From Ruania rhizosphaerae (lineage in GTDB: Bacteria > Actinomycetota > Actinomycetes > Actinomycetales > Beutenbergiaceae): a DNA stretch of 64,000 bases. A program made the translations under genes and the position numbers. Below the pieces are notes generated by a model that saw nothing but the letters and a program-made list of their open reading frames with translations, searched no databases and was not told the DNA's origin. The stretch covers positions 1 through 64,000 of the forward strand of contig NZ_VSMB01000003.1 of the NCBI RefSeq assembly GCF_009805705.1, given 5' to 3'. Below, one piece after another: positions 1 through 64,000 of the stretch. Positions within the stretch are counted from its first letter, which is position 1, and the number at the start of each line of letters is the position of its first letter.

Positions 1-2
1 CA

Positions 3-134
3 ACAACTGGTCGGAATCCAATAGGCCGAGTCTCCATCAGACCCAGTGCGGTTCACTCCATCATCCAAGGCTGGAAAGCAGCCCTCGGCGAACTCGCACT
101 CGTCTACCCCGACCGCATCAACCCCCACCTGTAA
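3..134 (+). CDS. C-terminal fragment of an IS256/Mutator-type transposase (partial)
   Basis: The reading frame is open from the window edge to a TAA at 132-134 and encodes about 43 residues. The tail reads GWKAALGELALVYPDRINPH, which resembles the end of IS256-family transposases, where a Trp-Lys-x-Ala-Leu-Asn stretch precedes a PDR-type terminus. An IS256-like terminal sequence follows 20 bases downstream and supports the family call. Whether the element is intact upstream cannot be seen. Confidence 0.5.
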   Translation, partial: TTGRNPIGRVSIRPSAVHSIIQGWKAALGELALVYPDRINPHL

Positions 135-149
135 CACCCACTAGACCCG

Positions 150-177
150 CACCATTTACACAGACATCTTGACAAGC
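150..177 (+). repeat. Probable right terminal inverted repeat of the IS256-type element
   Basis: The stretch TTTACACAGACATCTTGACA starting at 155 has the TACACA-(N)-CTTGACA form usual for IS256-family ends and lies just after the transposase stop. The left end lies outside the window, so pairing of the repeats could not be tested. Confidence 0.45.
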
Positions 178-306
178 CCCCGCGGGACCGTTCGTCCTCG
201 GCCGCCGGGCGGCCTGCGGGCGCTGCGTCCCTTGCCACCAGCCACCGTGGGCGCCGGCCGTCGACAGTGATCGATGAACTCGCCCTGACAGCACCAGGAG
301 GCTTGC

Positions 307-396
307 GTGGCACCCACCTTTGGACACATCCCCGGCATACCGATCGATCCGGAACACATCCGCTACCACAGGAGCCTCTGGCCACCGGCACCCTGA
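307..396 (+). pseudogene. Truncated start of an SRA-YDG domain protein gene
   Basis: A strong ribosome binding site (AGGAGG) precedes a GTG at 307 that opens APTFGHIPGIPI. This closely matches the first residues of bacterial SRA-YDG proteins (FGHIPG-hydrophobic-P-x-G). The similarity stops after about 12 codons; the frame ends at 394-396 and the expected asparagine-arginine and GVHRP segments are missing. I read it as a gene start cut off by a deletion. SRA domains bind 5-methylcytosine-type bases and often belong to modification-dependent restriction enzymes, which fits the SRA gene 1.3 kb away. Confidence 0.5.
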
Positions 397-429
397 GCTC
401 CCGAGTTACGTTGCTATATCAAGTCAAGC

Positions 430-446
430 GCGCGCCTTCGGCGCGC
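430..446 (+). terminator. GC-rich hairpin upstream of the PIN-domain gene
   Basis: GCGCGCC and GGCGCGC (430-436 and 440-446) form a perfect 7-bp stem around a TTC loop. No T run follows, so termination is only suggested. It separates the SRA remnant from the PIN gene. Confidence 0.4.
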
Positions 447-468
447 ATTCGCACCAGCCGATGCCTAC

Positions 469-1584
469 GTGTCAGGATCCACTGTGACTGGAAACGCGGA
501 CCCAAGGGTGTACCTAGTCCTCGATAGCACAGAGGTGACTGGCGATTGGCTGCTCGAGGGCGCCGCCTTCCGCGAAGTGGCCAAGATTCGGGGTCTGCGC
601 GTAGCCATACCGGCGCCGGTATCCGCTGAACTCCAGGGCAACCACGAGCGGACGGTTGCCGACATCGAAGCGGCAACGCACAGACTCCTGAGAGATCGGA
701 GGCGACTAGGCCTCACGACGCCTGACTTCGAGCCGTCGACTGTGCCATACGGCGAACTACTGAACGATGCCCTCTCACGGCGCCAGATAGAGATATTGCC
801 ATGGCCAAAGACATCACACGAAGACGTGGTGACCCGCGCTGTCGCTAGACAGGCACCATTCGATCAAAAGGGAGGCGGGTACCGGGACACGCTTGTGTGG
901 CTAACTGTCAAGGAATTGGTCGCGGACGGCTGTCACGTCTACTTGGCGAGCCGAGATCGAGCCTTCCAGAACGACCGCGCAGGTGGCGATGGTCTGGCTA
1001 AATCGCTCCTAAGCGAGGCAGCGACGCTAGAGGGGACAGTCGAACTGGTAACTAACCTCCGGGACTGGGTTCTCGAGCGAGCCGCACAGTCGCCGCGACC
1101 AACAGACGCCGCGCTTATGCAAGTACGCACCGACAGGTTCGTCCAGGAATTTCTCGGCCCTTGGAGCTTCGAGACTGCCCAGATCTACCCTGGCGAGGCG
1201 GGACTTCCACTCGAATCGGAAATCCTTGGTGATGTCGAAATCCTCGATACCGGCGATCTCAAGGTTGCCCTCATTCGTGAACTAAGTGACGGCGGCGCGT
1301 ACGTAGAGTACGAGATGGATGTGAGTCTTGGAATAGAGGGCGTTGTCCCGCTACGGTTCGCACAAACGCACGGGTGGCAGTTCACGGAGAGCCAGCGAGT
1401 TGGGATGGTAACGGTGAAGCCGGTCCTCGACTTAATCGTGAGTTTCGGCGTGACCTTCGAAAGCGAGGATTTCTGCGCTACCGAGTCGAAGGGCTCGAAG
1501 GACTGCGACGAAGAGTCCACTTTTCAAATTGAGTTCATTGCCTACCGCATGAACGACTCTGTTTCTAGTCGGTTCGATAATTGA
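469..1584 (+). CDS. PIN-domain protein (DUF4935-like), putative ribonuclease
   Basis: The protein has 371 residues. Near residue 19 the strand VYLVLDSTEV ends in an Asp typical of the first PIN acidic residue. Around residues 135-165 the order GGGYRDTLVW then VYLASRDRAF matches the DUF4935 subtype, with Asp in RDTLVW and in the SRDRAF turn. The C-terminal 170 residues are acidic and unrecognised. PIN domains are Mg2+-dependent nucleases, usually acting on RNA. No antitoxin gene adjoins it, so it need not be a VapC toxin. It converges on the SRA nuclease gene and both lie between mobile-element scars, suggesting defence cargo. GTG at 469 is the longest start; GTG at 484 is possible. Base composition looks less GC-rich than the sugar loci. 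Confidence 0.75.
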   Translation: MSGSTVTGNADPRVYLVLDSTEVTGDWLLEGAAFREVAKIRGLRVAIPAPVSAELQGNHERTVADIEAATHRLLRDRRRLGLTTPDFEPSTVPYGELLNDALSRRQIEILPWPKTSHEDVVTRAVARQAPFDQKGGGYRDTLVWLTVKELVADGCHVYLASRDRAFQNDRAGGDGLAKSLLSEAATLEGTVELVTNLRDWVLERAAQSPRPTDAALMQVRTDRFVQEFLGPWSFETAQIYPGEAGLPLESEILGDVEILDTGDLKVALIRELSDGGAYVEYEMDVSLGIEGVVPLRFAQTHGWQFTESQRVGMVTVKPVLDLIVSFGVTFESEDFCATESKGSKDCDEESTFQIEFIAYRMNDSVSSRFDN

Positions 1585-1650
1585 CTCTCCCTGGCGATCA
1601 ACAATGGTACGTCCTCCAGGCCGAGCTCATCGAAGCACTCGGCCGTGGTG

Positions 1651-2595
1651 TCACTTTCCCACGAGACTAGCGGGCCAAAGCAGTTCCACTCCTGCCGCAG
1701 CAGCGATATCTGACCATCGGTCGCTAAGCGGTCGTCGGTCGACGAACAGGACACCGCGCGCGTCGAGTTGGTGTGCGTAGTCGAGGACCTGTCCGAGCCC
1801 GAGGCGGAGTTGTCGCACTTCATTCTCGGGAACTATTGATTTTACCTCCGCCACGTACGTGCTATCGCCATCACGCCACGCAAGGTCGTACGGAGGATCG
1901 TCCAGCGAAGGGCTCAAGGGAACCAAAGACTTATCGGCCACCCACTCGGCCAATACGTTCTGCGCGATCGCGTGTGCACGGAGCGAACGATCCTGGAGGT
2001 CTGGGTCGACTGAGAACGGGACGCGCTCTCTATTAGTTGTCGCCGACTCGTTGGCATAGCGGTAGACGGACCCCTCAAGCGACGTCATATCGATGAGCTG
2101 CTCGCGGTCAAGTCCTTCTTCCCGAGGCCCCCCGGGTCCCCGAAAACCCGATGGCCGCAGCCGGAACACGACCACGCGGCGATCGTTCCCCTTGACGTCC
2201 CTCCCTACGTCGAAATAGAACGGCTCACGCTCATCCAACTCAATGGGTCCGACGTATGTGACAATACCCCTCCACCCAGAAAATAGGTGGATTTCCTTCC
2301 CGTCACCTGCAGCCGTGGCTACGGACTTGTTATACCGAACGATTGACTGGTCGCCTGTCTGACCTTCGCCGCAATATTCGAATAGTTGCGAATCAACCCA
2401 GCGATCTTGGCGATAGCCGTGTGCACTACTTGCTTTCTCGTCGGTGAAAAGAAAGACATTAGGCGTGTCCGTGGATGGGGCGATTCCCCCTTGGCGTACG
2501 CCACCCCACCGGTTATGCAGTTGCTTACGCGCGATCTGTGACCCACGCGGGAGGTTAACAGCGGAAGTCCAAGCCCGCGGGGACTGGCTCACCAC
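1651..2595 (-). CDS. Putative modification-dependent restriction endonuclease: ScoMcrA-like SRA domain plus PD-(D/E)XK-like nuclease
   Basis: The protein has 314 residues. Residues about 45-150 hold an SRA-type core: QLFEYCGEGQTGDQ followed by a basic segment, GKEIHLFSGW, then RGIVTYVGPIEL and VVVFRLRP, the order seen in ScoMcrA-like SRA proteins. Residues about 200-310 read YDLAWRDG, then YVAEVKS, then QLRLGLGQVLDYAHQL, fitting a PD-(D/E)XK fold with Asp near 232, the E-V-K triad near 245-247 and the usual Q-x-R-x-G helix. The likely role is recognition of modified bases in invading DNA and cleavage. ScoMcrA itself carries an HNH nuclease, so this domain pairing differs. There is no methylase gene next to it, as expected for a type IV enzyme. 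It converges with the PIN gene. Confidence 0.7.
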   Translation of the reverse strand: MVSQSPRAWTSAVNLPRGSQIARKQLHNRWGGVRQGGIAPSTDTPNVFLFTDEKASSAHGYRQDRWVDSQLFEYCGEGQTGDQSIVRYNKSVATAAGDGKEIHLFSGWRGIVTYVGPIELDEREPFYFDVGRDVKGNDRRVVVFRLRPSGFRGPGGPREEGLDREQLIDMTSLEGSVYRYANESATTNRERVPFSVDPDLQDRSLRAHAIAQNVLAEWVADKSLVPLSPSLDDPPYDLAWRDGDSTYVAEVKSIVPENEVRQLRLGLGQVLDYAHQLDARGVLFVDRRPLSDRWSDIAAAAGVELLWPASLVGK

Positions 2596-2892
2596 GGATG
2601 CCTTAGTCCAGGGGCGTCGCTACTTTCCCAACCTAGTACGACGCCCTCCCCGCCGGACGGGCTGCTCCATGCCTGAATCGGTGCGGTGCACATGCCGCCG
2701 ACCACATGGTTTCGCCAGTTGAGGACGCCATTGCAGAAGGTATGCAAGTGGTCGATCGTCAACCCGCTGAGTCGGACGCGTGGCCGGACCCCAATGAAGC
2801 TCGTCGAAGTGCTGCAGCCTAGTAGTTTAGGCCGTCGATATCGGCAAGCCCTTGCGCGCAGTTCCATGCACTCACGCTATCGGCAGGGAGCC

Positions 2893-3108
2893 GTTCGGCC
2901 GAACAGGGTGCATTGGCGATTTGTCGCGTTCGTCGTGGACGTCTACTCCCGCCGCATCCTGGGCTGGAGAGTAGCCACGAGCATGCGCACCTTCCTGGTC
3001 ACCGACGCCCTGCGTCAGGCGATCGACGTCCGCCACCGCGCTGGCGCCCGCTGGGAGCACGGCCGACTCATCCATCACTCCGACGCTGGGTCTCAATACG
3101 TATCTCTA
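2893..3108 (+). pseudogene. IS3-family transposase (OrfB, rve domain) fragment with internal deletion
   Basis: The frame reads VRPNRVHW, then FVAFVVDVYSRRILGW, then RLIHHSDAGSQYVSL, all typical of the DDE integrase core of IS3 OrfB, with Asp in VVDVYSRR and in HHSDAGSQY. The stretch normally between RPNR and the FVAFVVDV strand, which contains the first catalytic Asp, is missing. The N-terminal HTH and everything after GSQY are also gone. It ends where the recombinase gene ends on the other strand, so a rearrangement joined the two. Confidence 0.75.
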
Positions 3109-3923
3109 GTGTTGAGCGATGGCCTGCACGGTCCGGCGAAGCGCGTCGGAAGGTAGTTGAACATAGACCCTCGTTGTAGTCGGGCTGGTGTGTCCGAGTA
3201 GTTGCTGCACCGTCAGCAGATCCCGGTCCACGGCGTAGGCACGCGTCGCGAACCGGTGTCGTAGAGCGTGCATGGTCGTCCCCTCCGGGAGGAGACGACC
3301 TACGATCTTTCCTACCCATCGCGGGGAGAGGTGTCCGCCGTCGTGCCCGGGGAATGCGTAGCCACCCGTAGCATGGACCCGCGTCCGCAACTGCAACGCC
3401 AGGCCGGGGGAGAGCGGCACCGTACGCTCGCGATCACCCTTGCCGTGCACGCGTAGTGACCAGCCGACCAGGTCCTCCTCGAGGTCCCGCGCGTGCACCT
3501 GCGCGACCTCAGCACGCCGCATACCTGATTCTGCCGCGAGACGTAGCATCAGCCGTTCACGATCGTCCGCGACCCGTAGTGCGGAAGCGTGGGCTTCATC
3601 GCTCGCCGGCCGAGGTTTCGGGACGGCGGGGCGGATCGACTTCAGCCCGACGGCTGGTGAATGGTCTAGGTAGCCGGCCTCGACAGCCCAGCCGTAGAAA
3701 CCTCTCAGCGACGAGCGCACGCTCCGGCGTGTCTCCGTTGCCCACTCCTGTACGCCCAGCCAAGCCGTCAACTCGTCCAGCGTAACTGCCCACGGTCCCG
3801 TCCCATTGCCTTCGCACACCACTCCATGTGCTCACGTCGTCGGTGGACTGTTGATTTCGCGCGCCCCGCGGCTCGCAGGGCTAGCCCCCACGCGTCGATC
3901 GCGTCTCCCCAGGTCGTGATCAT
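3106..3923 (-). pseudogene. Tyrosine recombinase/integrase, frameshifted near 3793-3797
   Basis: From 3823 down to 3106 the frame encodes a complete XerD-like catalytic domain: Arg in GMRRAEV, Lys in GKGDRER, HALRHR, the second His in LLGHTS and the Tyr nucleophile in TRVYVQL. It has no normal N-terminus. Translation upstream in the neighbouring frame, from ATG at 3923, gives TWGDAIDAWGLALRAAG and then RRREHMEWCAKAMGRD, the SAM-like core-binding domain that should precede PWAVTLDEL. Restoring one C within the CC of the GACCGTGG run (minus strand) joins the two into about 272 residues, the usual length. The gene is therefore broken by one base, or the assembly has an error there. It probably moved the island. 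Confidence 0.8.
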
Positions 3924-3926
3924 GGT

Positions 3927-4259
3927 TCACGTTCGCATGGCGCAGGGTCGGATGTAGTTCAGAGCGCGCCCGCCTGTGGATATCCACCGCGACCGGTTGG
4001 TTCGGTCGGCCACCGGAGCGTTCCCTGGCGCACGCACCTTGCTGCCTGGTGGTCGCCCGTTCGAGCACAGCACCAAGCGATGCGTCGAGCCGGCGCGGTT
4101 GCGCACCTTCACGCCGTTCGACTCAGCGTCGAGACGATAATCATGCCTGGCTTTAGATAGCGCGGCGCTCGGATACGGGCTCCTAACCAGAAGATCCCGA
4201 ACGTTGCCGGCGAGCACGGCCTCGAGACCAGAACATTCTTCGACCACGTACTTGAACAA
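3927..4259 (-). CDS. Hypothetical protein, doubtful
   Basis: An open frame of 110 residues starts MFKYVVEECSGLEAVLAGNV and ends just before the recombinase start. I recognise no family. The second half is rich in Arg and Gly without clear secondary structure and may be non-coding. If real, its position just upstream of a recombinase would suit an excisionase or directionality factor, but no helix-turn-helix is visible. Confidence 0.2.
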   Translation of the reverse strand: MFKYVVEECSGLEAVLAGNVRDLLVRSPYPSAALSKARHDYRLDAESNGVKVRNRAGSTHRLVLCSNGRPPGSKVRAPGNAPVADRTNRSRWISTGGRALNYIRPCAMRT

Positions 4260-4553
4260 GAGTGTCAGTTCTAGCTGAGCGTGCCTGCCCGCTCGCGTAG
4301 ATCGCGGACTGCTGGTTGCCCATGAATCGGACGGGTCGAGTTCGGTGGGCGCGTCGCTTTCCCCAAACCCTGGCTCTTCGAACTTCAGGCGGGTTCAAGC
4401 GTTCAGGCGATGAGCAACCCGTTGAGGCAGGTTGGCGGTCATGCGCATGCGCGAGTAACCCCGCGTCACGCCGAGATCGGAGTCAGCCCGTCAGGCGATC
4501 TCGCGGCGGAAATACTGGCTTCGGTGCGCGGTCGCTCGGCTGCCGAGTGAGCG
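4260..4553. other. Island edge without a recognisable gene
   Basis: No frame here has family resemblance or a convincing start. A GCGCATGCGC palindrome lies near 4443. An attachment site for the recombinase may lie here, but no tRNA end or duplicated core was found. Confidence 0.3.
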
Positions 4554-5786
4554 TTAGGTTGTTTGCGCGGCGCTGGCTGATGCCATGACTGCGTGTGTGA
4601 ACAACCGCAGCGCCGCATTCGGCACCCGCTCCAACACGCCCCCCGCCGTCCTGCGCAACTCCAACAACCCCAGGTGGTTCCAGTGGTTGTCGGCGCTGTC
4701 GGTGTCGTATCGGTAGAGCCAGTCGATCAGGGAGAAGAAGGGGAACCACGTGTACCCGGTGATGGGGACGCCGTCGGACCGCAACTCTTCCAGCGCCGCC
4801 AACGATTCCTGCAGCCACTGGATCTTCGCCTCGGGTGACTCGTTGCGTGAGGTCTCGGTGATCGCGATCGGGATTCCATACCGCTCGTGGTTGACCCGCA
4901 CGAGGTCCACGAGCCCCTCGACCCCGCCCTCGCCCGGTACCTCGGCGCCGGCCTCGTCGAATGTGGTGGTGCTGAACCCGGGATAGTAGTTCACGCCCAT
5001 GATGTCCGGGGTCTTGGCGTTGTCGCGGAACCAGGCGAGCTTCTCGGCGCTGATGCCGTGCTCGCGCAGGTGTCCGAACAGTGAGTGCTCCTCGCTGACC
5101 CGACCGAGCACCAGATCCGTCGCGACGAAGCGCCATTCTTCGAGGTGCTCGCGCGAGTGCCCCGGGAAGTGATCGCCCGCGTAGCGGAACCCGGCGTCGA
5201 CGAACACGATCTCTGCCTCCGGCGCCGCCGCGTGGATGGCCTCCTGCGCCCGGGACATGCCCTCGGCCACGGCGGTGACGACCTTGACGTAGCCGTCTTC
5301 ACCGGTCAGGTAGGGGGGCCAGCGCCCGTCGCGGCCGCACCACTGGGCGTTCACGAGCGGCTCGTTCGCCGGGGTAAACGACGTGAACACGCCCCGGTAG
5401 CGCTCGGCCACGGCCCCGGCATACCTCGCGAAGTACTCGGGGTACTTGGCGTTCACGAACGTGTTGTCCAGCCACAGCGGGGTCCCGTAGTGCAGCAGGT
5501 CCACCACGCAGTGCAGCCCGATGTCTTGCATGTGGGCGGCCACTTCGTCGATCCAGGAGAAGTCGAACTCTCCGGGCGCCGGTTCCACCTGGAACCAGGG
5601 GATGCCCCAGCGGATGAATTCTGCTCCCGCTTCCCTCGCCAGATTCAGGTCCTCGCGCCAGTAGTGGTAGTGCTGGGTGAGCTCGTATTCATCGAGCTTG
5701 CGGTGGCCCACCTGTTCCTGCGGGATGAAGGTGTCCTCGATGCCGACCCCGAATGCGATCCGGTCGGTGGAAAAGAAGTGCGTCAT
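4554..5786 (-). CDS. Glycoside hydrolase family 1-like beta-glycosidase
   Basis: The protein has 410 residues, somewhat shorter than typical GH1 enzymes (about 450-480), and no signal peptide, so it acts in the cytoplasm. The acid/base Glu lies in TPANEPLVNAQW (about residue 142) and the nucleophile Glu in IAITETSRN (about residue 311), the clan GH-A arrangement. ITET instead of ITENG and a short C-terminus mark it as a divergent member. The start at 5786 gives MTHFFSTDRIAFGVG, where the barrel begins; longer frames run into the permease gene. It is the last gene of an operon with a CUT1 importer, so it probably hydrolyses the imported oligosaccharide. The exact sugar is unknown. Confidence 0.85.
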   Translation of the reverse strand: MTHFFSTDRIAFGVGIEDTFIPQEQVGHRKLDEYELTQHYHYWREDLNLAREAGAEFIRWGIPWFQVEPAPGEFDFSWIDEVAAHMQDIGLHCVVDLLHYGTPLWLDNTFVNAKYPEYFARYAGAVAERYRGVFTSFTPANEPLVNAQWCGRDGRWPPYLTGEDGYVKVVTAVAEGMSRAQEAIHAAAPEAEIVFVDAGFRYAGDHFPGHSREHLEEWRFVATDLVLGRVSEEHSLFGHLREHGISAEKLAWFRDNAKTPDIMGVNYYPGFSTTTFDEAGAEVPGEGGVEGLVDLVRVNHERYGIPIAITETSRNESPEAKIQWLQESLAALEELRSDGVPITGYTWFPFFSLIDWLYRYDTDSADNHWNHLGLLELRRTAGGVLERVPNAALRLFTHAVMASASAAQTT

Positions 5787-5806
5787 GGGGTGCCTTGGTT
5801 CCTTTG

Positions 5807-6658
5807 CTACTTGATGCCGGTAGTGGCGATGCCGGTGACGAAGGTGCGTTGGATGAGCAGGAAGAACAGGATCAGCGGGATCAGCGCGAGCACGGATCCG
5901 GCCATCAGCAGCCCGTACTCGACCACGTGCTGGCCGGCGAACAGCGCCAGACCGGCCGGCAGGGTGGCGCCGTCGATGGTGTTGGACATGACCAGCGGCC
6001 AGAGCAGGTCGTTCCAGTTGAACTGGAAGTGGAACAACCCCAAGGTGAGCAGCGCGGGTGTGGTCAGCGGCAGCATCACGCGGGTGAAGATCCGCCACTC
6101 GTTGGCGCCGTCGATCCGTGCCGCCTCCTCGAGGTTCTTCGGCAGGGCGAGGAAGAACTGGCGCATGAAGAACACCCCGAACGCGTTCGCCGAGCGGGGC
6201 ACGATCATGCCCGCCACGGTCTGGCCCAGGCCGAGGCTGTGCACCAGGTCATACAGCGGGATGATCACCGCCTGGTAGGGGATCATCAGCATCACGATGA
6301 TGGCGATGAACGCCGCCGTTTTGCCACGGAAGTCGAACCGGGCCAGTGCGTATCCGGCCATCGTGTCGAAGGCCAGGGAGAGCACCATCACCGAGCCGGC
6401 GAAGATGATCGTGTTCCCGTACAGCTGCGCGAACGGGATCGCCGACCAGATTGCGGTGAAGTTCTCCAGCGTCCACGTCTGCGGAAACAGCGTGGGGGAG
6501 GCTGAAGCTGCCTCGGCGTTCGGTTTGAACGCCGTCAGGACCGACCACACGATCGGAAAGATCATCAGCAGCCCGATGCCGGCCATCGCGACCGTGAGGG
6601 AGATCGTCCAGGCGCGCCGCAGCGAGCGGTGGGTGCTGGGGGAGAGGTCGAGTGTCAT
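5807..6658 (-). CDS. CUT1 sugar ABC transporter permease (MalG type)
   Basis: The protein has 283 residues with six predicted membrane helices. The cytoplasmic EAA loop reads EEAARIDGANEWRIFTRVMLP, which docks to the ATPase. The C-terminal FVTGIATTGIK is typical of MalG-type subunits. The start at 6658 overlaps the stop of the upstream permease (ATGA), so the two are translationally coupled. It imports the substrate of the neighbouring GH1 enzyme by inference. Confidence 0.93.
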   Translation of the reverse strand: MTLDLSPSTHRSLRRAWTISLTVAMAGIGLLMIFPIVWSVLTAFKPNAEAASASPTLFPQTWTLENFTAIWSAIPFAQLYGNTIIFAGSVMVLSLAFDTMAGYALARFDFRGKTAAFIAIIVMLMIPYQAVIIPLYDLVHSLGLGQTVAGMIVPRSANAFGVFFMRQFFLALPKNLEEAARIDGANEWRIFTRVMLPLTTPALLTLGLFHFQFNWNDLLWPLVMSNTIDGATLPAGLALFAGQHVVEYGLLMAGSVLALIPLILFFLLIQRTFVTGIATTGIK

Positions 6659-7554
6659 CAGTAGCGCACCTGCCTGCGGCCGAAGTAGAGGTATTGCACC
6701 AGCGAGAACGCCAGGATCAGCAGCAACAGCACCACCGAGACCGCCGAGCCGTACCCGAACTCCAGGTTGCTGATGCCCACCCGGTTGACCAGCACCACGA
6801 GGGTCTCGGTGCTCATCGCCGGCCCGCCGTTGGTCATCACCTTGATCTGGTCGAACACCTGGAAGCTGGCGATCGCTGCCAGGATGCTCACCAACATGGT
6901 CTGGTTGCTCAGCAAGGGCAGCGTGACTGCACGGAACTTCTGCAGGCGACTTGCGCCGTCGAGCTGGGCGGCCTCGTAGAGGTCGCTGGGAATGGACTGC
7001 AGCCCGGCGAGGAACATCACCATGTAGAAGCCCACGTTCTTCCACACGCCCACGGCCATCACGGCCGCCATCGCCGTGCCCGGCTGCGCGAGTGCGCCCT
7101 GCGTAGGCGCCAGCCCGACGGCGGAGAGCCAGTGGGTCACCAGCCCATAGTTGGGATCGAGTAAGAAACGAAAGGCGATCGAGACCACAGCCAGGGAGAC
7201 CACGAAGGGCACGAAGACGGCCGTGCGGACGATGCCCCGGCCGAAGAAGCGGGCGTTCAGCGCCATGGCCAGGGCCAGCGCCAGCGCGATGGTCACCGGG
7301 GTCACCACCGCGGCGTAGAGCACCGTGTTCTGGAAGGCGTTGGTGACCTGGTCATCGCCCAGGAGCGCGCGGTAGTTCTCCAGCCCCACCCACTCCGGGG
7401 GCGTGAGCAGGCTGTACTCGGTGAAGGACAGGTAGGCGGTGCGCACCAGCGGCCAGGCGGTGAACAAGGTCAGCAGCAGCAGGCCGGGGGCGAGGAACAT
7501 CCACGCTGCCCGGGCCTGGCGGCCGGCGACGGTATGGACGGAACCGAATCTCAT
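6658..7554 (-). CDS. CUT1 sugar ABC transporter permease (MalF type)
   Basis: The protein has 298 residues with six membrane helices, the first at WMFLAPGLLLLTLFTAWPLV. The EAA loop reads YEAAQLDGASRLQKFRAVTLP. It pairs with the MalG-type subunit downstream and the binding protein upstream. No ATPase gene is present in the operon. Confidence 0.93.
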   Translation of the reverse strand: MRFGSVHTVAGRQARAAWMFLAPGLLLLTLFTAWPLVRTAYLSFTEYSLLTPPEWVGLENYRALLGDDQVTNAFQNTVLYAAVVTPVTIALALALAMALNARFFGRGIVRTAVFVPFVVSLAVVSIAFRFLLDPNYGLVTHWLSAVGLAPTQGALAQPGTAMAAVMAVGVWKNVGFYMVMFLAGLQSIPSDLYEAAQLDGASRLQKFRAVTLPLLSNQTMLVSILAAIASFQVFDQIKVMTNGGPAMSTETLVVLVNRVGISNLEFGYGSAVSVVLLLLILAFSLVQYLYFGRRQVRY

Positions 7555-7605
7555 CTGTGCGCTCTCGTCTCTGGGGTCTCGGCTCAGGCGATTCCAGCGG
7601 TCGGT

Positions 7606-7633
7606 GGGGCGGGCTCACGGGTGAGCCCGCCCC
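7606..7633 (-). terminator. Strong hairpin between binding protein and permease genes
   Basis: Two perfect 13-base arms (7606-7618 and 7621-7633) with a two-base loop lie just after the binding-protein stop. No T run follows in the direction of transcription. It probably acts as a partial terminator or 3'-end stabiliser, giving more binding protein than permease. Confidence 0.7.
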
Positions 7634-7641
7634 CGAGCGGG

Positions 7642-8931
7642 TCAGGCGTCGTCGATGACCGCCTGGATGTCCTCGCCGGCGGCGGGGAAGAGATCGGCCA
7701 CCTCACCGGTGCCGTTCAGTGCCGACTGCAGCGCCGGGGTGAAGATGTCCTCGTTGATCTCACCCGAGCCGGTCACGCCGGTCAGGTACGGGCGCACGTT
7801 CTCGAGGATCTCCGGGGCCCCGAAGACGGCGGCCCATTCGTTGGTCACGGCGTCCTCCGGCATGTCGGTCCGGATGGCGGGGAAGCCGGACCCGTTGGCC
7901 CAGGTGGCCTGGCTCTCGACCGACTCCCAGTAGGCGAAGAACTTGTACGCGGCGTCCTTCTGGTCCTCGTCCAGGCGCTGGGCGATGGTCATCGAGACCA
8001 CATCGCCGAGGATCGACTGACCCTCGGGGCCGGCCATCGGCACGGTGACGTCGAAGTCGAGGCCGGCCTCGGTCAGGCCGGCGGTCATCCACGGTCCGTT
8101 GATGGTGATCGCGGCGAGCTCGGCCTGGAACAGCTGATCCGAATCGGCGCCGGACATGCCCACCGGGGTGATCTGCTCCTCCTGGACGAGCCCGACCCAG
8201 TGCTCGGCCGCGGCGACGGAGGCCGGGTCGCCGAGCATGGCGGTGGTGCCGTCGTCGGAGACCACACCGCCGCCACCGTTCCACAGGAAGCTCGGGAACA
8301 CCGGGACGGTGGAGTGATCGCCCATAGCGAGCGGGTACTGCTCGGGGGTGCCGTCGGAGTTCTCGTCCACGGTCAGGTCCGGGATCATCTCCTCGAACTC
8401 GGCCCACGTGGTGGGCGGAGCCTCGGGGTCCAGGCCGGCTTCCTCGAACAGGGCCTTGTTCCAGTACATCAGGACCGGGCCGAGGTTCAGGGGCACGCCG
8501 TAGTTGACGCCGTCATAGACGGAGGCCTGCACGGCGCCCTCGGCGAGGACGGAGGTGTCCATGTAGGTGTCGTCGGCGTAGAACTCGTCGGTGGAGCCGA
8601 GCACGCCGCGTTCGGCGTACTGGGGGAGCCGGGAGGCGCTCATCGCGACCAGATCCGGTCCGTCGTCAGAGGTGGCCGCGGTGAGGAACTGCTGGTAGAG
8701 GGAGTCCCAGGGGAGGGCTTCGGCCTCGATGGTGACCTCGTCCTGCGAGTCGTTGAAGTTGTCGACCACCTCCTGGAAGGCAGGGCCGTCCGGGCCGGTG
8801 AGGCCGTGCCACATGGTCAAGGTGACGGGGCCGCCGTCATCGGTGGAACCGCCGTCGCTGCAGGCGGCCAGGCCGGCCGTCAGGGCGAGGGCGGCACCTG
8901 CGGCGATGCAGGTGCGTCGGGTGGGTCGCAT
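7642..8931 (-). CDS. Sugar ABC transporter substrate-binding lipoprotein
   Basis: The protein has 429 residues. An Arg-rich N-terminus leads into a hydrophobic stretch ending in the lipobox LAAC (Cys near residue 24), so it is a lipid-anchored extracellular receptor. TLTMWHGLTGPDG begins the mature cluster-B domain, and SGFPAIRTDM near the C-terminus is typical of oligosaccharide receptors (SBP family 1). It is the first gene of the operon reading toward the GH1 gene, and the divergent LacI repressor probably controls it. Confidence 0.93.
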   Translation of the reverse strand: MRPTRRTCIAAGAALALTAGLAACSDGGSTDDGGPVTLTMWHGLTGPDGPAFQEVVDNFNDSQDEVTIEAEALPWDSLYQQFLTAATSDDGPDLVAMSASRLPQYAERGVLGSTDEFYADDTYMDTSVLAEGAVQASVYDGVNYGVPLNLGPVLMYWNKALFEEAGLDPEAPPTTWAEFEEMIPDLTVDENSDGTPEQYPLAMGDHSTVPVFPSFLWNGGGGVVSDDGTTAMLGDPASVAAAEHWVGLVQEEQITPVGMSGADSDQLFQAELAAITINGPWMTAGLTEAGLDFDVTVPMAGPEGQSILGDVVSMTIAQRLDEDQKDAAYKFFAYWESVESQATWANGSGFPAIRTDMPEDAVTNEWAAVFGAPEILENVRPYLTGVTGSGEINEDIFTPALQSALNGTGEVADLFPAAGEDIQAVIDDA

Positions 8932-8946
8932 GATGCCTCCAGTGCT

Positions 8947-8962
8947 CTTGCAACGTTGAAAG
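8947..8962. promoter_or_regulatory. LacI-type operator candidate, binding-protein side
   Basis: CTTGCAACGTTGAAAG is a 16-bp palindrome with a central CG and one mismatched pair, the form bound by LacI-family repressors. It lies just upstream of the binding-protein start (8931), where bound repressor would block transcription. Confidence 0.7.
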
Positions 8963-8992
8963 ACAGTGTCACGATAGCCAACGAATCCAATT

Positions 8993-9008
8993 CATGCAAC
9001 GATGCAAG
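8993..9008. promoter_or_regulatory. LacI-type operator candidate, repressor side
   Basis: CATGCAACGATGCAAG shares TGCAACG-TG-A with the site at 8947-8962, with centres 46 bp apart. It lies 16 bp before the lacI-type gene and suggests autoregulation and possibly looping. Confidence 0.6.
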
Positions 9009-9024
9009 AAGGAAAGGGGATTCC

Positions 9025-10026
9025 ATGGCAACTCTCAAAGATGTGGCGCAGCTGGCCGGAGTCTCACCGCGCACGGTGAGCAACGTCGTCAACGATCAGC
9101 CATACGTGGCGGCCGAGACCCGCGCCCGGGTGGAGGCGGCGCTGGCGGCCCTGGACTACCGGCCGAACCAGCTGGCCAAGAGCCTGCGCACCGGGCGGAT
9201 CGGGCTGCTCGGATTCGTCGTGCCGGACCTGGCGCAATCGCACTTCGCGCGGTTGGCGGCCGAAGTGGTGCAGGCCGCGACCGCCCGCGGGTACACCGTG
9301 GCCGTGGACCAGACGCATGGGGACATCGAGCGCGAACGCCGGCTGATCCAGCTCGGGCCGCGCGGTGCGATGTTCGACGGTGCGATCTTCCATCCCGAGG
9401 CGCTGCGGGCCGAGGACATCGAGCACCGGGAGTCGGAGTTCCCGCTGGTGCTGGTGGGGGAGCGGATCGCCGGGGATCACCTCGATCACGTCTACATCGA
9501 CGACCGTGCGGCGGCGTATGAGGCGACGAAGAAGCTGATCGCCGACGGGCACCGGCGCATCGCCGCCATCGGACTACGGCGGGCGGACTACGCGCGCACC
9601 GCGCACCTGCGGGAGGAGGGCGTGCGGGCGGCGTTGGCGGAGGCCGATGGCGTGGCAGCCGGGCATCACCAGTACGTGGAGCGCTACGACGCCGAGGACG
9701 GGTACGAGGCGATGGCGAACCTGGTCGACTCGGCCGAACGACCGGATGCGGTGATCTGCTTCAACGACATGCTCGCCATGGGAGCGCTGCGGCGGTTGCA
9801 CGAGCACGATGTGGACGTACCGGGGGACATGGCGCTGGTGGGGTTCGACGACATCACCGAGGCGTCGTTCTCGTTCCCGCCGTTGACGACCGTGGCTGCC
9901 GATCATGCGCAGATCGCCGAGACGGCGGTGAAGGCGCTGATCGGGCGGATCGGGGATCCGGGGGGAGCGGTGCAGGAGTATCTGGTCTCGCACCGGTTGG
10001 TGGTGCGGGGGTCGACGCGGGGGTAG
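9025..10026 (+). CDS. LacI-family transcriptional repressor
   Basis: The protein has 333 residues. Residues 2-50 are a typical LacI headpiece, ATLKDVAQLAGVSPRTVSNV, followed by the hinge helix QLAKSLRTGR. The rest is a periplasmic-binding-like effector domain with AVICFNDMLAMGALR and MALVGFDDI, both standard. The start at 9025 is set by an upstream AAGGAAAGGGG ribosome binding site and by the headpiece. It is divergent from the CUT1/GH1 operon, its probable target, with the imported sugar or a product as inducer. Confidence 0.95.
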   Translation: MATLKDVAQLAGVSPRTVSNVVNDQPYVAAETRARVEAALAALDYRPNQLAKSLRTGRIGLLGFVVPDLAQSHFARLAAEVVQAATARGYTVAVDQTHGDIERERRLIQLGPRGAMFDGAIFHPEALRAEDIEHRESEFPLVLVGERIAGDHLDHVYIDDRAAAYEATKKLIADGHRRIAAIGLRRADYARTAHLREEGVRAALAEADGVAAGHHQYVERYDAEDGYEAMANLVDSAERPDAVICFNDMLAMGALRRLHEHDVDVPGDMALVGFDDITEASFSFPPLTTVAADHAQIAETAVKALIGRIGDPGGAVQEYLVSHRLVVRGSTRG

Positions 10027-10145
10027 TGCCGCCAGGAGCTGTCGCCGAACTGTCCCTACCCGGATGGTCCGGATCGAAGTGGTTGCGCGAGCCAGCACTT
10101 CGGCTGGGCGAGATCACCAGCGAGATCGGTGCATTCGGTTCTAGT

Positions 10146-10178
10146 GTTGCATATTTGCAACGATACCCTAGGGTTGCA
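10146..10178 (+). promoter_or_regulatory. Palindromic operator of the AbiE-type operon
   Basis: GTTGCATATTTGCAAC (10146-10161) is an inverted repeat with 6-bp arms. ACCCTAGGGT (10165-10174) is a perfect palindrome, and a further GTTGCA half-site (10173-10178) abuts the start codon. This is the expected arrangement for an antitoxin that represses its own operon. Confidence 0.65.
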
Positions 10179-10180
10179 GT

Positions 10181-10942
10181 ATGAACCTTGCCGAACGCAT
10201 CTCGACCGTGCGCCATGTGAACGGGCTCAGCGCCCGTCAACTCGCGGCGTTGGTCGACGTCGCCCCGACGACGATCACGCGGATCGAGTCGGGGGCGGTC
10301 AGTCCATCCTTTGATCTGGTGCAAGAGATCCTGGCCGTCCTCGGCGAGTCGATCGGGTTCACTGGCACGGCTGACATCCGGGCGATCGCGGCCGCACGGT
10401 TGGCGCTCGACCCGGCGCTGGACATCGCGGCGTCGCTGGAAGTCGAAGCGTGGCGACGGCGGTGGGCACGGATCGGACTCGTCGATGAGCGGGGGTGGGT
10501 GGTAGCCGGCAAGGAATCCGAACTGCTGTCCCATGCCGGCCGTGCCGCTCGCCTTACCCGTCGGCCGGGGGCCGTGGATTTCATAGCCGGCCCGACGGCG
10601 TACACACTTGCCGAGATCATGGGAACGGCAGGTATTGACTACGCCGTGACGGGTGACGCCGGCGCGAATCTCTATCGCTCCAGTGCAGGCGAGGCATGGC
10701 CGGTCCTCTATGTTCAGGACGTCGAGCGTGCGGCCGACATCGCTGGCCTTGTCCGCAAGGAGTCTCATTCGTTCGGGATGCGGGTCACGCTGATTCCGTT
10801 CGACGGTGTGAGCGAGCTCGGTCGCGTTGCGATCGATGGCGTGACGGTCGCTGCGCGAGTCCAAGTGGTCATCGATGCCTACGGCGGCATCGACCGCATG
10901 GCCGAGCAGGCCGACATCCTGCTGGGGCGGCGGGTGACATGA
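10181..10942 (+). CDS. XRE HTH plus AbiEi-like protein, probable type IV antitoxin
   Basis: The protein has 253 residues. Residues 1-62 form an XRE helix-turn-helix (SARQLAALVDVAPTTITRIE). From about residue 125 a segment with YAVTGDAGANLYRSS, then PVLYVQDVERA and RVTLIPFDGV, resembles the C-terminal domain of AbiEi antitoxins. It ends in the pattern of Asp-rich region, QADILL. It overlaps the nucleotidyltransferase gene by ATGA. In AbiE systems the antitoxin represses its promoter and counters the toxin without a stable complex. Here an XRE domain replaces the usual winged helix. Autoregulation is supported by palindromes right before the start. Confidence 0.75.
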   Translation: MNLAERISTVRHVNGLSARQLAALVDVAPTTITRIESGAVSPSFDLVQEILAVLGESIGFTGTADIRAIAAARLALDPALDIAASLEVEAWRRRWARIGLVDERGWVVAGKESELLSHAGRAARLTRRPGAVDFIAGPTAYTLAEIMGTAGIDYAVTGDAGANLYRSSAGEAWPVLYVQDVERAADIAGLVRKESHSFGMRVTLIPFDGVSELGRVAIDGVTVAARVQVVIDAYGGIDRMAEQADILLGRRVT

Positions 10943-11787
10943 TAGGCGTCAAGGCACCTCAGACCGAGCTCGAGTGGAGCCGCCGCGCCATCATCAACGT
11001 CGTCGATGTGCTTGCGGTCCACGCCGAGTCATTGACCCTGATCGGCGCGCATGCGGTCCTGCTGCGCACGATGGACCTGGACGTGCCGCGAATGCCGACC
11101 GGCGATGGCGATCTGGGAGTGACGCCTGGTCTGGTGGGCGATCTCCCTAGCATCGAGGCGTTACTGGCGGACGCCGGCTACGAGCACCGCACCACGGCCC
11201 GTCCTGGGCTGTGGGGTCGAGAGTCGTACGACGAGCAGGACGGCACGCGATCCTTCCGCGAGAAGGTCGACTTGCTCGCGCCACATGGGCTCTCAGGTAC
11301 AGCCAGTCGCACCAAGCGCAGCGTTCCGGCGCTTCAACCGGCGCACGGCAAGCTCGCAGTGGGCAATGCTCTCGGCCTCGAGCTCGCCGCATTCAACCGA
11401 TCGCTGGTCACGCTTACCGACTTCGCTGACCCACGATTGTCGGCTGAGATCCACGTCGCCGAGATTCCCGCGCTGATCTTGGCGAAGGGTTCCAAGATCG
11501 GCGAACGGCTTCGAGAGTCCCGCAAGGGGCGGGTTCGGGATAAGGATCTCGGTGACCTGTGGAGACTCATGGCGGTCGCCGAACCTAGCGAGTCTGCACG
11601 CGTGATCGAAGATCTCGTGCGCCAGCCTGAGGTGGGTCTCGCCGTCCGTCAGAGCCTCGAATGGACCGACGAGGTACTGCGGGATCCGGCAAGCGCCGAA
11701 CGGGCAAAACTGGCGTTCGACACGTTCGTCGATCCAGCGGAGATCGACCACACCTTCGACATGTGGCGGAGTGCGCTTGCTGGGTGA
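10939..11787 (+). CDS. AbiEii-type nucleotidyltransferase toxin
   Basis: The protein has 282 residues. LIGAHAVLLRTMDL followed by TGDGDLGV gives the small-residue turn and D-x-D metal site of the AbiEii/MenT nucleotidyltransferase fold. DGTRSFREKVDLLAPHG supplies a further acidic strand, and PALILAKGSKIGERLRESRKGRVRDKDLGDLWRLM-type residues form the Lys and Asp motifs near the C-terminus. MenT relatives add nucleotides to tRNA acceptor ends; the target here is unknown. Translation is coupled to the antitoxin (ATGA) and to the next gene (GTGA). Confidence 0.75.
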   Translation: MIGVKAPQTELEWSRRAIINVVDVLAVHAESLTLIGAHAVLLRTMDLDVPRMPTGDGDLGVTPGLVGDLPSIEALLADAGYEHRTTARPGLWGRESYDEQDGTRSFREKVDLLAPHGLSGTASRTKRSVPALQPAHGKLAVGNALGLELAAFNRSLVTLTDFADPRLSAEIHVAEIPALILAKGSKIGERLRESRKGRVRDKDLGDLWRLMAVAEPSESARVIEDLVRQPEVGLAVRQSLEWTDEVLRDPASAERAKLAFDTFVDPAEIDHTFDMWRSALAG

Positions 11788-12332
11788 CGGTGGTCCACCG
11801 AGATCCTGATCTCGTTGAGACCCAGCGTCGGCTCCGGCGCACCCGTGTACAGGATAGGTACCTATGGTTGCATCGGGCATTGCTGGGCTACCTCATGATC
11901 GACCCGGAGCGTGTCAGTGGTCATCCATACCGCGCCCTCATGGCCAACAACCAAACTGATCTGATTGCCGGTAAACCCAGGGCGCTGCTCATAGAGTCGC
12001 TCCGCAACCTCGAGCTGGGGGAGGAGCGTGACGGTATGAGGGCCCTCTCGGGGAATGTCGACTACTGCGTGGTGCGCGCGCTCGCACGCATCGAGGCACA
12101 ACTCCTGCTCGAGGACGCCGACTCGCCAGACGCGGATCGACTGATCGAACGCACGACCGAGCAGCGACGTGCCGACGCGTTCGTGGCCCTGGTCGCCGCT
12201 CTCGCGGATGGCGTACCCGCCGGTGCCGCCTCACGGGCACGGGGACGACCAGTCTCGGCTGGCGCCTCCTCGGCAGATAGGCGAGAGGACCGCCTGTGGA
12301 CGGGGCCGGAGACTGGCCAACGAGCTTGGTAG
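11784..12332 (+). CDS. Hypothetical protein, third gene of the AbiE-type operon
   Basis: GTG at 11784 overlaps the toxin stop (GTGA), so it appears cotranslated. It has 182 residues, of which 20-140 look structured: YLWLHRALLGYLMIDPERV, then NVDYCVVRALARIEAQLLLED and RRADAFVALVAALADG. No family was recognised. The last 40 residues are Arg/Ala/Gly-rich and run into the HipB remnant on the other strand, so the original C-terminus may have been lost at a junction near 12240-12335. Confidence 0.45.
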   Translation: MTVVHRDPDLVETQRRLRRTRVQDRYLWLHRALLGYLMIDPERVSGHPYRALMANNQTDLIAGKPRALLIESLRNLELGEERDGMRALSGNVDYCVVRALARIEAQLLLEDADSPDADRLIERTTEQRRADAFVALVAALADGVPAGAASRARGRPVSAGASSADRREDRLWTGPETGQRAW

Positions 12333-12337
12333 CCTGC

Positions 12338-12448
12338 CTGCGGTCCCATCGACGCCAGTTGGCGCTGGGAGAGGCCGCTCAACAGCCGGGCTTGTTGCAG
12401 AATCCTGCCCAGGAACTCCGGGCTGGAGACAGTGCCTCGAATCGCCAT
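12338..12448 (-). pseudogene. HipB-like XRE antitoxin remnant
   Basis: From ATG at 12448, with AGGAAG as ribosome binding site, the frame reads MAIRGTVSSPEFLGRILQQA then LLSGLSQRQLAS, the first two helices of a HipB-type XRE protein. The recognition helix and everything after it are absent; the frame continues only as Arg/Ser-rich nonsense. No hipA toxin gene follows. A deletion probably removed the rest, with its edge near 12338. Confidence 0.6.
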
Positions 12449-12470
12449 GGCGACTTCCTGATCTGATGAT

Positions 12471-12503
12471 CTATTCGTAGTCACGCCAGGCGACTACGAA
12501 TAG
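12471..12503. promoter_or_regulatory. HipB-type operators left in front of the antitoxin remnant
   Basis: CTATTCGTAGTC and GACTACGAATAG (12471-12482 and 12492-12503) are perfect 12-bp inverted arms with 9 bp between them. A further TTCGTAGTC half-site lies at 12528-12536. They sit in the promoter region of the remnant reading to the left and survive although the gene body is lost. Confidence 0.65.
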
Positions 12504-12553
12504 GTAGTCAACACATGTGACGATCTTTTCGTAGTCGACGACTCAGGCTTGGC

Positions 12554-13951
12554 TCAGCCAGCGCCCCCCCGCAACCGCTCCGGCAGCATGTCGCCGTGCG
12601 CGGCGACCAACTCATCGGTCATCGCCCGGATCTCCTCCAGCGTCAGCTTCGCCCCGGTGAGCGGGTCGAGCGCCACGGCGTGGAACATGTGCTCGCGATC
12701 GCCGTGCAGCGCCGCCTCCACGGCCAACGTCTGGACGTTGATGTTGGTGCGGTTCAGGGCGGCGAGCTGCGGTGGCAACGCGCCGACCGCCGTCGGCTGC
12801 ACGCCACGGGAGTCCACCAGGCAGGGCACCTCCACGCACGCATCGGCGGGCAGGTTCTCGATCAGCACCCCGCGGTTGGGGGTGTTGCCGTAGACGACGC
12901 TCGGGGTGCCGGTGACCAGGGAGTTGACGATCATCGCCCCGTACTCCACCGACGCCGTCAGCTGTTCCTTCATCTTCTCCAGCTGCCCGGCGATATCACC
13001 CTGCTCGTCGTGCGCGCCGCAGATCTCGTAGTAGTCCCACCGCTGCGGGATGTACTCCTCGACGGTCGCGGCGTCCTTGCGGAAGTAGGGCAGGTACTCC
13101 GAGGCGTGGTGGCTGGACTCGGTCTGGAACTTGCCGAAGTGGGCCATGATCGCCGTGCGGACCTGCTCGTTGCCGCCCTCGTAGGAGCTCACCTCCTCGG
13201 CCGCCTCGCTGTGATCGCCGTCGTCCCCGGCTAGTTGCGCGGCACCGCGCCCGCGCTGGTGACGCTCGCCCATCACCTCGTGCAGCCGCGGATACAGGTC
13301 CTCCTGACCGTGGCGGAACTCCAGGATCCAGGACTGGTGGTTGATTCCCGCGCAGCGGTAGCTGACCTCCTCGTACGGCACCCCGAGGGTGCGCGCGAGC
13401 ATACGCGTGGTGCCCTGCACGCTGTGGCAGAGCCCGACGGCGTTCAGCCCCTTGGCATTCAGGTACGCCGTGGCCATGGCCATCGGGTTGGCGTAGTTGA
13501 TGAAGGTCGCGTCCGGGCAGAGCTCGCGGGCGTCGTCGGCGATCTCGTCGTAGGCGTCGACCGAGCGCAGGAACCGGAACACTCCACCCGGGCCGAGGGT
13601 GTCCCCGACGGTCTGGTCGATGCCGTACTTGCGGGGGATCTCCACGTCGTGCCGGTAGGAGGCCACACCGCCCACCTGGAAGGTGATGATGACGACGTCG
13701 GCGCCCGCGAGGGCCTCGCGGCGGTCGGTGGTGCGCTGGACGGTGGTACCGAAGCCGTGGTGGGCCACCAGTTCCTCGCTGGCATCGGCCACCGGCTTCA
13801 AGCGCTCAGGGTCGATGTCCATCAGGCACAGGGTCGACTCCCGCAGGGCGGGGAAGCTGAGGATGTCGCCGATGAGGCGGAACGGGAAGACGAAGCCTCC
13901 GGCTCCGATGATGGCGATCTTCGGGTTCGTGACGAACGTCGTTGTGGTCAT
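12554..13951 (-). CDS. melA: GH4 alpha-galactosidase, NAD- and Mn-dependent
   Basis: The protein has 465 residues. The N-terminal dinucleotide fold starts KIAIIGAGGFVFPFRLIGDI and continues with LMDIDPERL. GH4 metal and substrate motifs follow: NYANPMAMATAYL, GLCHSVQGT (metal Cys) and CAGINHQSWILEF (metal His). The length and the GLCHS/GINH pairing fit the MelA alpha-galactosidase branch rather than the 6-phospho branch. GH4 enzymes work by NAD-mediated oxidation at C3 and elimination, and act in the cytoplasm. ATG at 13951 begins the Rossmann fold; the longer open frame has no coding character. It is divergent from an AraC regulator. No dedicated importer adjoins it. Confidence 0.88.
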   Translation of the reverse strand: MTTTTFVTNPKIAIIGAGGFVFPFRLIGDILSFPALRESTLCLMDIDPERLKPVADASEELVAHHGFGTTVQRTTDRREALAGADVVIITFQVGGVASYRHDVEIPRKYGIDQTVGDTLGPGGVFRFLRSVDAYDEIADDARELCPDATFINYANPMAMATAYLNAKGLNAVGLCHSVQGTTRMLARTLGVPYEEVSYRCAGINHQSWILEFRHGQEDLYPRLHEVMGERHQRGRGAAQLAGDDGDHSEAAEEVSSYEGGNEQVRTAIMAHFGKFQTESSHHASEYLPYFRKDAATVEEYIPQRWDYYEICGAHDEQGDIAGQLEKMKEQLTASVEYGAMIVNSLVTGTPSVVYGNTPNRGVLIENLPADACVEVPCLVDSRGVQPTAVGALPPQLAALNRTNINVQTLAVEAALHGDREHMFHAVALDPLTGAKLTLEEIRAMTDELVAAHGDMLPERLRGGAG

Positions 13952-14041
13952 GACTTCACCGTAGGCAACGCAATTCTCGGAATCTCGTGGCTCAGTTGGC
14001 TGTTCTTCCAGAATCCTACGATTGGCGCGTAGGGTCAGAGC

Positions 14042-14998
14042 GTGCGCGCAGACGATCTCCGGGACGGGCCGCGAACCCGGGACGAGGGGCGCGGCTTCGG
14101 TCTCGTCGTCACCGAGCAGCCGGCGCTGTGGTGCCGGCGCGGGGAACCGCCGACGATGCTGACGCTGCACCGCCACGACGACCTCGAAGTCAACATCGTC
14201 CTGCGTGGCGAGCTGCGCTACCTCTACGCCGGACGGCCACTCGTGCTGCGGGAGGGGCAGATCGCGATGTTCTGGGCGACGCAGCCGCACGGCCTGGTCG
14301 CCGGCCGCACGGAGTCCGACGCCGCGGGGGAGACGTGCTGGGTGCATGTCCCCTTCGCCACGGTGCTCAGCTGGGGCCTGGCTGAGGCGGATATGAGACG
14401 CCTGATGCAGGCAATGCCGCTGGTCACCGACGACCCGGTGCTGCGGGAGCGCCTCGCGGCCATGGTCTCCACCTGGCTCGAGGAGATCGGGGATCGGGCG
14501 AGCGAAGGCATCGCCCTGCTGGAGATCCAGGCCGCGGTGCGCCGCATCCTGCGTGCGGAGCCGGTCTTCGCGCACTTCGAAGACGGTGCAGCGACCGACT
14601 CTGCCGAGACCACCGTGGCCGGTGAGGCGGAGGGTCCCGACGGCGCACGTCACCGTGCTCCAGGACGCGCCGGCGACGCGGGTCACGCCCTACGGATGGC
14701 GCAGTTCGTCGTCGACAGGTTCCGGGGCGAGGTGAGCGTGGGCGACGTCGCGCGCTCGGTCCACCTGACGCCGTCGCATGCCATGACCGTGTTCCGCCGG
14801 GCCGTGGGCGTGACGATCGGCGAGTACGTGACCATGTGCCGGGTGGCGGAGGCGCAGCGGCTGCTGCTGACCTCGCGGCTGTCCTCTACGGAGATCGCCG
14901 AGGCTGCCGGTTTCGGCTCGCTGTCCAGCTACTACGCGCACGTGACCCGAGCGTGTGGGATGACGCCGCGAGAGTACCGCCGTCAGGTGGAGGTGTGA
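14042..14998 (+). CDS. AraC-family regulator, MelR-like
   Basis: The protein has 318 residues. Residues about 35-110 form a cupin sensor (HRHDDLEVNIVLRGELRYLY, GQIAMFWATQPHGLV), as in MelR. The C-terminal 100 residues hold two AraC helix-turn-helix motifs: VGDVARSVHLTPSHAMTVFR and STEIAEAAGFGSLSSYYAHV. GTG at 14042 is the first start after the 90-bp divergent region. It likely activates the alpha-galactosidase gene; two imperfect GAATC-containing repeats between them may be half-sites. Confidence 0.88.
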   Translation: MRADDLRDGPRTRDEGRGFGLVVTEQPALWCRRGEPPTMLTLHRHDDLEVNIVLRGELRYLYAGRPLVLREGQIAMFWATQPHGLVAGRTESDAAGETCWVHVPFATVLSWGLAEADMRRLMQAMPLVTDDPVLRERLAAMVSTWLEEIGDRASEGIALLEIQAAVRRILRAEPVFAHFEDGAATDSAETTVAGEAEGPDGARHRAPGRAGDAGHALRMAQFVVDRFRGEVSVGDVARSVHLTPSHAMTVFRRAVGVTIGEYVTMCRVAEAQRLLLTSRLSSTEIAEAAGFGSLSSYYAHVTRACGMTPREYRRQVEV

Positions 14999-15106
14999 GG
15001 CTTCTCGCGACTGGTGAGCACTGAAACGTTCGTATCGCCCCGCTGGGGGTTGGCCTGCAGCACAACGCCAGATTGGGAGATCGACGTCGATGACTCGTAG
15101 CCCGCG

Positions 15107-15514
15107 TCAGGACTTCGGGTGTTCGACGGGATCGGTCACGCGCATGCCTAGGTGCCCTGCGACGTCCTTCATCGCCGCGTCGTGCGTGGCCACAGTGACC
15201 GGCTCGCCGATCAGCAGTGCCGTCGCCAGATGTAAGGCGTCGAGGGCCTTGACGTGCCGTTCGATGGACTCGGCGACCGTGTGTGTCTCCCGAGTGATCT
15301 CGAGCATCCCGACGCGATCGAGCAGAGGGGCACCGTCGGCGAGCGGCCGACTGTCGCGCCGCAGGACGCGAATCACCTCAGTGCGCAGGAGCCGGGAGGA
15401 GAGGACGGTCATTGCCGGATTCTGCATCCATGTCTGCAGCCGCAGGCGTTCGGGGACATCCAGGATCGTGCGCAGCGCCACCGAGGAATCAAGGTAGACC
15501 AGCGATGCGGCCAT
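15107..15514 (-). CDS. VapC-type PIN-domain ribonuclease toxin
   Basis: The protein has 135 residues. The PIN acidic residues are visible: Asp in VYLDSSVAL, Glu in LRTEVIRV, Asp in ALDALHLATAL and Asp in TVATHDAAM. It is a Mg2+-dependent endoribonuclease by family. The start is 3 bp downstream of the antitoxin stop, so the two are cotranscribed. Confidence 0.88.
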   Translation of the reverse strand: MAASLVYLDSSVALRTILDVPERLRLQTWMQNPAMTVLSSRLLRTEVIRVLRRDSRPLADGAPLLDRVGMLEITRETHTVAESIERHVKALDALHLATALLIGEPVTVATHDAAMKDVAGHLGMRVTDPVEHPKS

Positions 15515-15517
15515 GGA

Positions 15518-15796
15518 TCAGTGGTCCCCGCGCATCTCGTCCAGCAGTGCGCTGGCCTGGGTCTCGGTGTATGCCGGTCCGCCGGCCCGCCTCGGCCATG
15601 GTGCGGGCGCCAGGGAGGGCGGCGTGTACCGTCCTTCGCGCTCCAGCCGCGCAAGTGCTGAGTCCCCTTCGAGAACTGCGCTGACGCGCCAGCGGGGCTT
15701 CCCGCGCTCGGTCACGACGAGGTCACTGGACTCGGTGACCTGCGCGAGCACCGATGCCGTGTGCTGGTTGAGTTCTCTCTTGGTGACTGTCTGCAT
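15518..15796 (-). CDS. Phd/YefM-type antitoxin of the VapC pair
   Basis: The protein has 92 residues. MQTVTKRELNQHTASVLAQV and SDLVVTERGKPRWRV form the Phd/YefM fold (N-terminal DNA-binding dimer). The acidic C-terminus ASALLDEMRGD would wrap the toxin. ATG at 15796 fits the family; an upstream ATG at 15862 would add an unusual extension. Confidence 0.88.
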   Translation of the reverse strand: MQTVTKRELNQHTASVLAQVTESSDLVVTERGKPRWRVSAVLEGDSALARLEREGRYTPPSLAPAPWPRRAGGPAYTETQASALLDEMRGDH

Positions 15797-15877
15797 GCCT
15801 CCAAGTGTACTACCAGTGTCAGACATCCGTTCGGAGTGTCGAAGCTGTGAGCGCGATGTCAAGGCGTGACATCGGCG

Positions 15878-16492
15878 TCAGTGTGACGCCGCCCGCTGCA
15901 GAATGCCCACGAGGAAACCTGCCTGCGTCGTCCACGGATGTAGGTCCCAGGTCGAGAGGCGCACGGATTCGGCCAGCCCAGCTGCGCGGGCGTCGTCGAA
16001 GAACTCCTCGACTGCGTAGCCGCGGCCCGTGCCGAAGCCGACCACGAGGCGGCCCTCCGGCGCGAGCGCACCGGCAAGGTTGGCAACCACTGCCGGCCTG
16101 GTGCTGGGAGCGAGGAAAGCCATCACGTTCCCCGCGGCGACCACGATGTCGAACGGCTCGCGCACGCCCGCCTCAGCCAGGTCCAACTCGGCGAGGTCCT
16201 GCAACACCCAGGTGCAGTCACCGAACTCGGTTCGCGCGGCCTCGATCAGCACCGGGTCGACATCCACCCCGACCACGGTGTGCCCGCGCCGGGCGAGCTC
16301 CCCACCGAGCCGGCCCGGTCCACAACCGGCATCGAGCACCCGCGCCGCGCGTGGCAGCATCGCATCGATCATCCGCGCCTCGCCGTGCAGGTCGGCCCCC
16401 TCGGCGGCCATGTCCTTGAAGCGCTGGACATACCAGTGCGAGTGCTGCGGGTCCTGCTCGACCTTCTGTGCCCAGAGGCTCTTCTCCACCAT
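15878..16492 (-). CDS. Class I SAM-dependent methyltransferase
   Basis: The protein has 204 residues. Motif I is VLDAGCGPGRLGGELA (about residues 46-61), then VVGVDVDPVLI (acidic ribose-binding residue) and FDIVVAAGNVMAFL (motif IV). The N-terminal HSHWYVQRFKDMAAEGADLH is common in small actinobacterial methyltransferases. The substrate is unknown. The start at 16492 is preferred because upstream sequence in this frame is low-complexity. Confidence 0.85.
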   Translation of the reverse strand: MVEKSLWAQKVEQDPQHSHWYVQRFKDMAAEGADLHGEARMIDAMLPRAARVLDAGCGPGRLGGELARRGHTVVGVDVDPVLIEAARTEFGDCTWVLQDLAELDLAEAGVREPFDIVVAAGNVMAFLAPSTRPAVVANLAGALAPEGRLVVGFGTGRGYAVEEFFDDARAAGLAESVRLSTWDLHPWTTQAGFLVGILQRAASH

Positions 16493-16759
16493 GACTACCA
16501 GTGTCCCTGACCGGCAGGTTGCCGCACTGCTCGCCGCCTCTGCCGAGGCCGACGAGGAGGAGACCCGCACGGCGAGGCGCGGATGGGTTCCCTTCCCCGC
16601 ATGGGGGTGAGTTGCGCCGTCGGCAAGATCGAGGTGCGTGTCCACGCGCAGGGGCTGCGCCTGCCCGGGTTCCTGCTCACCTTCCGGCGCGGGTGAGGGT
16701 AAGAACTGATGAGTTCCCCCTGGTGCACCGAGCGTGCCGTCGTGCTCTGCGCAGGTCGC
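16493..16759. other. Intergenic stretch with a possible coding remnant
   Basis: A 39-codon plus-strand frame from ATG at 16491 reads VPDRQVAALLAASAEADEEE and stops at 16610. In the next frame GKIEVRVHAQGLRLPGFLLT follows. They could be pieces of a decayed gene, but no family was recognised. Confidence 0.25.
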
Positions 16760-16912
16760 CTACCAGCCCTGCGTACCCTCCCAGCCCCACTGCGGCAACG
16801 GCAGATCCGTGGGCACCTCCTCCGGGCTGGACCACCGGTGGTTCAGCATCGCGGTGGCCCAGGTGAACCACGCGATGAGCTGGAACCGCAGGTCCGGGAT
16901 GGACACCGGCAT
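16760..16912 (-). CDS. Small protein of the importer operon, unknown
   Basis: A 50-residue frame starts 47 bp after the MalG-type permease stop. It reads MPVSIPDLRFQLIAWFTWAT then AMLNHRWSSPEEVPTDLPLP, with eight aromatic residues and a PQWGWEGTQGW tail, which looks like genuine protein rather than a shadow. It could be a small peripheral or substrate-tail protein. No function can be assigned. Confidence 0.45.
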   Translation of the reverse strand: MPVSIPDLRFQLIAWFTWATAMLNHRWSSPEEVPTDLPLPQWGWEGTQGW

Positions 16913-16959
16913 GGAAAGCGTGGGCGAGGATCGGGTCGGCCAGGCAGCGGCGGTGCCCG

Positions 16960-17820
16960 TCACCCCTTCACTGCGCCCGCAGTGAGTCCGGCGACGATAC
17001 GTCGTTGCAGCAGCAACGCGAGGATGATCATCGGGATGGTCACCAGCACCGAGGCGGCCGTGATGGTGCCGATCGGGCGCTGATACTCGACGGCGCCGGT
17101 GAACGTCGCGATGGCGACCGGTACCGTCTGGGCGATCTCCGGGTTGCGGGGGGCGAAGGTGCTCGCGAGCAGGTACTCGTTCCATGCCGTCACGAACGTG
17201 AGGATCATCGCCGAGACGACCCCCGGGATCGCGAGCGGGAGGATCACTCGCGCGAACGCCTGCAGGGCGGACGCGCCGTCGATCTTCGCTGACTCCTCCA
17301 ACTCCCGCGGGATCGCCGCGAAGAAGGTGGACATGATGAAGATGACCAGCGGAAGCGAGAACGACACGTACGCGAGATACATGCCCTCATAGGTGTTGAG
17401 CAGGCCGAACGTCCGCCACGCCTCGTACAGCGGCGGCACCAGGGCGACCGGAGGAAAGAGTGACGCCGCCAGAACGCCCGTCATCAGCGCGATCCGGCGC
17501 CGCACCGGGAGCCGGGCGAGCGCATAGGCGGCCATCACGCCGATCGAGACCGACAGGAGCGTCGCCATCGACGCGACAGCGAACGAGTTGCGCATATTGA
17601 GCGCGAAGTCCTGGGCGAGGACCGCGACGTAGTTGCCCAGACCGAACGGGCCTTGGAGGAGATCGGGATCGTTGAGCGCTGCGTCACCCTGCTTCAGGCT
17701 GGTCAGGATCAGCCAGACGAACGGTGCCAGGCACCACAGGAACACGACCACCAAGAGCCCATCGTGCAGCCATTCGCCACCGCTGCGGCGGCGTACACGC
17801 GTTCCGTTCACCGTACTCAT
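16960..17820 (-). CDS. CUT1 sugar ABC transporter permease (MalG type)
   Basis: The protein has 286 residues and six membrane helices. The EAA loop reads EESAKIDGASALQAFARVILP and the C-terminus RRIVAGLTAGAVKG is the classic MalG ending. It overlaps the MalF-type gene by ATGA. It belongs to the operon with the DUF3604 and PfkB genes. Confidence 0.93.
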   Translation of the reverse strand: MSTVNGTRVRRRSGGEWLHDGLLVVVFLWCLAPFVWLILTSLKQGDAALNDPDLLQGPFGLGNYVAVLAQDFALNMRNSFAVASMATLLSVSIGVMAAYALARLPVRRRIALMTGVLAASLFPPVALVPPLYEAWRTFGLLNTYEGMYLAYVSFSLPLVIFIMSTFFAAIPRELEESAKIDGASALQAFARVILPLAIPGVVSAMILTFVTAWNEYLLASTFAPRNPEIAQTVPVAIATFTGAVEYQRPIGTITAASVLVTIPMIILALLLQRRIVAGLTAGAVKG

Positions 17821-18737
17821 CGGGTACTCCCGCCCTCGACCATGGAACGTCCGATCTGCGAGACGAACAGCACCCCGACCCCGAGAACCAGTGCGAAGGT
17901 GATCGTCGACAGTGCAGCTCCGATGCCTGGGTCGGGCGTGATGACGATGAACTGGCGTACGAGCATCGAGAGCGATTCGGTGCCGAAAGCGCCGCCCGTC
18001 ATGACCTGCGGCAGGTCATAGACACGCACGGCGTCCACCGTGCGGAACAGGAGCGCGACCATGATCGCCGGCCGCAGCAGCGGCAGGGTCACGTGGCGGA
18101 ACCGCTGCCAGGCGCCCGCCCCGTCCATCCGCGCGCTCTCGTAGAGCTCGGCCGGAATCGTCTGCAGGCCGGCGAGCAGCAGCAGGGCCGCGAAGGGGGC
18201 CGTCTTCCACACGTCGGCAGCGATCACCGTCACCGTCGCCCAGCCGGCCGAGCCTAGCCAGTTGAAGTCGTCCAGCCCGAGCAGGCTGTTGATGAAACCA
18301 GGGTTGATGTTGAACATGAACGCCCACATCTGCCCTGCGACGACCGTCGGGATGACCCACGGCACGAGGATGACTGCTCTCGTCATGCCGCGGCCACGCC
18401 GGGCATGATTCATGAGCAGGGCGAACGCCAGCCCGATCACGAACTCCAGCGCCACGGACGTGACCGTGAAGAGCCCGGTGAAACGCATCGCCGCCCAGAA
18501 GGCGGGATCGCTCAGAACGGTGGCGTAGTTCGCGAGCCCGGCGAACCCGTCGACCTGGCGCCGCGTGTACGAGCGCAGGCTCGTGACCAGCGCGAAGCCG
18601 ATCGGGAAGAGCACCACCGCTGCCATCACGAGCACCGAGGGGGCGATGAACAGTCGAGCCAGGGCGACATCGGTGAGCCCGTGGCCCGGGAGCCGTCGCA
18701 GACGTGGCGGAGGTTGGGTGCGGATGGTCGTACTCAT
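17817..18737 (-). CDS. CUT1 sugar ABC transporter permease (MalF type)
   Basis: The protein has 306 residues. Membrane helices begin at LARLFIAPSVLVMAAVVLFP, and the EAA loop is YESARMDGAGAWQRFRHVTLP. It follows the binding-protein gene by 33 bp and couples to the MalG-type gene. Confidence 0.93.
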   Translation of the reverse strand: MSTTIRTQPPPRLRRLPGHGLTDVALARLFIAPSVLVMAAVVLFPIGFALVTSLRSYTRRQVDGFAGLANYATVLSDPAFWAAMRFTGLFTVTSVALEFVIGLAFALLMNHARRGRGMTRAVILVPWVIPTVVAGQMWAFMFNINPGFINSLLGLDDFNWLGSAGWATVTVIAADVWKTAPFAALLLLAGLQTIPAELYESARMDGAGAWQRFRHVTLPLLRPAIMVALLFRTVDAVRVYDLPQVMTGGAFGTESLSMLVRQFIVITPDPGIGAALSTITFALVLGVGVLFVSQIGRSMVEGGSTR

Positions 18738-18770
18738 CTCAGTGGTGCCCTTCCCGATTGACTGGCCGAG

Positions 18771-20018
18771 TTACTCGGCAACCGTGCCTTCGAGGAACTC
18801 GGCAAGCTGCTCGGCGGCGGCCCGCGGGTCCATCTCGCCGTTGACCGCGGGGAAGATCGTGCTCTGGATCTCCAGGCTGATCTCGTTCCACGCAGGGACG
18901 GACGGCCGCGGTTGCGCGGTCTGCAGCACCTCGCCGAGCTGGGTGATCAGCGGATCGTCGCTGTTCTCATAGGCGGAGCTGAGCACCGGCAGCGTCGAGT
19001 TCTCCGCCAGGATCTGCTGGACCTCGGGATCGGTTGCGGCCCACACCACGAAGTCCTTGGCGACCTCCTGGTTCTCGGAGAACGCGCTGATCGCGTTGTT
19101 GAAGCCACCGATGGCTGCGACACCGGGATTGCCGTCGAAGCCGGGCAGTGGTGCAACTGCGGTGGCCTCGTGGGCCGGGCTCTCGGTGTCCTCGGCGATC
19201 AGGCTGTACGGCCCTGGCCAGTTCCGCATGAACGCCACGTCGCCGGACTGGTAAGCGATGCGCGACTCCTCTTCCATCGCGGTGTTGAAGCCGGGAGCGA
19301 AGCATCCGTTCTGCGTGGCTTCGGCCACGAACGACGTCACCTCCGTGGCGGTGTCGACGTCGAAGAGCACCTCGCTCTGGTCCTCGTTGTAGAGCTCGCC
19401 ACCGGCGCTCCAGTACAACTCGAGCCAGTTCACCGTGAATCCCTCGTAGCGAGCGCCCTGACCGATGTATCCGCTCATCGAGTCGTCGAGTTCGGACGCA
19501 GCCTGGCACAGCGCTTCCCAGTCCGAGGGCGCCTCCTCGACCAGATCGGTGCGGTAGTAGAGCACGCCGGTGTTGGTGTTGAGCGGGACTGCCCACAGGC
19601 TGCCGCTCCAGGAGGAGGATTCCATCGGTCCGGGAAGGACGGCGGCGTCCAGTTCCCCACGCAGGTCGTCCAGCTCCACGATCCAGTCGTTCTCGACGTA
19701 CTCGCCGGTCCAGACCACATCCAGGCCCAGGACGTCGAACTCGCTACCTCCGGCCTGGAGCACCAGCGCCTGCTGCTCGCGTGCCTCGTCGGCCGATTCG
19801 GGCAGTGCCTCGACCGTGACCGGGGTATCCGGGTTCGCCTCGTTCCACAGGTCGGCGATCTGGTCGTGCGCCGCGCCCGGCTGGGAGCGCGCGCCCCCGA
19901 TCGCCCAGGTGATCTCCCCGCTCTCGGCAGAGTCACCGCCGCTCGGCGTACAGGCGGCGAGGCCGACAGCCATCGCGGATGCTGCGGTCGCGGCAATCCA
20001 GGTCTTCTTCTGCATCAT
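18771..20018 (-). CDS. Sugar ABC transporter substrate-binding lipoprotein (TreY/LpqY-like)
   Basis: The protein has 415 residues with lipobox VGLAAC (Cys near residue 21). EQQALVLQAGGSEFDVLGLDVVW and LNTNTGVLYYRTDL resemble the LpqY/trehalose-maltose group of binding proteins. The MMQKK start at 20018 gives a normal signal peptide. It is the receptor for the importer encoded downstream. Confidence 0.92.
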   Translation of the reverse strand: MMQKKTWIAATAASAMAVGLAACTPSGGDSAESGEITWAIGGARSQPGAAHDQIADLWNEANPDTPVTVEALPESADEAREQQALVLQAGGSEFDVLGLDVVWTGEYVENDWIVELDDLRGELDAAVLPGPMESSSWSGSLWAVPLNTNTGVLYYRTDLVEEAPSDWEALCQAASELDDSMSGYIGQGARYEGFTVNWLELYWSAGGELYNEDQSEVLFDVDTATEVTSFVAEATQNGCFAPGFNTAMEEESRIAYQSGDVAFMRNWPGPYSLIAEDTESPAHEATAVAPLPGFDGNPGVAAIGGFNNAISAFSENQEVAKDFVVWAATDPEVQQILAENSTLPVLSSAYENSDDPLITQLGEVLQTAQPRPSVPAWNEISLEIQSTIFPAVNGEMDPRAAAEQLAEFLEGTVAE

Positions 20019-20062
20019 TGCACCTTCCGGAGTGATCGTGCGGGGGATGGGGGGCGAAGGGG

Positions 20063-21607
20063 TCAGGTACGTGAGTTGGTGACCCACGTGGGTGAGCTCC
20101 AGGCGTGCTGGTCGTTCACCTGGCGTACTCGGACGTAGTAGATGTCGGTCTGGTCGCCGGAGCCTGCGTCGGCCAGCTCCCAGGTCAGGGACGCAGCCTC
20201 GTAGGGCACTGCGCGGTGCATCACGAATGCGCCGCTGAGGAAGCCGCCGATGTAGGAGACCGCGGGACCCGTCAGGAGTTCGGCGACGGTGCGCTGCAGC
20301 GTGCGGCCGTTGGCGGTCACGGTCAGCACCGCATTGGGGTCTGCCTCGACGTGCAGGGCAAGTTGCTGGGTGGCGTCCGTGCTCACGGTGGGGTTGCCGT
20401 AGGTGCGGGTGCGCAGTGTGGCGCTCGAGCGTGACGTCTGCTGCCACGAGGAGAAGGCGTACCGGTCGGTCTCGCCCGCCTGATCGGCCAGTGTGTCGTA
20501 GCCGCGCAGCCGTGGTTCGACGGCGTGGATCTCGCCTCCGCTCAGGCTTACCTCGACGTCCCAGTCGACGAAGGCGCCCACCTCGCCCCACCCGAAGGCG
20601 ATCGAGAGGATTCCGTCGAAGGTGTGCGAGAGGCTCGTTGGTCCCGGGCGGTTCTCCGCGATCACCTCACCGTTGCGGAGAACCTGGACCGTCTCCAGTG
20701 CTGCGCCGCCGTGCACCTGCACGGCGATCTCTCGGGGGCCGACGCCGGTGATCTCGCTTCCCATCGGCGCCCCGTCGACGCTGGTGGCAAGCATGATGCG
20801 ATCGCCCGTGATCGCATAGGTGCGGCGAGCCTGGATCGCTTCCCAGAGCGAGTCGCGCGTGAGCTCGGGTGCCCACACCATGGCGAGGCCGTGGCCGTGG
20901 CTGCCTGGATGGGCGCTGTGATGATCGGTGGAGCCGATGAAGCCGAATCGGTGACCGCGGCCGAGGCCGGCGATTGCGGTGCTCCCGGCATCGCGCGGCC
21001 CCATGGTGTGCAGGTACGGGCGCGGGGAGTCGTCCTGTTCGCCGCTGCCGTGCATGGAGATCATCTCGGCCACGGGGGACAGCTCGGCGGAGTAGGTGTC
21101 CCAGTTGACCCCTCGGCGCCCAGCCAGGTAGCCGATGTGGTGCGGAAGCACCATCGCCGGTAAGCCAGCGGCCTGCACGGCGCGCAACTCGCCACGCAGT
21201 TCCTCCAACGATTTCGCTCGCGCCGGAGCGAGCGGCCCACGCCCGCCTCGGTAGTAGACGCAGTGATCGCCGTAGGTCATCGAGTGCCACTCGAACGAGA
21301 GGAAGGAGACGAACTCGCCGTCGACATGCGCGCCGTCAGTGACGTCCTGAACGTGCTCCCATTGCTCTTCCAGCCGGGCGAACCCCTTGCGGTGGTAGTC
21401 GGCCACGTGTGCCGGTTCTTCGGGCATGTCGTGCCAGCTGGCATGTCCGGTCACTGAGGCGAAGTCCAGTTGCATGCGCGCGTTGGCGTAGGCGTCCTCG
21501 ATGGATCCGTGACCGTAACTGATGGCGCAGTGGTTGTGGATGTCGCCGGCGAACGCGCTCATCCCGCCGTAGGCCGGAAGGTTGCTCTGGCTCCGACGGC
21601 GGGTCAT
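20063..21607 (-). CDS. DUF3604 / PHP-like metal-dependent protein
   Basis: The protein has 514 residues without a signal peptide. It opens with AFAGDIHNHCAISYGHGSIE and later VTGHASWHDM, LPHHIGYLAG and FGFIGSTDHHSAHPG. These His/Asp clusters are those of a PHP-type multinuclear metal site, as in DUF3604 proteins. The C-terminal third is beta-rich. Members are often near sugar or sulfoglycan genes, but no reaction is established. It overlaps the kinase stop by ATGA, so it is in the sugar operon. Confidence 0.75.
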   Translation of the reverse strand: MTRRRSQSNLPAYGGMSAFAGDIHNHCAISYGHGSIEDAYANARMQLDFASVTGHASWHDMPEEPAHVADYHRKGFARLEEQWEHVQDVTDGAHVDGEFVSFLSFEWHSMTYGDHCVYYRGGRGPLAPARAKSLEELRGELRAVQAAGLPAMVLPHHIGYLAGRRGVNWDTYSAELSPVAEMISMHGSGEQDDSPRPYLHTMGPRDAGSTAIAGLGRGHRFGFIGSTDHHSAHPGSHGHGLAMVWAPELTRDSLWEAIQARRTYAITGDRIMLATSVDGAPMGSEITGVGPREIAVQVHGGAALETVQVLRNGEVIAENRPGPTSLSHTFDGILSIAFGWGEVGAFVDWDVEVSLSGGEIHAVEPRLRGYDTLADQAGETDRYAFSSWQQTSRSSATLRTRTYGNPTVSTDATQQLALHVEADPNAVLTVTANGRTLQRTVAELLTGPAVSYIGGFLSGAFVMHRAVPYEAASLTWELADAGSGDQTDIYYVRVRQVNDQHAWSSPTWVTNSRT

Positions 21608-22641
21608 GCCGGCACCTCGTCGGTGCTAGTTGTGGCGGGAGCGTCTGCGGCGAGCCGGGGGAGGAGGTCCTCCAGGAACTCATAGCGCTGTTGCAGCGCG
21701 CGCTCCTCGGGTCCGCGTGCGGCTCGTCGGTGCTGCCACCACTGCGTGAGGTCGTGGACGGTAGGCGCGGCGAGCGAGCCACCCAGGCGACGTACGGCCA
21801 GCCCGGCCGTGAGCGTGGCGAACGCGAGTCGGTCGGTGAGAGGAAGATCGAGCAGATCGGCGGTGACGAAGCCGCCGACGAATACGTCGCCGGCCCCGGT
21901 GGGATCGCGCACCTCGACTGCCAAGGCGGGAACGTTCGCCTCCTCACCGGTGCGCTGGTCGATGGCGAGAGCGCCGTCGCTCCCGCAGGTGAGAACCACC
22001 ACGGGGACGTGCCGAGCGAGTGCGGCCGCGGCTGCCTGGGGAGTGTCGGTACGGGTGTACGCGCGCGCTTCCTGCTCGTTGGGTAGAAACGCGTGGCAGT
22101 GGGCCAGTGGCTCCAGTGACTCGACCGCCCACTCACTGCTCGGGTCCCAACCGATGTCGGCGTACACCCGTGATCCCTGCGCGGACGCAGTACGCCACCA
22201 TGCGCCGTCGGTAGCCGTGCTCGAGAGATAGAGCACCACACCGTCTGGCAACGGGGCGTGCGGCCCGGGTTCGACCGGGCCCTGCTCGGGGGCGAGGTAG
22301 GTGGCCAGTGCCCTGTCGTCGGTGGAGGAAAGGCTGACCGTGACGTGCGAACGCTCGCAGTGGCGGGCATCCTCGAGCACGACCCCCGCACTGCGGAGCT
22401 GACGCTGAATGATCAGGCCGAGGTCGTCGTCGCCGACGGTGCTCACCAGGTGCGTACGCACCCCCAGTCGCGCCAGCGCCACGGCGTGATTGGCGCTGCC
22501 GCCAGGGGCCAGCGTGCTGTCCTGCGCGTAGACCTCTCGACCTGCGACGGGTGGTCCGGCCAGACCTGCGAGCACCAGGTCGACGAACACATCGCCGAGG
22601 ACGGCGACGTGAGGCGGACGGTCATTGGAGGGTGAGGTCAC
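21604..22641 (-). CDS. PfkB-family carbohydrate kinase
   Basis: The protein has 345 residues. APGGSANHAVALARLGVRTH near residue 45 is the PfkB N-terminal signature and VRDPTGAGDVFVGGFV near residue 250 the C-terminal one, with catalytic Asp in GAGD. It phosphorylates a sugar or nucleoside hydroxyl with ATP. It is the first gene of the importer operon, and a GH4 enzyme of the 6-phospho type stands across the promoter. A plausible role is phosphorylating the imported glycoside or its aglycone sugar. Confidence 0.9.
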   Translation of the reverse strand: MTSPSNDRPPHVAVLGDVFVDLVLAGLAGPPVAGREVYAQDSTLAPGGSANHAVALARLGVRTHLVSTVGDDDLGLIIQRQLRSAGVVLEDARHCERSHVTVSLSSTDDRALATYLAPEQGPVEPGPHAPLPDGVVLYLSSTATDGAWWRTASAQGSRVYADIGWDPSSEWAVESLEPLAHCHAFLPNEQEARAYTRTDTPQAAAAALARHVPVVVLTCGSDGALAIDQRTGEEANVPALAVEVRDPTGAGDVFVGGFVTADLLDLPLTDRLAFATLTAGLAVRRLGGSLAAPTVHDLTQWWQHRRAARGPEERALQQRYEFLEDLLPRLAADAPATTSTDEVPA

Positions 22642-22694
22642 GGCTGCGTTGCTCCTGATCAGGTACCTAGAACGACTGATCGTGCACGCTAGCA

Positions 22695-22738
22695 GTGCTC
22701 GCTATTGCACGCAACTGACTGATACTGCTCGCGTATGC
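22695..22738. promoter_or_regulatory. Direct repeats in the kinase-DeoR divergent promoter region
   Basis: TGCTCGC-N3-TGC occurs at 22696-22708 and again exactly 30 bp on at 22726-22738. TGCACGC occurs at 22683-22689 and 22706-22712. Repeats spaced by about three helical turns fit binding of a DeoR-type oligomer controlling both directions. Confidence 0.55.
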
Positions 22739-22752
22739 GTATACTTCCTCCC

Positions 22753-23502
22753 ATGTTGCGAACCACCCGACGCGCGTCGATCATTGCTGCGCTCCAAACG
22801 TCCGGTGAGGTCTCCGTGCAAGATCTCGCTGATCAGTTCGGTGTCAGCCTCTCCACGATCCGCCGAGATCTGAACGATCTGGGCAGAGAGGGCCTGCTGC
22901 AGCGGGTGCGTGGAGGGGGATCGATTGACCCGGACCCGGCACCCTTTCACCAGATCGCGCCCACCCATGCCAAGGAGAAGGACCGTCTGGGCCAACGGGC
23001 GGCCGAGCTCGTACATGACGGGGACGTCATCATCTGCGACATCGGCACCACGGTCGCGCAGGTCGCTCGTCATCTGCGCGGTCGCAGGGTCACCGTGATC
23101 ACGGCATCGCTCGCCGTGATCGATGCCTTGCGGGACTCTCCCGAGACTGAGTTGATCGTTCTCGGTGGTGTGTTCCGGCCGTCCTACCTGTCGCTGGTCG
23201 GCGCGCTGACCGAGTCGGCGTTGAGTCAGATCACCGCCGACATCGCATTCCTCGGCGCCAGTGGTGTTCGTAGTGACGGCAGCCTTCTCGATTCCACCGG
23301 AATCGAGGTACCGGTCAAGAGAGCAATTCTGCGAGCAGCGGAGAGGAGCGTGCTCGTCGTGGCCGACGACAAGTTCCCAGGCACGGGGCTGCTTGCTGTG
23401 TGCGGCCCGGAGAGCATCGGCACCGTGGTGACAAGTCGGCACGATTCGAACGAGGCCCTGGATGCGCTACGGCGGGCGGGCAGTGAGGTGTTGATCGGAT
23501 GA
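22753..23502 (+). CDS. DeoR-family transcriptional repressor
   Basis: The protein has 249 residues. An N-terminal winged helix reads SVQDLADQFGVSLSTIRRDL, followed by a sugar-phosphate sensor domain with GDVIICDIGTTVAQVARHL and DIAFLGASGVRSDG. ATG at 22753 fits the family; ATG at 22735 would add six residues and overlaps a putative operator repeat. Neither has a clear Shine-Dalgarno. DeoR proteins sense phosphorylated sugars, which fits the kinase and phospho-glycosidase around it. It overlaps the GH4 gene by ATGA. Confidence 0.92.
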   Translation: MLRTTRRASIIAALQTSGEVSVQDLADQFGVSLSTIRRDLNDLGREGLLQRVRGGGSIDPDPAPFHQIAPTHAKEKDRLGQRAAELVHDGDVIICDIGTTVAQVARHLRGRRVTVITASLAVIDALRDSPETELIVLGGVFRPSYLSLVGALTESALSQITADIAFLGASGVRSDGSLLDSTGIEVPVKRAILRAAERSVLVVADDKFPGTGLLAVCGPESIGTVVTSRHDSNEALDALRRAGSEVLIG

Positions 23503-24845
23503 AGCTCACCATCATCGGCGGCGGTGGATTCCGGGTGCCGCAGATCTTCCAAGCGGTCTCTGACCCGGCGGCGCACTTGCGGATCGACGAACTCTGCCTC
23601 TTCGATGTCGATCCCACGCGGATCGATGCCATCCGGCGAGTGATCTCCGGCCTTGCTGAGACCATGCAGCACCCAGTGCACGTGACCTCCACCGTGGACC
23701 TGACCGAGGCGGTGCGCGGAGCCGACTTCGTCTTCTCCGCGATGCGGGTCGGAGGCATCGAGGGCAGGACGATCGACGAGCGAGTGGCGCTCGATCTCGG
23801 CGTGCTCGGTCAGGAGACGATCGGACCCGGAGGGCTGGCCTACGCACTGCGGACGCTTCCGCACGCCCGCGAGCTCGCCCGCACCGTCCGTGATCTCGCC
23901 CCTCAGGCGTGGGTGATCAACTTCACCAACCCTGCCGGTTTGGTGACCGAGGCCATGCGGGAGATTCTCGGCGCCCGGGTGACAGGCATCTGTGACACAC
24001 CCATCGGCCTCATGCGCCGGGCGACCCGGGTGGCTGGTCATCGCCCGGAGGAGGTCACGTTCGACTATGTCGGTCTCAATCACCTGGGGTGGTTGCGGAG
24101 TCTGTCGGTCGGCGGACGTGACGTCCTGCCGCAGATCATCGGCGATGAGCACCGGCTGGCTCGGATCGAAGAGGCGCGCATCCTCGGCGTGGACTGGGTG
24201 CAATCGCTGGGAGCACTGCCGAACGAGTACCTCTTCTACTACTACCGCACCCGGGAGGCGATCGCTCGGATCCAGGCCGCCGAGCAGACGCGCGGGCAGT
24301 ACCTGGCGGCGAAGCAGGGCGAGTTCTACAGCGCTGATCCCGGCCTCGAGTCGTGGAGTCGCACCCTGCATGATCGCGAAGCCAGCTACATGGGGGAGTC
24401 ACGAGACGTGGCCGATCTCCATGGCCGCGATACCGACGATGTCGAGAACGGCGGGTACCAACAGGTCGCCCTGGATCTGATGACAGCGCTGACCGGCGGC
24501 CCAGGCGCGACCATGATCCTCAACGTCGGAAACAACTCGCTCACCGGTGCCCGGCTTGTACCGGAGCTTCCGGAGGACGCCGTGGTGGAGGTGCCGTGCA
24601 CTGTGGACACCGACGGGATCCACCCGCAGCGTGTTGCCGCCGTCGAGGGCGACATGCTCGGACTGATGGTCCAGGTCAAGGCGAGCGAACAACTCGTGCT
24701 GCGAGCCTCGCGCGAGCACTCGCCGGAACTGGCGTGGCGCGCCTTCGCCGGCCACCCTCTGGTCGATTCCTCGGTGATCGCACGCCAACTGCTGGAGGAG
24801 TACCGGTCCCGCATCCCCGGTGTAGCCCAGGCACTCGGCGGCTGA
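23499..24845 (+). CDS. GH4 family 6-phospho-beta-glucosidase-like enzyme
   Basis: The protein has 448 residues. KLTIIGGGGFRVPQIFQAV opens the NAD-binding fold; INFTNPAGLVTEAM, GICDTPIGLMRR (metal Cys) and YVGLNHLGWLRSL (metal His) are hallmarks of the 6-phospho-beta-glucosidase branch (CelF/LicH type). NEYLFYYYRTREA is also typical. It would cleave a phosphorylated glycoside by NAD-assisted oxidation and elimination. Cotranslated with the DeoR gene. No PTS gene is in the window, so the phosphate should come from the PfkB kinase. Confidence 0.88.
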   Translation: MKLTIIGGGGFRVPQIFQAVSDPAAHLRIDELCLFDVDPTRIDAIRRVISGLAETMQHPVHVTSTVDLTEAVRGADFVFSAMRVGGIEGRTIDERVALDLGVLGQETIGPGGLAYALRTLPHARELARTVRDLAPQAWVINFTNPAGLVTEAMREILGARVTGICDTPIGLMRRATRVAGHRPEEVTFDYVGLNHLGWLRSLSVGGRDVLPQIIGDEHRLARIEEARILGVDWVQSLGALPNEYLFYYYRTREAIARIQAAEQTRGQYLAAKQGEFYSADPGLESWSRTLHDREASYMGESRDVADLHGRDTDDVENGGYQQVALDLMTALTGGPGATMILNVGNNSLTGARLVPELPEDAVVEVPCTVDTDGIHPQRVAAVEGDMLGLMVQVKASEQLVLRASREHSPELAWRAFAGHPLVDSSVIARQLLEEYRSRIPGVAQALGG

Positions 24846-24954
24846 CAGGCCGAGGCACCGCACCCAGCACCAGCTCCGTCAGAAATTTCTCACACTTGCA
24901 TGTAATCACCCCAGGGGTGCCGGACATGTATAGGTGTAGGGACGGGGAGGAGGT

Positions 24955-25027
24955 GGATGAAGGCCGGCCCGGAGGGACGGTTTGAGGCTCGACTGAGAGA
25001 CTCGCCGTAAGTTGCTGGCCTTCATCC
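24955..25027 (+). repeat. Long-range inverted repeat in a 278-bp leader
   Basis: GGATGAAGGCC (24955-24965) and GGCCTTCATCC (25017-25027) are perfect 11-bp arms 51 bp apart, upstream of the secreted-protein gene. CACCCCAGGGGTG near 24907 is a second small hairpin just after the GH4 gene and may end that transcript. The rest of 24846-25123 shows no gene. Confidence 0.4.
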
Positions 25028-25123
25028 GCTGCCCCCGCGGAAGTGGGTGAGGTGACATCGTGACGAGGACGTGCGTGGCGCCCTGCCCAGCGATGTTCCG
25101 GGCGAGGTGCCGAGGGGGTTGAG

Positions 25124-25936
25124 ATGAGTGAGAAGTCGACACTGCTACGCGGCGTAGGGGCGCTGAAACCTCCGGAACCGGACGTGACCGAGGCAGATTC
25201 CCGCGCCCTGCTGCAGCGGGTGAACACCCGCATCGCGGACGGCGCGACATCACGTGAGGAAGCACGTCGCCTCACCCCGTATCAGCCACCAGTGGCCACC
25301 CGCCGCATCCTCGCCGGTGCCGCAGCGGCCGCACTGGTTGCCGTGGGGGCGCTCACGGTGAGCAACTATGACAGTGCGCCGGCGTATGCCGGCTGGACAT
25401 CCACGCCGACCGGGGTCGCTTCGACGGACATCGGCGTGATGGCTCAGATCTGCCCGCCGGAGATTCCTGGCCCGGGTCCGGACGTGGAGATGATCCCGGT
25501 GACTCCGTTGCTGGCTGAAGAGCGAGGGCCGTACCGGATGATGCTCTCGCTCGGCGAAAGTGACGCCTACCAGGTGTGTCTCACGCTGCCTGATGACGAG
25601 TCGGACCCGGGGTACTACCCGGTGGCGATGGGATCTGTCCCCGGCTCAGGCACCGTGACCTGGCCAGACGATGAGGACGGTGCGCTGCTGCTCGAGGCCA
25701 ACACATACACGCCCCCGATCACCAGCGACCCGGTCACCTTGGCCGTGGGAACGGTCGGTTCAGCGGTGGAAGCCCTGACTGTTCACACCGCTGATGGGAG
25801 TTTCGTCGAGGCGACCGTGATGGACGGATGGTGGATCGTCTGGATCCCAGGGGAGGTGGCGATCGGTGACACCGCCTCTGTGGTCACTGACGACGCCGGC
25901 GAGATGGACGTGACCCTGGGCAGCTCCGTTTCCTGA
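25124..25936 (+). CDS. Membrane-anchored extracellular protein, unknown
   Basis: The protein has 270 residues. A cytoplasmic part of about 60 residues (SRALLQRVNTRIADGATSRE) precedes one membrane helix, ILAGAAAAALVAVGALTV, followed by an acidic, Pro-rich exterior with two Cys. The topology resembles anti-sigma-type single-pass proteins, but no zinc motif or sigma gene is beside it. GAGGGGG before ATG is a good ribosome binding site. Confidence 0.7.
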   Translation: MSEKSTLLRGVGALKPPEPDVTEADSRALLQRVNTRIADGATSREEARRLTPYQPPVATRRILAGAAAAALVAVGALTVSNYDSAPAYAGWTSTPTGVASTDIGVMAQICPPEIPGPGPDVEMIPVTPLLAEERGPYRMMLSLGESDAYQVCLTLPDDESDPGYYPVAMGSVPGSGTVTWPDDEDGALLLEANTYTPPITSDPVTLAVGTVGSAVEALTVHTADGSFVEATVMDGWWIVWIPGEVAIGDTASVVTDDAGEMDVTLGSSVS

Positions 25937-26064
25937 CGACGGCGTCCGCGCCGACGAGCGCCTTTCGGTGCCGTCCCATCCGCAGCGGCCGATCCAGGGA
26001 TCGTCTGCGAGTGAGGGTGGCAACCGACCACGGGAACACGCCTACCCAGGGGTACCGTCACTAC

Positions 26065-26520
26065 ATGTCCACTGCCGGATTCGTCCCCGCAGATTTCATC
26101 CCGCCCACCACACTGGTCACCGACCGCTTCCGGCTCGAACCGCTCGGGCCGCAGCACAACGAGGCCGACCTCGCAGCGTGGACGTCGAGTATCGAGCACA
26201 TCCGCACCACACCCGGCTATCCCGATGGTTCATGGCCGCCCGTGGCTGGCATGTCGCCCGACGATAACCTCGCGGACCTGACCCGGCACGCTGCGGACTT
26301 CGCCGCGCAGCGGGGATTCACCTTCACCGTGCTCGATCCCGACGGCACCGTGATCGGCTGCGTCTACCTCTACCCGACGAGCGATCCGGAGTACGACGTC
26401 ACCGTCCAGTCCTGGGTACGGGCCAGCGAGGCGTACCTCGACGGGCCGTTGGCCGATGCGGTGCACTCCTGGCTCCGGGCCGAGTGGCCGTGGCGCCGCA
26501 TTGATCGCTGCGGTCGCTGA
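26065..26520 (+). CDS. GNAT-family N-acetyltransferase
   Basis: The protein has 151 residues. LVTDRFRLEPLGPQHNEADL starts the fold, and FTFTVLDPDGTVIGCVYLYP is the beta4 strand ahead of the acetyl-CoA loop; VTVQSWVRASE follows in place of the classical Q/R-x-x-G-x-G/A loop, so cofactor binding may be altered. ATG at 26065 is chosen over an earlier ATG at 26011 whose extension lacks family resemblance. Confidence 0.75.
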   Translation: MSTAGFVPADFIPPTTLVTDRFRLEPLGPQHNEADLAAWTSSIEHIRTTPGYPDGSWPPVAGMSPDDNLADLTRHAADFAAQRGFTFTVLDPDGTVIGCVYLYPTSDPEYDVTVQSWVRASEAYLDGPLADAVHSWLRAEWPWRRIDRCGR

Positions 26521-26544
26521 TCGCCGCACGTCGTTCGTGATCGC

Positions 26545-26620
26545 GGATGAAACTGACGGGAATAGTGCCAACCAGGCCGCCTGAGAGCCCTGGATGGCAG
26601 TATGACCGTCACTTTCGTCC
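26545..26620. repeat. REP-like palindromic element, copy 1
   Basis: Two imperfect 26-base arms (26545-26570 and 26595-26620, 21 matches) surround a 24-base loop that contains its own CCAGG/CCTGG stem. The inner arm cores are GACGGGAATAGTGCCA and TGGCAGTATGACCGTC. It lies after the GNAT gene. The same element occurs in the opposite orientation at 61215-61290. Confidence 0.75.
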
Positions 26621-26711
26621 GCTCTCGGAGCGAGGCCCCTGCCCATCCCGGATTCGACGGCGCCTGGATGCACTCGTTACGCACCGGTAACACCCGGGAA
26701 ACCCATCAGCC

Positions 26712-26760
26712 TTGACACCCTGTATACGGTGTGTTCACCAAAAGTAATCACCGTGATTAC
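26712..26760 (+). promoter_or_regulatory. Promoter and palindromic operator of the XRE-cupin regulator
   Basis: TTGACA at 26712-26717 is a perfect -35 box, followed by GTATAC within a dyad ACACC-N8-GGTGT. GTAATCACCGTGATTAC (26744-26760) is a perfect palindrome with 8-bp arms just before the ribosome binding site. It probably binds the regulator itself. Confidence 0.65.
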
Positions 26761-26776
26761 TGGCGAGGAGCACGAG

Positions 26777-27361
26777 ATGGAACAGCCCGACAACGAAGCA
26801 CTCGGTGAGCGGATCCGCGAGCTGCGTGCCACCACCGGACTGTCCATGCGTGACCTGGCTAGCCGTGCCGGCGTCAGCCCGGGCTACATCAGCCAGATCG
26901 AGAACGGGCACAAGAACGCCAGCATCGCGGTGGTACGCGCCATTGCGGCGGCTTTCGGCATCACCTGGCTGGAGCTGTTCCAACCGGCACCCGAGCACGG
27001 ACGCGTGCTGCGCCGGTCTGAACGCCCCCGCCTGTTCTCCGACGGGGACGTCGCCCACTACGGCATCACCCAACCCCCCATCGGCAATGTCGAAGTGCTT
27101 GTCTCCGAGTACGCCCCCGGCCAGGGCACCGGCAACGAGCATTACACCCACGGTGACTCCCAGGAGATCTGCCTCGTGACCCGAGGGATCCTGCGTATCA
27201 CCATCGGCGGCGAGAGCCACGTGCTTCAGGCCGGCGACAGCGTCGAGTTCCGCACGTCCACCCCCCACCACGTCCGAAATCCCGGTCCCGACGATGCCGA
27301 AGCGGTCTGGGTGGTCACCCCACCCTCCGTACCGGCTTGGAAGGACCAGCCGGGCTCCTGA
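26777..27361 (+). CDS. XRE-family regulator with C-terminal cupin domain
   Basis: The protein has 194 residues. Residues 7-65 are an HTH_3 domain (LGERIRELRATTGLSMRDLA, SRAGVSPGYISQIENG). Residues 115-190 are a cupin_2 sensor with NEHYTHGDSQEICLVTRG and STPHHVRNPG. Such PuuR/SutR-like proteins sense small molecules. ATG at 26777 has GAGGAG upstream. It is the first gene before the amidohydrolase-ABC operon and likely controls it. Confidence 0.9.
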   Translation: MEQPDNEALGERIRELRATTGLSMRDLASRAGVSPGYISQIENGHKNASIAVVRAIAAAFGITWLELFQPAPEHGRVLRRSERPRLFSDGDVAHYGITQPPIGNVEVLVSEYAPGQGTGNEHYTHGDSQEICLVTRGILRITIGGESHVLQAGDSVEFRTSTPHHVRNPGPDDAEAVWVVTPPSVPAWKDQPGS

Positions 27362-27500
27362 GTCCAGGCGTCCCATCTCCCGACGGCGTCCCTCACCCCT
27401 CCCGCAGCCTCGCCGTCCGTCACCGCGGCCCGACGCCGCACCCCGACCCACGCGCAAGCGCCCCTTGGGTCTGCTTCCGCACACCCGAAAGGATCCCGCC

Positions 27501-28589
27501 ATGTCCCGTACACCTCTGGCCGTACTCGCCTCGGCTGCACTAGCGGCCACGCTCGCCGCCTGCTCCTCCGGAGCCTCGAGCGAGACCAGCGAGGAACTGA
27601 CCCCACTGCGCTTCGGCATTCCGACCCAGATGGGCGCCAACAACTCACCCATGGCCGTAGCCGAGCACATGGGCTACTTCGCCGACGAAGGTCTGGAGGT
27701 GGAGATCGTGCACACCACCGACTCGGTCTCCATCGTGCAGGGCGTCAACACCGGCTCCCTGGAGATCGGCTCCACCCCGGCTGAGCCGTTGTGGCAGACC
27801 GTCGCCGACGGCGAAGACGTCCAGCTGGTGTACAACTACATCCGCGAGCAGACCGGTTCCATCGCTGTGCTCGCCGACTCCGGCATCGAAAGTCTCGAGG
27901 ACCTTCAGGGCGCCGCCATCGGCCAGTCCAGTCTCGGTAGCTCCAACCTGCAGCTGTCCAACGGCATCCTGAACTCCATCGGCTTCGTCGAGGACGAGGA
28001 CTTCAGCAACGTGGCCGTCGGTGTGGGTGCCGCAGCCCTGCAGGCGCTCGAGACCGATCAGGTGCAGGCGCTCTCACTGTGGGACACCGAGTACGCCGCC
28101 TTCGAGGAGAACGGCACCGAGTTGCGCTACTTCACCACACCGGAGGTGGCGTCCTTGTTCTCCACCACCTACTTCACCTCCCCGGAGTACCTGGAGGACA
28201 GTGCCGAGGCTGTGGCCGGCTTCGGCCGTGCCGTGGCCCGCGCCACCCTGTTCACCGCCACCAACCCTGAGGCAGCGCTACAGATCATGTACGCCGACTA
28301 CCCGCAGACCCGACTGGCCGGAGTCAGCGAGGACGAACAGCTCGCCACCGACCTCGTGGCCCTCGAACGCCGGATCGAACTCCTCGTGGCCGGAGACCCG
28401 CAAGCCAACGGCACCTGGGGTGCCTACTCCGATGAGGCCATCCAGTCCTGGGCCGACTTCGCGCTCGAGTCCGCCATCATCGACACCGAGATCGACGCCG
28501 CTGCCCACGTACCCAACACGCTGGTGGCCGACTACAACGACTTCGACGGCGACGCCGTGATCGCCGAGGCACAGGAGTGGACCCCGTGA
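27501..28589 (+). CDS. NMT1/SsuA-type ABC transporter substrate-binding lipoprotein
   Basis: The protein has 362 residues with lipobox LAAC (Cys near residue 22). LRFGIPTQMGANNSPMAVAE, GYFADEGLEVEIVH and the LEIGSTPAEP turn match the NMT1/SsuA family for thiamine precursors, taurine, alkanesulfonates or nitrogenous compounds. ATG at 27501 follows AAAGGA. It overlaps the amidohydrolase by GTGA. Confidence 0.9.
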   Translation: MSRTPLAVLASAALAATLAACSSGASSETSEELTPLRFGIPTQMGANNSPMAVAEHMGYFADEGLEVEIVHTTDSVSIVQGVNTGSLEIGSTPAEPLWQTVADGEDVQLVYNYIREQTGSIAVLADSGIESLEDLQGAAIGQSSLGSSNLQLSNGILNSIGFVEDEDFSNVAVGVGAAALQALETDQVQALSLWDTEYAAFEENGTELRYFTTPEVASLFSTTYFTSPEYLEDSAEAVAGFGRAVARATLFTATNPEAALQIMYADYPQTRLAGVSEDEQLATDLVALERRIELLVAGDPQANGTWGAYSDEAIQSWADFALESAIIDTEIDAAAHVPNTLVADYNDFDGDAVIAEAQEWTP

Positions 28590-29953
28590 GCGAGCTGACC
28601 TACACCGCGGGCGTGCCCGCCATCGACCACCACTCCCACGCCGGCTACGTCCGCCCCGGCCAGCGCATCTCCGGGATCGACTCCTACGAGATCGAGAACG
28701 CGATGGGCCACGTGGAGGGGCACATCGACCACGCCGACTACCAGGCCTACATGGCCCTGGTGGAGTCCGATCGTCCCGCCGAGGCAGCCGAGCTCGGCCA
28801 GCGGCTCGGCATCCCCGCCCTCATCGAACAGAGCCTGCGGTGGCAGTCCACCACCGTGCATGCCGCCGCGCTCCGGGAAGGCTGCGAGGCGCTGTACGGC
28901 CGCCTGAGCCGCGAGGAGACCATCGCCGTCTCGAAGCAGTCCCGCATCGAGGACTTCCCGGGCCTGTACGACCGCGCGCTGCTGCTCTCCGACACCGCCG
29001 CCGTCCTCACCGACATTCCCGAGATCGACCCGATGGCCTGGCCGCACGCCCGGTACAAGCCGATCGCCCGCATCGACCCCTACCTGTTCCCGTTCGGGCA
29101 CCCCACCTGGACCGGCCGGGGTACCGACGCTCCACGCTTCCGGCGGATCTTCGCCCGGGTGCTCGAGCGTCAGCTGGAGCTCGCCGGCACCGACGTGCCG
29201 GCCACGCTGGAGGCGTACGAGGAGTTCGTGCTGGATTCCGTCCGGCGCCGCCGGGCAGAGGGATTCATCGGCCTGAAGATCGCCTCCGCCTACGTACGCA
29301 CGCTGCAGTTCCAGCGCGTGGACCGAGCTGAGGCCCTGACGGCGTGGGCGGACCTGGCCGGCGCCACGGCCGGCGAGCGGGAGTACGGAACGATCCCTGC
29401 GCCGTCGGGAATCGACGCCACCTCGCACAAGGTGCTCGCCGACCACCTCGCCTTCTGGATCCTGGAGTGGGCGGCAGCCGAGGGGATGCCGGTGCAGATC
29501 CACACCGGGTTCGGGCACACCGAACCCGGTCTGCGGATCAGCACCGCGAACCCGCTGCTGCTGGAGGAACTCATCGGCGACCCGGCCTTGAACCGGCTGC
29601 AGATCATCCTCATCCACGGCGGCTTCCCCTACTCCTCCAACCTGACGGCGCTGGCCCAGATGCACGGCAACGTGCACCTGGACTTCTCCTGGATGCCGTA
29701 CCTGCAGCACCACACCGTCACCCGGGTGCTGGAGGAGTGGTTGGAACTGCTCCCCGCCAACCGCGTGATGTATGGCACGGACACCGGCTCGCCCGAGATG
29801 CACGTGTCTTCCACCCGCCGGGCGCGCACCGCCCTCGACGGCGTGCTCGAGTCCGGAGTAAGCGACGGGCTCTGGACCCGCCGGCAGGCCGGCTGGCTCG
29901 CCGAGCGGGTCCTGCACCAGAACCTCTGCGACGTCTACGGAGTCTCGCTATGA
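28586..29953 (+). CDS. Amidohydrolase (TIM-barrel metal-dependent hydrolase, amidohydro_2-like)
   Basis: The protein has 455 residues. VPAIDHHSHAGYV supplies the strand-1 H-x-H metal ligands, MPVQIHTGFGHTEPG the strand-5 His, IILIHGGFPY the strand-6 His and MYGTDTGSPEMH the last Asp, matching the amidohydro_2 group (FluG N-terminal and decarboxylase relatives). GTG at 28586 overlaps the previous stop and has CAGGAG 9 bp upstream. Being placed inside an ABC importer operon implies that it hydrolyses the imported compound. The substrate is unknown. Confidence 0.85.
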   Translation: MSELTYTAGVPAIDHHSHAGYVRPGQRISGIDSYEIENAMGHVEGHIDHADYQAYMALVESDRPAEAAELGQRLGIPALIEQSLRWQSTTVHAAALREGCEALYGRLSREETIAVSKQSRIEDFPGLYDRALLLSDTAAVLTDIPEIDPMAWPHARYKPIARIDPYLFPFGHPTWTGRGTDAPRFRRIFARVLERQLELAGTDVPATLEAYEEFVLDSVRRRRAEGFIGLKIASAYVRTLQFQRVDRAEALTAWADLAGATAGEREYGTIPAPSGIDATSHKVLADHLAFWILEWAAAEGMPVQIHTGFGHTEPGLRISTANPLLLEELIGDPALNRLQIILIHGGFPYSSNLTALAQMHGNVHLDFSWMPYLQHHTVTRVLEEWLELLPANRVMYGTDTGSPEMHVSSTRRARTALDGVLESGVSDGLWTRRQAGWLAERVLHQNLCDVYGVSL

Positions 29954-30723
29954 CGATCTCACCCATCGTCGAGCTCGAACAGCTCGGCAAGGTCTACCCG
30001 ACACGTACTGGGGACGTGACTGCCCTGACCGATGTGGACCTGCGCATCGACGACGGCGAGTTCGTCGCGATCGTGGGGCCCTCCGGCTGCGGCAAGACCA
30101 CGTTGCTGAAGATCCTCGCCGGACTCGAGCAGCACACCTCCGGGGTGGGAACCCTCGGCGGGCGGGAACTGGGCAGCGGGGCAGCCGACGTCGGGATGGT
30201 CTTCCAGAAGGCCACGCTGTTGCCCTGGCAGGACGTGCGCTCGAACGTGCTGCTGCCGGTCTCGCTGCAGCGCCGGCCGAGCAAGGCAGACCGCGCGGCG
30301 GCCGATGAGCTGCTGGAGATGGTGGGCCTGACCGACTTCGCCAGCAAACGCCCGCACGAGCTCTCCGGCGGCATGCAGCAGCGGGCCGCGATCTGCCGGG
30401 CGCTCGTGCACGAACCGTCCATGTTGTTGATGGACGAACCGTTCGGGGCGTTGGATGCGATGACCCGCGATCTGCTCAACGTCGAGGTCAACCGCATCTG
30501 GCGAGAGACCCACAAGACCGTCGTGCTCATCACCCACTCCATCCCCGAGGCAGTGTTCCTCGCCCAACGGGTGATCGTGATGAGCCCCCGGCCGGGGCGG
30601 ATCGTGGACCAGGTGGAGGTGCCGTTCGGCCCGGAACGCACCCTCGAGTTGCTCGGCACCCCCGAGTTCGGGGCGCTGTGCTCCACCATCCGGCGCCACT
30701 TCGAGAAGGAGGCAGCCGCATGA
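29950..30723 (+). CDS. SsuB/TauB-type ABC transporter ATP-binding protein
   Basis: The protein has 257 residues. Walker A is GPSGCGKTT, the Q-loop FQKATLLPWQ, the signature LSGGMQQR, Walker B MLLMDEPFGALD and the H-loop ITHSI. The LLPW Q-loop is characteristic of the nitrate/taurine/sulfonate class. It overlaps both neighbours by ATGA and is the only ABC ATPase gene in the window. Confidence 0.95.
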   Translation: MTISPIVELEQLGKVYPTRTGDVTALTDVDLRIDDGEFVAIVGPSGCGKTTLLKILAGLEQHTSGVGTLGGRELGSGAADVGMVFQKATLLPWQDVRSNVLLPVSLQRRPSKADRAAADELLEMVGLTDFASKRPHELSGGMQQRAAICRALVHEPSMLLMDEPFGALDAMTRDLLNVEVNRIWRETHKTVVLITHSIPEAVFLAQRVIVMSPRPGRIVDQVEVPFGPERTLELLGTPEFGALCSTIRRHFEKEAAA

Positions 30724-31511
30724 GCACCCTCACCTCGATGCGCAATGCCCGCGGGAGTGGGCGCAGCGGGCAGCTGATCGGCACCCTCTCGGTACTGGCC
30801 GTGGTGCTGCTCGCCTGGCAGTTCCTCCCGACGGCGCTCGGCACACCCAGCTACGTCGTACCGGTCCTCAGCGACGTGCTGAACGCGCTGTTCGACCCCG
30901 AAGCGTTCCCGCGTTACCTCAGCAACGCCGGCGCCACGATGACCGAGGTGCTCCTCGGGCTCGGTATCGGTGTGGCGCTCGGCCTGGCGCTGGCAGTCAC
31001 CCTGGCCCAGCTGCCGCGCGTGTACGGGGTGGTCTTTCCCTACATCGTGGCGATCGAGTCCATCCCGAAGGTCGCCGTTGCACCGCTGTTCGTGATCTGG
31101 TTCGGCTTCGGCCTGCCCTCGAAGGTGGTGGTCGTGGTGCTGCTGGCGTTCTTCCCGGTGCTGGTCAACACCATCCACGGGCTGCGCAGCGTGGACAAGG
31201 ACCAGATCGACCTCTTCCGCGTGAACGGGGCCTCGCCGCTGCAGCTGCGGATGCGGCTGATGATCCCTGCGGCGCTGCCGCAGATCTTCAGCGGTCTCGA
31301 ACTCGCTGTCGCCAACTCGATGATCGGAGCGATCGTGGCCGAGTTCGTCGGCGCTCAGGAGGGCCTCGGCGTGCTCATCCTGCAGGCGCAGGGCCGGATG
31401 GAGACCGCGGCGGTGTTCGCGCTGCTGATCATCCTCTCCGCCCTGGGTATCGCGCTGAATGTGCTGGTGCGGACCGTGCGCAAGGTGGTGGTGAACTGGG
31501 AGGGCCGGTGA
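30720..31511 (+). CDS. SsuC/TauC-type ABC transporter permease
   Basis: The protein has 263 residues with six membrane helices. IESIPKVAVAPLFVIWFGFG and DLFRVNGASPLQLRMRLMIP are the conserved loop and EAA motif of this class. ATG at 30720 is coupled to the ATPase stop. It completes the importer. Confidence 0.93.
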   Translation: MSTLTSMRNARGSGRSGQLIGTLSVLAVVLLAWQFLPTALGTPSYVVPVLSDVLNALFDPEAFPRYLSNAGATMTEVLLGLGIGVALGLALAVTLAQLPRVYGVVFPYIVAIESIPKVAVAPLFVIWFGFGLPSKVVVVVLLAFFPVLVNTIHGLRSVDKDQIDLFRVNGASPLQLRMRLMIPAALPQIFSGLELAVANSMIGAIVAEFVGAQEGLGVLILQAQGRMETAAVFALLIILSALGIALNVLVRTVRKVVVNWEGR

Positions 31512-31545
31512 CGGCGCGGGACCCGTCCGGCCGGAACTGCGTCGG

Positions 31546-31629
31546 CTACCCCGTCAGCCCTGTCTGCGCGAGCCCGTCGATGAACGGGCGCTGCGCGATG
31601 GCGAAGATGGCCAGCACCGGGATCACCGG
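31546..31629 (-). pseudogene. C-terminal remnant of a CUT1 MalG-type permease
   Basis: On the minus strand 27 codons read PVIPVLAIFAIAQRPFIDGL then AQTGLTG and a stop, the last helix and tail of a MalG-type permease. Nothing upstream belongs to it: the frame runs into the isomerase stop at 31631. A deletion appears to have removed a permease gene here. Confidence 0.7.
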
Positions 31630-31630
31630 C

Positions 31631-32413
31631 TCATGCGAGCCAGCTTCTGGCACGCTCCAGCGCCAGGTCCAGCTCGGGCAGGTCGGGCTCCCATGCCTTC
31701 TCCCACTCCAGGGAGAACCACACGTCGTCCGCGGCCGGCCCCAGCGCGGAACGGATCTCCCGCAGGGGCACCTCCCCCTCGCCGGGGAGGCACAGCCCGG
31801 CCGACGAGGACCAGTCCTTGATCTGGACGTAGTCGAGGAGCCCGCCGAGTGCGGCTGCGGTGTCGGCGGGCTCCTCCCCGGCGCGCCACGGGTGCAGCAC
31901 GTCCCAGATCACGCCGACCTCGTCGCGGTCCGGCGCCGGTATCCGGTCGATGATCCGGGCGACATCCGCGCCACGGGGGTGCGAATCGTGCGTCTCGAGC
32001 AGCACGCGGCAGCCACGGCGAGTCGCCTCGGTCGCGATTGCCGCGAGAGTGCGCGATCCGCGCGCGTCTGAGGAGTCGACGTCCGCATCGCCGCCCGGGA
32101 ACACTCGCATCCCGGTCGCGCCCACCGCCCGGGTGTGCTCGAACAGCGGCAGTGCCTCCCCGGGCACGTCGCCCTTGGCGCAGACGCGCACCCGCGTGCA
32201 CAGTGCCAGGATGGTGAGGCCTTCCTCGCGCAGGATCGATCCGATGTGCCGAGATCGCTCCAGACCGGCCGCCGGATCGACGATCTCACCCGGCCCGCAT
32301 CGCAGCTCCAGCCCGGTGATCCCGAACGCGCGACACCGAGTGATCACCCGCTCCAGGGAGTCCCCGGGGCAGCCCAGCGTGGAATAGGCGAGTCTCGGGC
32401 CCCGTGCACTCAC
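31631..32413 (-). CDS. TIM-barrel sugar phosphate isomerase/epimerase family (AP endonuclease 2-like)
   Basis: The protein has 260 residues. LAYSTLGCPGDSLERVITRC, GITGLELRCGPGEI, VLLETHDSHP (metal Glu/His), VGVIWDVLHPWRAGE (Asp, His) and FSLEWEKAW (Glu) form the usual metal ligand set. Members are epimerases, isomerases or keto-glycoside eliminases. It overlaps the PL8 lyase stop by ATGA, suggesting that it handles the lyase product. Confidence 0.85.
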   Translation of the reverse strand: MSARGPRLAYSTLGCPGDSLERVITRCRAFGITGLELRCGPGEIVDPAAGLERSRHIGSILREEGLTILALCTRVRVCAKGDVPGEALPLFEHTRAVGATGMRVFPGGDADVDSSDARGSRTLAAIATEATRRGCRVLLETHDSHPRGADVARIIDRIPAPDRDEVGVIWDVLHPWRAGEEPADTAAALGGLLDYVQIKDWSSSAGLCLPGEGEVPLREIRSALGPAADDVWFSLEWEKAWEPDLPELDLALERARSWLA

Positions 32414-34752
32414 GTCTCGAGCACGATGTGGTGCTGGCGCACGGGTGAGACGCGGGGAACCTCGATCCGCAGCACCCCGGCGGCCAGGGTGACGTCGGCG
32501 CCGTCGGAATCCGTGACCGCGAGGTAGGGGCCGGCGGGCATCGTCACCACGAGGGAGGACCCGCCGGTGCCGTGCGCTCCCACGCCCACCACCCGTTCGC
32601 CGTCGTGATCATCCACCACGACGGCGCCCGGCCCGTCCAGGCTCACCTCACCCACCGTCCCGCTCGCCCAGGCGATCACCGCCCGGGTCGAACCGCCGAA
32701 GGCGACCCCTTGGTGATCGGCGGTGTTGGCGAGCACCTGGTAGCCAGGGGCGGCTGCCGCCGCGGCAGTCTCGGCCGAGGTGGCGCCGGGCAACAGCGCG
32801 TACTCGTAGGCGCGCCCCGGCGGGTGCGCGCCGTGCCAGATCCACATCGTGACGAAGCGGCGCAGGATGGTCCCCGTGGAGCCGCCGGCATTGATCTGCG
32901 ACCAGGATCCCGAGCGCTGTTCGCGGAGCATCTTCAGGACGGTGCCGGGGCCGAACAGGTATCCGCCGACGTCCTCCAGGTGCGCCCAGGAGGGGGAGTG
33001 GATGGTGGCCGAGGTATCACCGGGGATCGGCTCGGCACCGTCCACCTCGAGCACGTTCTCACCCCAGTAGTGCAGGTTCCGGTTCTCGACGACGGTCTCC
33101 ACCAGGTTGCCGCTGCCGGATCGGATGTCGGCCCCGAGAGCCACGATCATGCCGCCGACGGCGAACCAGGCCTTGCGAGCGCGCAGGCCTGTGCCGCCGG
33201 GGCCCCGCAGATCCTGGCCGAAGGCGAGCGCGGCGCGGTCACCGCCGGGCCAGGCCACGGCACCGCCGGTCCACTCACCGTCGGGCAGTCCGGCGCCCCA
33301 TTGGCCGCCGACGCCGTCGGGCAGGGGAGTCTGGTCGGCGGTGGTGCCCGGCAGCCGGTACGGATCGACGGTGGGCCAGTACCCGTCGTCGAAGTGGGCG
33401 GTGTCCTCGGTGTAGAGGGACGTCATCCCCGACCCGGTGTGGAACCCGCGCTCGTTCTCACCGTTGCCGCACTCGTACCAGGCGATACGCCGGCTCGATC
33501 CGGAGATCGCCACGGCCCAGCCCGGGCGGCGCACGACGGCCCGATCCATCCCCCCGAAGAGTGACACCCCGTCCGGCTCGGGCAGGGGTGGCGCGCTGTG
33601 GGCCTCGAGCGCACGAATCGCCGAGACGCGGGGCACGGTCTGCAGTGGCACGGCGCCGTCCAGCACCGGCAGCCAGGTGCGAGCCCGGCCGAGCCAGGCG
33701 TCGGCCGTGGCCGCCGGCACGGCGCCGCTGAGGAGCACCAGGGCTTCCAGCACGTCCGCGGCGATCGTCCGGCTGCGGGAGGCGGCGCGGCTGACGGCGC
33801 GGCCGCGGACCGAGTCCAGGACCTGTCCGCGGTAGACGACCGGCAGGATGCTCGCCTCCACCAAGGCGTAGAAGTCCTCTTCGGGTCCGCCCGTCTCAGG
33901 CTCGATCAGCGCGAACATCTGCGCCAGCCGCAGCACCAGGACCACCCCGTAGGAGCCGGTGTAGGGGACCGTGGTGTGTTGCAGGTAGGAGCCGTCGGCG
34001 TGGAAGCCGTCGCCACTGGCGACGATCTGCCAGGCATCCACCAGCCCAGCACGTGCGTGCTCGAGCTTGGCCGTCTCGGCGTCCAGCAGCGCGCGCACGA
34101 TCACCGCCGAGCACAGATCAACCCGGTTGGCGCCGGTGGAGGGCTTACGGCCCGAGCCGGCGGGGAGGACGAACCACGGATCGGGGACGTAGTAGTCGAT
34201 CGCCGCGCACTGATCGGCGATGTCCTGCGGCGTGAGCTCGGCGTACACGAGCACGAGGGTGTTGCCCAGGGCGCGCGGGACCCCGATCTCCCAGGTCCAC
34301 CAGTTGCCGTACTCGGGGGTGAAGGGGTTGTAGCCGTGGGTGAAGCCCGTGCGGAGCCCCTCGAGGATGTCGTCGAGCACATCGGAGTCCTCGTACTGGC
34401 TCGTTCCCGGCGTGGCCCAGGCGAGCGCCAGGGACTGGATCCGCCGGTAGGTGCTGAGCACGCCCGCGTTGTCATCGAGCGGCGCATCGGTGAACACCTG
34501 GGTACGGGTGGGCGAGGTGTCGATCAGCGCGAGGGCCGCCGCCGCCGCGCTCTCGATGGCATCGATGGGATCCTGGTAGCGCGGATCGCTGGTGTCCAGG
34601 GTGGCCCGGCCGGTCAGGATGTCCGCCCAGCGAGCACGCAGTGCCGGGTAGTCCAGTGGGGCGGCAGCTGCCGGAAGGCTGCTGAAGGTGCCGGTGATCA
34701 GGGCAGCCGCGGGAATGGCGGCCAGGGTCTTCAGGGCGGTGCGACGGCGCAC
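32410..34752 (-). CDS. Polysaccharide lyase family 8 (hyaluronate/chondroitin/xanthan lyase type)
   Basis: The protein has 780 residues and a twin-arginine signal (MRRRTALKTLAAIPAAALI). The alpha-toroid holds NWWTWEIGVPRALGN at about 150-164. The catalytic Asn lies in GANRVDL (about 209), His in SYLQHTTVPYTGSYG (about 259) and Tyr nine residues on (about 268), matching the Asn/His/Tyr set of PL8. The beta-sandwich half follows (GMDRAVVRRPGWAVA, HWF-type loops). PL8 enzymes cut uronic-acid glycans by beta-elimination. Exported enzyme plus importer gives extracellular depolymerisation, then uptake. Which polymer is attacked is not visible. Confidence 0.9.
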   Translation of the reverse strand: MRRRTALKTLAAIPAAALITGTFSSLPAAAAPLDYPALRARWADILTGRATLDTSDPRYQDPIDAIESAAAAALALIDTSPTRTQVFTDAPLDDNAGVLSTYRRIQSLALAWATPGTSQYEDSDVLDDILEGLRTGFTHGYNPFTPEYGNWWTWEIGVPRALGNTLVLVYAELTPQDIADQCAAIDYYVPDPWFVLPAGSGRKPSTGANRVDLCSAVIVRALLDAETAKLEHARAGLVDAWQIVASGDGFHADGSYLQHTTVPYTGSYGVVLVLRLAQMFALIEPETGGPEEDFYALVEASILPVVYRGQVLDSVRGRAVSRAASRSRTIAADVLEALVLLSGAVPAATADAWLGRARTWLPVLDGAVPLQTVPRVSAIRALEAHSAPPLPEPDGVSLFGGMDRAVVRRPGWAVAISGSSRRIAWYECGNGENERGFHTGSGMTSLYTEDTAHFDDGYWPTVDPYRLPGTTADQTPLPDGVGGQWGAGLPDGEWTGGAVAWPGGDRAALAFGQDLRGPGGTGLRARKAWFAVGGMIVALGADIRSGSGNLVETVVENRNLHYWGENVLEVDGAEPIPGDTSATIHSPSWAHLEDVGGYLFGPGTVLKMLREQRSGSWSQINAGGSTGTILRRFVTMWIWHGAHPPGRAYEYALLPGATSAETAAAAAAPGYQVLANTADHQGVAFGGSTRAVIAWASGTVGEVSLDGPGAVVVDDHDGERVVGVGAHGTGGSSLVVTMPAGPYLAVTDSDGADVTLAAGVLRIEVPRVSPVRQHHIVLET

Positions 34753-34817
34753 GTCTCCTCCTTGAGATCGGTGAATGGCCAGGCTCTATGGCCGGGAGGG
34801 CATGAATCCAGCACTGG

Positions 34818-35870
34818 TCAGGCCGAGACCGAGAGGGAGTGCGGGTCGACCTCGAAGTGCAGGTGCTCGCCTCGCAGCGCCCGACCGACCTCCTGGGCGG
34901 CCGAATCGCCCAGACGGCGCAGGTCGGCCCCGTAGGCACCGGCCACGTGCGGGGTCAGCCAGAGATCCGGCGCACCCCACAGCTCGCTCTCGGGCGCAGG
35001 GACGAGCGGCTCGGTCACGTCGAGCACGGCGCGCAGCCGGCCCCGGCGAAGTTCGGCAGCCAGCGCCTCGGTGTCGAGCACGGATCCACGCGCGGTGTTG
35101 ATCACGGTCGCGCCATCCCGCAGCAGCGCCAGGGTGTGAGCATCCACCAGGTGGTGTGTGCTCGGCAGCGCCGGCACATGCAGGGAGAGCACATCGCTGC
35201 GGCGGGCCAGGTCCTCCAGACTCACCAGTTCCGCCCCCAGGGCGGTGGCATCCGCGGTGCTGAGGTAGGGGTCCGAGATCAGCACCTGCACGTCCAGGGT
35301 CTGTAGCAGGCGAGCCGTCACCCGGCCCACCCGGGAGGCCCCGAGCAGCCCGACGGTGCGGCCGTAGACCCCCTCGCCGGCGAACTCGCGGTAGACGTCC
35401 ACCCGACGGCGCGTGCGCTGGTACAGCTGCGTGGCCCGCTGCACGGACTTGAGGCTGAGAATGACCATCGCCAGGGTGTACTCGGCCACCGCGACCGCGT
35501 TGTTCTCCGCCTGGGAGGAGACCCGGATCCCGCGCTCCCAGAGTGCCGGGCTCTCGATCTTGCGGATGCTGCCGCCCGTGTGCACGACGTACCGGAGGTG
35601 AGGCAGCAGATCGAGCTCCTCCGCCGTCAGGGGCGGGCTGCCCCAGCCGGTCACCACCACCTCGGTGCGCTCGCGCTGCCCCGGCCCGGCTGCGGTCAGG
35701 CCCGCTGTCGCTCCCGGGTGCCACACCTGCGCCAGCGGTGCCACCGATCGCCACGCCTGCCTGCCGAAGAACTGCCGGCTCAGTGACGGCTCCATGAGCA
35801 CGGCGACCGCGGGAGTGGTGTCCTCATCGAGCGCGCCGGCGGGTGCGCTCACCCCGTCACTTGAGGGCAC
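34818..35870 (-). CDS. D-2-hydroxyacid dehydrogenase family protein
   Basis: The protein has 350 residues. The NAD fold motif GLLGASRVGRVTARLLQ differs slightly from GxGxxG: GASRVG has Ala-Ser in the turn. Catalytic Arg is in INTARGSVLD, Glu in DVTEPLVP and His in LTPHVAGA. It would reduce or oxidise a 2-keto/2-hydroxy acid. It overlaps the MalG-type permease by 14 bp, so it belongs to the PL8 operon, perhaps acting on keto-acids from unsaturated uronates. Confidence 0.88.
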   Translation of the reverse strand: MPSSDGVSAPAGALDEDTTPAVAVLMEPSLSRQFFGRQAWRSVAPLAQVWHPGATAGLTAAGPGQRERTEVVVTGWGSPPLTAEELDLLPHLRYVVHTGGSIRKIESPALWERGIRVSSQAENNAVAVAEYTLAMVILSLKSVQRATQLYQRTRRRVDVYREFAGEGVYGRTVGLLGASRVGRVTARLLQTLDVQVLISDPYLSTADATALGAELVSLEDLARRSDVLSLHVPALPSTHHLVDAHTLALLRDGATVINTARGSVLDTEALAAELRRGRLRAVLDVTEPLVPAPESELWGAPDLWLTPHVAGAYGADLRRLGDSAAQEVGRALRGEHLHFEVDPHSLSVSA

Positions 35871-36804
35871 CCGAGGTCATCCCTTCCATGATGCGTCCGC
35901 CCGCCCAGAGGTAGAGGACGATCATCGGATAGATCAGGATCACCAGGCCGGCGAACAGGCCGCCCCAGTCGGCGTTGTACTGCATCGTGCCGTACAGGCG
36001 TAGCAGTGCCGCCGGCAGCGTCTGTTTGGCCGGATCGTCCAGCAGCACCAGCACCAGCAGTGTCTCGTTCCACATGTTCAGCAGGTTCAGCACCAGGGCA
36101 GACTTGATCGCCGGCCAGGCCACGGGCACCACCACGGACCAGAACGCCCGTGCCGGGCTGGCGCCGTCGAGCTCGGCCGCCTCGGTCAATGACTCCGGCA
36201 GCCCTGCGAACGCGGCGGTCAGCAGGAAGACGCTGAAAGCCAGCGAGGTGCCGATGTAGACGATCACCAGCGTGATCCGGTCGTCCCACCACCCGAAGGC
36301 GATCTCGACGGCGAAGCGGGAGACGAGCGTCTTGGCCACGAACAACGGCACGATGATCGCCTGGATCGGCAGCGCCACACAGAGGGCGACGTAGGTGGTC
36401 AGTGCTCGCACGGCGGGGCGCCTGCTGCGAGCGATGACGTACGCGGCCGGGGCGGCGAGCGCGATGGTGATCACGCCGGAGAAGCCGACGATCAGCACCG
36501 AGTTGAGCGCGGCACCGCCGAAGCCGGAGACCGTCCACGCCGTCGCGAAGTTCTCCCACTGCGGGGAGGAGGGCAGGCCGAACGGCGCCGTCAGGACGTC
36601 CCGGTCGGTCTTGAGGGACTGCACCCCCACCCAGATCGCCATGGCGAGGTTGAAGGCCACCCACAGCCACAGCAGCACGCGGACCGTGTTCGGGATGACG
36701 AGATCCTCGACGACGATACGAGCCGATCGCCGGCGGGACCGGACCGGTGCCGGCGAGGGCGGGGAGGACGTACGTTCACGGGTCAGAGTCGAGCTCATCG
36801 TCAT
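35857..36804 (-). CDS. CUT1 sugar ABC transporter permease (MalG type)
   Basis: The protein has 315 residues with a 35-residue basic N-terminal tail and six membrane helices. The EAA loop is TEAAELDGASPARAFWSVVVP. It overlaps the MalF-type gene by ATGA. It belongs to the PL8 importer. Confidence 0.92.
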   Translation of the reverse strand: MTMSSTLTRERTSSPPSPAPVRSRRRSARIVVEDLVIPNTVRVLLWLWVAFNLAMAIWVGVQSLKTDRDVLTAPFGLPSSPQWENFATAWTVSGFGGAALNSVLIVGFSGVITIALAAPAAYVIARSRRPAVRALTTYVALCVALPIQAIIVPLFVAKTLVSRFAVEIAFGWWDDRITLVIVYIGTSLAFSVFLLTAAFAGLPESLTEAAELDGASPARAFWSVVVPVAWPAIKSALVLNLLNMWNETLLVLVLLDDPAKQTLPAALLRLYGTMQYNADWGGLFAGLVILIYPMIVLYLWAGGRIMEGMTSGALK

Positions 36805-37757
36805 GCCACCTCCACGGCGTCACGTCGTAGCAGGCGGCGGGCGAGCACCACGAAGACCGCGGTGAACACGAAGATGGCGATACCGATCGCCGCGGCGGCC
36901 CCGAGCTGCGGGGTGCCGTCCCGACCGCCGGTGGTGGCCAGGAACTGCTGCACCGCGGCCGTGCGCGCCTGCAGCGGCGGAGCGCCCTGGGTGCCGACGA
37001 AGGCGATCACGATCTCGAAGGTCTTCATCCCGCTGATCAGCCACAGCACCACGGCCACACTCGCCGCCTCCCAGCTCAGCGGCAGGGTGATCATCCAGAA
37101 CTGCTGCCAGCGGGTGGCGCCGGCCAGCTGGGCCTCCTCGTACAGGTAGGGCGGGATCTGATCCACACCGGTGGCGACGATCGCGAGGTAGTACCCGCTC
37201 ATGCTCCAGATCAGCCCGAGCACGATCATCTGGAAGACCATGTCCGGTGCGAGCCACGCCCGCTGGAATTCCTCCAGACCGATCGACCCCAGCAGATCGT
37301 TCACCGCTCCGTTGGGGTTGAGCAGGAAGCCCAGCGCCACCCCGATGGCGATCGGGGAGACGATCATCGGGACGAAGACCACAGATCGGGCGAACGCCGC
37401 TCCCCGCATCTGCCGTAACCCGATGAGCATCAGGAACACGATCGCGAAGATCGCCACGCCGCCTCCGAGCACCAGCACGAAGGTGTTGAGCATCGCGGTG
37501 CGGAAGGTGTCCGAGTACCACAGGGCGGCGTAGTTGCGCAGACCTGCGGCCGACATCGGGCTACCGAGGCCGCGCCAATCGGTGAAGGACAGGAACACGG
37601 TGAACAGGGACGGCACGGCGACCACGAGGGTCATCGTGGTGATCGCGGGCGCGGCGAAGCGCCCGAAGAGCGTGTCCGGCCCACGCCGCCGCGGGCGTTC
37701 CCCACGGCGGCGCAGGACGGGCAGGTCCGTACGCGGGACTGGTCCGGTGGACGACAC
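36801..37757 (-). CDS. CUT1 sugar ABC transporter permease (MalF type)
   Basis: The protein has 318 residues. GTG at 37757 is chosen because CAGGAG precedes it and because the longer frame reads through the binding-protein gene. The EAA loop is YEEAQLAGATRWQQFWMITLP. Six helices are evident. Confidence 0.9.
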   Translation of the reverse strand: MSSTGPVPRTDLPVLRRRGERPRRRGPDTLFGRFAAPAITTMTLVVAVPSLFTVFLSFTDWRGLGSPMSAAGLRNYAALWYSDTFRTAMLNTFVLVLGGGVAIFAIVFLMLIGLRQMRGAAFARSVVFVPMIVSPIAIGVALGFLLNPNGAVNDLLGSIGLEEFQRAWLAPDMVFQMIVLGLIWSMSGYYLAIVATGVDQIPPYLYEEAQLAGATRWQQFWMITLPLSWEAASVAVVLWLISGMKTFEIVIAFVGTQGAPPLQARTAAVQQFLATTGGRDGTPQLGAAAAIGIAIFVFTAVFVVLARRLLRRDAVEVA

Positions 37758-37770
37758 TGATGCTCCTGTC

Positions 37771-39090
37771 TCAGTCCTGGGTACGCAGGTAGTTCTCGGT
37801 CTGCTCCTGGCCCTCGGCGATGAACTCCTCCGCGGTGATCGATCCGGAGAACAGCTGATCGGACAGGGGCAGGAGCACGTCGTTCCACCAGGTCGGGTGC
37901 ATCGCGCCGGCGAAGTCATGCGAACCGGTGGTGACCTCCGCCGTCTGGATCGCGTCAGCGAGCGGCTGCAGCGGTTCGGGTGCGGGGACCTCGGAGTGCG
38001 CGGACATGAACCCGGCCTCGGTGGCCCACAGCTCCTGGTACTCACGCTGGGCGGCGAAGGCGAGGAAGTCGGTGGCCGGTTCGAGGTTCTCGCTGTCGGC
38101 GTTCACGGCCAGGCCGCTCACGGTCAGTTCGACAGTGGGGTAGCCCTCCGGAGTCATCGGGAACAGGAAGGTGGAGGCCTCGAAGCCCTCGGCCATCTGA
38201 TCCTGCACCTCGCCACCCATGTAGCTGCCGTTGAGCATGAACGAGACCTCGTCGTTGGCCCACGCCAGCTGGGCGGCGGGGAAGGTGCTGCCCATGTAGC
38301 CCTCCTGCAGGTAGCCGGCATCGACGATCGTCTCGACCATCTGCGCGGACTCGAGGACGTGCTCGGCGTCCCAGGCAGCGACGTCCTCGGCGAGGCCGCG
38401 CAGCGACCCGGGGCCGCCGGTGCGCATCATCGACTGGTAGAACCAGAACACGTTGTACCCGGAGACCGAGCCGTCCGCGCCGATGGGGACCAGCCCCTCG
38501 GACTGCTGCTCGGCGAGCAGGGAGGTGAACTGCTCCCAGGTCTGCGGCGGCGACTCGGCGATGTCGGGGAACCGTGCGGAGTTGAACCAGATGCCGTTGG
38601 AGGTGACGTACGTCGGCAGCAGCGCTACGCCGTCGTCCGTGGAGGCGGCGTCGACCACGCTGGGGGCGAGGGTGTCGGCCACGGTACCTGCGCCGTCGGG
38701 AAGCTCACGCTCCAGCAGTGGGTCCATATCGGCGAGGAAGCCGCGCTCGTGAAAGTCGGCAAGGTTGCGGCTACCGGCGTCGAACAGGTCCGGCCCGGAG
38801 CCGGTGCCCAGGGCGTTGATCAGGTTCGTCGTCACCTCGCGCCCCAGGTAGCGCACCTCGATGCTGGTGCCGGTGCTCTCCTCGTAGTCGGCGGCGATCC
38901 GGTCGAAGATCTCCTGCTGCGGCTCGCCCATGTTCCAGGCGGCCCAATAGGTGAGCGTGACGTCCTCGGTCTCGGTGCCCGCCTCGGCCTCGTCCTGGAA
39001 CTGGGTGCCGCAGGCGCTGAGCATCAGGGCAGCACCTCCAGCGGCCAGCAGCCGCCGGGTGCGGTTGCTGCGGGTGGTTGTCGAAGGCAT
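37771..39090 (-). CDS. Sugar ABC transporter substrate-binding lipoprotein of the PL8 operon
   Basis: The protein has 439 residues with lipobox LMLSAC (Cys near residue 27). LTYWAAWNMGEPQQEIFDRI starts the mature domain. It is the first gene of the run SBP-MalF-MalG-dehydrogenase-PL8-isomerase, so it probably binds unsaturated oligosaccharides released by the lyase. The regulator gene ends 99 bp upstream on the same strand. Confidence 0.92.
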   Translation of the reverse strand: MPSTTTRSNRTRRLLAAGGAALMLSACGTQFQDEAEAGTETEDVTLTYWAAWNMGEPQQEIFDRIAADYEESTGTSIEVRYLGREVTTNLINALGTGSGPDLFDAGSRNLADFHERGFLADMDPLLERELPDGAGTVADTLAPSVVDAASTDDGVALLPTYVTSNGIWFNSARFPDIAESPPQTWEQFTSLLAEQQSEGLVPIGADGSVSGYNVFWFYQSMMRTGGPGSLRGLAEDVAAWDAEHVLESAQMVETIVDAGYLQEGYMGSTFPAAQLAWANDEVSFMLNGSYMGGEVQDQMAEGFEASTFLFPMTPEGYPTVELTVSGLAVNADSENLEPATDFLAFAAQREYQELWATEAGFMSAHSEVPAPEPLQPLADAIQTAEVTTGSHDFAGAMHPTWWNDVLLPLSDQLFSGSITAEEFIAEGQEQTENYLRTQD

Positions 39091-39189
39091 GTGGTGTGCC
39101 CTTTCTCTTCTCGGGGGACGCCCGTCGTTGGGCGATGGGATGACTAGACCGCGGGCGGTTGGAATGAATACAGACTCAATGGGGATGCA

Positions 39190-40314
39190 CTAGTGCGGCG
39201 GCAGTGCGGTCGCTCCCGGCGCGGCAGCCCCGCAGGACTCGCGGACCACCAGCCGGGGCCGGATCCGGATCTGATGCTGGGGGCACTCGGCCCCCTCGCG
39301 CAGGCGCTGGAGCAGCAGCTCGGCCGCCATCCTGCCGATCCGGTGCTTGGGCGGCGAGACGGCGGTCAGGGGCACATCGGCCACATCGGCGAGTTCGTCG
39401 TCGTAGGAGACCAGGGCCAGGTCTTCCGGCACGCGCAGGCCGTGCCGGCGCGCGGCCCGCAGGACGAACATGGCCTCCCGGTCGCCGAAGACGAGTGCCG
39501 CGGTCGCCCCCCACGAGCGGATGTGCTCGATCGCCGTCTCGGCGTGGCCCGCCTCCCACTGTGCGACCTCGGCGCGCAGCACCAGCTCACCGGCGAGGTC
39601 GAGATCGGTGACGGCCCGCTGATAGCCGGCGGCGACGCCCACCCCGGTGGGGGAGCGGCCGCGTAGCAGCAGCGCGATGCGGGTGTGCCCGAGCCCGTGC
39701 AGGTGGGCAAGGGCGTCGTAGGCACCCGCCGCGTGGTCGGAGCACACGTGCTCGGACCGATCGGCGACGCCGAGCTCGGCCAGGTGACGTTCGACCAGCA
39801 CGACCGGGACGGGTAACCGGAGCAGCTCCTCCACCCGGGCCTGCGGATCGTCGATACCGGCGAGCGTGGGGACCAGGAGCAGGCCGTCCGCCCCGGCTGA
39901 GAGGAGGTGCTCGATGCACGCATCCTCCTTGCCCGGGTCGTAGCCGTAGCTTGAGAGCTGCAGCGAGGCGCGCTGGGCGCTCAGGGTCGACTCGATGCCG
40001 TGCAGCACGCGGGGGTAGTACAGGCTCGTGTCGGGCAGCAGCACACCGACGGTCTGGCGGGCGGTCCGCGGGCTCGACCGGGGCAGCACGAAGGTTCCGG
40101 CGCCCTGTCGGCGCTCGGCCAGGCCCTCCTCGACCAGCAGGTCGAGCGCGCGGCGCACGGTGTTGAGGGAGTACCCGCTGCTGTGCACGAGCTGCTGCTC
40201 GGTCGGCAGCCGCTGGCCGACGGCCCAGGTGCCGGCGAGGATGGCCCGCCGGAGATTGTCCGCGATCTCCTGGAACTTCAGCGGGCGGGCGGTGCTGTCC
40301 TGGAGCTCAGGCAT
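39190..40314 (-). CDS. GntR-LacI hybrid transcriptional regulator (AraR-like)
   Basis: The protein has 374 residues. Residues 10-75 are a GntR winged helix (FQEIADNLRRAILAGTWAVG, YSLNTVRRALDLLVEEGL). From about 85 a LacI-type sensor follows (QTVGVLLPDTSLYYPRVLHG, LALVSYDDELADVADVP). This layout is known from AraR-type repressors. Its start overlaps the FAD oxidoreductase stop by 8 bp, so it is transcribed with the upstream operon and may repress the downstream PL8 operon. Confidence 0.9.
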   Translation of the reverse strand: MPELQDSTARPLKFQEIADNLRRAILAGTWAVGQRLPTEQQLVHSSGYSLNTVRRALDLLVEEGLAERRQGAGTFVLPRSSPRTARQTVGVLLPDTSLYYPRVLHGIESTLSAQRASLQLSSYGYDPGKEDACIEHLLSAGADGLLLVPTLAGIDDPQARVEELLRLPVPVVLVERHLAELGVADRSEHVCSDHAAGAYDALAHLHGLGHTRIALLLRGRSPTGVGVAAGYQRAVTDLDLAGELVLRAEVAQWEAGHAETAIEHIRSWGATAALVFGDREAMFVLRAARRHGLRVPEDLALVSYDDELADVADVPLTAVSPPKHRIGRMAAELLLQRLREGAECPQHQIRIRPRLVVRESCGAAAPGATALPPH

Positions 40315-42637
40315 CGCGCGAGCCCTCGGGCGGGCCGGCGCTCGGTGTGCGCTGGGCGCGGATCGCGTAGATCTGTGCCGTGGGGGAGCCGTTGGTGGCC
40401 TCGATCTCGACGCGCACGCCATCGATCGGATGGCCGCGTTCCTCGAGACTGTGCACGCGCCGTCGACGCCGGTTCTCGCGCACCTGGGCCGCCTCGTGCC
40501 AGCCCTGAGCAGTGCGGACCTGGACGCGGTAATCACGGACGAGCTCAGGCATCACGCGGAAGGGGCTACGGCGGTAGTGGAGGTTGTTGAGGTACTCGTC
40601 GACGTCGTCGTTGAAGATCAGCACGATCTCGGCGATCTCCTGGGCCTCGTCCCAGTCCAGCTGCACCCACTGTGGCTGCTCTGAGTCGGGAGCGGAGCTC
40701 CACATTCGCGGAGCGCCGTACGGGCGCTGGTAGCCGTCGGTGACGTGGCTCTCGTGGAAGGCGTCGGTGGGATCGGTGGTGCGGATGACCGGGGTGCGCC
40801 GGCGAAGCCGTTTCACGTCCCAGCTGACGAGTGCGTTGGCGTTCGCGCGGCCGCCGTCGACCACGTGTGCGTCGATCTCCTCCTGGTGGGAGTGGCGGCG
40901 CTGCATCGTGAGCAGTCCGTAGGTGCGTTCGTCCGCGACGTGCCAGGCGAGCGTGGGGTTCTCGTGCAGCACCAGCACCACGTTGCGGTACTCGCCGCCG
41001 ATGTCGGCAGCGGTGAGGCCGAGCGGCAACGCGGCGTGCACCTGCGCGCCGGCACCGACCTGGATCGATCCCGCTCGCAGCTGGTGCCTGGGCAGGTACA
41101 CCGCCGGGTGGCCGGTACTGTGCACGCTCCACGTGAGTTCGGTGTCGGTCTCCGCGCACAGCAGCACCTCGACGGTGCCCAGGGACGGTTCGAGCGGGAC
41201 GAGCAGGCCGACGTCGGAGGTCAGCGGCAGGGTGTCACCGCCGGGTTCCCCGGTGGACAGGGTGGTGCGGCGCGAGCTCGCGCTGACGCGGGCGAGCGGG
41301 GCGACGTCGTCGGGATCATCGGCCCGGACGCCTACGATCGCGGCATCCTCCCGCAGCAGGTGCTGCTGCAGAAGTCCGCCGTGGTCGGTGGCCAGGTCGC
41401 GCGGGGTCATGCCCGTCCGGGTGCACAGCGCAGCGGCGGCCCCGGCGGCCTCCCCGAGGACGGCGCATGTGGACATCACGCGCGTGGAGCCGAAGGCCAC
41501 GTGGCTGGCGCTGATGTCCCGCCCGGCGAAGAGCAGGTTGTCGACGTTGCGCGAGTAGAGCACGCGGAAGGGGATGGGGTAGAGCCCGTCGGGGTAGAAC
41601 TGCTGGGCAGCGCCTCCCTGGTGGTAGACGCCCTTCGAGGGATGCAGGTCGACGGACCAGCCTCCGAAGCCGATCGCGTCCGGGTGTTCGGCCTCGGGGA
41701 CGATATCGGAAGCGGTGAGGATGAGATCGCCCACGAGCCGCCGGTACTCGCGCTTGCCCGGCACCGACCCCACCCACTCGAGGGTGAGGTTCTCCGCCTC
41801 GAACTCACCGGAATTCTTGATGTAGTCCCAGATGCCGTAGATCACGGCCCAGAGCTCGTCGCGGATGCGTTCGTTGTCGGCGACGATGTCCAGCTCGCCG
41901 CCCCATTCGATCCACCAGTAGTCGGCACCGTTGTCCCCGGTGCGGATGATCCGGCTCTCCGGGATGGAGGTCCGGGCGACATCGACGGCGAAGGAAGGCG
42001 GGACGAACGGGACCGGACGGCCGAGGTCCTTGGTGTAGAACAGCAGGGTCGAGCCCAGGGTCTGCAGGTCAGCGACGTCGGGGGCGAAGTCCTCCTGGAA
42101 CTGCCCGTGCGCCTCCCGCCCGAGGAGGTAGTCGGCGCCGGCCGAGGCGCCGATGAAGCCGTCCCCGGTGCAGTCGATGAACATCGAGGCGCTGATGCGC
42201 ACGAGGCGTTCCGAGCCCATCGTCTTTCCGGTCACGGCGACGATGGCCGAGCCGTCGGTCTCTACGGTGCTGACGTCGGTGTTGAGGAACAGCCGGATCC
42301 GCGGTTCGGCACGCACTGCTTCCAGGACGACGAGATCCCAGTAGTAGGGGTTGCCCTCCGGGTTGCGGTATTCGTTCTCCAGGTAGAGCTCGCCGATGAT
42401 CCCGGTCTCGCGCGCGAAGCGCTGATGGCCGGTCGCCGTGGCGCCACAGACCCAGACGCGGACCTCACTACTGGAGTTCCCGCCCAGGACGGGGCGGTTC
42501 TGCACCAGGGCGACATCCGCGCCCGCCCGTGACGCGGCGATCGCGGCGGCTACCCCGGCGAGACCACCTCCGACCACGGCGACGTCCACGTCGATCTGGT
42601 CGATGGGCATCTGGAACTGCGTGGGTTCAACCGACAT
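40307..42637 (-). CDS. FAD-dependent oxidoreductase (FAD_oxidored, PF12831 type) with C-terminal discoidin-like region
   Basis: The protein has 776 residues. VDVAVVGGGLAGVAAAIAAS is the FAD-binding dinucleotide motif, followed by NRPVLGGNSSSEVRVWVCGA, the signature of this family, and LLFAGRDISASHVAFGSTRV, the second FAD motif. The last 170 residues (WVQLDWDEAQEIAEIVLIFN and later strands) look like an F5/8-type carbohydrate-binding fold. Relatives are sometimes labelled xanthan lyase without evidence. No export signal is present. With three Gfo/Idh/MocA genes and an SDR in the same operon, it may oxidise a sugar or glycoside. Confidence 0.85.
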   Translation of the reverse strand: MSVEPTQFQMPIDQIDVDVAVVGGGLAGVAAAIAASRAGADVALVQNRPVLGGNSSSEVRVWVCGATATGHQRFARETGIIGELYLENEYRNPEGNPYYWDLVVLEAVRAEPRIRLFLNTDVSTVETDGSAIVAVTGKTMGSERLVRISASMFIDCTGDGFIGASAGADYLLGREAHGQFQEDFAPDVADLQTLGSTLLFYTKDLGRPVPFVPPSFAVDVARTSIPESRIIRTGDNGADYWWIEWGGELDIVADNERIRDELWAVIYGIWDYIKNSGEFEAENLTLEWVGSVPGKREYRRLVGDLILTASDIVPEAEHPDAIGFGGWSVDLHPSKGVYHQGGAAQQFYPDGLYPIPFRVLYSRNVDNLLFAGRDISASHVAFGSTRVMSTCAVLGEAAGAAAALCTRTGMTPRDLATDHGGLLQQHLLREDAAIVGVRADDPDDVAPLARVSASSRRTTLSTGEPGGDTLPLTSDVGLLVPLEPSLGTVEVLLCAETDTELTWSVHSTGHPAVYLPRHQLRAGSIQVGAGAQVHAALPLGLTAADIGGEYRNVVLVLHENPTLAWHVADERTYGLLTMQRRHSHQEEIDAHVVDGGRANANALVSWDVKRLRRRTPVIRTTDPTDAFHESHVTDGYQRPYGAPRMWSSAPDSEQPQWVQLDWDEAQEIAEIVLIFNDDVDEYLNNLHYRRSPFRVMPELVRDYRVQVRTAQGWHEAAQVRENRRRRRVHSLEERGHPIDGVRVEIEATNGSPTAQIYAIRAQRTPSAGPPEGSRDA

Positions 42638-42690
42638 GGGTCGAACTTAGGGGGAAGTGAGGGAATGAATCAGGAACCACTGAGGCGGCA

Positions 42691-42719
42691 CCCGGCGAGT
42701 GGAGTCGCCACTCGCCGGG
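42691..42719 (-). terminator. Intra-operon hairpin before the FAD oxidoreductase gene
   Basis: CCCGGCGAGTGG and CCACTCGCCGGG are perfect 12-bp arms around five bases, located 9 bp after the upstream oxidoreductase stop. No T run follows. It may lower expression of the FAD and regulator genes. Confidence 0.65.
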
Positions 42720-42727
42720 CGCCGCGC

Positions 42728-43819
42728 TCAGAACTGCGGAACCTCCACCGGCCGGCCGCCCTGCATCGCCGACTCGTGCGCTCGCAGACCCACGCTGGTC
42801 CAGTTCGCCGCGGTGTCGACGTCGACCGAGGGGGCCCGGTTCTCGACGATGCTGCGCACGAACTCGTGGGCGAGGTGCGGGTGGGAGCCCCCGTGGCCGC
42901 CGCCCTGTGCGAAGGAGAGGTGGCCGTTCTCGGCGTCGTAGACACCGCGGGTGGTGAACGACTGGATCTCCTGCGGGAGCAGGTGGGCGTAGTCGGGCAC
43001 CGTGATGCGCTCGGCCTTCTCTCCGTGGAAGAGCACGGGTTGGCCACCCTCGGTCTGGGTCCACTCAAAGGAGGTCTCCGAGGCGTAGACGTCGAAGCTC
43101 TCCACGTACTCGCGCGCGGTGGAGAACAGCGACCGCGACACCTCCGCCGCCAGGTCGCTGCCGGCCAGGGTGATGTGCGCGGACTCCACCGCGAACGGTG
43201 ACCCGTACCGGCCCTGCAGATCCTCCGGGATCACTCCCGATCCCACGCAGGAGACCGTCTCGGCCCGCTTGCCGGCCAGGGCCAGCAGCGGTGAGACCGC
43301 ATGGGTGGCATAGTGCATCGGCGGCAACCCCTCCCAGTACTCCGGCCAGCCGCTCATGTCCTGATGGTGAGCACCTCGCAGGAACTGCAGCCGGCCCAGC
43401 TGGCCGGTCTCCAGCAGGTGCTGCACGTGCAGGAACTCCCGCGAGTAGACGACCGTCTCCATCATCATGTAGGTCCGGCCACTGGCCCGGGCCGCTGCGA
43501 CGATGCGCGCACAGTCCTCGATGGAGGTGGCCATCGGCACGGTGCACGCCACGTGCTTACCCGCCTCCAGTGCCGCGACGCTCTGGTCGGCGTGCAGCGG
43601 GATGGGCGTGTTGATGTGCACCGCATCGATGTCCGGATCCGTCAGCAACTCCTCGTAGGAGGTGTAGCGCCGCTCGATACCGAAGCGGTCACCGGTCGCA
43701 TCCAGGTTGCCGCGATCCCGCTGGCAGATCGCCACGAGCTCGGCGTCCGGATGTGCCTGGTAGATGGGCACGAATTCGGCCCCGAAGCCGAGCCCCACCA
43801 GGGCCACATTCACCGTCAT
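42728..43819 (-). CDS. Gfo/Idh/MocA family oxidoreductase, EKP lysine replaced
   Basis: The protein has 363 residues. VNVALVGLGFGAEFVPIYQA is the NAD fold, and the C-terminal half has WEGLPPMHYATHAVSPLLAL, the substrate side. The motif normally CEKP reads KHVACTVPMATS, so the conserved Lys is Val. This is a known minority pattern, and reaction chemistry may differ, for example elimination instead of plain dehydrogenation. It is cotranscribed with the SDR. Confidence 0.85.
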   Translation of the reverse strand: MTVNVALVGLGFGAEFVPIYQAHPDAELVAICQRDRGNLDATGDRFGIERRYTSYEELLTDPDIDAVHINTPIPLHADQSVAALEAGKHVACTVPMATSIEDCARIVAAARASGRTYMMMETVVYSREFLHVQHLLETGQLGRLQFLRGAHHQDMSGWPEYWEGLPPMHYATHAVSPLLALAGKRAETVSCVGSGVIPEDLQGRYGSPFAVESAHITLAGSDLAAEVSRSLFSTAREYVESFDVYASETSFEWTQTEGGQPVLFHGEKAERITVPDYAHLLPQEIQSFTTRGVYDAENGHLSFAQGGGHGGSHPHLAHEFVRSIVENRAPSVDVDTAANWTSVGLRAHESAMQGGRPVEVPQF

Positions 43820-43856
43820 GATCGTCCCTCCTGTGTCCTGACAGTCCCCGCCCGGC

Positions 43857-44642
43857 TCACCCGAGCCGTCCGGAGAGCGCGGTCAGACCCCCATCGACGG
43901 CCAGGCAGGCACCCGTGATGTAGGACGCGTGGTCGCTGGCGAGGAAGGCGATCGCGTGGCCGATCTCCTCTGGGCGACCCTGACGGCGTTGGATACCGGG
44001 CCCGCCCTCGTGGGGAGTCATCACCGCCAGGTCGATCTCCCTACCCGCTTCCGCGGCACGGTTCTTGTGGAAGTCGGTCAGGGTGGGCCCGGGCAGGATG
44101 GCGTTCACGCGAACGCCGGCGTCGGCGTGGTCGCACGCCATCGAGCGGGTCAGGGCCAGCACGCCGGCCTTGGTGGCGTCGTACTGAGCCATTCCGGCGC
44201 GTCCCGTGACTCCGTTGGCGGAGGAGACGCTCACCACCGAGCCGGCACGACCCGCCATCAGCGGGATGATGTGCTTGCAGGTTAGTCCCACGCCGATGAG
44301 GTTGACGTCGGTGATCCACCGCCAGGAGTCGGCGGTGGCCTCGGTGACCGGGCCCCACACCCGCGCCGCAGCGTTGTTGACCAGGATGTCCACGCCGCCG
44401 AAGCGCGAGGCGCACAGCTCCGCCAGCGCGATGTTGGCCTCCTCGGAGGCGATGTCGAGTTGGATCGACGCCGCATCCGGGGCTCCGAGTGCGATGGCCT
44501 CCTTGCTCGCCTCCTCGGCGAGCTGTCCGTCGAGATCGGCGACCACCACGGTGGCCCCCTCGGCGGCCAGGATGTTGACGGTCTGCCGGCCGATGCCGGC
44601 GCCACCGCCGGTGACGACGGCGACCTTGTTGCTGAAACGCAT
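43857..44642 (-). CDS. Short-chain dehydrogenase/reductase
   Basis: The protein has 261 residues. VAVVTGGGAGIGRQTV is the cofactor motif, ILVNNAA follows, and the catalytic Ser and Tyr-x-x-x-Lys are in VSVSSANG and QYDATKAG. VVVADLD suggests NAD preference. ATG at 44642 begins the fold. It is placed between the binding protein and an Idh-type gene. Confidence 0.92.
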   Translation of the reverse strand: MRFSNKVAVVTGGGAGIGRQTVNILAAEGATVVVADLDGQLAEEASKEAIALGAPDAASIQLDIASEEANIALAELCASRFGGVDILVNNAAARVWGPVTEATADSWRWITDVNLIGVGLTCKHIIPLMAGRAGSVVSVSSANGVTGRAGMAQYDATKAGVLALTRSMACDHADAGVRVNAILPGPTLTDFHKNRAAEAGREIDLAVMTPHEGGPGIQRRQGRPEEIGHAIAFLASDHASYITGACLAVDGGLTALSGRLG

Positions 44643-44670
44643 GGTTCTCCTTGTGTTCGGGGTAGGGGGA

Positions 44671-45990
44671 TCAGGCCAGGAGTGAGGCGGCCTGATCGAA
44701 GAAGCTGTCCACCGCCGTCGGGATGTCGGTCTGCTCGAAGCGCAGTTCCTCGGCGGTGCGGGAGAGCAGCTGGTAGACCTCCCGGCCGGCACGCGGTGTC
44801 AGCGCATCCATCGGGTCGCCGATCTCGGTGATGAGGGCCAGGTACTCCGAGGGCGTGAGGAGGCCGTCCTCACCGGAGTCCTCCTGCACCAGCTCGGCCG
44901 AGGAGGGGCTCGGCGGCACGCCCCGGGAGTTGCCGATGACCTCGACGGCCTCGGGGTCGTTGACCCAGAACTGCATGAACCGGGCGCACTCCATCGGGTA
45001 GGCCGTCCCCGCCCAGGCCGACATGAACAGGTTCGGGCGGACGAAGTTGGCCCGCTTGCTCCCGCCCTCGGTGTCGGGCATCGGCAGTGCCTGGATCTGC
45101 GAGGGAGTCAGGGCACGCACACCCGTGAGCTCGCTGCTGGTGGTGAAGTACAGCGGGGCCACGCCGGTGATGATCGGGCTGGTCTCGTGGCCGGTGTCCT
45201 CGGCGGAGACGTTCGGCGGGACGCAGGCGCCACTGGCGCGCATGTCAGCCCACCACTGCCAGAACTCGCGCAGGTCGTCCTTGCTGAAGCCCAGCGTCGT
45301 GGGCGAGGCCCCGGTGTCGAAGAAGGTCAGGCCCCGGCCGCGAACCCACGGCTCGAAGACCTCATACATCCCGCTGCCGTCCTTGATGCCCCACAGCTCC
45401 TCACCGGAGGCCTCACGGATGTTGTTCGAGAGCTCGGAGACGTCGTCCCAGGTCCATGTGTCGCCCTCGGGGAGCTCCAGGCCGAGGTCCTGGATCACCT
45501 CGCGGTCGGCGAGGATGGTGAAGGCGTCGGTGCTCATGGGCACACCGGCGCGGATGCCGTCGATGACCCCGTAGTCCTGCAGGTCGGCGTTCCAGTCGCT
45601 GATCTCGATGGGGTCGCCGATGAACTCCTCGAGATCGAGCAGCGCGCCGCGTTCGGCGTAGTCGACGATCATCTGGTTCGACATCTGGAAGGCGTCGGCA
45701 CCGTTGTCGCCGGCGATCTGGGTGGCCATCCGGTCCCAGAAGTCGTCCCAGGAGGCGTTCTCCGGGGTGATGGTGACGTTCTCGTGCCGACTGTTGTAGA
45801 GCTCGATCGCCTCGTTGGTGGTGCGGTTCATCTCCTCGTGACCCCACCAGGCGAATCGCATGTCCTTGGGGGCGTCGTCGTCCTCGACGCCGTTGCTGCC
45901 GCCGCCTTGGCCACAGGCGGTGGCGGTGCCGAGGGTGGCCGCGCCGAGAGCGAGGCCGGAGGTGCGCAGGAAGGTCCTTCTGCTGACCAT
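44671..45990 (-). CDS. Sugar ABC transporter substrate-binding protein with twin-arginine signal
   Basis: The protein has 439 residues. The start VSRRTFLRTSGLALGAATLG is a Tat signal that ends in a lipobox (TATAC). DMRFAWWGHEEMNRTTNEAI opens the mature domain. It serves the permeases encoded upstream at 48823-50636, from which it is separated by four enzyme and membrane genes. Confidence 0.9.
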   Translation of the reverse strand: MVSRRTFLRTSGLALGAATLGTATACGQGGGSNGVEDDDAPKDMRFAWWGHEEMNRTTNEAIELYNSRHENVTITPENASWDDFWDRMATQIAGDNGADAFQMSNQMIVDYAERGALLDLEEFIGDPIEISDWNADLQDYGVIDGIRAGVPMSTDAFTILADREVIQDLGLELPEGDTWTWDDVSELSNNIREASGEELWGIKDGSGMYEVFEPWVRGRGLTFFDTGASPTTLGFSKDDLREFWQWWADMRASGACVPPNVSAEDTGHETSPIITGVAPLYFTTSSELTGVRALTPSQIQALPMPDTEGGSKRANFVRPNLFMSAWAGTAYPMECARFMQFWVNDPEAVEVIGNSRGVPPSPSSAELVQEDSGEDGLLTPSEYLALITEIGDPMDALTPRAGREVYQLLSRTAEELRFEQTDIPTAVDSFFDQAASLLA

Positions 45991-46056
45991 GATGTGTCCT
46001 TTCGTGAAACGGCCGCGTCGTCGCAACCGGGTCTGGGGTGGGAGGGTCAGGTCGTA

Positions 46057-46110
46057 GGGATGGGTCGGGTTGAGGGGATGGGTCAGGCTGTCGGTATGGG
46101 TCAGGCCGTC
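46057..46110. repeat. Three 18-bp tandem repeats at an operon junction
   Basis: The unit is GGGATGGGTCAGGCTGTC with a few differences at 46057-46074, 46075-46092 and 46093-46110, and a degenerate unit at 46040-46056. The last unit contains the stop codon of the Gfo/Idh/MocA gene. There are no spacers, so it is not CRISPR. Replication slippage here could alter the C-terminus. Confidence 0.7.
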
Positions 46111-47138
46111 GGGACGGGATCGGGCCGCACGGCCGGGAGAGCGCACGCCGTCAGGACGTCCTCGATCAGGCGCAGGGTCTCGGCGCCGGACCGGGCGTCC
46201 ACCGGGGAGGGGGCGACGCCGCCGACCGCGTCGATGAAGGCGCTCATGCCCCGTCGCATCAGGTCGGCGTTCTCGGCCGACATGCAGGCGCGGATCGCCT
46301 CCGGGTCATCCATCGGGACGGGCGAGGTCACCTCCGGTACGTGGCCGCCGCTGCCCAGGGAGGTGCGCGCCGGCGTGACCCTGAAGCGCCAGGTGGCGGC
46401 ATCGCCGAAGAGCTCACCGCCCCAGCCGATGTTCCAGGGGTCGGCCTCGTGGGCGGTGAAGTCGATCGTCACCACGGTGTCGGCGCAGCGCATCGTCACG
46501 GCCAGGGCGTCCTCGCCGGGACTCGGCGTCCCGCTCCGGCGGACCCGGGTGGCGCGGATCTCGTGTGGTTCACCCAGGAGCAACCGCAGGACGTCCACCA
46601 GGTGGCACCCGGCCTCCATGAACGGCGTCACCACATTGGTCGCGTCGCCGAACCAGTGGGCCATGCTCGTCCAGGCCTGATGCGGGATCGCCGCGTGGAA
46701 GCGCGCGAGGTGAAGATCGCCCAGCGCACCCTCCTCGAGTGCCTGGCGGGTGCGCACGACGGAGTCGGAGTACCGCATGAAGAAGCCCATCTGCGTGAGC
46801 ACACCGGCCTGCGCCGCGCGATCGGCCACCTGGGCCAGCCGCGCCGAGGTGCGAGCTCCGGTCTTCTCGATGAACACCGGCAGACCGGCATCGATCGCAA
46901 TCTCCGCGAAGTCGGGCGCCTCGTCGTTGCGCCCGTCCACCACCACCGCGCCGGCGCCGTGCAGTGCCTCTTGGGCCGTACCGGCATCCTCCGCCGCGTA
47001 CCTCTGAGCAAAGGCCCGGGCGGCGTCGGCATCGGGGTCGTACACACGGGTGATCCGCGTGCGGGGGTCCTCATGAGCCGCGACGGCCCATGCGTGAGCG
47101 TGCGGGTGGGTCACTCCCAGGAATGCGACGTCAAGCAT
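46101..47138 (-). CDS. Gfo/Idh/MocA family oxidoreductase
   Basis: The protein has 345 residues. DVAFLGVTHPHAHAWAVAAH is an atypical first loop with His in place of the Gly-rich turn. GLPVFIEKTGART keeps the catalytic-type Lys, and FMEAGCHLVDVLRLLLGEP is the standard substrate helix. It overlaps the YesL-type gene by 8 bp. Confidence 0.85.
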   Translation of the reverse strand: MLDVAFLGVTHPHAHAWAVAAHEDPRTRITRVYDPDADAARAFAQRYAAEDAGTAQEALHGAGAVVVDGRNDEAPDFAEIAIDAGLPVFIEKTGARTSARLAQVADRAAQAGVLTQMGFFMRYSDSVVRTRQALEEGALGDLHLARFHAAIPHQAWTSMAHWFGDATNVVTPFMEAGCHLVDVLRLLLGEPHEIRATRVRRSGTPSPGEDALAVTMRCADTVVTIDFTAHEADPWNIGWGGELFGDAATWRFRVTPARTSLGSGGHVPEVTSPVPMDDPEAIRACMSAENADLMRRGMSAFIDAVGGVAPSPVDARSGAETLRLIEDVLTACALPAVRPDPVPTA

Positions 47139-47793
47139 TGCTACAGGTCACCTCTGCAGGGTTGGAGGGAACGGTGGGCCGGGGGTCGGCCGCCCGGCCC
47201 AGGTAGAGGGCCAGCCCGGGGCCGAAGATCACGCCCACGAGCGGGAGGTGGATCACGAGGGTCACGGTGAGCGCCGCCCCCAGCAGCACCGCGAGGTGCC
47301 ATGGACCGAAGCGCGTGGCCCGGCTCGTGGCCCGGCTCACGAGCTCGGCACGGGAGACCCCGGGGGCCTCAGCCAGTTCGTGCACGCACGCGGCCAGCCA
47401 CCACAGCGCGATCAGCAGTGCCGAGACGTTGACGGCGTAGAAGACCCCCGCCGTCAGGGTGGGCTGCCCGGCCAAGAACGCCAGGTTCAGCACGCTGACC
47501 GCCACCAGCACCACGCCTGCCGGTCCGAGGAACCAGGTGGCGGGTAGTGCGCGGCGCACGTCTGTGAGCAGCTCCCGCCAGAGCCCGCCGGCTTGGCCTC
47601 GTGAGGCCTTCAGCAGCAGCCGCGAACCGGCTCCGAAGGCGGCGACGGCGGAAACCAGGGGCAGGGCGAGCACCATCGTGACGAGGCTGAGCCCGGCAAG
47701 CCGGCTCACCGTCCGCAGCGCGTCCATCACCCGTTCGGCCAGGGGTGTGGGCTCAGCCGGCGGCCGGCGGAAGCCTGCCGGACGGCCGAGCAT
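47131..47793 (-). CDS. DUF624/YesL-like membrane protein
   Basis: The protein has 220 residues with four to five hydrophobic helices (SLVTMVLALPLVSAVAAF, WFLGPAGVVLVAVSVLNLAF and others). LPLVSAVAAFGAGSRLL and the GLWRELLTDVRRALPAT segment are as in YesL-type proteins, which often sit in rhamnogalacturonan and other glycan operons. ATG at 47793 is likely. A longer start at 47859 would overlap the upstream gene. Confidence 0.7.
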   Translation of the reverse strand: MLGRPAGFRRPPAEPTPLAERVMDALRTVSRLAGLSLVTMVLALPLVSAVAAFGAGSRLLLKASRGQAGGLWRELLTDVRRALPATWFLGPAGVVLVAVSVLNLAFLAGQPTLTAGVFYAVNVSALLIALWWLAACVHELAEAPGVSRAELVSRATSRATRFGPWHLAVLLGAALTVTLVIHLPLVGVIFGPGLALYLGRAADPRPTVPSNPAEVTCSNA

Positions 47794-47809
47794 CTCCGCG
47801 AGGGTCTTC

Positions 47810-48826
47810 TCACGCCAACTCAACGGAGCGCCCTTCCGCAATGGACCGGTACGCCGCATCCAGCGTCCGCATCGACTGCAGCGAGTCCTCTACCGTCACC
47901 AGCGGGCGCGCCTTCCCGGCGGCACAGTCGAGGGCGTGGGCGATGGATCGCGTGACCGACCGGTCGAACCAGTCCTCTTCCACCGCGATGACCTCATCAC
48001 CGCCGTGACTGTCCCGTCGGCGCAGCACGTTGTCCCGGCCGGTCTCGATCGAGAGGCGGTTCTGCTCGGAGGTGAAGATCTCCTTGCGCCAGTCCCACCC
48101 CGGGGCTCCCCAGAATCCGACCAGCGTCATCATCGTGCCCGAGTCGAACTCGACCACCATGGTGGCGGTGTCCTCTCCCTTGTCGGGGTTGCCGGCAGCG
48201 AGCTGGTTCGCGGTGGCGGTCACCCGGCGCGATGGTCCAAACCAGAAGTGCGCCAGGTCGATCAGGTGCGAACCTGACTCGAACAGGCACCCGCCTCCGG
48301 TCATCGCGGGATTTCCACGCCAGTGGTGGGGGGAGCGCAGGGCAGCGAGGTGGTCACCGAGAATCTCGATGTGGGCCACCAAGCCGGTTCCCCAGAGCTC
48401 CTCAGCCAGCCCGTCGCGGACACGCTCGTGCACCGGGTCGAAGCGCTGGTGGTACTTCACCATCAGGCTGCCGGTCGAGGCCTGATCGGCCTCGGCCACG
48501 CTGAGTGCTTCCTCCAGACCCAGCGCCATGGGCTTCTCGCAGAGGACGAAACGCCCTGCATCGAGCACCTGGATCGCTTGAGGTGCGTGCAACGCCACCG
48601 GCGTGACGAGGTCGACCAGCTGGACATCGTCGTCGGCGAGGACGGTGCCCAGGTCGGAGGCGATCCGCGGTACCCCCCACCGCTCGGCCGCAGCGTGAGC
48701 AGCCTCGCGGTCGGGGTCGCTGATCCACGCGACGTCGGCCCGGTCGAGCTGGGCGTAGGCGGCGAGATGGGACTGTGCGAAGGAGCCCGCCCCGACGACG
48801 GCCACCCGCACCCGCTCGGCGCTCAC
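47810..48826 (-). CDS. Gfo/Idh/MocA family oxidoreductase
   Basis: The protein has 338 residues. VRVAVVGAGSFAQSHLAAYA is the NAD motif, RFVLCEKPMALGLEEA the canonical EKP, and LFESGSHLIDLAHFWFGPSR the substrate helix. It overlaps the MalG-type gene by ATGA and is the most standard of the three paralogues. Confidence 0.9.
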   Translation of the reverse strand: MSAERVRVAVVGAGSFAQSHLAAYAQLDRADVAWISDPDREAAHAAAERWGVPRIASDLGTVLADDDVQLVDLVTPVALHAPQAIQVLDAGRFVLCEKPMALGLEEALSVAEADQASTGSLMVKYHQRFDPVHERVRDGLAEELWGTGLVAHIEILGDHLAALRSPHHWRGNPAMTGGGCLFESGSHLIDLAHFWFGPSRRVTATANQLAAGNPDKGEDTATMVVEFDSGTMMTLVGFWGAPGWDWRKEIFTSEQNRLSIETGRDNVLRRRDSHGGDEVIAVEEDWFDRSVTRSIAHALDCAAGKARPLVTVEDSLQSMRTLDAAYRSIAEGRSVELA

Positions 48827-49680
48827 TTCAGCCCCGTCGTGGCGATGCCACGGATCAGGTACCGCTGCCCGAAGACGAAGAAGATGAAAATGGGGACGAG
48901 GGACAGGACGGACATGGCGAACAGCGCTCCCCAGTCGGTGCCGCCAAGGTCGACGAAGAGTCGGATCGCAAGCGGCACGGTGAACAGATCGTTGTCGGTC
49001 AGGAAGACCAGCGGACGGAAGAAGTCATTCCAGGTCCAGATGAAGGAGAAGATGGCGGTGGTAGCCAGGGCGGGGACCACCAGCGGCAGCATGATCCGCC
49101 AGTAGATCTGGAACGGCCCGCACCCGTCGATGGAGGCTGCCTCGTCAATGTCACGGGGAATTCCGCGCATGAACTGCACCATCAAGAAGATGAAGAAGGG
49201 GTCGGTCGCGAAGAATTTTGGGACTGTCAGTGGCAGGAAGGTGTTCAGCCATCCGAGCTCAGAGAACAGGATGTACTGCGGCACGATCGTGACGTGCTCG
49301 GGGAGCATGATCGTCACGAGCATGATTCCCATGAAGAGAGCCTTGAGGCGGAACCTCATCCGTGCGAAAGCGAACGCCGTCAGGGAACAAGCGATGAGGT
49401 TTCCCAGAATCACGGACCCAGTGACGATGAAGCTGTTCCGGAAGTACGTCGCGAAGGAGTTCTGCTGGGCATCCCAGCCGCGGGCGTAATTGTCGAGGGT
49501 CGCATCGGTGATGGCGAGTCCAGCGCTGGTGAAGATGTCCTCGTTATCACGCAGCGAACTGACCAGCATCCACAGCAGGGGATACAGCATCCCGACGGCG
49601 AGTGCGATCAACAGCACGTGCATCGCGACGCGACGAACCGGCGGCTTGGTGCGGGTAGTGACTGCGGTCTCGGCGCTCAT
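48823..49680 (-). CDS. CUT1 sugar ABC transporter permease (MalG type)
   Basis: The protein has 285 residues with six helices. The EAA loop is DEAASIDGCGPFQIYWRIMLP and the C-terminus YLIRGIATTGLK is typical. It is coupled by ATGA to both neighbours. Confidence 0.93.
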   Translation of the reverse strand: MSAETAVTTRTKPPVRRVAMHVLLIALAVGMLYPLLWMLVSSLRDNEDIFTSAGLAITDATLDNYARGWDAQQNSFATYFRNSFIVTGSVILGNLIACSLTAFAFARMRFRLKALFMGIMLVTIMLPEHVTIVPQYILFSELGWLNTFLPLTVPKFFATDPFFIFLMVQFMRGIPRDIDEAASIDGCGPFQIYWRIMLPLVVPALATTAIFSFIWTWNDFFRPLVFLTDNDLFTVPLAIRLFVDLGGTDWGALFAMSVLSLVPIFIFFVFGQRYLIRGIATTGLK

Positions 49681-50636
49681 CGGTCACCATCCGCGTAGAA
49701 GACCCAGTATCGGGAAAGCAGGAAGTTGATCCCGGTGATGGCGGCGATGACCACGAGGAGAACCCAGGCCATGGCGGAGGCGTATCCCATGTCGAAGTTC
49801 GCGAATCCTTGCTGGTAGAGGTACAGCGTGTAGAACAGGGTCGAATCCGCAGGACCGCCCTGACCGTTGCTGACGATGTAGGCGGGAACGAACGCTTGAA
49901 AGGCGTAGATCGTCTGCAGGATGAAGTTGAAGAACACGATCGGCGTAAGGAGAGGGATCGTGATGCTGAGGAACCGTCGCACATGCCCGGCACCATCGAC
50001 TTCGGCCGCCTCGTAGTAGGAACGCGGAATCTGGCGCAGGCCAGCGAGGAAAATGATCATCGGCGAGCCGAAGGTCCACACGTTCAGCGCGATGATGGTC
50101 ATCAAGGCGGTATCCGGGTTGCCGACCCAGCTGTGTGTGGTGTCTATACCGATGGCGCCGAGTGCGGCGTTCACGAGGCCGTCGCTGCCGAAAACGGTCC
50201 GCCACAGCACAGCGACTGCGACGCTGGTTCCGATGAGCGAGGGCAAGTAGAAAACCGCGCGGTAGATGGCGATTCCGGCGATCGCTCGGTCCAGCAGCAT
50301 CGCCAGCGCGAGCGCGAAGACCAACTGCAACGGCACCGAGACCAGCACGTAGGTGGCAGTGACCACCACCGAACTGAGGTAGCGCGGATCGCTCGTGAAC
50401 ATCCGCACGAAGTTGTCCACCCCGATGAAGTTCGGGTCCTGGAGGAAGTTGTAGTCGGTCATGGACAGGTACAGCGAGGCCGCCATCGGCCCCATCACGA
50501 ACACGAGCAGTCCGATCAGCCACGGGCTGAGGAAAAGATAGGGCGCGAGTGCTCGCCGTCTATGTGAGTGTGGTGGTGAGGGTTGTCGCAGCGCCGGTGC
50601 CGGCATGCGCCGCCGCTCCTCGGTGAGTGAGCTCAT
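49677..50636 (-). CDS. CUT1 sugar ABC transporter permease (MalF type)
   Basis: The protein has 319 residues. APYLFLSPWLIGLLVFVMGP begins the helices and the EAA loop is YEAAEVDGAGHVRRFLSITIP. It is the first gene of the long oxidoreductase-rich operon and reads away from the LacI-AraC regulator. Confidence 0.93.
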   Translation of the reverse strand: MSSLTEERRRMPAPALRQPSPPHSHRRRALAPYLFLSPWLIGLLVFVMGPMAASLYLSMTDYNFLQDPNFIGVDNFVRMFTSDPRYLSSVVVTATYVLVSVPLQLVFALALAMLLDRAIAGIAIYRAVFYLPSLIGTSVAVAVLWRTVFGSDGLVNAALGAIGIDTTHSWVGNPDTALMTIIALNVWTFGSPMIIFLAGLRQIPRSYYEAAEVDGAGHVRRFLSITIPLLTPIVFFNFILQTIYAFQAFVPAYIVSNGQGGPADSTLFYTLYLYQQGFANFDMGYASAMAWVLLVVIAAITGINFLLSRYWVFYADGDR

Positions 50637-50846
50637 CGTTGTTGCTCCTGGGATTGCTGGAGATTCACCAGGCCGGGAGCGACCGCTCCGGCGCGCCGGT
50701 CTGGATGCTTCCCGGTCGAAGTCGGGTGCCGACCGGTGTGATCAAGGAAGGGGATAGTCGTCGTCGTTGACCTCCTGACATCCACGCTAGGTAGCCGTCG
50801 GTGGCAAGACCATGCGTCATTGCGCAGCGTTCAGTAGAATTTTTAC

Positions 50847-52025
50847 ATGGCCAATGACGCCCGCTCCACGCAGGTCGCGCTGCTCGTGGAGACCTCCAAC
50901 GCGTACGCGCGTGGTTTGCTGCGGGGGGTGCACGAGTACGTGGCCGCACACCGGGACTGGTCGCTGTACCTGGTGGAGCACTCCCGGCTGGATACCGACT
51001 TCTCCTGGCTCGAGGGCTGGCGCGGGCACGGGGTGCTGGCGCGGATCGAGAACCCGGAGACCGCGGCCTTCATCCGGCGGCTCGGTCTACCGACGGTGGA
51101 CCTGAGCGCCGGGCGGCTGCTGCCCGAACTGCCCGGCGCCGAGACCGACGATGACCACATTGCCCGCTGGGCGGTGGAGCACTTCGCTGAGCGTGGCATC
51201 ACGAACTACGCTTTCTGCGGCGATCCGAGGTACGGGTGGTCGGTCAAGCGAGGGAGCGGGTTCGCCGACCACGCCGACCGGTACGGCTCACCCGCGCACG
51301 AGTTCACGATGCGACCCACCGGCACTCGCGCCGCCGACCGCGACAGACTCGCCGGCTGGCTCAGCCAGCTGCCCAAGCCAGTCGGTGTGCTTGCCTGCTA
51401 CGACATCGCCGGCCATGAAGTGCTGGAAGCGTGCAAGGTCGCCGACCTCGCCGTCCCCGATGAGATCGCCGTCATCGGTGTCGACAACGACGAATTGCTT
51501 GGCACCCTCTCCTCCCCGGCCCTGTCCAGCATCGAGCCGGACACTCGCCGCACCGGCTACCTCGCCGCCGAGCTGCTTGACCGGATGATGGCCGGTGAGC
51601 ACGTCGAGCCCGGCCTACGCCTGATCCCACCGGTGCGCGTGGTCGCCCGGCAGTCCTCCGATCTGCTGTCGGTCGACGACGAGCTCGTCGCCCATGCCCT
51701 GCGCTACATCCGAGACCGGGCAGACATGAACGTCACTGTGCCGGAGGTGTTGCGTGCGGTGGGACTCTCCCGCCGTGCACTCGACCTGCGGTTCGTCAAG
51801 CAGGTCGGGCGCACCGTGCACGCCGAGATCCTGCGAGTGCGCATGAACCGTGTAGCGGAACTGCTGACCTCCACCGACTGGACACTGACCCGGATCGCCG
51901 AGCGCCTGGACTTCAAGCACGCCGAGTACATGGGAGCGGCCTTCAAGAAGCAGATGGGCCGCTCACCGGGCCGGTACCGCCGCGACGTCACCGGTTCCAT
52001 CGGGCGTCAGGACGGGTGGCGCTGA
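50847..52025 (+). CDS. LacI-like sensor plus AraC HTH regulator (XylR type)
   Basis: The protein has 392 residues. QVALLVETSNAYARGLLRGV opens a LacI-type sugar-binding domain, and EIAVIGVDNDELLGTLSSPA is the matching strand. The last 100 residues are AraC-type (VPEVLRAVGLSRRALDLRFV, LTRIAERLDFKHAEYMGAAF). This combination is that of XylR-type activators. TAGAAT (about 50832) may be the -10 box of its promoter. It probably controls the 50636-40307 operon. Confidence 0.92.
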   Translation: MANDARSTQVALLVETSNAYARGLLRGVHEYVAAHRDWSLYLVEHSRLDTDFSWLEGWRGHGVLARIENPETAAFIRRLGLPTVDLSAGRLLPELPGAETDDDHIARWAVEHFAERGITNYAFCGDPRYGWSVKRGSGFADHADRYGSPAHEFTMRPTGTRAADRDRLAGWLSQLPKPVGVLACYDIAGHEVLEACKVADLAVPDEIAVIGVDNDELLGTLSSPALSSIEPDTRRTGYLAAELLDRMMAGEHVEPGLRLIPPVRVVARQSSDLLSVDDELVAHALRYIRDRADMNVTVPEVLRAVGLSRRALDLRFVKQVGRTVHAEILRVRMNRVAELLTSTDWTLTRIAERLDFKHAEYMGAAFKKQMGRSPGRYRRDVTGSIGRQDGWR

Positions 52026-52044
52026 GCCTGACCGGCGGCGCGCC

Positions 52045-52884
52045 TCACCGGATCGGGGGCAGCCGATCCAGCACCGCCTCCCACAGTTCGTGCTGCGGAC
52101 TGATCACCGCAAAGTGATCTGCGCTCTCGTCCACCACGTACTCGATCTCGGCCCCGCCCTCGCGAGCCAGATCCACGTACCCGGCCACGTAGGGTTGCGG
52201 CACGATCGTGTCCGCGCCACCCTGCACGATGAGCTGCGGCGCACGGCCCGGCAGTCGCTCGGCAGGGGAGGCCGCCCCGTACGCCTGCGGATCCTGGTTC
52301 GGTGCCGCGCCCATGAAGTCCGTGACCGCCGTACCGCCCAGGTCCGAGCTGGCGGCGACCGCGAGGTCAGCCACCGGCGCCTGACCGACCACCAGCACCG
52401 GCTCGACCACCGGGTCCTCCCGGGTGCCCGCCCACAGGCTCAGGTGCCCGCCGGCGGAATGTCCCACCACGGCCACGCGATCCAGGTCGATCGGGTGATC
52501 CTCCGCCAGCACAGCAAGATGATCGATCGCTGCCGCGACGTCCGCCATCGTGCCCGGATACCCGCCGCCGGGTTCCCCGACCTTCCGGTACTCGATGTTC
52601 CAGACGACGTACCCTCGTCCGGTCAGGTCAGTCGCCAGCGGTTCCATCAGGTCGAGCTCGTAGGCGTCCCGCCAGAATCCGCCATGAATGAGCACGACGG
52701 CGGGGCGTACCTCTGTCTGATCCGCACCTTCCGGCACGCTCAGATCCCCGAACTGCTCCGGTGCTGCTCCGTACTCGAGTCGTACCGGTTCGCTCTCCTC
52801 GCCCTGCTCCTGCCCCGCCGCGCTGCACCCGGCGAGCGCAAGTGCGCCGGCGAGTGCCGCCGTCAGGACCTGAACTCGCCGCAT
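52045..52884 (-). CDS. Alpha/beta-hydrolase lipoprotein (BD-FAE-like esterase)
   Basis: The protein has 279 residues with lipobox LALAGC. The oxyanion HGGFW, nucleophile Ser in GHSAGGHLSLW, Asp in GGADTIVP and His in SADHFAVI make a complete triad. It resembles the acetyl-xylan/feruloyl-type esterase or formamidase group. It converges on the regulator gene. Confidence 0.88.
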   Translation of the reverse strand: MRRVQVLTAALAGALALAGCSAAGQEQGEESEPVRLEYGAAPEQFGDLSVPEGADQTEVRPAVVLIHGGFWRDAYELDLMEPLATDLTGRGYVVWNIEYRKVGEPGGGYPGTMADVAAAIDHLAVLAEDHPIDLDRVAVVGHSAGGHLSLWAGTREDPVVEPVLVVGQAPVADLAVAASSDLGGTAVTDFMGAAPNQDPQAYGAASPAERLPGRAPQLIVQGGADTIVPQPYVAGYVDLAREGGAEIEYVVDESADHFAVISPQHELWEAVLDRLPPIR

Positions 52885-52918
52885 GGCATGACCTTACGAC
52901 GCGGAAACGCGTCAGTCC

Positions 52919-53857
52919 TCAGGGCCGCACGATGATGTTGCCGACCTTGCGGCCGGAGTCCACGCGGGCGTGCGCTGCTGCGATCTGGCCAAGGTCCAGG
53001 TCCTGATCGATGACGGCGGTGAGGGCGCCTTGGTCCATGAGGTCCAGCAGGTACGTGAAGTCCGCTGCTCGTTCCGGTGCTGCCCCCACAGTGGCGCGTC
53101 CGACGGAGCCGAGCATGTCCCACAGGCCAGCGGCCACCAGCGCCACTGTTCCATCCGGAGCCACCAGCCGCCTGCCGGCCGCGGGGGAGAGAGTGCCGGT
53201 GGCGTCCAGCACCACGTCGAAGCGTTGATCGAGCTCGGGGAGGTTGGTGCGGTTGTAGTCGATGGTGTCCGCACCCAGGGATGCGATGAGGTCCAGGTTC
53301 GCGGTACTCGTGACGCCGGTGACCGCGGCGCCGAGGTGGCGTGCCAGCTGCACCGCGTTCGTCCCGACCGCCCCCGAGGCGCCGATCACCAGCACCGTCA
53401 TGCCGGGCCCGACTCCTGCCTTGTCCCGGAGGAAGAACAGCGCGGTGGTGCCGCCGAACAGCATCCCAGCGGCCTGTTCGTGACTGACCGACGCCGGCTT
53501 GCGGACCACCCGGTCGGCGGGAACGGCCACGTACTCCGCGTGCGCACCGAACTTGGCCCCGGACATGCCGCACACCTGCTCGCCCACCGAAGGGCCGCCG
53601 TCGACGGTTTGCACGACCTCACCGGCGTAGGCGCTGCCCAGCACCTGCCGACGTGGGCGGCGGATCCCGAAAGCCAACCGGCTGAATGCGCCGAAACCGG
53701 GCGGGAAGCTTGCACCGCGGATCCGGGCGTCGGCCGCGGTGACTGCTGCCGCATGTACCCGCACCAGCACCTCTCCCGGCCGCGGCTGCGGGCGCGGGAT
53801 GTCCTGTACCTGAACCACATCCGGTGGGCCGTACTGCCGTACTACGGCTGCTCGCAT
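52919..53857 (-). CDS. Zinc-independent medium-chain dehydrogenase/quinone reductase type
   Basis: The protein has 312 residues. VRQYGPPDVVQVQDIPRPQP and VLVIGASGAVGTNAVQLARH are family motifs; the Cys/His zinc ligands are absent. It would use NADPH on a quinone or enone. ATG at 53857 follows AAGGAG by 6 bp. Palindromes upstream suggest tight repression. Confidence 0.9.
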   Translation of the reverse strand: MRAAVVRQYGPPDVVQVQDIPRPQPRPGEVLVRVHAAAVTAADARIRGASFPPGFGAFSRLAFGIRRPRRQVLGSAYAGEVVQTVDGGPSVGEQVCGMSGAKFGAHAEYVAVPADRVVRKPASVSHEQAAGMLFGGTTALFFLRDKAGVGPGMTVLVIGASGAVGTNAVQLARHLGAAVTGVTSTANLDLIASLGADTIDYNRTNLPELDQRFDVVLDATGTLSPAAGRRLVAPDGTVALVAAGLWDMLGSVGRATVGAAPERAADFTYLLDLMDQGALTAVIDQDLDLGQIAAAHARVDSGRKVGNIIVRP

Positions 53858-53867
53858 CAATATCTCC

Positions 53868-53908
53868 TTACAGTGTAAGCCTGGTTACAGCGTAGCCTTA
53901 CGCTGTAA
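53868..53908. promoter_or_regulatory. Operator cluster before the quinone reductase-type gene
   Basis: TTACAGTGTAA (53868-53878) is a palindrome next to the ribosome binding site. TTACAGCGTA and TACGCTGTAA (53885-53894 and 53899-53908) are perfect arms 4 bp apart. TetR- or MerR-type repressors use such sites; no cognate regulator gene adjoins them. Confidence 0.6.
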
Positions 53909-54199
53909 ATGTGGCAAGGCTCGGACAATCGGCCAGGAGTCGAGAAGCCTGGCCGGATTCGGCTCGCACCACGTCGTACGCGGTTCGAGTGTTCTGCTCG
54001 CCGGCCCGACGGCTATGTGCGATCCGACCGAAGGCTGACATCCGGCCCTGGCGGCCCGCATACCAGAAGGCGCTCCGGCACGTCGCTGGCCTGGCCGACG
54101 GGTGAGACATGAGGTGTTCGTCCGCTGGGACGCCGCTCGCGATCGGGTCGAGGAACCGCCTGCCGTGCACACGATGGAGCCTCACCCAAGGAGGTACCC
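53909..54199. other. Intergenic region without a recognised gene
   Basis: Short frames exist on both strands, but none has a family match or ribosome binding site. AAGGAGG at its right edge belongs to the next gene. Confidence 0.4.
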
Positions 54200-54382
54200 A
54201 TGGCTCAGATCAAGATCGTCGTCTGCGATGAGTGCGGTGCGATCGACCGCCCCACTATCCGCTACGTCCTCGGCAAGGGGATGGCGACCCGGTTCTTCGA
54301 CCTCTGCGTCGAGCACGCACGGCCGCTGGAACGGATTCTCGAGCTGAAGCCCGGAGCACGCCAGGCGACGGTCACGACCTGA
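54200..54382 (+). CDS. Small zinc-finger-like protein, unknown
   Basis: The protein has 60 residues with a strong AAGGAGG. VVCDECGAID and later FDLCVEHARPLERIL give a Cys-x2-Cys and Cys-x2-His pair, likely one zinc site. Similar small proteins occur in actinobacteria. Function unknown; a DNA or protein adaptor is possible. Confidence 0.75.
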   Translation: MAQIKIVVCDECGAIDRPTIRYVLGKGMATRFFDLCVEHARPLERILELKPGARQATVTT

Positions 54383-54457
54383 CGCCTCCGGAGGTTTCTC
54401 CGGCCGCTACTGACCCCGGCCCGGCGCCTATGGCACATGAGTCCGGCATCGCGGAAT

Positions 54458-54946
54458 TCAGTGGGAGGCGGCGAACGAGGCGATCTTGCCGGCGTTGCGG
54501 TGGAACACCTCCCGGGCCTCGGCGTCCAGGTCCACCGGTACCCCGGCCGCGACCAGTTCGTAGAATCCCGACATCGCGGAATCCTCCGGCTGGGAGCCGA
54601 GGTCATTGCACATGATCGTCACCGCGAACAGCCGCTCCGTGGTCGAGGTGTTCTTGATGTGGTGCACCGAGGTGGCCGGCAGCACTAGTACGTCCCCGGC
54701 CGAGACTGGAACGCTGTGCTCGTCGGACTGCGCGAGCCCCTCGCCCTGGACGAAGAAGAAGATCTCCACCGACGCGGGGTGGGAGTTGTCGGACTGGACG
54801 CCCTCGGGATCCCAGATCTCGAAGAACACGCTCGTGGGGGAGCCGTCCACCGGGCCGGTCAGCGGGCACAGCGTGACCGTGTCTTCGGCGGTGATGCGGT
54901 AGGCAGTCAGCTCGCGGGTGTCCTTGATGGTCGGCATCTCAGCCAT
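54458..54946 (-). CDS. Cupin-domain protein
   Basis: The protein has 162 residues. NSHPASVEIFFFVQGEGLAQ and GDVLVLPATSVHHIKN are the two cupin motifs; the metal-binding set is partly changed (one His each plus Glu). AGGAGG lies 6 bp upstream of ATG 54946. Function unknown. Confidence 0.85.
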   Translation of the reverse strand: MAEMPTIKDTRELTAYRITAEDTVTLCPLTGPVDGSPTSVFFEIWDPEGVQSDNSHPASVEIFFFVQGEGLAQSDEHSVPVSAGDVLVLPATSVHHIKNTSTTERLFAVTIMCNDLGSQPEDSAMSGFYELVAAGVPVDLDAEAREVFHRNAGKIASFAASH

Positions 54947-55119
54947 GGTGATCCTCCTGGAGTCTCGATGAGCTGAGGCTACGAAGTGGCCGACACGGCG
55001 GTATGACCGTTGCGTCACAGTCGTGTTTCGTCGCTGCTGACCCCGTGGGAGTCGTGGCCGTAGGATCGCCGCAGATTCACTGTCGGCGCCGATGTGGCGA
55101 TGAGGGGTGGGTGCAGTCC

Positions 55120-56070
55120 ATGAGCGAGAAGTCGCCGGAGGCGCCGCAGGGCGTGCTCACCGTGGTGATCGCTTTGATCGCCAACGCGCTCGTGGCAGCG
55201 GCGAAGACCGTGGCCGCGGTGCTCTCCGGTTCGGCATCCATGGTGGCCGAGGCCGCGCACTCGTGGGCCGACACCGGCAACGAGGCGCTGTTGTTGGTGG
55301 CCGAGCGTCGTGGAGCGAAACCCGCCGACGCCGCGCATCCTCTCGGCTACGGGCGGGCAGCATTCGTGTGGTCGATGGTGGCGGCCTTCGGCCTGTTCGT
55401 GGCCGGGTCGATCGTCTCGATCACCCACGGCATCTCCGAGCTCGGCAACCGGGAAGAGGCCGCGGACTACACCCTCAGCTACGTCGTGCTCGCCGTGGCC
55501 TTCGTGCTCGAGGGCATCTCCTTCACCCAGGCGCTCCGCCAGACCCGCAGCGATGCCGCACGCGCCCGGGTGCATCCGTTCCGGTTCGTGCTCGGCACCT
55601 CCCAGACCACATTGCGGGCCGTGTTCTTCGAGGATCTGGCCGCACTGGTCGGCCTGCTCGTGGCCGCCGGTGGACTCGCCGCGCACCAGCTCACCGGAGA
55701 CGCGATCTACGACGCGATCGGCTCCATCTGCGTGGGCGTGCTGCTGGGCGTGGTGGCGCTCCTCCTGCTCGTGCGCAACGGCCAGTTCCTGGTCGGGCAA
55801 TCCGTGGACGGCCTGGCCCGGCAGACACTGCTGGAGCGGCTGCGCACCGCACCGGGTGTCGAGCGGGTGACCTTTGCCCACATGGAGTACGTGGGCCCGG
55901 CGAAGATCTTCGTGGTCGCCTCGGTGGACCTGACCGGGGATGATCGCGAATCGGTGCTGCAGCAGCGGTTGCAGGCGGTCGAGGACCACCTCGACGCGCA
56001 CCCGCTCGTGCAGCGGACGGTGCTGTCGCTGGCCGCGCCCGGGGAGGAGGAACTGCTCGCGGAGTGGTGA
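55120..56070 (+). CDS. Cation diffusion facilitator (CDF) metal exporter
   Basis: The protein has 316 residues with six helices. SMVAEAAHSWADTGNEALLL contains the helix-II H-x3-D metal site, and helix V has EDLAALVGLLV with further acidic residues. The C-terminal cytoplasmic part (FVVASVDLTGDDRES) is the usual metal-binding dimer domain. Zn2+ or Mn2+ efflux against protons is likely. ATG at 55120 is preferred over earlier starts. Confidence 0.92.
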   Translation: MSEKSPEAPQGVLTVVIALIANALVAAAKTVAAVLSGSASMVAEAAHSWADTGNEALLLVAERRGAKPADAAHPLGYGRAAFVWSMVAAFGLFVAGSIVSITHGISELGNREEAADYTLSYVVLAVAFVLEGISFTQALRQTRSDAARARVHPFRFVLGTSQTTLRAVFFEDLAALVGLLVAAGGLAAHQLTGDAIYDAIGSICVGVLLGVVALLLLVRNGQFLVGQSVDGLARQTLLERLRTAPGVERVTFAHMEYVGPAKIFVVASVDLTGDDRESVLQQRLQAVEDHLDAHPLVQRTVLSLAAPGEEELLAEW

Positions 56071-56078
56071 CATGCATG

Positions 56079-56106
56079 CTGAGACGGTTTCGCTCGGTCG
56101 TCTCAG
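56079..56106. terminator. Hairpin between convergent genes
   Basis: CTGAGACG and CGTCTCAG are perfect 8-bp arms around 12 bases. It lies between the CDF stop and the VapC stop and may serve both strands; no T run is seen. Confidence 0.5.
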
Positions 56107-56531
56107 GGCTGCGTCGTGTGAGGACTCCACGGGTCGATCAGCTGTAGCCCACAGCCCAGGAAATCGCGTCCGTTGCGGGTGGCGAGTGATGCGTGGTGAA
56201 CGCGGCAGATCCCTGCGATCATCAGGTCTTCGGTCGCGCCGGGCTGGCCTGCACGGTCCCGCTCCGAGCGGAGACCTGCATACGAGGCTCCGGCCGCACG
56301 ATCAAAATCGTAGAGACGGTCAGCGGCACTCTCGACGAGCTGATCGATAGCCGCCAGAAGATGCGATTGCCTGCGCCCCTTCGGGAGGCGGCGTGCGCCA
56401 TAGAGCAACTCTGCGATGGAGATGGTGGTCAGGGCGATCTCTTGCTGGTGTTCGGCCAGCCATGCGAGCACCCGCGGGTCGGGGGATGGGCGCAGCGGTT
56501 CCGAGAGGACGTTGGTGTCGACGACGATCAC
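56103..56531 (-). CDS. VapC-type PIN-domain toxin
   Basis: The protein has 142 residues. MIVVDTNVLSE, ISIAELLYGARR and GATEDLMIAG hold the acidic residues; LATRNGRDF supplies the last turn, with Asn before GRDF. It overlaps the antitoxin stop by ATGA. Confidence 0.92.
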   Translation of the reverse strand: MIVVDTNVLSEPLRPSPDPRVLAWLAEHQQEIALTTISIAELLYGARRLPKGRRQSHLLAAIDQLVESAADRLYDFDRAAGASYAGLRSERDRAGQPGATEDLMIAGICRVHHASLATRNGRDFLGCGLQLIDPWSPHTTQP

Positions 56532-56755
56532 GTGAGTTCAACCGAGCGCGGTTGTTGGCGTTCAGGCAGTGTGAGATCGACACCCTCGAGTTCGTGCGCT
56601 GTGTGGATCCAATCGACGATGAACGTCCGTTCCGCGACCGCATCCTCCAATATGGCCCGGATCTCAGCTTCCATCGATCGATCGTGCTGGGCAGCACGTG
56701 CCTTCAACGCCCGACGCGTGTGCTCAGGCAGGTTCCGCACCGTGACTGTCGCCAT
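56528..56755 (-). CDS. FitA/VapB-type ribbon-helix-helix antitoxin
   Basis: The protein has 75 residues. ATVTVRNLPEHTRRALKARA is the RHH DNA-binding part, followed by HDRSMEAEIRAILEDAV. ATG 56755 gives the family length; the 9-residue extension from 56782 is improbable. Confidence 0.92.
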   Translation of the reverse strand: MATVTVRNLPEHTRRALKARAAQHDRSMEAEIRAILEDAVAERTFIVDWIHTAHELEGVDLTLPERQQPRSVELT

Positions 56756-56808
56756 CCTCGCGCCTCCCGGTTCTGCAAGCATTGACAGCGTTGCAGTCAG
56801 ATTCTAGT

Positions 56809-58392
56809 TCATCGCGGATCAGCCCGTTGCCCGGGTGACGGACCGCTGGAGGACTCCAGCCACGGACCGCCCGGTCGGCGCAGGTCCCGCACCACCATCA
56901 GCACGAATGAGACGCACACCGCCAGCAGGATCACCGTGAACGGCACCGCTGCCACGACCGCCGCACCCTGCAGGGCCGAGATGCCGCCGGCGAGCAGCAG
57001 CACGGCAGCGAACGCCGCAGAGAAGGACCACAGCAGCCGCACCGGTCGCGGCGGCTTCAGGCTGCCCCCGGAGGTGGTGCTGCCCAGCATGAACGAGGCC
57101 GAGTCGGCCGAGGTGATGAACAGCAACGCCAGTACGATCGCCACCACGACGGCAACGACCCCGGGTAGGGGAAGCGTGCCGAATACCTCCACCGTGAGTG
57201 CCGACTTCACGTTCCCGTCCACCAGGCCCGGATCGACCGAGCCCGACTCCACCCGGTTCAGGGCGGTTCCGCCGAACACTGAGAACCACACCGCGCTGAT
57301 CGATCCCGGCACCAGCACCACCCCGGCCACCACGCTGCGGATGGTCCGCCCCCGCGAGATCCGGGCGATGAACGTGCCCACGAATGGCGCCCAGGCGATC
57401 CACCACGCCCAGAAGAAGAACGTCCACCCCGCCTCCCAGGTGTTTCCGGGAGTCTCCGTGGCCAGGGACATCCCGGGCAGGTGAGTCACGAATCCGCTGA
57501 CAGTCGTGCCGATGGCACCGATCAGCTCCCTCGTGGGCCCCCAGAAGAACGTGAACACCACCAGCGCCGAGCACAGCACCCCGTTGGCCAGGCTCAGCCA
57601 CCGGATCCCACGGCCCAGGCCCGTCATCGCCGAGATCGTCGAGACCGTCATGAGCCCGACGATGATCGCCACCTTCGCACCGTAGGAGATCGGCACCCCG
57701 AAGGCCTGCGCCAGCCCCTCGTTCAGCTCCCGCGTACCCAGGCCCAGCGAGGTCGCCACCCCGAACAGGATCGCGATCACCGCGAGCAGGTCGATGACCT
57801 TGCCGGGCCAGCGCCGGGTGGACTCACCCATCAGGGCATACAGCGCCGAGCTGATCAGCACTGGGCGGTCCTTGCGGAACGCGGCATAGGCAACCGGAAC
57901 AGCCACCCCCGCGTACAGCGCCCAGGCGTGCGGCCCCCAGAAGAACAAGGAGTACCGCAGGCCCGTGGCAGCGGCCTCTGCGGTGCCGGCCTGCGCCGTC
58001 CCCGGCGGGGGATCCACTGCATGCAGCAGCGGCTGAGCCGTCCCCCAGAACAGGAAGCTCAGGCCCACCCCGGCGCTCATCAGCATCGCCAGCCACGACG
58101 GCCACCCGAATTCCGGGCGGCGCCCGGGTTTGCCCAGCCGGAGCCGGCCGACGGGGGAGAGCGCGACGGCCAGCATCAGGACCAGCACCACCAGCACCGT
58201 GCCCACGTAGACCGGACCGAATGTGGTGACCACGAGGCGCTGCAGGGTCGACAACCCGTCCTGAAGCGTCGTCGGGAAGATGAGGCCGAAGACGATGAAC
58301 GCCAGCGCGAAGGACAGGGAGGCCACGAACACGAAGCCCAACTTGGGGACGTCGCGCCCGGCCACGTCGGTGCGGATCTCGGAACTGGCCAT
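56809..58392 (-). CDS. BCCT-family transporter (betaine/choline/carnitine)
   Basis: The protein has 527 residues with about 12 helices. MSAGVGLSFLFWGTAQPLLH is the family Gly-rich helix, and TFFFWAWWIAWAPFVGTFIA with ISRGRTIR is the Trp-rich signature. It takes up quaternary ammonium compounds with Na+ or H+. Likely for osmoprotection. Confidence 0.93.
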   Translation of the reverse strand: MASSEIRTDVAGRDVPKLGFVFVASLSFALAFIVFGLIFPTTLQDGLSTLQRLVVTTFGPVYVGTVLVVLVLMLAVALSPVGRLRLGKPGRRPEFGWPSWLAMLMSAGVGLSFLFWGTAQPLLHAVDPPPGTAQAGTAEAAATGLRYSLFFWGPHAWALYAGVAVPVAYAAFRKDRPVLISSALYALMGESTRRWPGKVIDLLAVIAILFGVATSLGLGTRELNEGLAQAFGVPISYGAKVAIIVGLMTVSTISAMTGLGRGIRWLSLANGVLCSALVVFTFFWGPTRELIGAIGTTVSGFVTHLPGMSLATETPGNTWEAGWTFFFWAWWIAWAPFVGTFIARISRGRTIRSVVAGVVLVPGSISAVWFSVFGGTALNRVESGSVDPGLVDGNVKSALTVEVFGTLPLPGVVAVVVAIVLALLFITSADSASFMLGSTTSGGSLKPPRPVRLLWSFSAAFAAVLLLAGGISALQGAAVVAAVPFTVILLAVCVSFVLMVVRDLRRPGGPWLESSSGPSPGQRADPR

Positions 58393-58475
58393 GCCACACC
58401 ACTGTGGCCTAGATCTCGATCACCGCAACCGGTTCCCGGGAAGTGAGAGACGCCGTCGTGGGCTGCCTAGACTCG

Positions 58476-59672
58476 ATGACCGTGACCAGGCCCGCCATCC
58501 CCGCCGAGATCAAGGTACTGGTGGTCGCCGCGTTCGTGATCGCGATCGGGTTCGGGCTGGTGTCTCCGGTGCTACCTGCCTACGCCCGGTCCTTCAACGT
58601 AGGTGTGGCCGCCGCCTCGGTCGTGGTGAGCGCATTCGCCTTCTTCCGGCTCGTGTTCGCTCCCGCTGGTGGGGCGCTGGTGGCGCGCCTGGGTGAGAGG
58701 CCGGTGTACCTGACCGGGCTCGTGGTCGTGGCGCTCAGCTCGCTTGCGACGGCGTTCGCCCAGTCCTACGTGCAGTTGCTGGTGCTGCGCGGGGTGGGCG
58801 GCATCGGATCGACCATGTTCACGGTCTCCGCGATGGCGATGGTGGTGCGACTCGCGCCGCCGGAGATCCGGGGCCGGTGCTCATCGGCGTACGCGACGGC
58901 GTTCCTGCTCGGCGGGATGCTTGGGCCGGTGCTCGGCGGGCTCCTGGCCGAGCTGGGGCTCCGGGTGCCGTTCGTGGTGTACGCCGTGTTCCTGTTCGTC
59001 GCGGCGGCGATCGTGGCCGTGCGGCTGCGGGGAGCGCGGATGCGCCCGGCGCCGGATGAGCCCGAACGGCCGCCGATGCGGGTGGCACAGGCGTGGGCGA
59101 ACCGGACCTTTCGGGCGGCGCTGGTCTCTGGGTTCGCGAACGGGTGGTGCAACTTCGGGGTGCGGGTGGCCGTGCTACCGCAGTTGGCCGTTGCCGTGCA
59201 CGACGCCACCTGGGTGGCCGGTGCGGCGCTCGCCAGTGCGTCGGTCGGGACGGCGGGTGCGCTACAGATCTCCGGGCGGTGGGCCGATTCGGCCGGGCGT
59301 CGACCGGTGGTGCTGACGGGGCTGGTGATGACCGCACTTGGACTTGGTGTGATGGGCGTGGCGACCTCGCTGGTGGCACTGCTCGCTGTCTCGGTGTTCT
59401 CGGGAGTGGGCGCGGGTCTGCTCAATCCCGCGCAGCAGGCGTCACTCGCCGACGTCGTGGGCAGCGACCGCAACGGGAGCAAGGTGCTGGCCGCTTTCCA
59501 GATGGCGCAGGACTCCGGGGCGATCCTCGGCCCCATCCTGATCGGCGTGGTGGCCGATCAGGCAGGATTCGGCTGGGCATTCGCGGTCACCGGGGTGGTG
59601 GCGCTCGCGGCGACGTTGCCGTGGTTGCGGGCCCCGGAGACGGCGCCGGTGCAGCGGGGTGGGATTGCCTGA
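58476..59672 (+). CDS. MFS transporter
   Basis: The protein has 398 residues with 12 helices. LVARLGERPVYLTGLVVVAL carries the loop 2-3 region, GGMLGPVLGGLLAELG motif C of drug antiporters, and GRWADSAGRRPVVLTG the second-half motif A. ATG 58476 is preferred. Probably an exporter. Confidence 0.9.
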   Translation: MTVTRPAIPAEIKVLVVAAFVIAIGFGLVSPVLPAYARSFNVGVAAASVVVSAFAFFRLVFAPAGGALVARLGERPVYLTGLVVVALSSLATAFAQSYVQLLVLRGVGGIGSTMFTVSAMAMVVRLAPPEIRGRCSSAYATAFLLGGMLGPVLGGLLAELGLRVPFVVYAVFLFVAAAIVAVRLRGARMRPAPDEPERPPMRVAQAWANRTFRAALVSGFANGWCNFGVRVAVLPQLAVAVHDATWVAGAALASASVGTAGALQISGRWADSAGRRPVVLTGLVMTALGLGVMGVATSLVALLAVSVFSGVGAGLLNPAQQASLADVVGSDRNGSKVLAAFQMAQDSGAILGPILIGVVADQAGFGWAFAVTGVVALAATLPWLRAPETAPVQRGGIA

Positions 59673-59737
59673 CCCGGTGGGTGGACTATCCACAAGGGGC
59701 CTGCGGCGCTGCGGTGACCTGTGGCAGTCTCGTGCGC

Positions 59738-60360
59738 ATGATTTCTCGGGGGAGCGTGTGGGTCGGGTGGCGTGGTGCTGTGCTCGCGTTGGGTGTGGGG
59801 GTGGTGCTGGCGGCGTGTACGCCATCCGATACTGAGCCAACTCCGACGGCGGAGCCCACCTCGACGAGTGCGTCGCCTTCGGATTCGGGTGAGCCGACTG
59901 AGGAGCCGACGACGAGCGGCCGGAGGTAGATCCGCCGGAGCGTCCGGTGGAGATGGGGGAGGAGTCGGTGGAGGGGGCGATCGCGGCGGCGGAGTATTTC
60001 GTTGAGTTGTATCCGTACGTGTACGCCTCGGGTGATTTTGATGAGTGGGACGCGCTCAGTGATGAGGGGTGTGGATTCTGTAGCAACGTGCGCGATCGTG
60101 CGGCTGAGTTGCATGCTGATGGGGGCTACTCGGTCGGGGGAGAGGTCGAGATTTACGCCAGCGACGGAGGAGGCCCATATGAGGATGGGGTCTATGACAT
60201 CGAGTTCGGTGTTCGGTTCGCGGAGTCTGAGTGGGTTCTCTCGGATGGCTCCCGGGAGCCATATGGCCAGACAGACAAGCCAGCTTTCAGCCTTTCGATG
60301 GTGTGGCGCGATGGCGAATGGTCGGTGCTGGGAGTCCTGGTGGATGGTGATGGGGAGTGA
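59738..60360 (+). pseudogene. DUF6318-like lipoprotein, frameshifted between 59902 and 59929
   Basis: ATG 59738 opens a signal with lipobox VLAAC and a Thr/Pro-rich linker, then stops at 59927-59929. In the next frame, open from 59902, RPEVDPPERPVEMGEESVEG leads into AAEYFVELYPYVYASGDFDE and CGFCSNVRDRAAELHADGG, the DUF6318 core. One base change in the repetitive GACGACGAG stretch would join the parts into about 206 residues. Real break or assembly slip; the downstream part is well preserved. Confidence 0.75.
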
Positions 60361-61196
60361 TCGCGTCGGCTCTCGCTCTCACCCTTGCGCTTCCGATCAG
60401 TCTTTCGGCTACTACTTCGCCAGGGAGCGAAGGTGAGGCGCCTCCACCGCTGATTGATGTTGATGCGGAAGCGTCTGGCTACGACGTCGGGGCGCGGACT
60501 TCTCGCGAACAGGAGAGCCACATTCGGGAGGTCATCCCGGAACTGGACGGTGCCGCGGCTGTGCCAGCAGTAGAGATCGGTGTCCCGGTGTCCATTGATG
60601 GTCCGGATGGGATGTGTGTGGTCACTGATGATGCGGCGCCGGTAGCGGGCTTGGTGCCGTGTGATGATCGGCCGACTGATGAGGAGCCGGTCGATGCGGA
60701 TGAGGAGCAGCCGGATGCGCCTGAGCCGGTGATCATCTCGGTGTCGGCATCTGATTTTGTTGAGTTGCCGTTGGTGCCTGCGCAGGTGCGGGTGCAGCCG
60801 GAGGGGCAGTCGTGGACGGTGGTGAATCTGGACACGATTGCGTACACCTCGGGTGAGGCGCAGGTGCTCTCGACGCAGGTGTTGGGGTTTGACGTGGCGG
60901 TCCGGGCGACTCCGGTGGAGTTTGCCTGGGATTTCGGGGATGGGTCGGATCCGGTGGTGACGTCTGATCCGGGGTTGCCGTTCCCTGATCACACGGTCGC
61001 TCATGCCTACAGTGCGGTGGCCGAGGAGCGTCGGGTGTCATTGACGACGACATGGGTGGGGGAGTTCCAGGTCGCTGGTCAGGGTCCGTGGATCCCGATT
61101 GCGGGGACGGCGCAGACCACGAGCGTGTCTGATCCGTTCGAGGTGCTGGAAGTCAGGACCCGGTTGGTGCCGGGTCCGCAGGCCGATCGGAACTGA
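60357..61196 (+). CDS. Secreted PKD-domain-like protein
   Basis: GTG 60357 overlaps the previous stop (GTGA). The protein has 279 residues with a short signal (ALALTLALPISLSA). Residues about 175-230 have FAWDFGDGSDPVVTS then HTVAHAYSAVAEER, the PKD WDFGDG and H-x-Y signature. An acidic Asp/Glu/Pro region precedes it. Surface adhesion or cargo display is possible. This pair with DUF6318 suggests a shared envelope role. Confidence 0.8.
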   Translation: MIASALALTLALPISLSATTSPGSEGEAPPPLIDVDAEASGYDVGARTSREQESHIREVIPELDGAAAVPAVEIGVPVSIDGPDGMCVVTDDAAPVAGLVPCDDRPTDEEPVDADEEQPDAPEPVIISVSASDFVELPLVPAQVRVQPEGQSWTVVNLDTIAYTSGEAQVLSTQVLGFDVAVRATPVEFAWDFGDGSDPVVTSDPGLPFPDHTVAHAYSAVAEERRVSLTTTWVGEFQVAGQGPWIPIAGTAQTTSVSDPFEVLEVRTRLVPGPQADRN

Positions 61197-61214
61197 CCTC
61201 ACCTGGCCCGGCTG

Positions 61215-61290
61215 GGATGAAATCGACGGTCATACTGCCAAGCAGGCCCAAATACGCAAGCGTTGGCAGTATTCCCGTCATCTTCTGACC
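61215..61290. repeat. REP-like palindromic element, copy 2 (inverted)
   Basis: ATACTGCCAA (61232-61241) and TTGGCAGTAT (61263-61272) are perfect 10-bp arms, extended by GACGGTC and CCCGTC outside. The left arm matches the reverse complement of the right arm of the 26545 copy at 23 of 26 positions. It lies between two convergent genes. Confidence 0.75.
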
Positions 61291-61323
61291 GCACCACGCC
61301 ACGCCGGGCACCCGTGTACGAGC

Positions 61324-62139
61324 TCAGGGTGTGATCACCGAGACCCCGGCCTCCTCGAGGCTTGCGGCGATGGGTGGCGGGGGAGCGATGTCGGTCACCA
61401 GGTAGGTCGCCCGATCCAGGGAGGCGATCTGCGCGAAGAGGTGCCTGGAGAACTTGGACGAGTCCGCCACCACCGCCACCTGCTCGGCGTGATCCATCAT
61501 CTCGGCCATCATCGCCGCGTCGCCGACGTTGCTGGTCGAGAACCCACTCGTCGCGACCGCACCGACACCGATGATCGCGATGTCCGCCCGGACCGTGATC
61601 TCGTCCGGCCGGTTCGTCACGGCGAACGACACAGCACCTGTGGTCGTCTGGGCGACCGTGCGCACATGCCCGCCGAAGACGTACAGCTCGCACTCCATGC
61701 CCGTCGGTAGCTCCGCCGGGATGCGCAGGTTGTTCGTCGCGATCGTCAGTCCCCGCTTGTCGCGCAGATGCCGCATCACCGCCAGCGTCGTCGTGCCGCC
61801 GTTGAGCATGATCACCGAATCGTCCTGGACCAGCCGCGCCGCCATCGCGGCGATCGCCTCCTTCTGCTCGGTGTGCATCCGCAGCCGAAGATCCAGTTTG
61901 CGATCGCCCACCGGCGCCGCCGACTTGCTCACCGCACCCCCATGCGTGCGGATCAGCAGTCCGTCCGCATCCAACTGATCCAGATCCCGGCGGATGGTGT
62001 CGATCGACACACCGAACCGCTCGGCGAGCTCCCCGACGGCCACCTGACCACGCTCGGCCACGAAATCCGTCAACGCCCCGCGCCGGTGGGCCGGCAGGTG
62101 GCGGGAACGGTCCTGAGTGTCCACATCTGCAGATGACAT
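61324..62139 (-). CDS. DeoR-family transcriptional repressor
   Basis: The protein has 271 residues. VAVGELAERFGVSIDTIRRD is the HTH, and DDSVIMLNGGTTTLAVMRHL with DIAIIGVGAVATSGF the sensor motifs. It diverges from the CUT1 importer that follows and probably represses it in response to a sugar phosphate. Confidence 0.92.
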   Translation of the reverse strand: MSSADVDTQDRSRHLPAHRRGALTDFVAERGQVAVGELAERFGVSIDTIRRDLDQLDADGLLIRTHGGAVSKSAAPVGDRKLDLRLRMHTEQKEAIAAMAARLVQDDSVIMLNGGTTTLAVMRHLRDKRGLTIATNNLRIPAELPTGMECELYVFGGHVRTVAQTTTGAVSFAVTNRPDEITVRADIAIIGVGAVATSGFSTSNVGDAAMMAEMMDHAEQVAVVADSSKFSRHLFAQIASLDRATYLVTDIAPPPPIAASLEEAGVSVITP

Positions 62140-62390
62140 GCACCCATTGGTAGCACAACGCTTGTCACTTCGCCGCAGAAAGCGGCATGAAACGGCGCAT
62201 CAGATCCAGATCTGTGCCCGGTCTTGCGGTGCACTCGGCCCGGTGGAGCCCGGCAGAGGTGAGCAGTCTCCCAGAGGTCACGGTTCGCATCCGGCGCGCG
62301 GGCGCTGCCATGAAGTCGCACTCTCACGGCAGGATCCGGACCGTCGCCGGTGCCGCACGTGCTTCGTGACGACGCCATTCGCCCCACTGC

Positions 62391-62445
62391 TTGACGCATC
62401 TGTTCATCCGGCGTTAAGGTCGCAGAACACAGCACAAAACAGCAT
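62391..62445 (+). promoter_or_regulatory. Putative promoter and operator of the last importer
   Basis: TTGACG (62391-62396) and TAAGGT (62415-62420) stand 18 bp apart. CAGCA direct repeats (62429-62433 and 62440-62444) follow at the expected transcription start and could bind the DeoR protein. The rest of 62140-62390 shows no gene. Confidence 0.5.
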
Positions 62446-62507
62446 GGAGCGGCACAAGGGTGCAGAAGCCATGCGAAGTGCACTGACGAAGACGACAGGA
62501 GTACGAC

Positions 62508-63788
62508 ATGAGCACTGGTGCTCGACGCACGCGGGTTGCCGGTATGGCCGGCATCGCCGCACTGAGTCTTGTCGCGGCCGCAGGCTGCAGTAGCGATGGC
62601 GGCGGCGGCGCCGACGGCGACGTCACCATCGAGTTCGCCCAATGGTGGGAGCCTGAGCTCCCCGATGGCGCATTCGCCGAGATCATCGCCGGATTCGAGG
62701 AGGAGAACCCCGGCGTGAACGTCGATCTCGTCTCGGCGCCCTACGCCTCCACCCAGGAGCAGCTGTTCGCCGGCTCCGCATCCGGAACGATGCCCGACGT
62801 GATGGGCCTGGACGCGGTCTGGGTGAACGACTTCGCCAACCAGGGTGCGATCGCCGACCTCAGCGCCCTGATGAGCGAGTACGGCTACGACGACAGCCAG
62901 CTCGCCAGCCAGGTCCAGGTGGATGGCTCCACCTACATGATCCCGGTGGTCAACTTCATCTACCCGCTGTTCACCAACGACGACCTGCTCGCCGAGGCCG
63001 GTGTGGACGCCCCGCCGACCACGCGTCAGGAGTTCCTCGACGCCGCCGTCGCGATCTCCGAGCTCGGTGGCGACACCACCGGCTGGGCACTGCCCCTCTC
63101 CCTCGAGCAGCCCAACGGCGTGCTCAACGACGTGATGCCCTGGGTGTGGTCCTCCGGCGGATCGATGCTCTCTGACGGTCAGCCCGACCTGACCAACCCG
63201 GAGATGACCGCAGCGATCGAGTACGTCCAGCAGCTGTGGGACGCCGGCGCCGTGGCACCGGGCTCATTCACCATGAAGGAGCAGGACAAGGTCGAGGAGT
63301 TCACCAACGGCCGCGTCGGGATGATGATCTCCTCGCTCGCGCACATCAACCTCCTGCAGGAGACCAACCCCGACCTCAGCTTCAGCGTCTCGGCCATCCC
63401 CACCGAGGAGGGATTCAGCGGTGACTCCGGTCTGACCTACGCCTCGTGGGGCATCGGCGTCTCGGAGAGCAGCGAGCACCCCGAAGAGGCATTCGCGCTG
63501 ATCGAGTACCTGATGGAGACCGAGACGAACGGGGACCTGTCCACCATCGCCAACGGATTCCCCGGCAACACCGAAGCCGTACCGGACTTCGTCGAGGACG
63601 ACCCGCTGATGGCCGACGCCTTCGAGATCTACCAGAACACCACACCGGTCAACGAGTTCTCCGGGCTCCCCGCAGCGGAACAGCTGATGCGCTCGTTCGC
63701 CGAGCAGCTCCAGGCCACCCTCAACGGTGACCAGGACGTGACCCAGATGCTCGACCAGACCCAGGCCGCCTGGTCCGACGAGTTCTAG
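62508..63788 (+). CDS. Sugar ABC transporter substrate-binding lipoprotein
   Basis: The protein has 426 residues with lipobox VAAAGC (Cys near residue 27). VTIEFAQWWEPELPDGAFAE and the IPVVNFIYPLFTNDDLL segment fit SBP family 1. ACAGGAG precedes the ATG by a few bases. First gene of a CUT1 operon. Confidence 0.93.
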   Translation: MSTGARRTRVAGMAGIAALSLVAAAGCSSDGGGGADGDVTIEFAQWWEPELPDGAFAEIIAGFEEENPGVNVDLVSAPYASTQEQLFAGSASGTMPDVMGLDAVWVNDFANQGAIADLSALMSEYGYDDSQLASQVQVDGSTYMIPVVNFIYPLFTNDDLLAEAGVDAPPTTRQEFLDAAVAISELGGDTTGWALPLSLEQPNGVLNDVMPWVWSSGGSMLSDGQPDLTNPEMTAAIEYVQQLWDAGAVAPGSFTMKEQDKVEEFTNGRVGMMISSLAHINLLQETNPDLSFSVSAIPTEEGFSGDSGLTYASWGIGVSESSEHPEEAFALIEYLMETETNGDLSTIANGFPGNTEAVPDFVEDDPLMADAFEIYQNTTPVNEFSGLPAAEQLMRSFAEQLQATLNGDQDVTQMLDQTQAAWSDEF

Positions 63789-63803
63789 GAGGCAACCCAG
63801 ACT

Positions 63804-63831
63804 CCGCCCGCCACGCACACGTGGCGGGCGG
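63804..63831 (+). terminator. Hairpin after the binding-protein gene
   Basis: CCGCCCGCCACG and CGTGGCGGGCGG are perfect 12-bp arms with a CACA loop, 15 bp after the stop and 15 bp before the permease start. It repeats the arrangement found at 7606-7633. Confidence 0.7.
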
Positions 63832-63846
63832 GGGACGGGGACCACC

Positions 63847-64000
63847 ATGATCACACCCCTCGCATCAGAACCCGCCTCGACAGCGAGGCCGGAAGGCCCG
63901 GGCGACCCTCCGCCGTCGGGAACCTCTGCAGCATCGGCGCCTCGGCGGCGTTCGCACCTCGGCCGCGCCCTCGAACCCCTGGCGTTCCTCTCACCCACAC
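63847..64000 (+). CDS. CUT1 ABC transporter permease, N-terminal part (cut by window edge)
   Basis: ATG 63847 opens a 40-residue Pro/Ala/Arg-rich cytoplasmic tail ending HLGRALEPLAFLSPT, where the first MalF-type helix begins. The position after a binding protein supports the call. Confidence 0.7.
   Translation, partial: MITPLASEPASTARPEGPGDPPPSGTSAASAPRRRSHLGRALEPLAFLSPT

Follow-up and report, generated by a model that had tools for sequence, protein, structure and literature searches.

How does a lyase locus rich in redox enzymes and lacking a recognised glycoside hydrolase release its sugars? The question is raised by positions 31631-50636 of a 64,000-nucleotide stretch of Ruania rhizosphaerae DNA (GCF_009805705.1, contig NZ_VSMB01000003.1, positions 1-64,000, forward strand; hereafter the window), whose host is a relative of Occultella (Ruaniaceae). 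A first-pass annotation had read this region as one 19-kb locus in which lyase cutting is followed by oxidation and elimination. We think it somewhat more probable than an even chance that the variable block found here holds two independent catabolic operons, B for uronate use initiated by a polysaccharide lyase of family 8 (PL8) and C for another sugar.

Two probable operons within one variable block

Pfam searches of the window's own open reading frames (E <= 0.001) bore out the gene list of the first-pass annotation, namely PL8, TIM barrel, 2-hydroxyacid dehydrogenase (HADH), FAD_oxidored (FAD), SDR, three Gfo/Idh/MocA proteins and two CUT1 sets, and all of these lie on one strand, as it had stated, the minus strand (Table 1). 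Third-position GC of the block genes fits coding. That list had lacked the GntR-LacI regulator (39190) and a small membrane protein that weakly matches MusI (47131). Read from the sequence, group B runs on one strand in the order FAD-GntR-SBP-permease-permease-HADH-PL8-TIM, and group C in the order permC2-permC1-Gfo3-small membrane protein-Gfo2-SBP-SDR-Gfo1, with a divergent AraC-type regulator and a strong hairpin at its end. Each group is predicted to form one transcript, and the operon boundaries are likewise predictions; within B the PL8 stop and the TIM start share 4 bp, and the GntR start codon overlaps the FAD stop (ATGCCTGA).

Table 1. Features of the window discussed in the text
Feature	Position	Strand	Basis and remarks
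GH4 gene	12554-14686		outside 31631-50636
GH4 gene	23499-24845		outside 31631-50636
CUT1 permease tail remnant	31547..31630	-	28 codons + stop; directly behind TIM-barrel gene; left edge of variable block
Xylose-isomerase-like TIM barrel	31631..32413	-	Pfam PF01261 (AP_endonuc_2), 69 bits
PL8, chondroitin AC lyase-like	32410..34752	-	Pfam Lyase_8_N/Lyase_8/Lyase_8_C, all three over cut-off
Motif CTGGATTCATGCC	34799..34811	-	near HADH end, upstream of PL8; 1 mismatch to CTGNATTCATTCC
D-2-hydroxyacid dehydrogenase (HADH)	34818..35870	-	Pfam 2-Hacid_dh_C, 150 bits
CUT1 permease permB1	35857..36804	-	Pfam BPD_transp_1; 74% identity to Occultella gossypii counterpart
CUT1 permease permB2	36801..37799, start approximate (open frame to 38045)	-	Pfam BPD_transp_1; 73% identity to Occultella counterpart
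CUT1 solute-binding protein SBPb	37771..39090	-	Pfam; closest NCBIfam model NgcE (GlcNAc/diacetylchitobiose), 112.6 bits, far under 399.65 cut-off
Motif CTGTATTCATTCC	39161..39173	-	upstream of SBPb
GntR regulator with LacI-type sensor	39190..40314	-	Pfam GntR + Peripla_BP_3
FAD-dependent oxidoreductase (FAD)	40307..42637	-	Pfam FAD_oxidored PF12831, 313.9 bits; weak C-terminal F5_F8_type_C_2 match, 24.3 bits, under 27.8 cut-off
Motif ATTCATTCC	42662..42670	-	upstream of FAD; 2 mismatches to CTGNATTCATTCC
Hairpin, likely terminator of operon C	42680..42731	-	begins in Gfo1 stop codon
Gfo1, Gfo/Idh/MocA fold	42728..43819	-	Pfam; no EKP lysine; conserved HGGSHPH loop
SDR	43857..44642 (listed ORF to 44792)	-	Pfam; conserved start MRFSNK or MRFTNK
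CUT1 solute-binding protein SBPc	44671..46146, start uncertain	-	Pfam
Gfo2, Gfo/Idh/MocA with EKT	46101..47138	-	Pfam
Small membrane protein, weakly MusI-like	47131..47859	-	NCBIfam MusI_fam 22 bits, under 160 cut-off; no Pfam match
Gfo3, Gfo/Idh/MocA with EKP	47810..48826	-	Pfam
CUT1 permease permC1	48823..49680	-	Pfam
CUT1 permease permC2	49677..50636	-	Pfam; first gene of operon C
Divergent AraC/XylR-type regulator of operon C	50847..52025	+	Pfam Peripla_BP_3 + HTH_18 + PBP1_XylR

Both groups lie in a 20.5-kb variable block that is missing at the same site in one same-genus genome; in genome G017, 120 bp stand in place of the window's block. The remnant at its left edge reads as a permease C-terminus and is 79% identical, across 24 residues, to the end of a permease from a same-genus genome (L114). 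The claim of a single locus was not confirmed. A break at about 42.69 kb is indicated by a hairpin, by where a shared motif is placed, by each half having its own regulator and importer, and by the fact that either half is conserved in the absence of the other, so that the region apparently comprises two neighbouring, separately controlled sugar-catabolism operons. The hairpin region (42640-42735) folds with -50.3 kcal/mol (z -6.21), a value reached by 0 of 200 shuffles. Operon C DNA is 87-89% identical in genomes G015 and G019, where the alignments end at window positions 42688 and 42724, short of FAD. For operon B, Occultella gossypii keeps GntR-SBP-permB2-permB1-HADH together with PL8 at 53-74% identity inside 21 kb, and orthologues of FAD, TIM, Gfo and SDR were not found in this PL8 operon.

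The motif points the same way. Exact matches to ATTCATTCC number two in the window against 0.06 expected and precede FAD and SBPb, and between 31.5 and 52.1 kb sites with up to two mismatches to CTGNATTCATTCC occur only before FAD, SBPb and PL8, although two of the sites that it is used to explain are those from which the motif was first derived, which leaves the PL8 site and those in Occultella as the independent ones. Over the 64 kb such sites are not unusually numerous (4 against 1.93 expected; 13 of 100 shuffles). In Occultella the motif stands before GntR with no mismatch and before SBPb with two, a further two-mismatch site lies behind HADH, and no site was found before PL8.

Could the whole of 31.6-50.6 kb nevertheless be one co-regulated pathway, with the Gfo and SDR enzymes acting on PL8 products? 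That the genes are adjacent, on one strand and together in the variable block would fit, as would a three-mismatch motif site at 50701, inside the permC2-AraC gap. However, a hairpin separates the halves, regulators and importers are separate, no site with up to two mismatches lies upstream of operon C, and operon C is kept without PL8 elsewhere, so that we regard a common pathway as very unlikely.

Operon C and the GH109-like marks of Gfo1

All eight operon C genes and the AraC gene are complete in 5 of the 13 fetched Gfo1-bearing loci. Of the 25 places with Gfo1 outside the window, these 13 loci cover 14; the AraC-type regulator is kept beside operon C in relatives, and PL8 (at 1e-10) was found in 0 of the 13. 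Because operon C is an independent unit that ends in a hairpin before the lyase operon, its Gfo and SDR enzymes probably work independently of the lyase, and it is thus unlikely to be right to assign every redox gene to a single lyase pathway. Operon C might instead serve to import another small glycoside or cyclitol-like sugar and to break it down by redox chemistry.

Gfo1 also bears on the first-pass statement that the region has no glycoside hydrolase. Its NAD-binding domain is clear (PF01408, 87 bits), and valine or isoleucine stands where the EKP lysine would be, a lysine that GH109 enzymes generally lack as well. Near the C-terminus HGG and then SHPH are present in 12 of 12 sequences, from Gfo1 and 11 relatives; four of the 12 have the complete GGHGG acid-base loop of GH109, and [GAS]HGG recurs in 5 of 32 other Gfo-type segments. 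Compared with the GH109 NAD-dependent N-acetylgalactosaminidases, Gfo1 is alike in its Gfo fold, the V/I replacement, a profile match to 2ixa (77 bits) and perhaps the HGG loop, whereas it differs in that this match covers only profile positions 50-152, part of the N-terminal half, and in that its Pfam results contain no GH109 domain. Gfo1 is thus a possible GH109-like NAD-dependent glycosidase, as judged from sequence features, and considering that it bears two GH109-like marks, the absence of a glycoside hydrolase may have been wrongly stated for operon C.

Possible routes of cleavage and uronate assimilation for operon B

For operon B the statement stands: no glycoside-hydrolase Pfam model matched any protein of 31631-50636 at E <= 0.001, PF07470 (GH88/GH105) included, although two GH4 genes lie outside. 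The PL8 protein resembles chondroitin AC lyase (top PDB match 1rw9, 611 bits), its N-terminus looks twin-arginine-like by eye, and alignment and motif position place the catalytic Asn, His, Tyr and Arg at N209, H259, Y268 and R322, presumably equivalent to N183, H233, Y242 and R296 of ArthroAC. An exported PL8 would be expected to cleave a glycosaminoglycan-like chain that contains glucuronate, yielding disaccharides that carry a 4,5-unsaturated uronate, and the CUT1 importer would bring these into the cell.

The link in these disaccharides would most likely be broken by a hydrolase encoded elsewhere, and the sole recognised candidate is a GH105-like protein on contig C40, the genome's only PF07470 protein. 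Its best PDB matches are of GH105 type, a single one among the ten carrying the family 88 name (5noa, 48 bits); it lies near no operon motif site with up to one mismatch, and it may serve another polymer. A hydrolase of the same regulon elsewhere, which the first-pass annotation had named as a refuting outcome, was not found with the operon B motif. In the family, PF07470 over cut-off is absent from 11 of 17 PL8-bearing genomes (that of R. rhizosphaerae included), and its presence does not follow PL8 (6/17 with PL8 against 3/7, Fisher p 1); its absence may therefore mean that these PL8s yield other products.

Redox cleavage within operon B would be the second option, and amounts to the first-pass idea confined to this operon: FAD would make a keto-glycoside of the unsaturated disaccharide and TIM would eliminate the sugar, so that a hydrolase is unnecessary. 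The lyase operon does hold FAD, HADH and TIM without a hydrolase, which speaks for the oxidation-elimination proposal, whereas the Gfo/SDR set, as an independent unit, probably drops out of it. The missing PF07470 in 11 of 17 genomes is in line with such cleavage, as is the nearest PDB match of the TIM profile, AsbF (62 bits), a 3-dehydroshikimate dehydratase. Moreover, genome G017, without a PF07470 match, has Gfo, FAD (PF12831) and PL8 as neighbours. In the levoglucosan pathway, elimination and hydration steps are carried out by sugar-isomerase-like enzymes (PMC7676230), and C-deglycosylation (CGD) enzymes contain TIM-barrel alpha subunits (PMC8563793). Across seven genomes, with two such loci known beforehand, PF12831 lies within 2 kb of PL8 twice against 0.34 expected (P 0.047), but within 10 kb the excess weakens (4 of 28 PL8 genes, at 3 loci, against 1.08; P 0.096). 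PL8 is furthermore present in 0 of 19 fetched FAD-centred loci (of 28 relatives, 51-54%, outside the window), both FAD and TIM are missing from the Occultella operon, and the presence of PF07470 does not follow PL8, as above. We therefore consider redox cleavage in operon B unlikely.

In the reading that we prefer, with cleavage by a hydrolase elsewhere, the freed uronate would open to a 4-deoxy-5-keto acid, an alpha-keto acid, which HADH could reduce and the TIM barrel isomerise or dehydrate, as a substitute for, or alongside, the usual KduI and KduD. At 11 of 19 TIM places an HADH homologue stands no more than 10 kb away, at 7 of these within 60 bp, and the other 8 have no listed HADH homologue within 10 kb. 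This recurrent pair hints at assimilation of lyase-derived uronate, which it fits at least as well as a keto/elimination route, and E140, D171, Q197, E236 and E238 of TIM are invariant in a 16-sequence alignment. GH2-, GH3- and GH36-type genes near TIM homologues in two loci (L175 and L184) show, however, that TIM is not tied to lyases. In favour of the uronate role, a DUF2264-represented cluster member occurs in 6 of 20 fetched HADH/TIM loci, and a DUF2264 gene adjoins another HADH homologue in the R. rhizosphaerae genome. For a lower pathway the genome offers three matches to the KDPG-aldolase family and, from the KduI family PF04962, one protein (C11:551073-551888, 259 bits); this family presumably also includes IolB. 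No KduI-family gene was found in operon B, and if the PF04962 protein is KduI, HADH and TIM would not have to replace it.

HADH and TIM could alternatively be a hydroxypyruvate reductase/isomerase-like pair that handles oxidised sugar acids or fragments of three carbons rather than the deoxy-keto-uronate itself. Their fold families, which are linked to such activities, would fit, and the same-genus PL8 loci L201 and L203 carry NAD-epimerase-type and MR_MLE sugar-acid dehydratase-type cluster members, which point to oxidative sugar-acid routes. But HADH stays under the cut-off of all 22 NCBIfam models that it matches, among them GhrA and GhrB, and TIM has no NCBIfam match; we rate this reading as rather unlikely. 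Quite unlikely is the boldest combination, a hydrolase-free PL8 route for glucuronate polysaccharides, with no GH88/GH105 enzyme, in many Ruaniaceae-type actinobacteria (disaccharide import, FAD oxidation, TIM elimination, HADH reduction) together with a Gfo1 that founds a GH109-like NAD-dependent glycosidase clade.

Comparison with known systems

Glycosaminoglycan loci of the PL8/GH88 kind use PTS or SusCD import, whereas operon B uses an ABC importer. Unlike them it also has no GH88, with none clearly recognised by PF07470 in the genome, and carries HADH, a TIM barrel and an FAD oxidoreductase instead. The likeness lies in the KDPG aldolase and PF04962 lower-pathway families of the genome and in PL8 with importer or regulator genes nearby, as in the Bacteroides CS-PUL and the Vibrio alginolyticus hyaluronan locus (PMC9067506, PMC8222515). 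The levoglucosan pathway LgdA-LgdB1-LgdB2-LgdC (PMC7676230, PMC10066097) similarly combines Gfo/Idh/MocA proteins, sugar-isomerase-like enzymes and a sugar ABC transporter, but in the block the TIM barrel belongs to one operon and the Gfo enzymes to the other. The NCBIfam models for glycoside 3-dehydrogenases and for levoglucosan enzymes all stay below cut-off in the block, levoglucosan dehydrogenase included for every Gfo, and operon B has no recognised-family glycoside 3-dehydrogenase beside its putative eliminase, the Gfo genes being in operon C. With C-glycoside deglycosylation by DgpA/CGD the block shares the best PDB match of the Gfo1 profile (DgpA 7xr9, 83 bits) and the TIM fold of the CGD alpha subunits (PMC8563793). 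TIM and Gfo1 nevertheless lie in different operons, and the Pfam results for the block proteins include no CGD beta-subunit-like gene. Lyase-based use of uronate polysaccharides is usually read as a PL followed by GH88/GH105 and KduI/KduD. Adjacent same-strand operons need not be one pathway. We find a family with mostly PF07470-negative PL8 genomes and a recurrent HADH-TIM pair, here next to PL8, and this small defined gene set makes a missing step of uronate catabolism directly testable.

Two probable operons in a variable block

The stretch had been read by the first-pass annotation as one 19-kb glycan locus lacking a glycoside hydrolase, in which oxidoreductases and a TIM-barrel protein may release the sugars. 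All of the gene classes that it listed are borne out by Pfam with concordant third-position GC. The single-locus reading is probably not right and we reject it, as a hairpin after the operon C gene Gfo1, the placement of a shared motif and the separate conservation of the two halves speak against it.

The hairpin starts at the Gfo1 stop, and the 96-base stretch that contains it (window 42640-42735) folds at -50.3 kcal/mol versus -29.5 +/- 3.35 kcal/mol for shuffled sequences (z -6.21, with 0 of 200 as low). It is not among the results of our terminator scan because it has no T-run, which the scan requires; terminator-like sites were at chance level (3 versus 2.9), promoter-like sites numbered 0, and Rfam and tRNA scans gave no matches. 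FAD comes next, on the operon B side, and the GntR start overlaps its stop (ATGCCTGA).

Features of the window and of related loci
Feature	Position	Strand	Remark
GH4 gene 1	window 12554-14686	-	passes the NCBIfam alpha-galactosidase cut-off (561.6 versus 486); match begins only at residue 254, suggesting a possible internal start
GH4 gene 2	window 23499-24845	+	below the NCBIfam alpha-galactosidase cut-off
Variable block	window 31516-52030		20.5 kb, present/absent relative to same-genus genome G017
Permease tail	window 31547-31630		left edge of the block; tail of a CUT1 permease, remainder of gene missing
Operon B	window 31631-42637	-
Hairpin	window 42680-42731	-
Operon C	window 42728-50636	-
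Motif site	window 50701		3 mismatches; in the gap before operon C
AraC-type regulator	window 50847-52025	+
L127	G000:C33:255000-274999		own genome
L214	G000:C11:768000-787999		own genome
L203	G017:C1:64500-84499
L192 frame	L192:7463-10324		953 aa
L176 frame	L176:1305-3473		722 aa

Two genomes of the genus, G015 and G019, align with operon C at 87-89% DNA identity; on the left the alignments reach window 42688 and 42724, on the right 52027 and 52029. FAD, the PF12831 oxidoreductase gene, was rejected as a member of operon C since the alignment stops before it in both copies; in G015 a different FAD gene, 50% identical, adjoins the operon C copy on the opposite strand. Gfo1 homologues (E <= 1e-60) occur in at least 26 places, our own included, in at least 20 of the 297 genomes of the order; this and the other homologue counts (FAD, HADH, TIM) are lower bounds, as 3, 6, 7 or 8 first-look candidates were scored per genome. 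We inspected 13 Gfo1 loci, representing 14 of at least 25 places outside the window: all eight operon C genes plus AraC are found in five (L076 with L131, L114, L115, L116 and L117), a variant unit with AraC, Gfo1, SBP, permeases and SDR in three (L118-L120), and Gfo1 without the unit in four (L121-L124), while the fetched stretch of the remaining one (L132) ends within the locus. PL8 at 1e-10 is absent from all 13, and likewise from the 19 fetched loci of FAD relatives, of which there are at least 28 outside the window at 51-54% identity. Operon B has its own counterpart in Occultella gossypii (Ruaniaceae in the NCBI taxonomy), whose strain N2-46 gave the top match, at 74%, in a scan with the operon B transporter; this species carries GntR-SBP-permB2-permB1-HADH, with PL8 on the opposite strand, and its operon lacks FAD and TIM.

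The window opens contig C33 (1-64000) of a 4.43-Mb assembly in 43 contigs. Only 120 bases of G017 separate its matches to window 31515 and 52031, so the entire block is absent from that genome. No mobile-element genes were found among the block proteins scanned with Pfam. The permease tail at the left edge is 79% identical over 24 residues to a permease adjoining operon C in another same-genus genome.

ATTCATTCC occurs twice in the window versus 0.06 expected, upstream of FAD and of SBPb, and CTGNATTCATTCC with up to two mismatches has three coding-strand sites in 31500-52100, one each ahead of FAD, SBPb and PL8. The FAD and SBPb sites served to define the motif, which leaves the PL8 site and the Occultella ones as independent evidence. 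The latter have 0 mismatches before GntR and 2 before SBPb; counting against the motif, no site precedes the Occultella PL8, one two-mismatch site lies behind HADH, and our own window has a three-mismatch site at 50701 ahead of operon C. The evidence is one of site placement, not site number: the whole 64 kb holds four sites with up to two mismatches versus 1.93 expected, which is not unusual (13 of 100 shuffles reach 4). With up to one mismatch, our own genome holds five sites versus 0 for a control pattern (two in operon B, two within reading frames at L219 and L220, and one at L222), and Occultella two versus 1; an exact Occultella site on C4, between two frames that are unrelated by eye, is probably due to chance.

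The PL8 lyase and possible redox release

Narrowed to operon B, the idea of redox release survives; its whole-stretch form does not. The nearest PDB relative of PL8 is a chondroitin AC lyase (611 bits), with the best hyaluronate and xanthan lyases at 409 and 335 bits, and the top NCBIfam model for SBPb, far under its cut-off, is NgcE, a GlcNAc/diacetylchitobiose binder. The single protein of the genome matching PF07470, the GH88/GH105 family, is on contig C40; its best PDB matches are GH105-type (62 bits), a single one of its ten PDB hits carries a family 88 name (5noa, 48 bits), and it passes the cut-off of no NCBIfam model. PL8 is present at E <= 0.001 in 17 of the 24 genomes of the family, and PF07470 exceeds its cut-off in 6 of those 17, ours among them, versus 3 of the 7 others, so that a tie between the two was rejected (Fisher p 1, 24 genomes); 2 of the 11 PL8-bearing genomes without PF07470 over cut-off show a weak match below it. 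Elsewhere in our genome, L127 holds a distant PL8-type gene close to two frames of cluster 48, which are related to each other and look glutamine-synthetase-like by eye; many family genomes carry a counterpart of this PL8-type gene with a frame of similar length.

A 2024 Nature paper reportedly describes broad-specificity keto-glycoside pathways. In the abstract of PMC7676230, the levoglucosan route is likened to the mechanism of GH4, the family of two further genes in the window. Of 28 PL8 genes in seven genomes, 4 (3 loci) have PF12831 no more than 10 kb away, where 1.08 would be expected (P 0.096), and 2 have it no more than 2 kb away, where 0.34 would be expected (P 0.047). The association is at most suggestive, as the seven genomes were picked after two such loci were known, and we set it aside as support for redox cleavage. 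L203, in a genome without a PF07470 match, has two PL8 genes: SBP, Gfo/Idh/MocA and PF12831 precede the first, and permeases, NAD-epimerase-type, MR_MLE dehydratase-type, AXE1 and the second PL8 follow. L201 (G015) has epimerase and MR_MLE cluster members in common with this locus, and also a sulfatase.

The HADH-TIM pair

Homologues of HADH occur in at least 92 places in at least 63 of the 297 genomes and those of TIM in at least 19 places in at least 17; an HADH homologue is within 10 kb in 11 of the 19 TIM places listed, and within 60 bases in 7. Protein clustering adds neighbouring pairs in two further loci (L178 and L182). The best PDB matches of the TIM profile (AsbF, Art22, a xylose isomerase and IolI) are consistent with isomerase or eliminase chemistry alike, and the FAD profile search matches FAD-binding N-termini only. 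GH2-, GH3- and GH36-type genes lie near TIM homologues in L175 and L184. Our genome encodes a single PF04962 protein and has three matches to the KDPG-aldolase family.

One protein cluster, whose single tested representative is DUF2264, is present in 6 of the 20 fetched HADH/TIM loci. DUF2264 may correspond to GH154, and a uronate reading would gain strength if this is so. GH154 members are now proposed to be glucuronate dehydratases (PMC12269599). Literature searches returned no match on DUF2264 and nothing related on PF12831. The second HADH homologue of our genome (L214) is beside DUF2264, CUT1, DUF624 and a GntR homologue. Near HADH homologues in L192 and L176 lie large frames that match nothing in Pfam at 1e-5; they may encode polysaccharide enzymes that go unrecognised, or the frames may be wrong.

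Operon C enzymes and Gfo1

Judged by their motifs, Gfo2 and Gfo3 look like working dehydrogenases: EKT and EKP, respectively, are kept in the window and five relatives, with a conserved ExGxH in each. The EKP site of Gfo1 reads TVP, TIP or AVP in 12 of 12 sequences, without the lysine, and all 12 have the loop HGGSHPH; in a search unrestricted to the EKP site, an EK pattern occurs somewhere in 4 of 16 Gfo1-like segments. According to the title of a cited paper, the acid-base of GH109 lies in a conserved GGHGG loop. As the profile matches are to N-terminal halves and [GAS]HGG is also found in 5 of 32 other Gfo-type segments, the GH109-like character of Gfo1 is a lead, not membership. Of the new findings, the most useful are the split into two operons, the absence of a GH88/GH105-type match from most relatives that bear PL8, the pairing of HADH with TIM, and these GH109-like marks. 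Among known systems, the Gfo1 profile resembles both DgpA (83 bits) and the GH109 enzyme 2ixa (77 bits), each over the N-terminal half.
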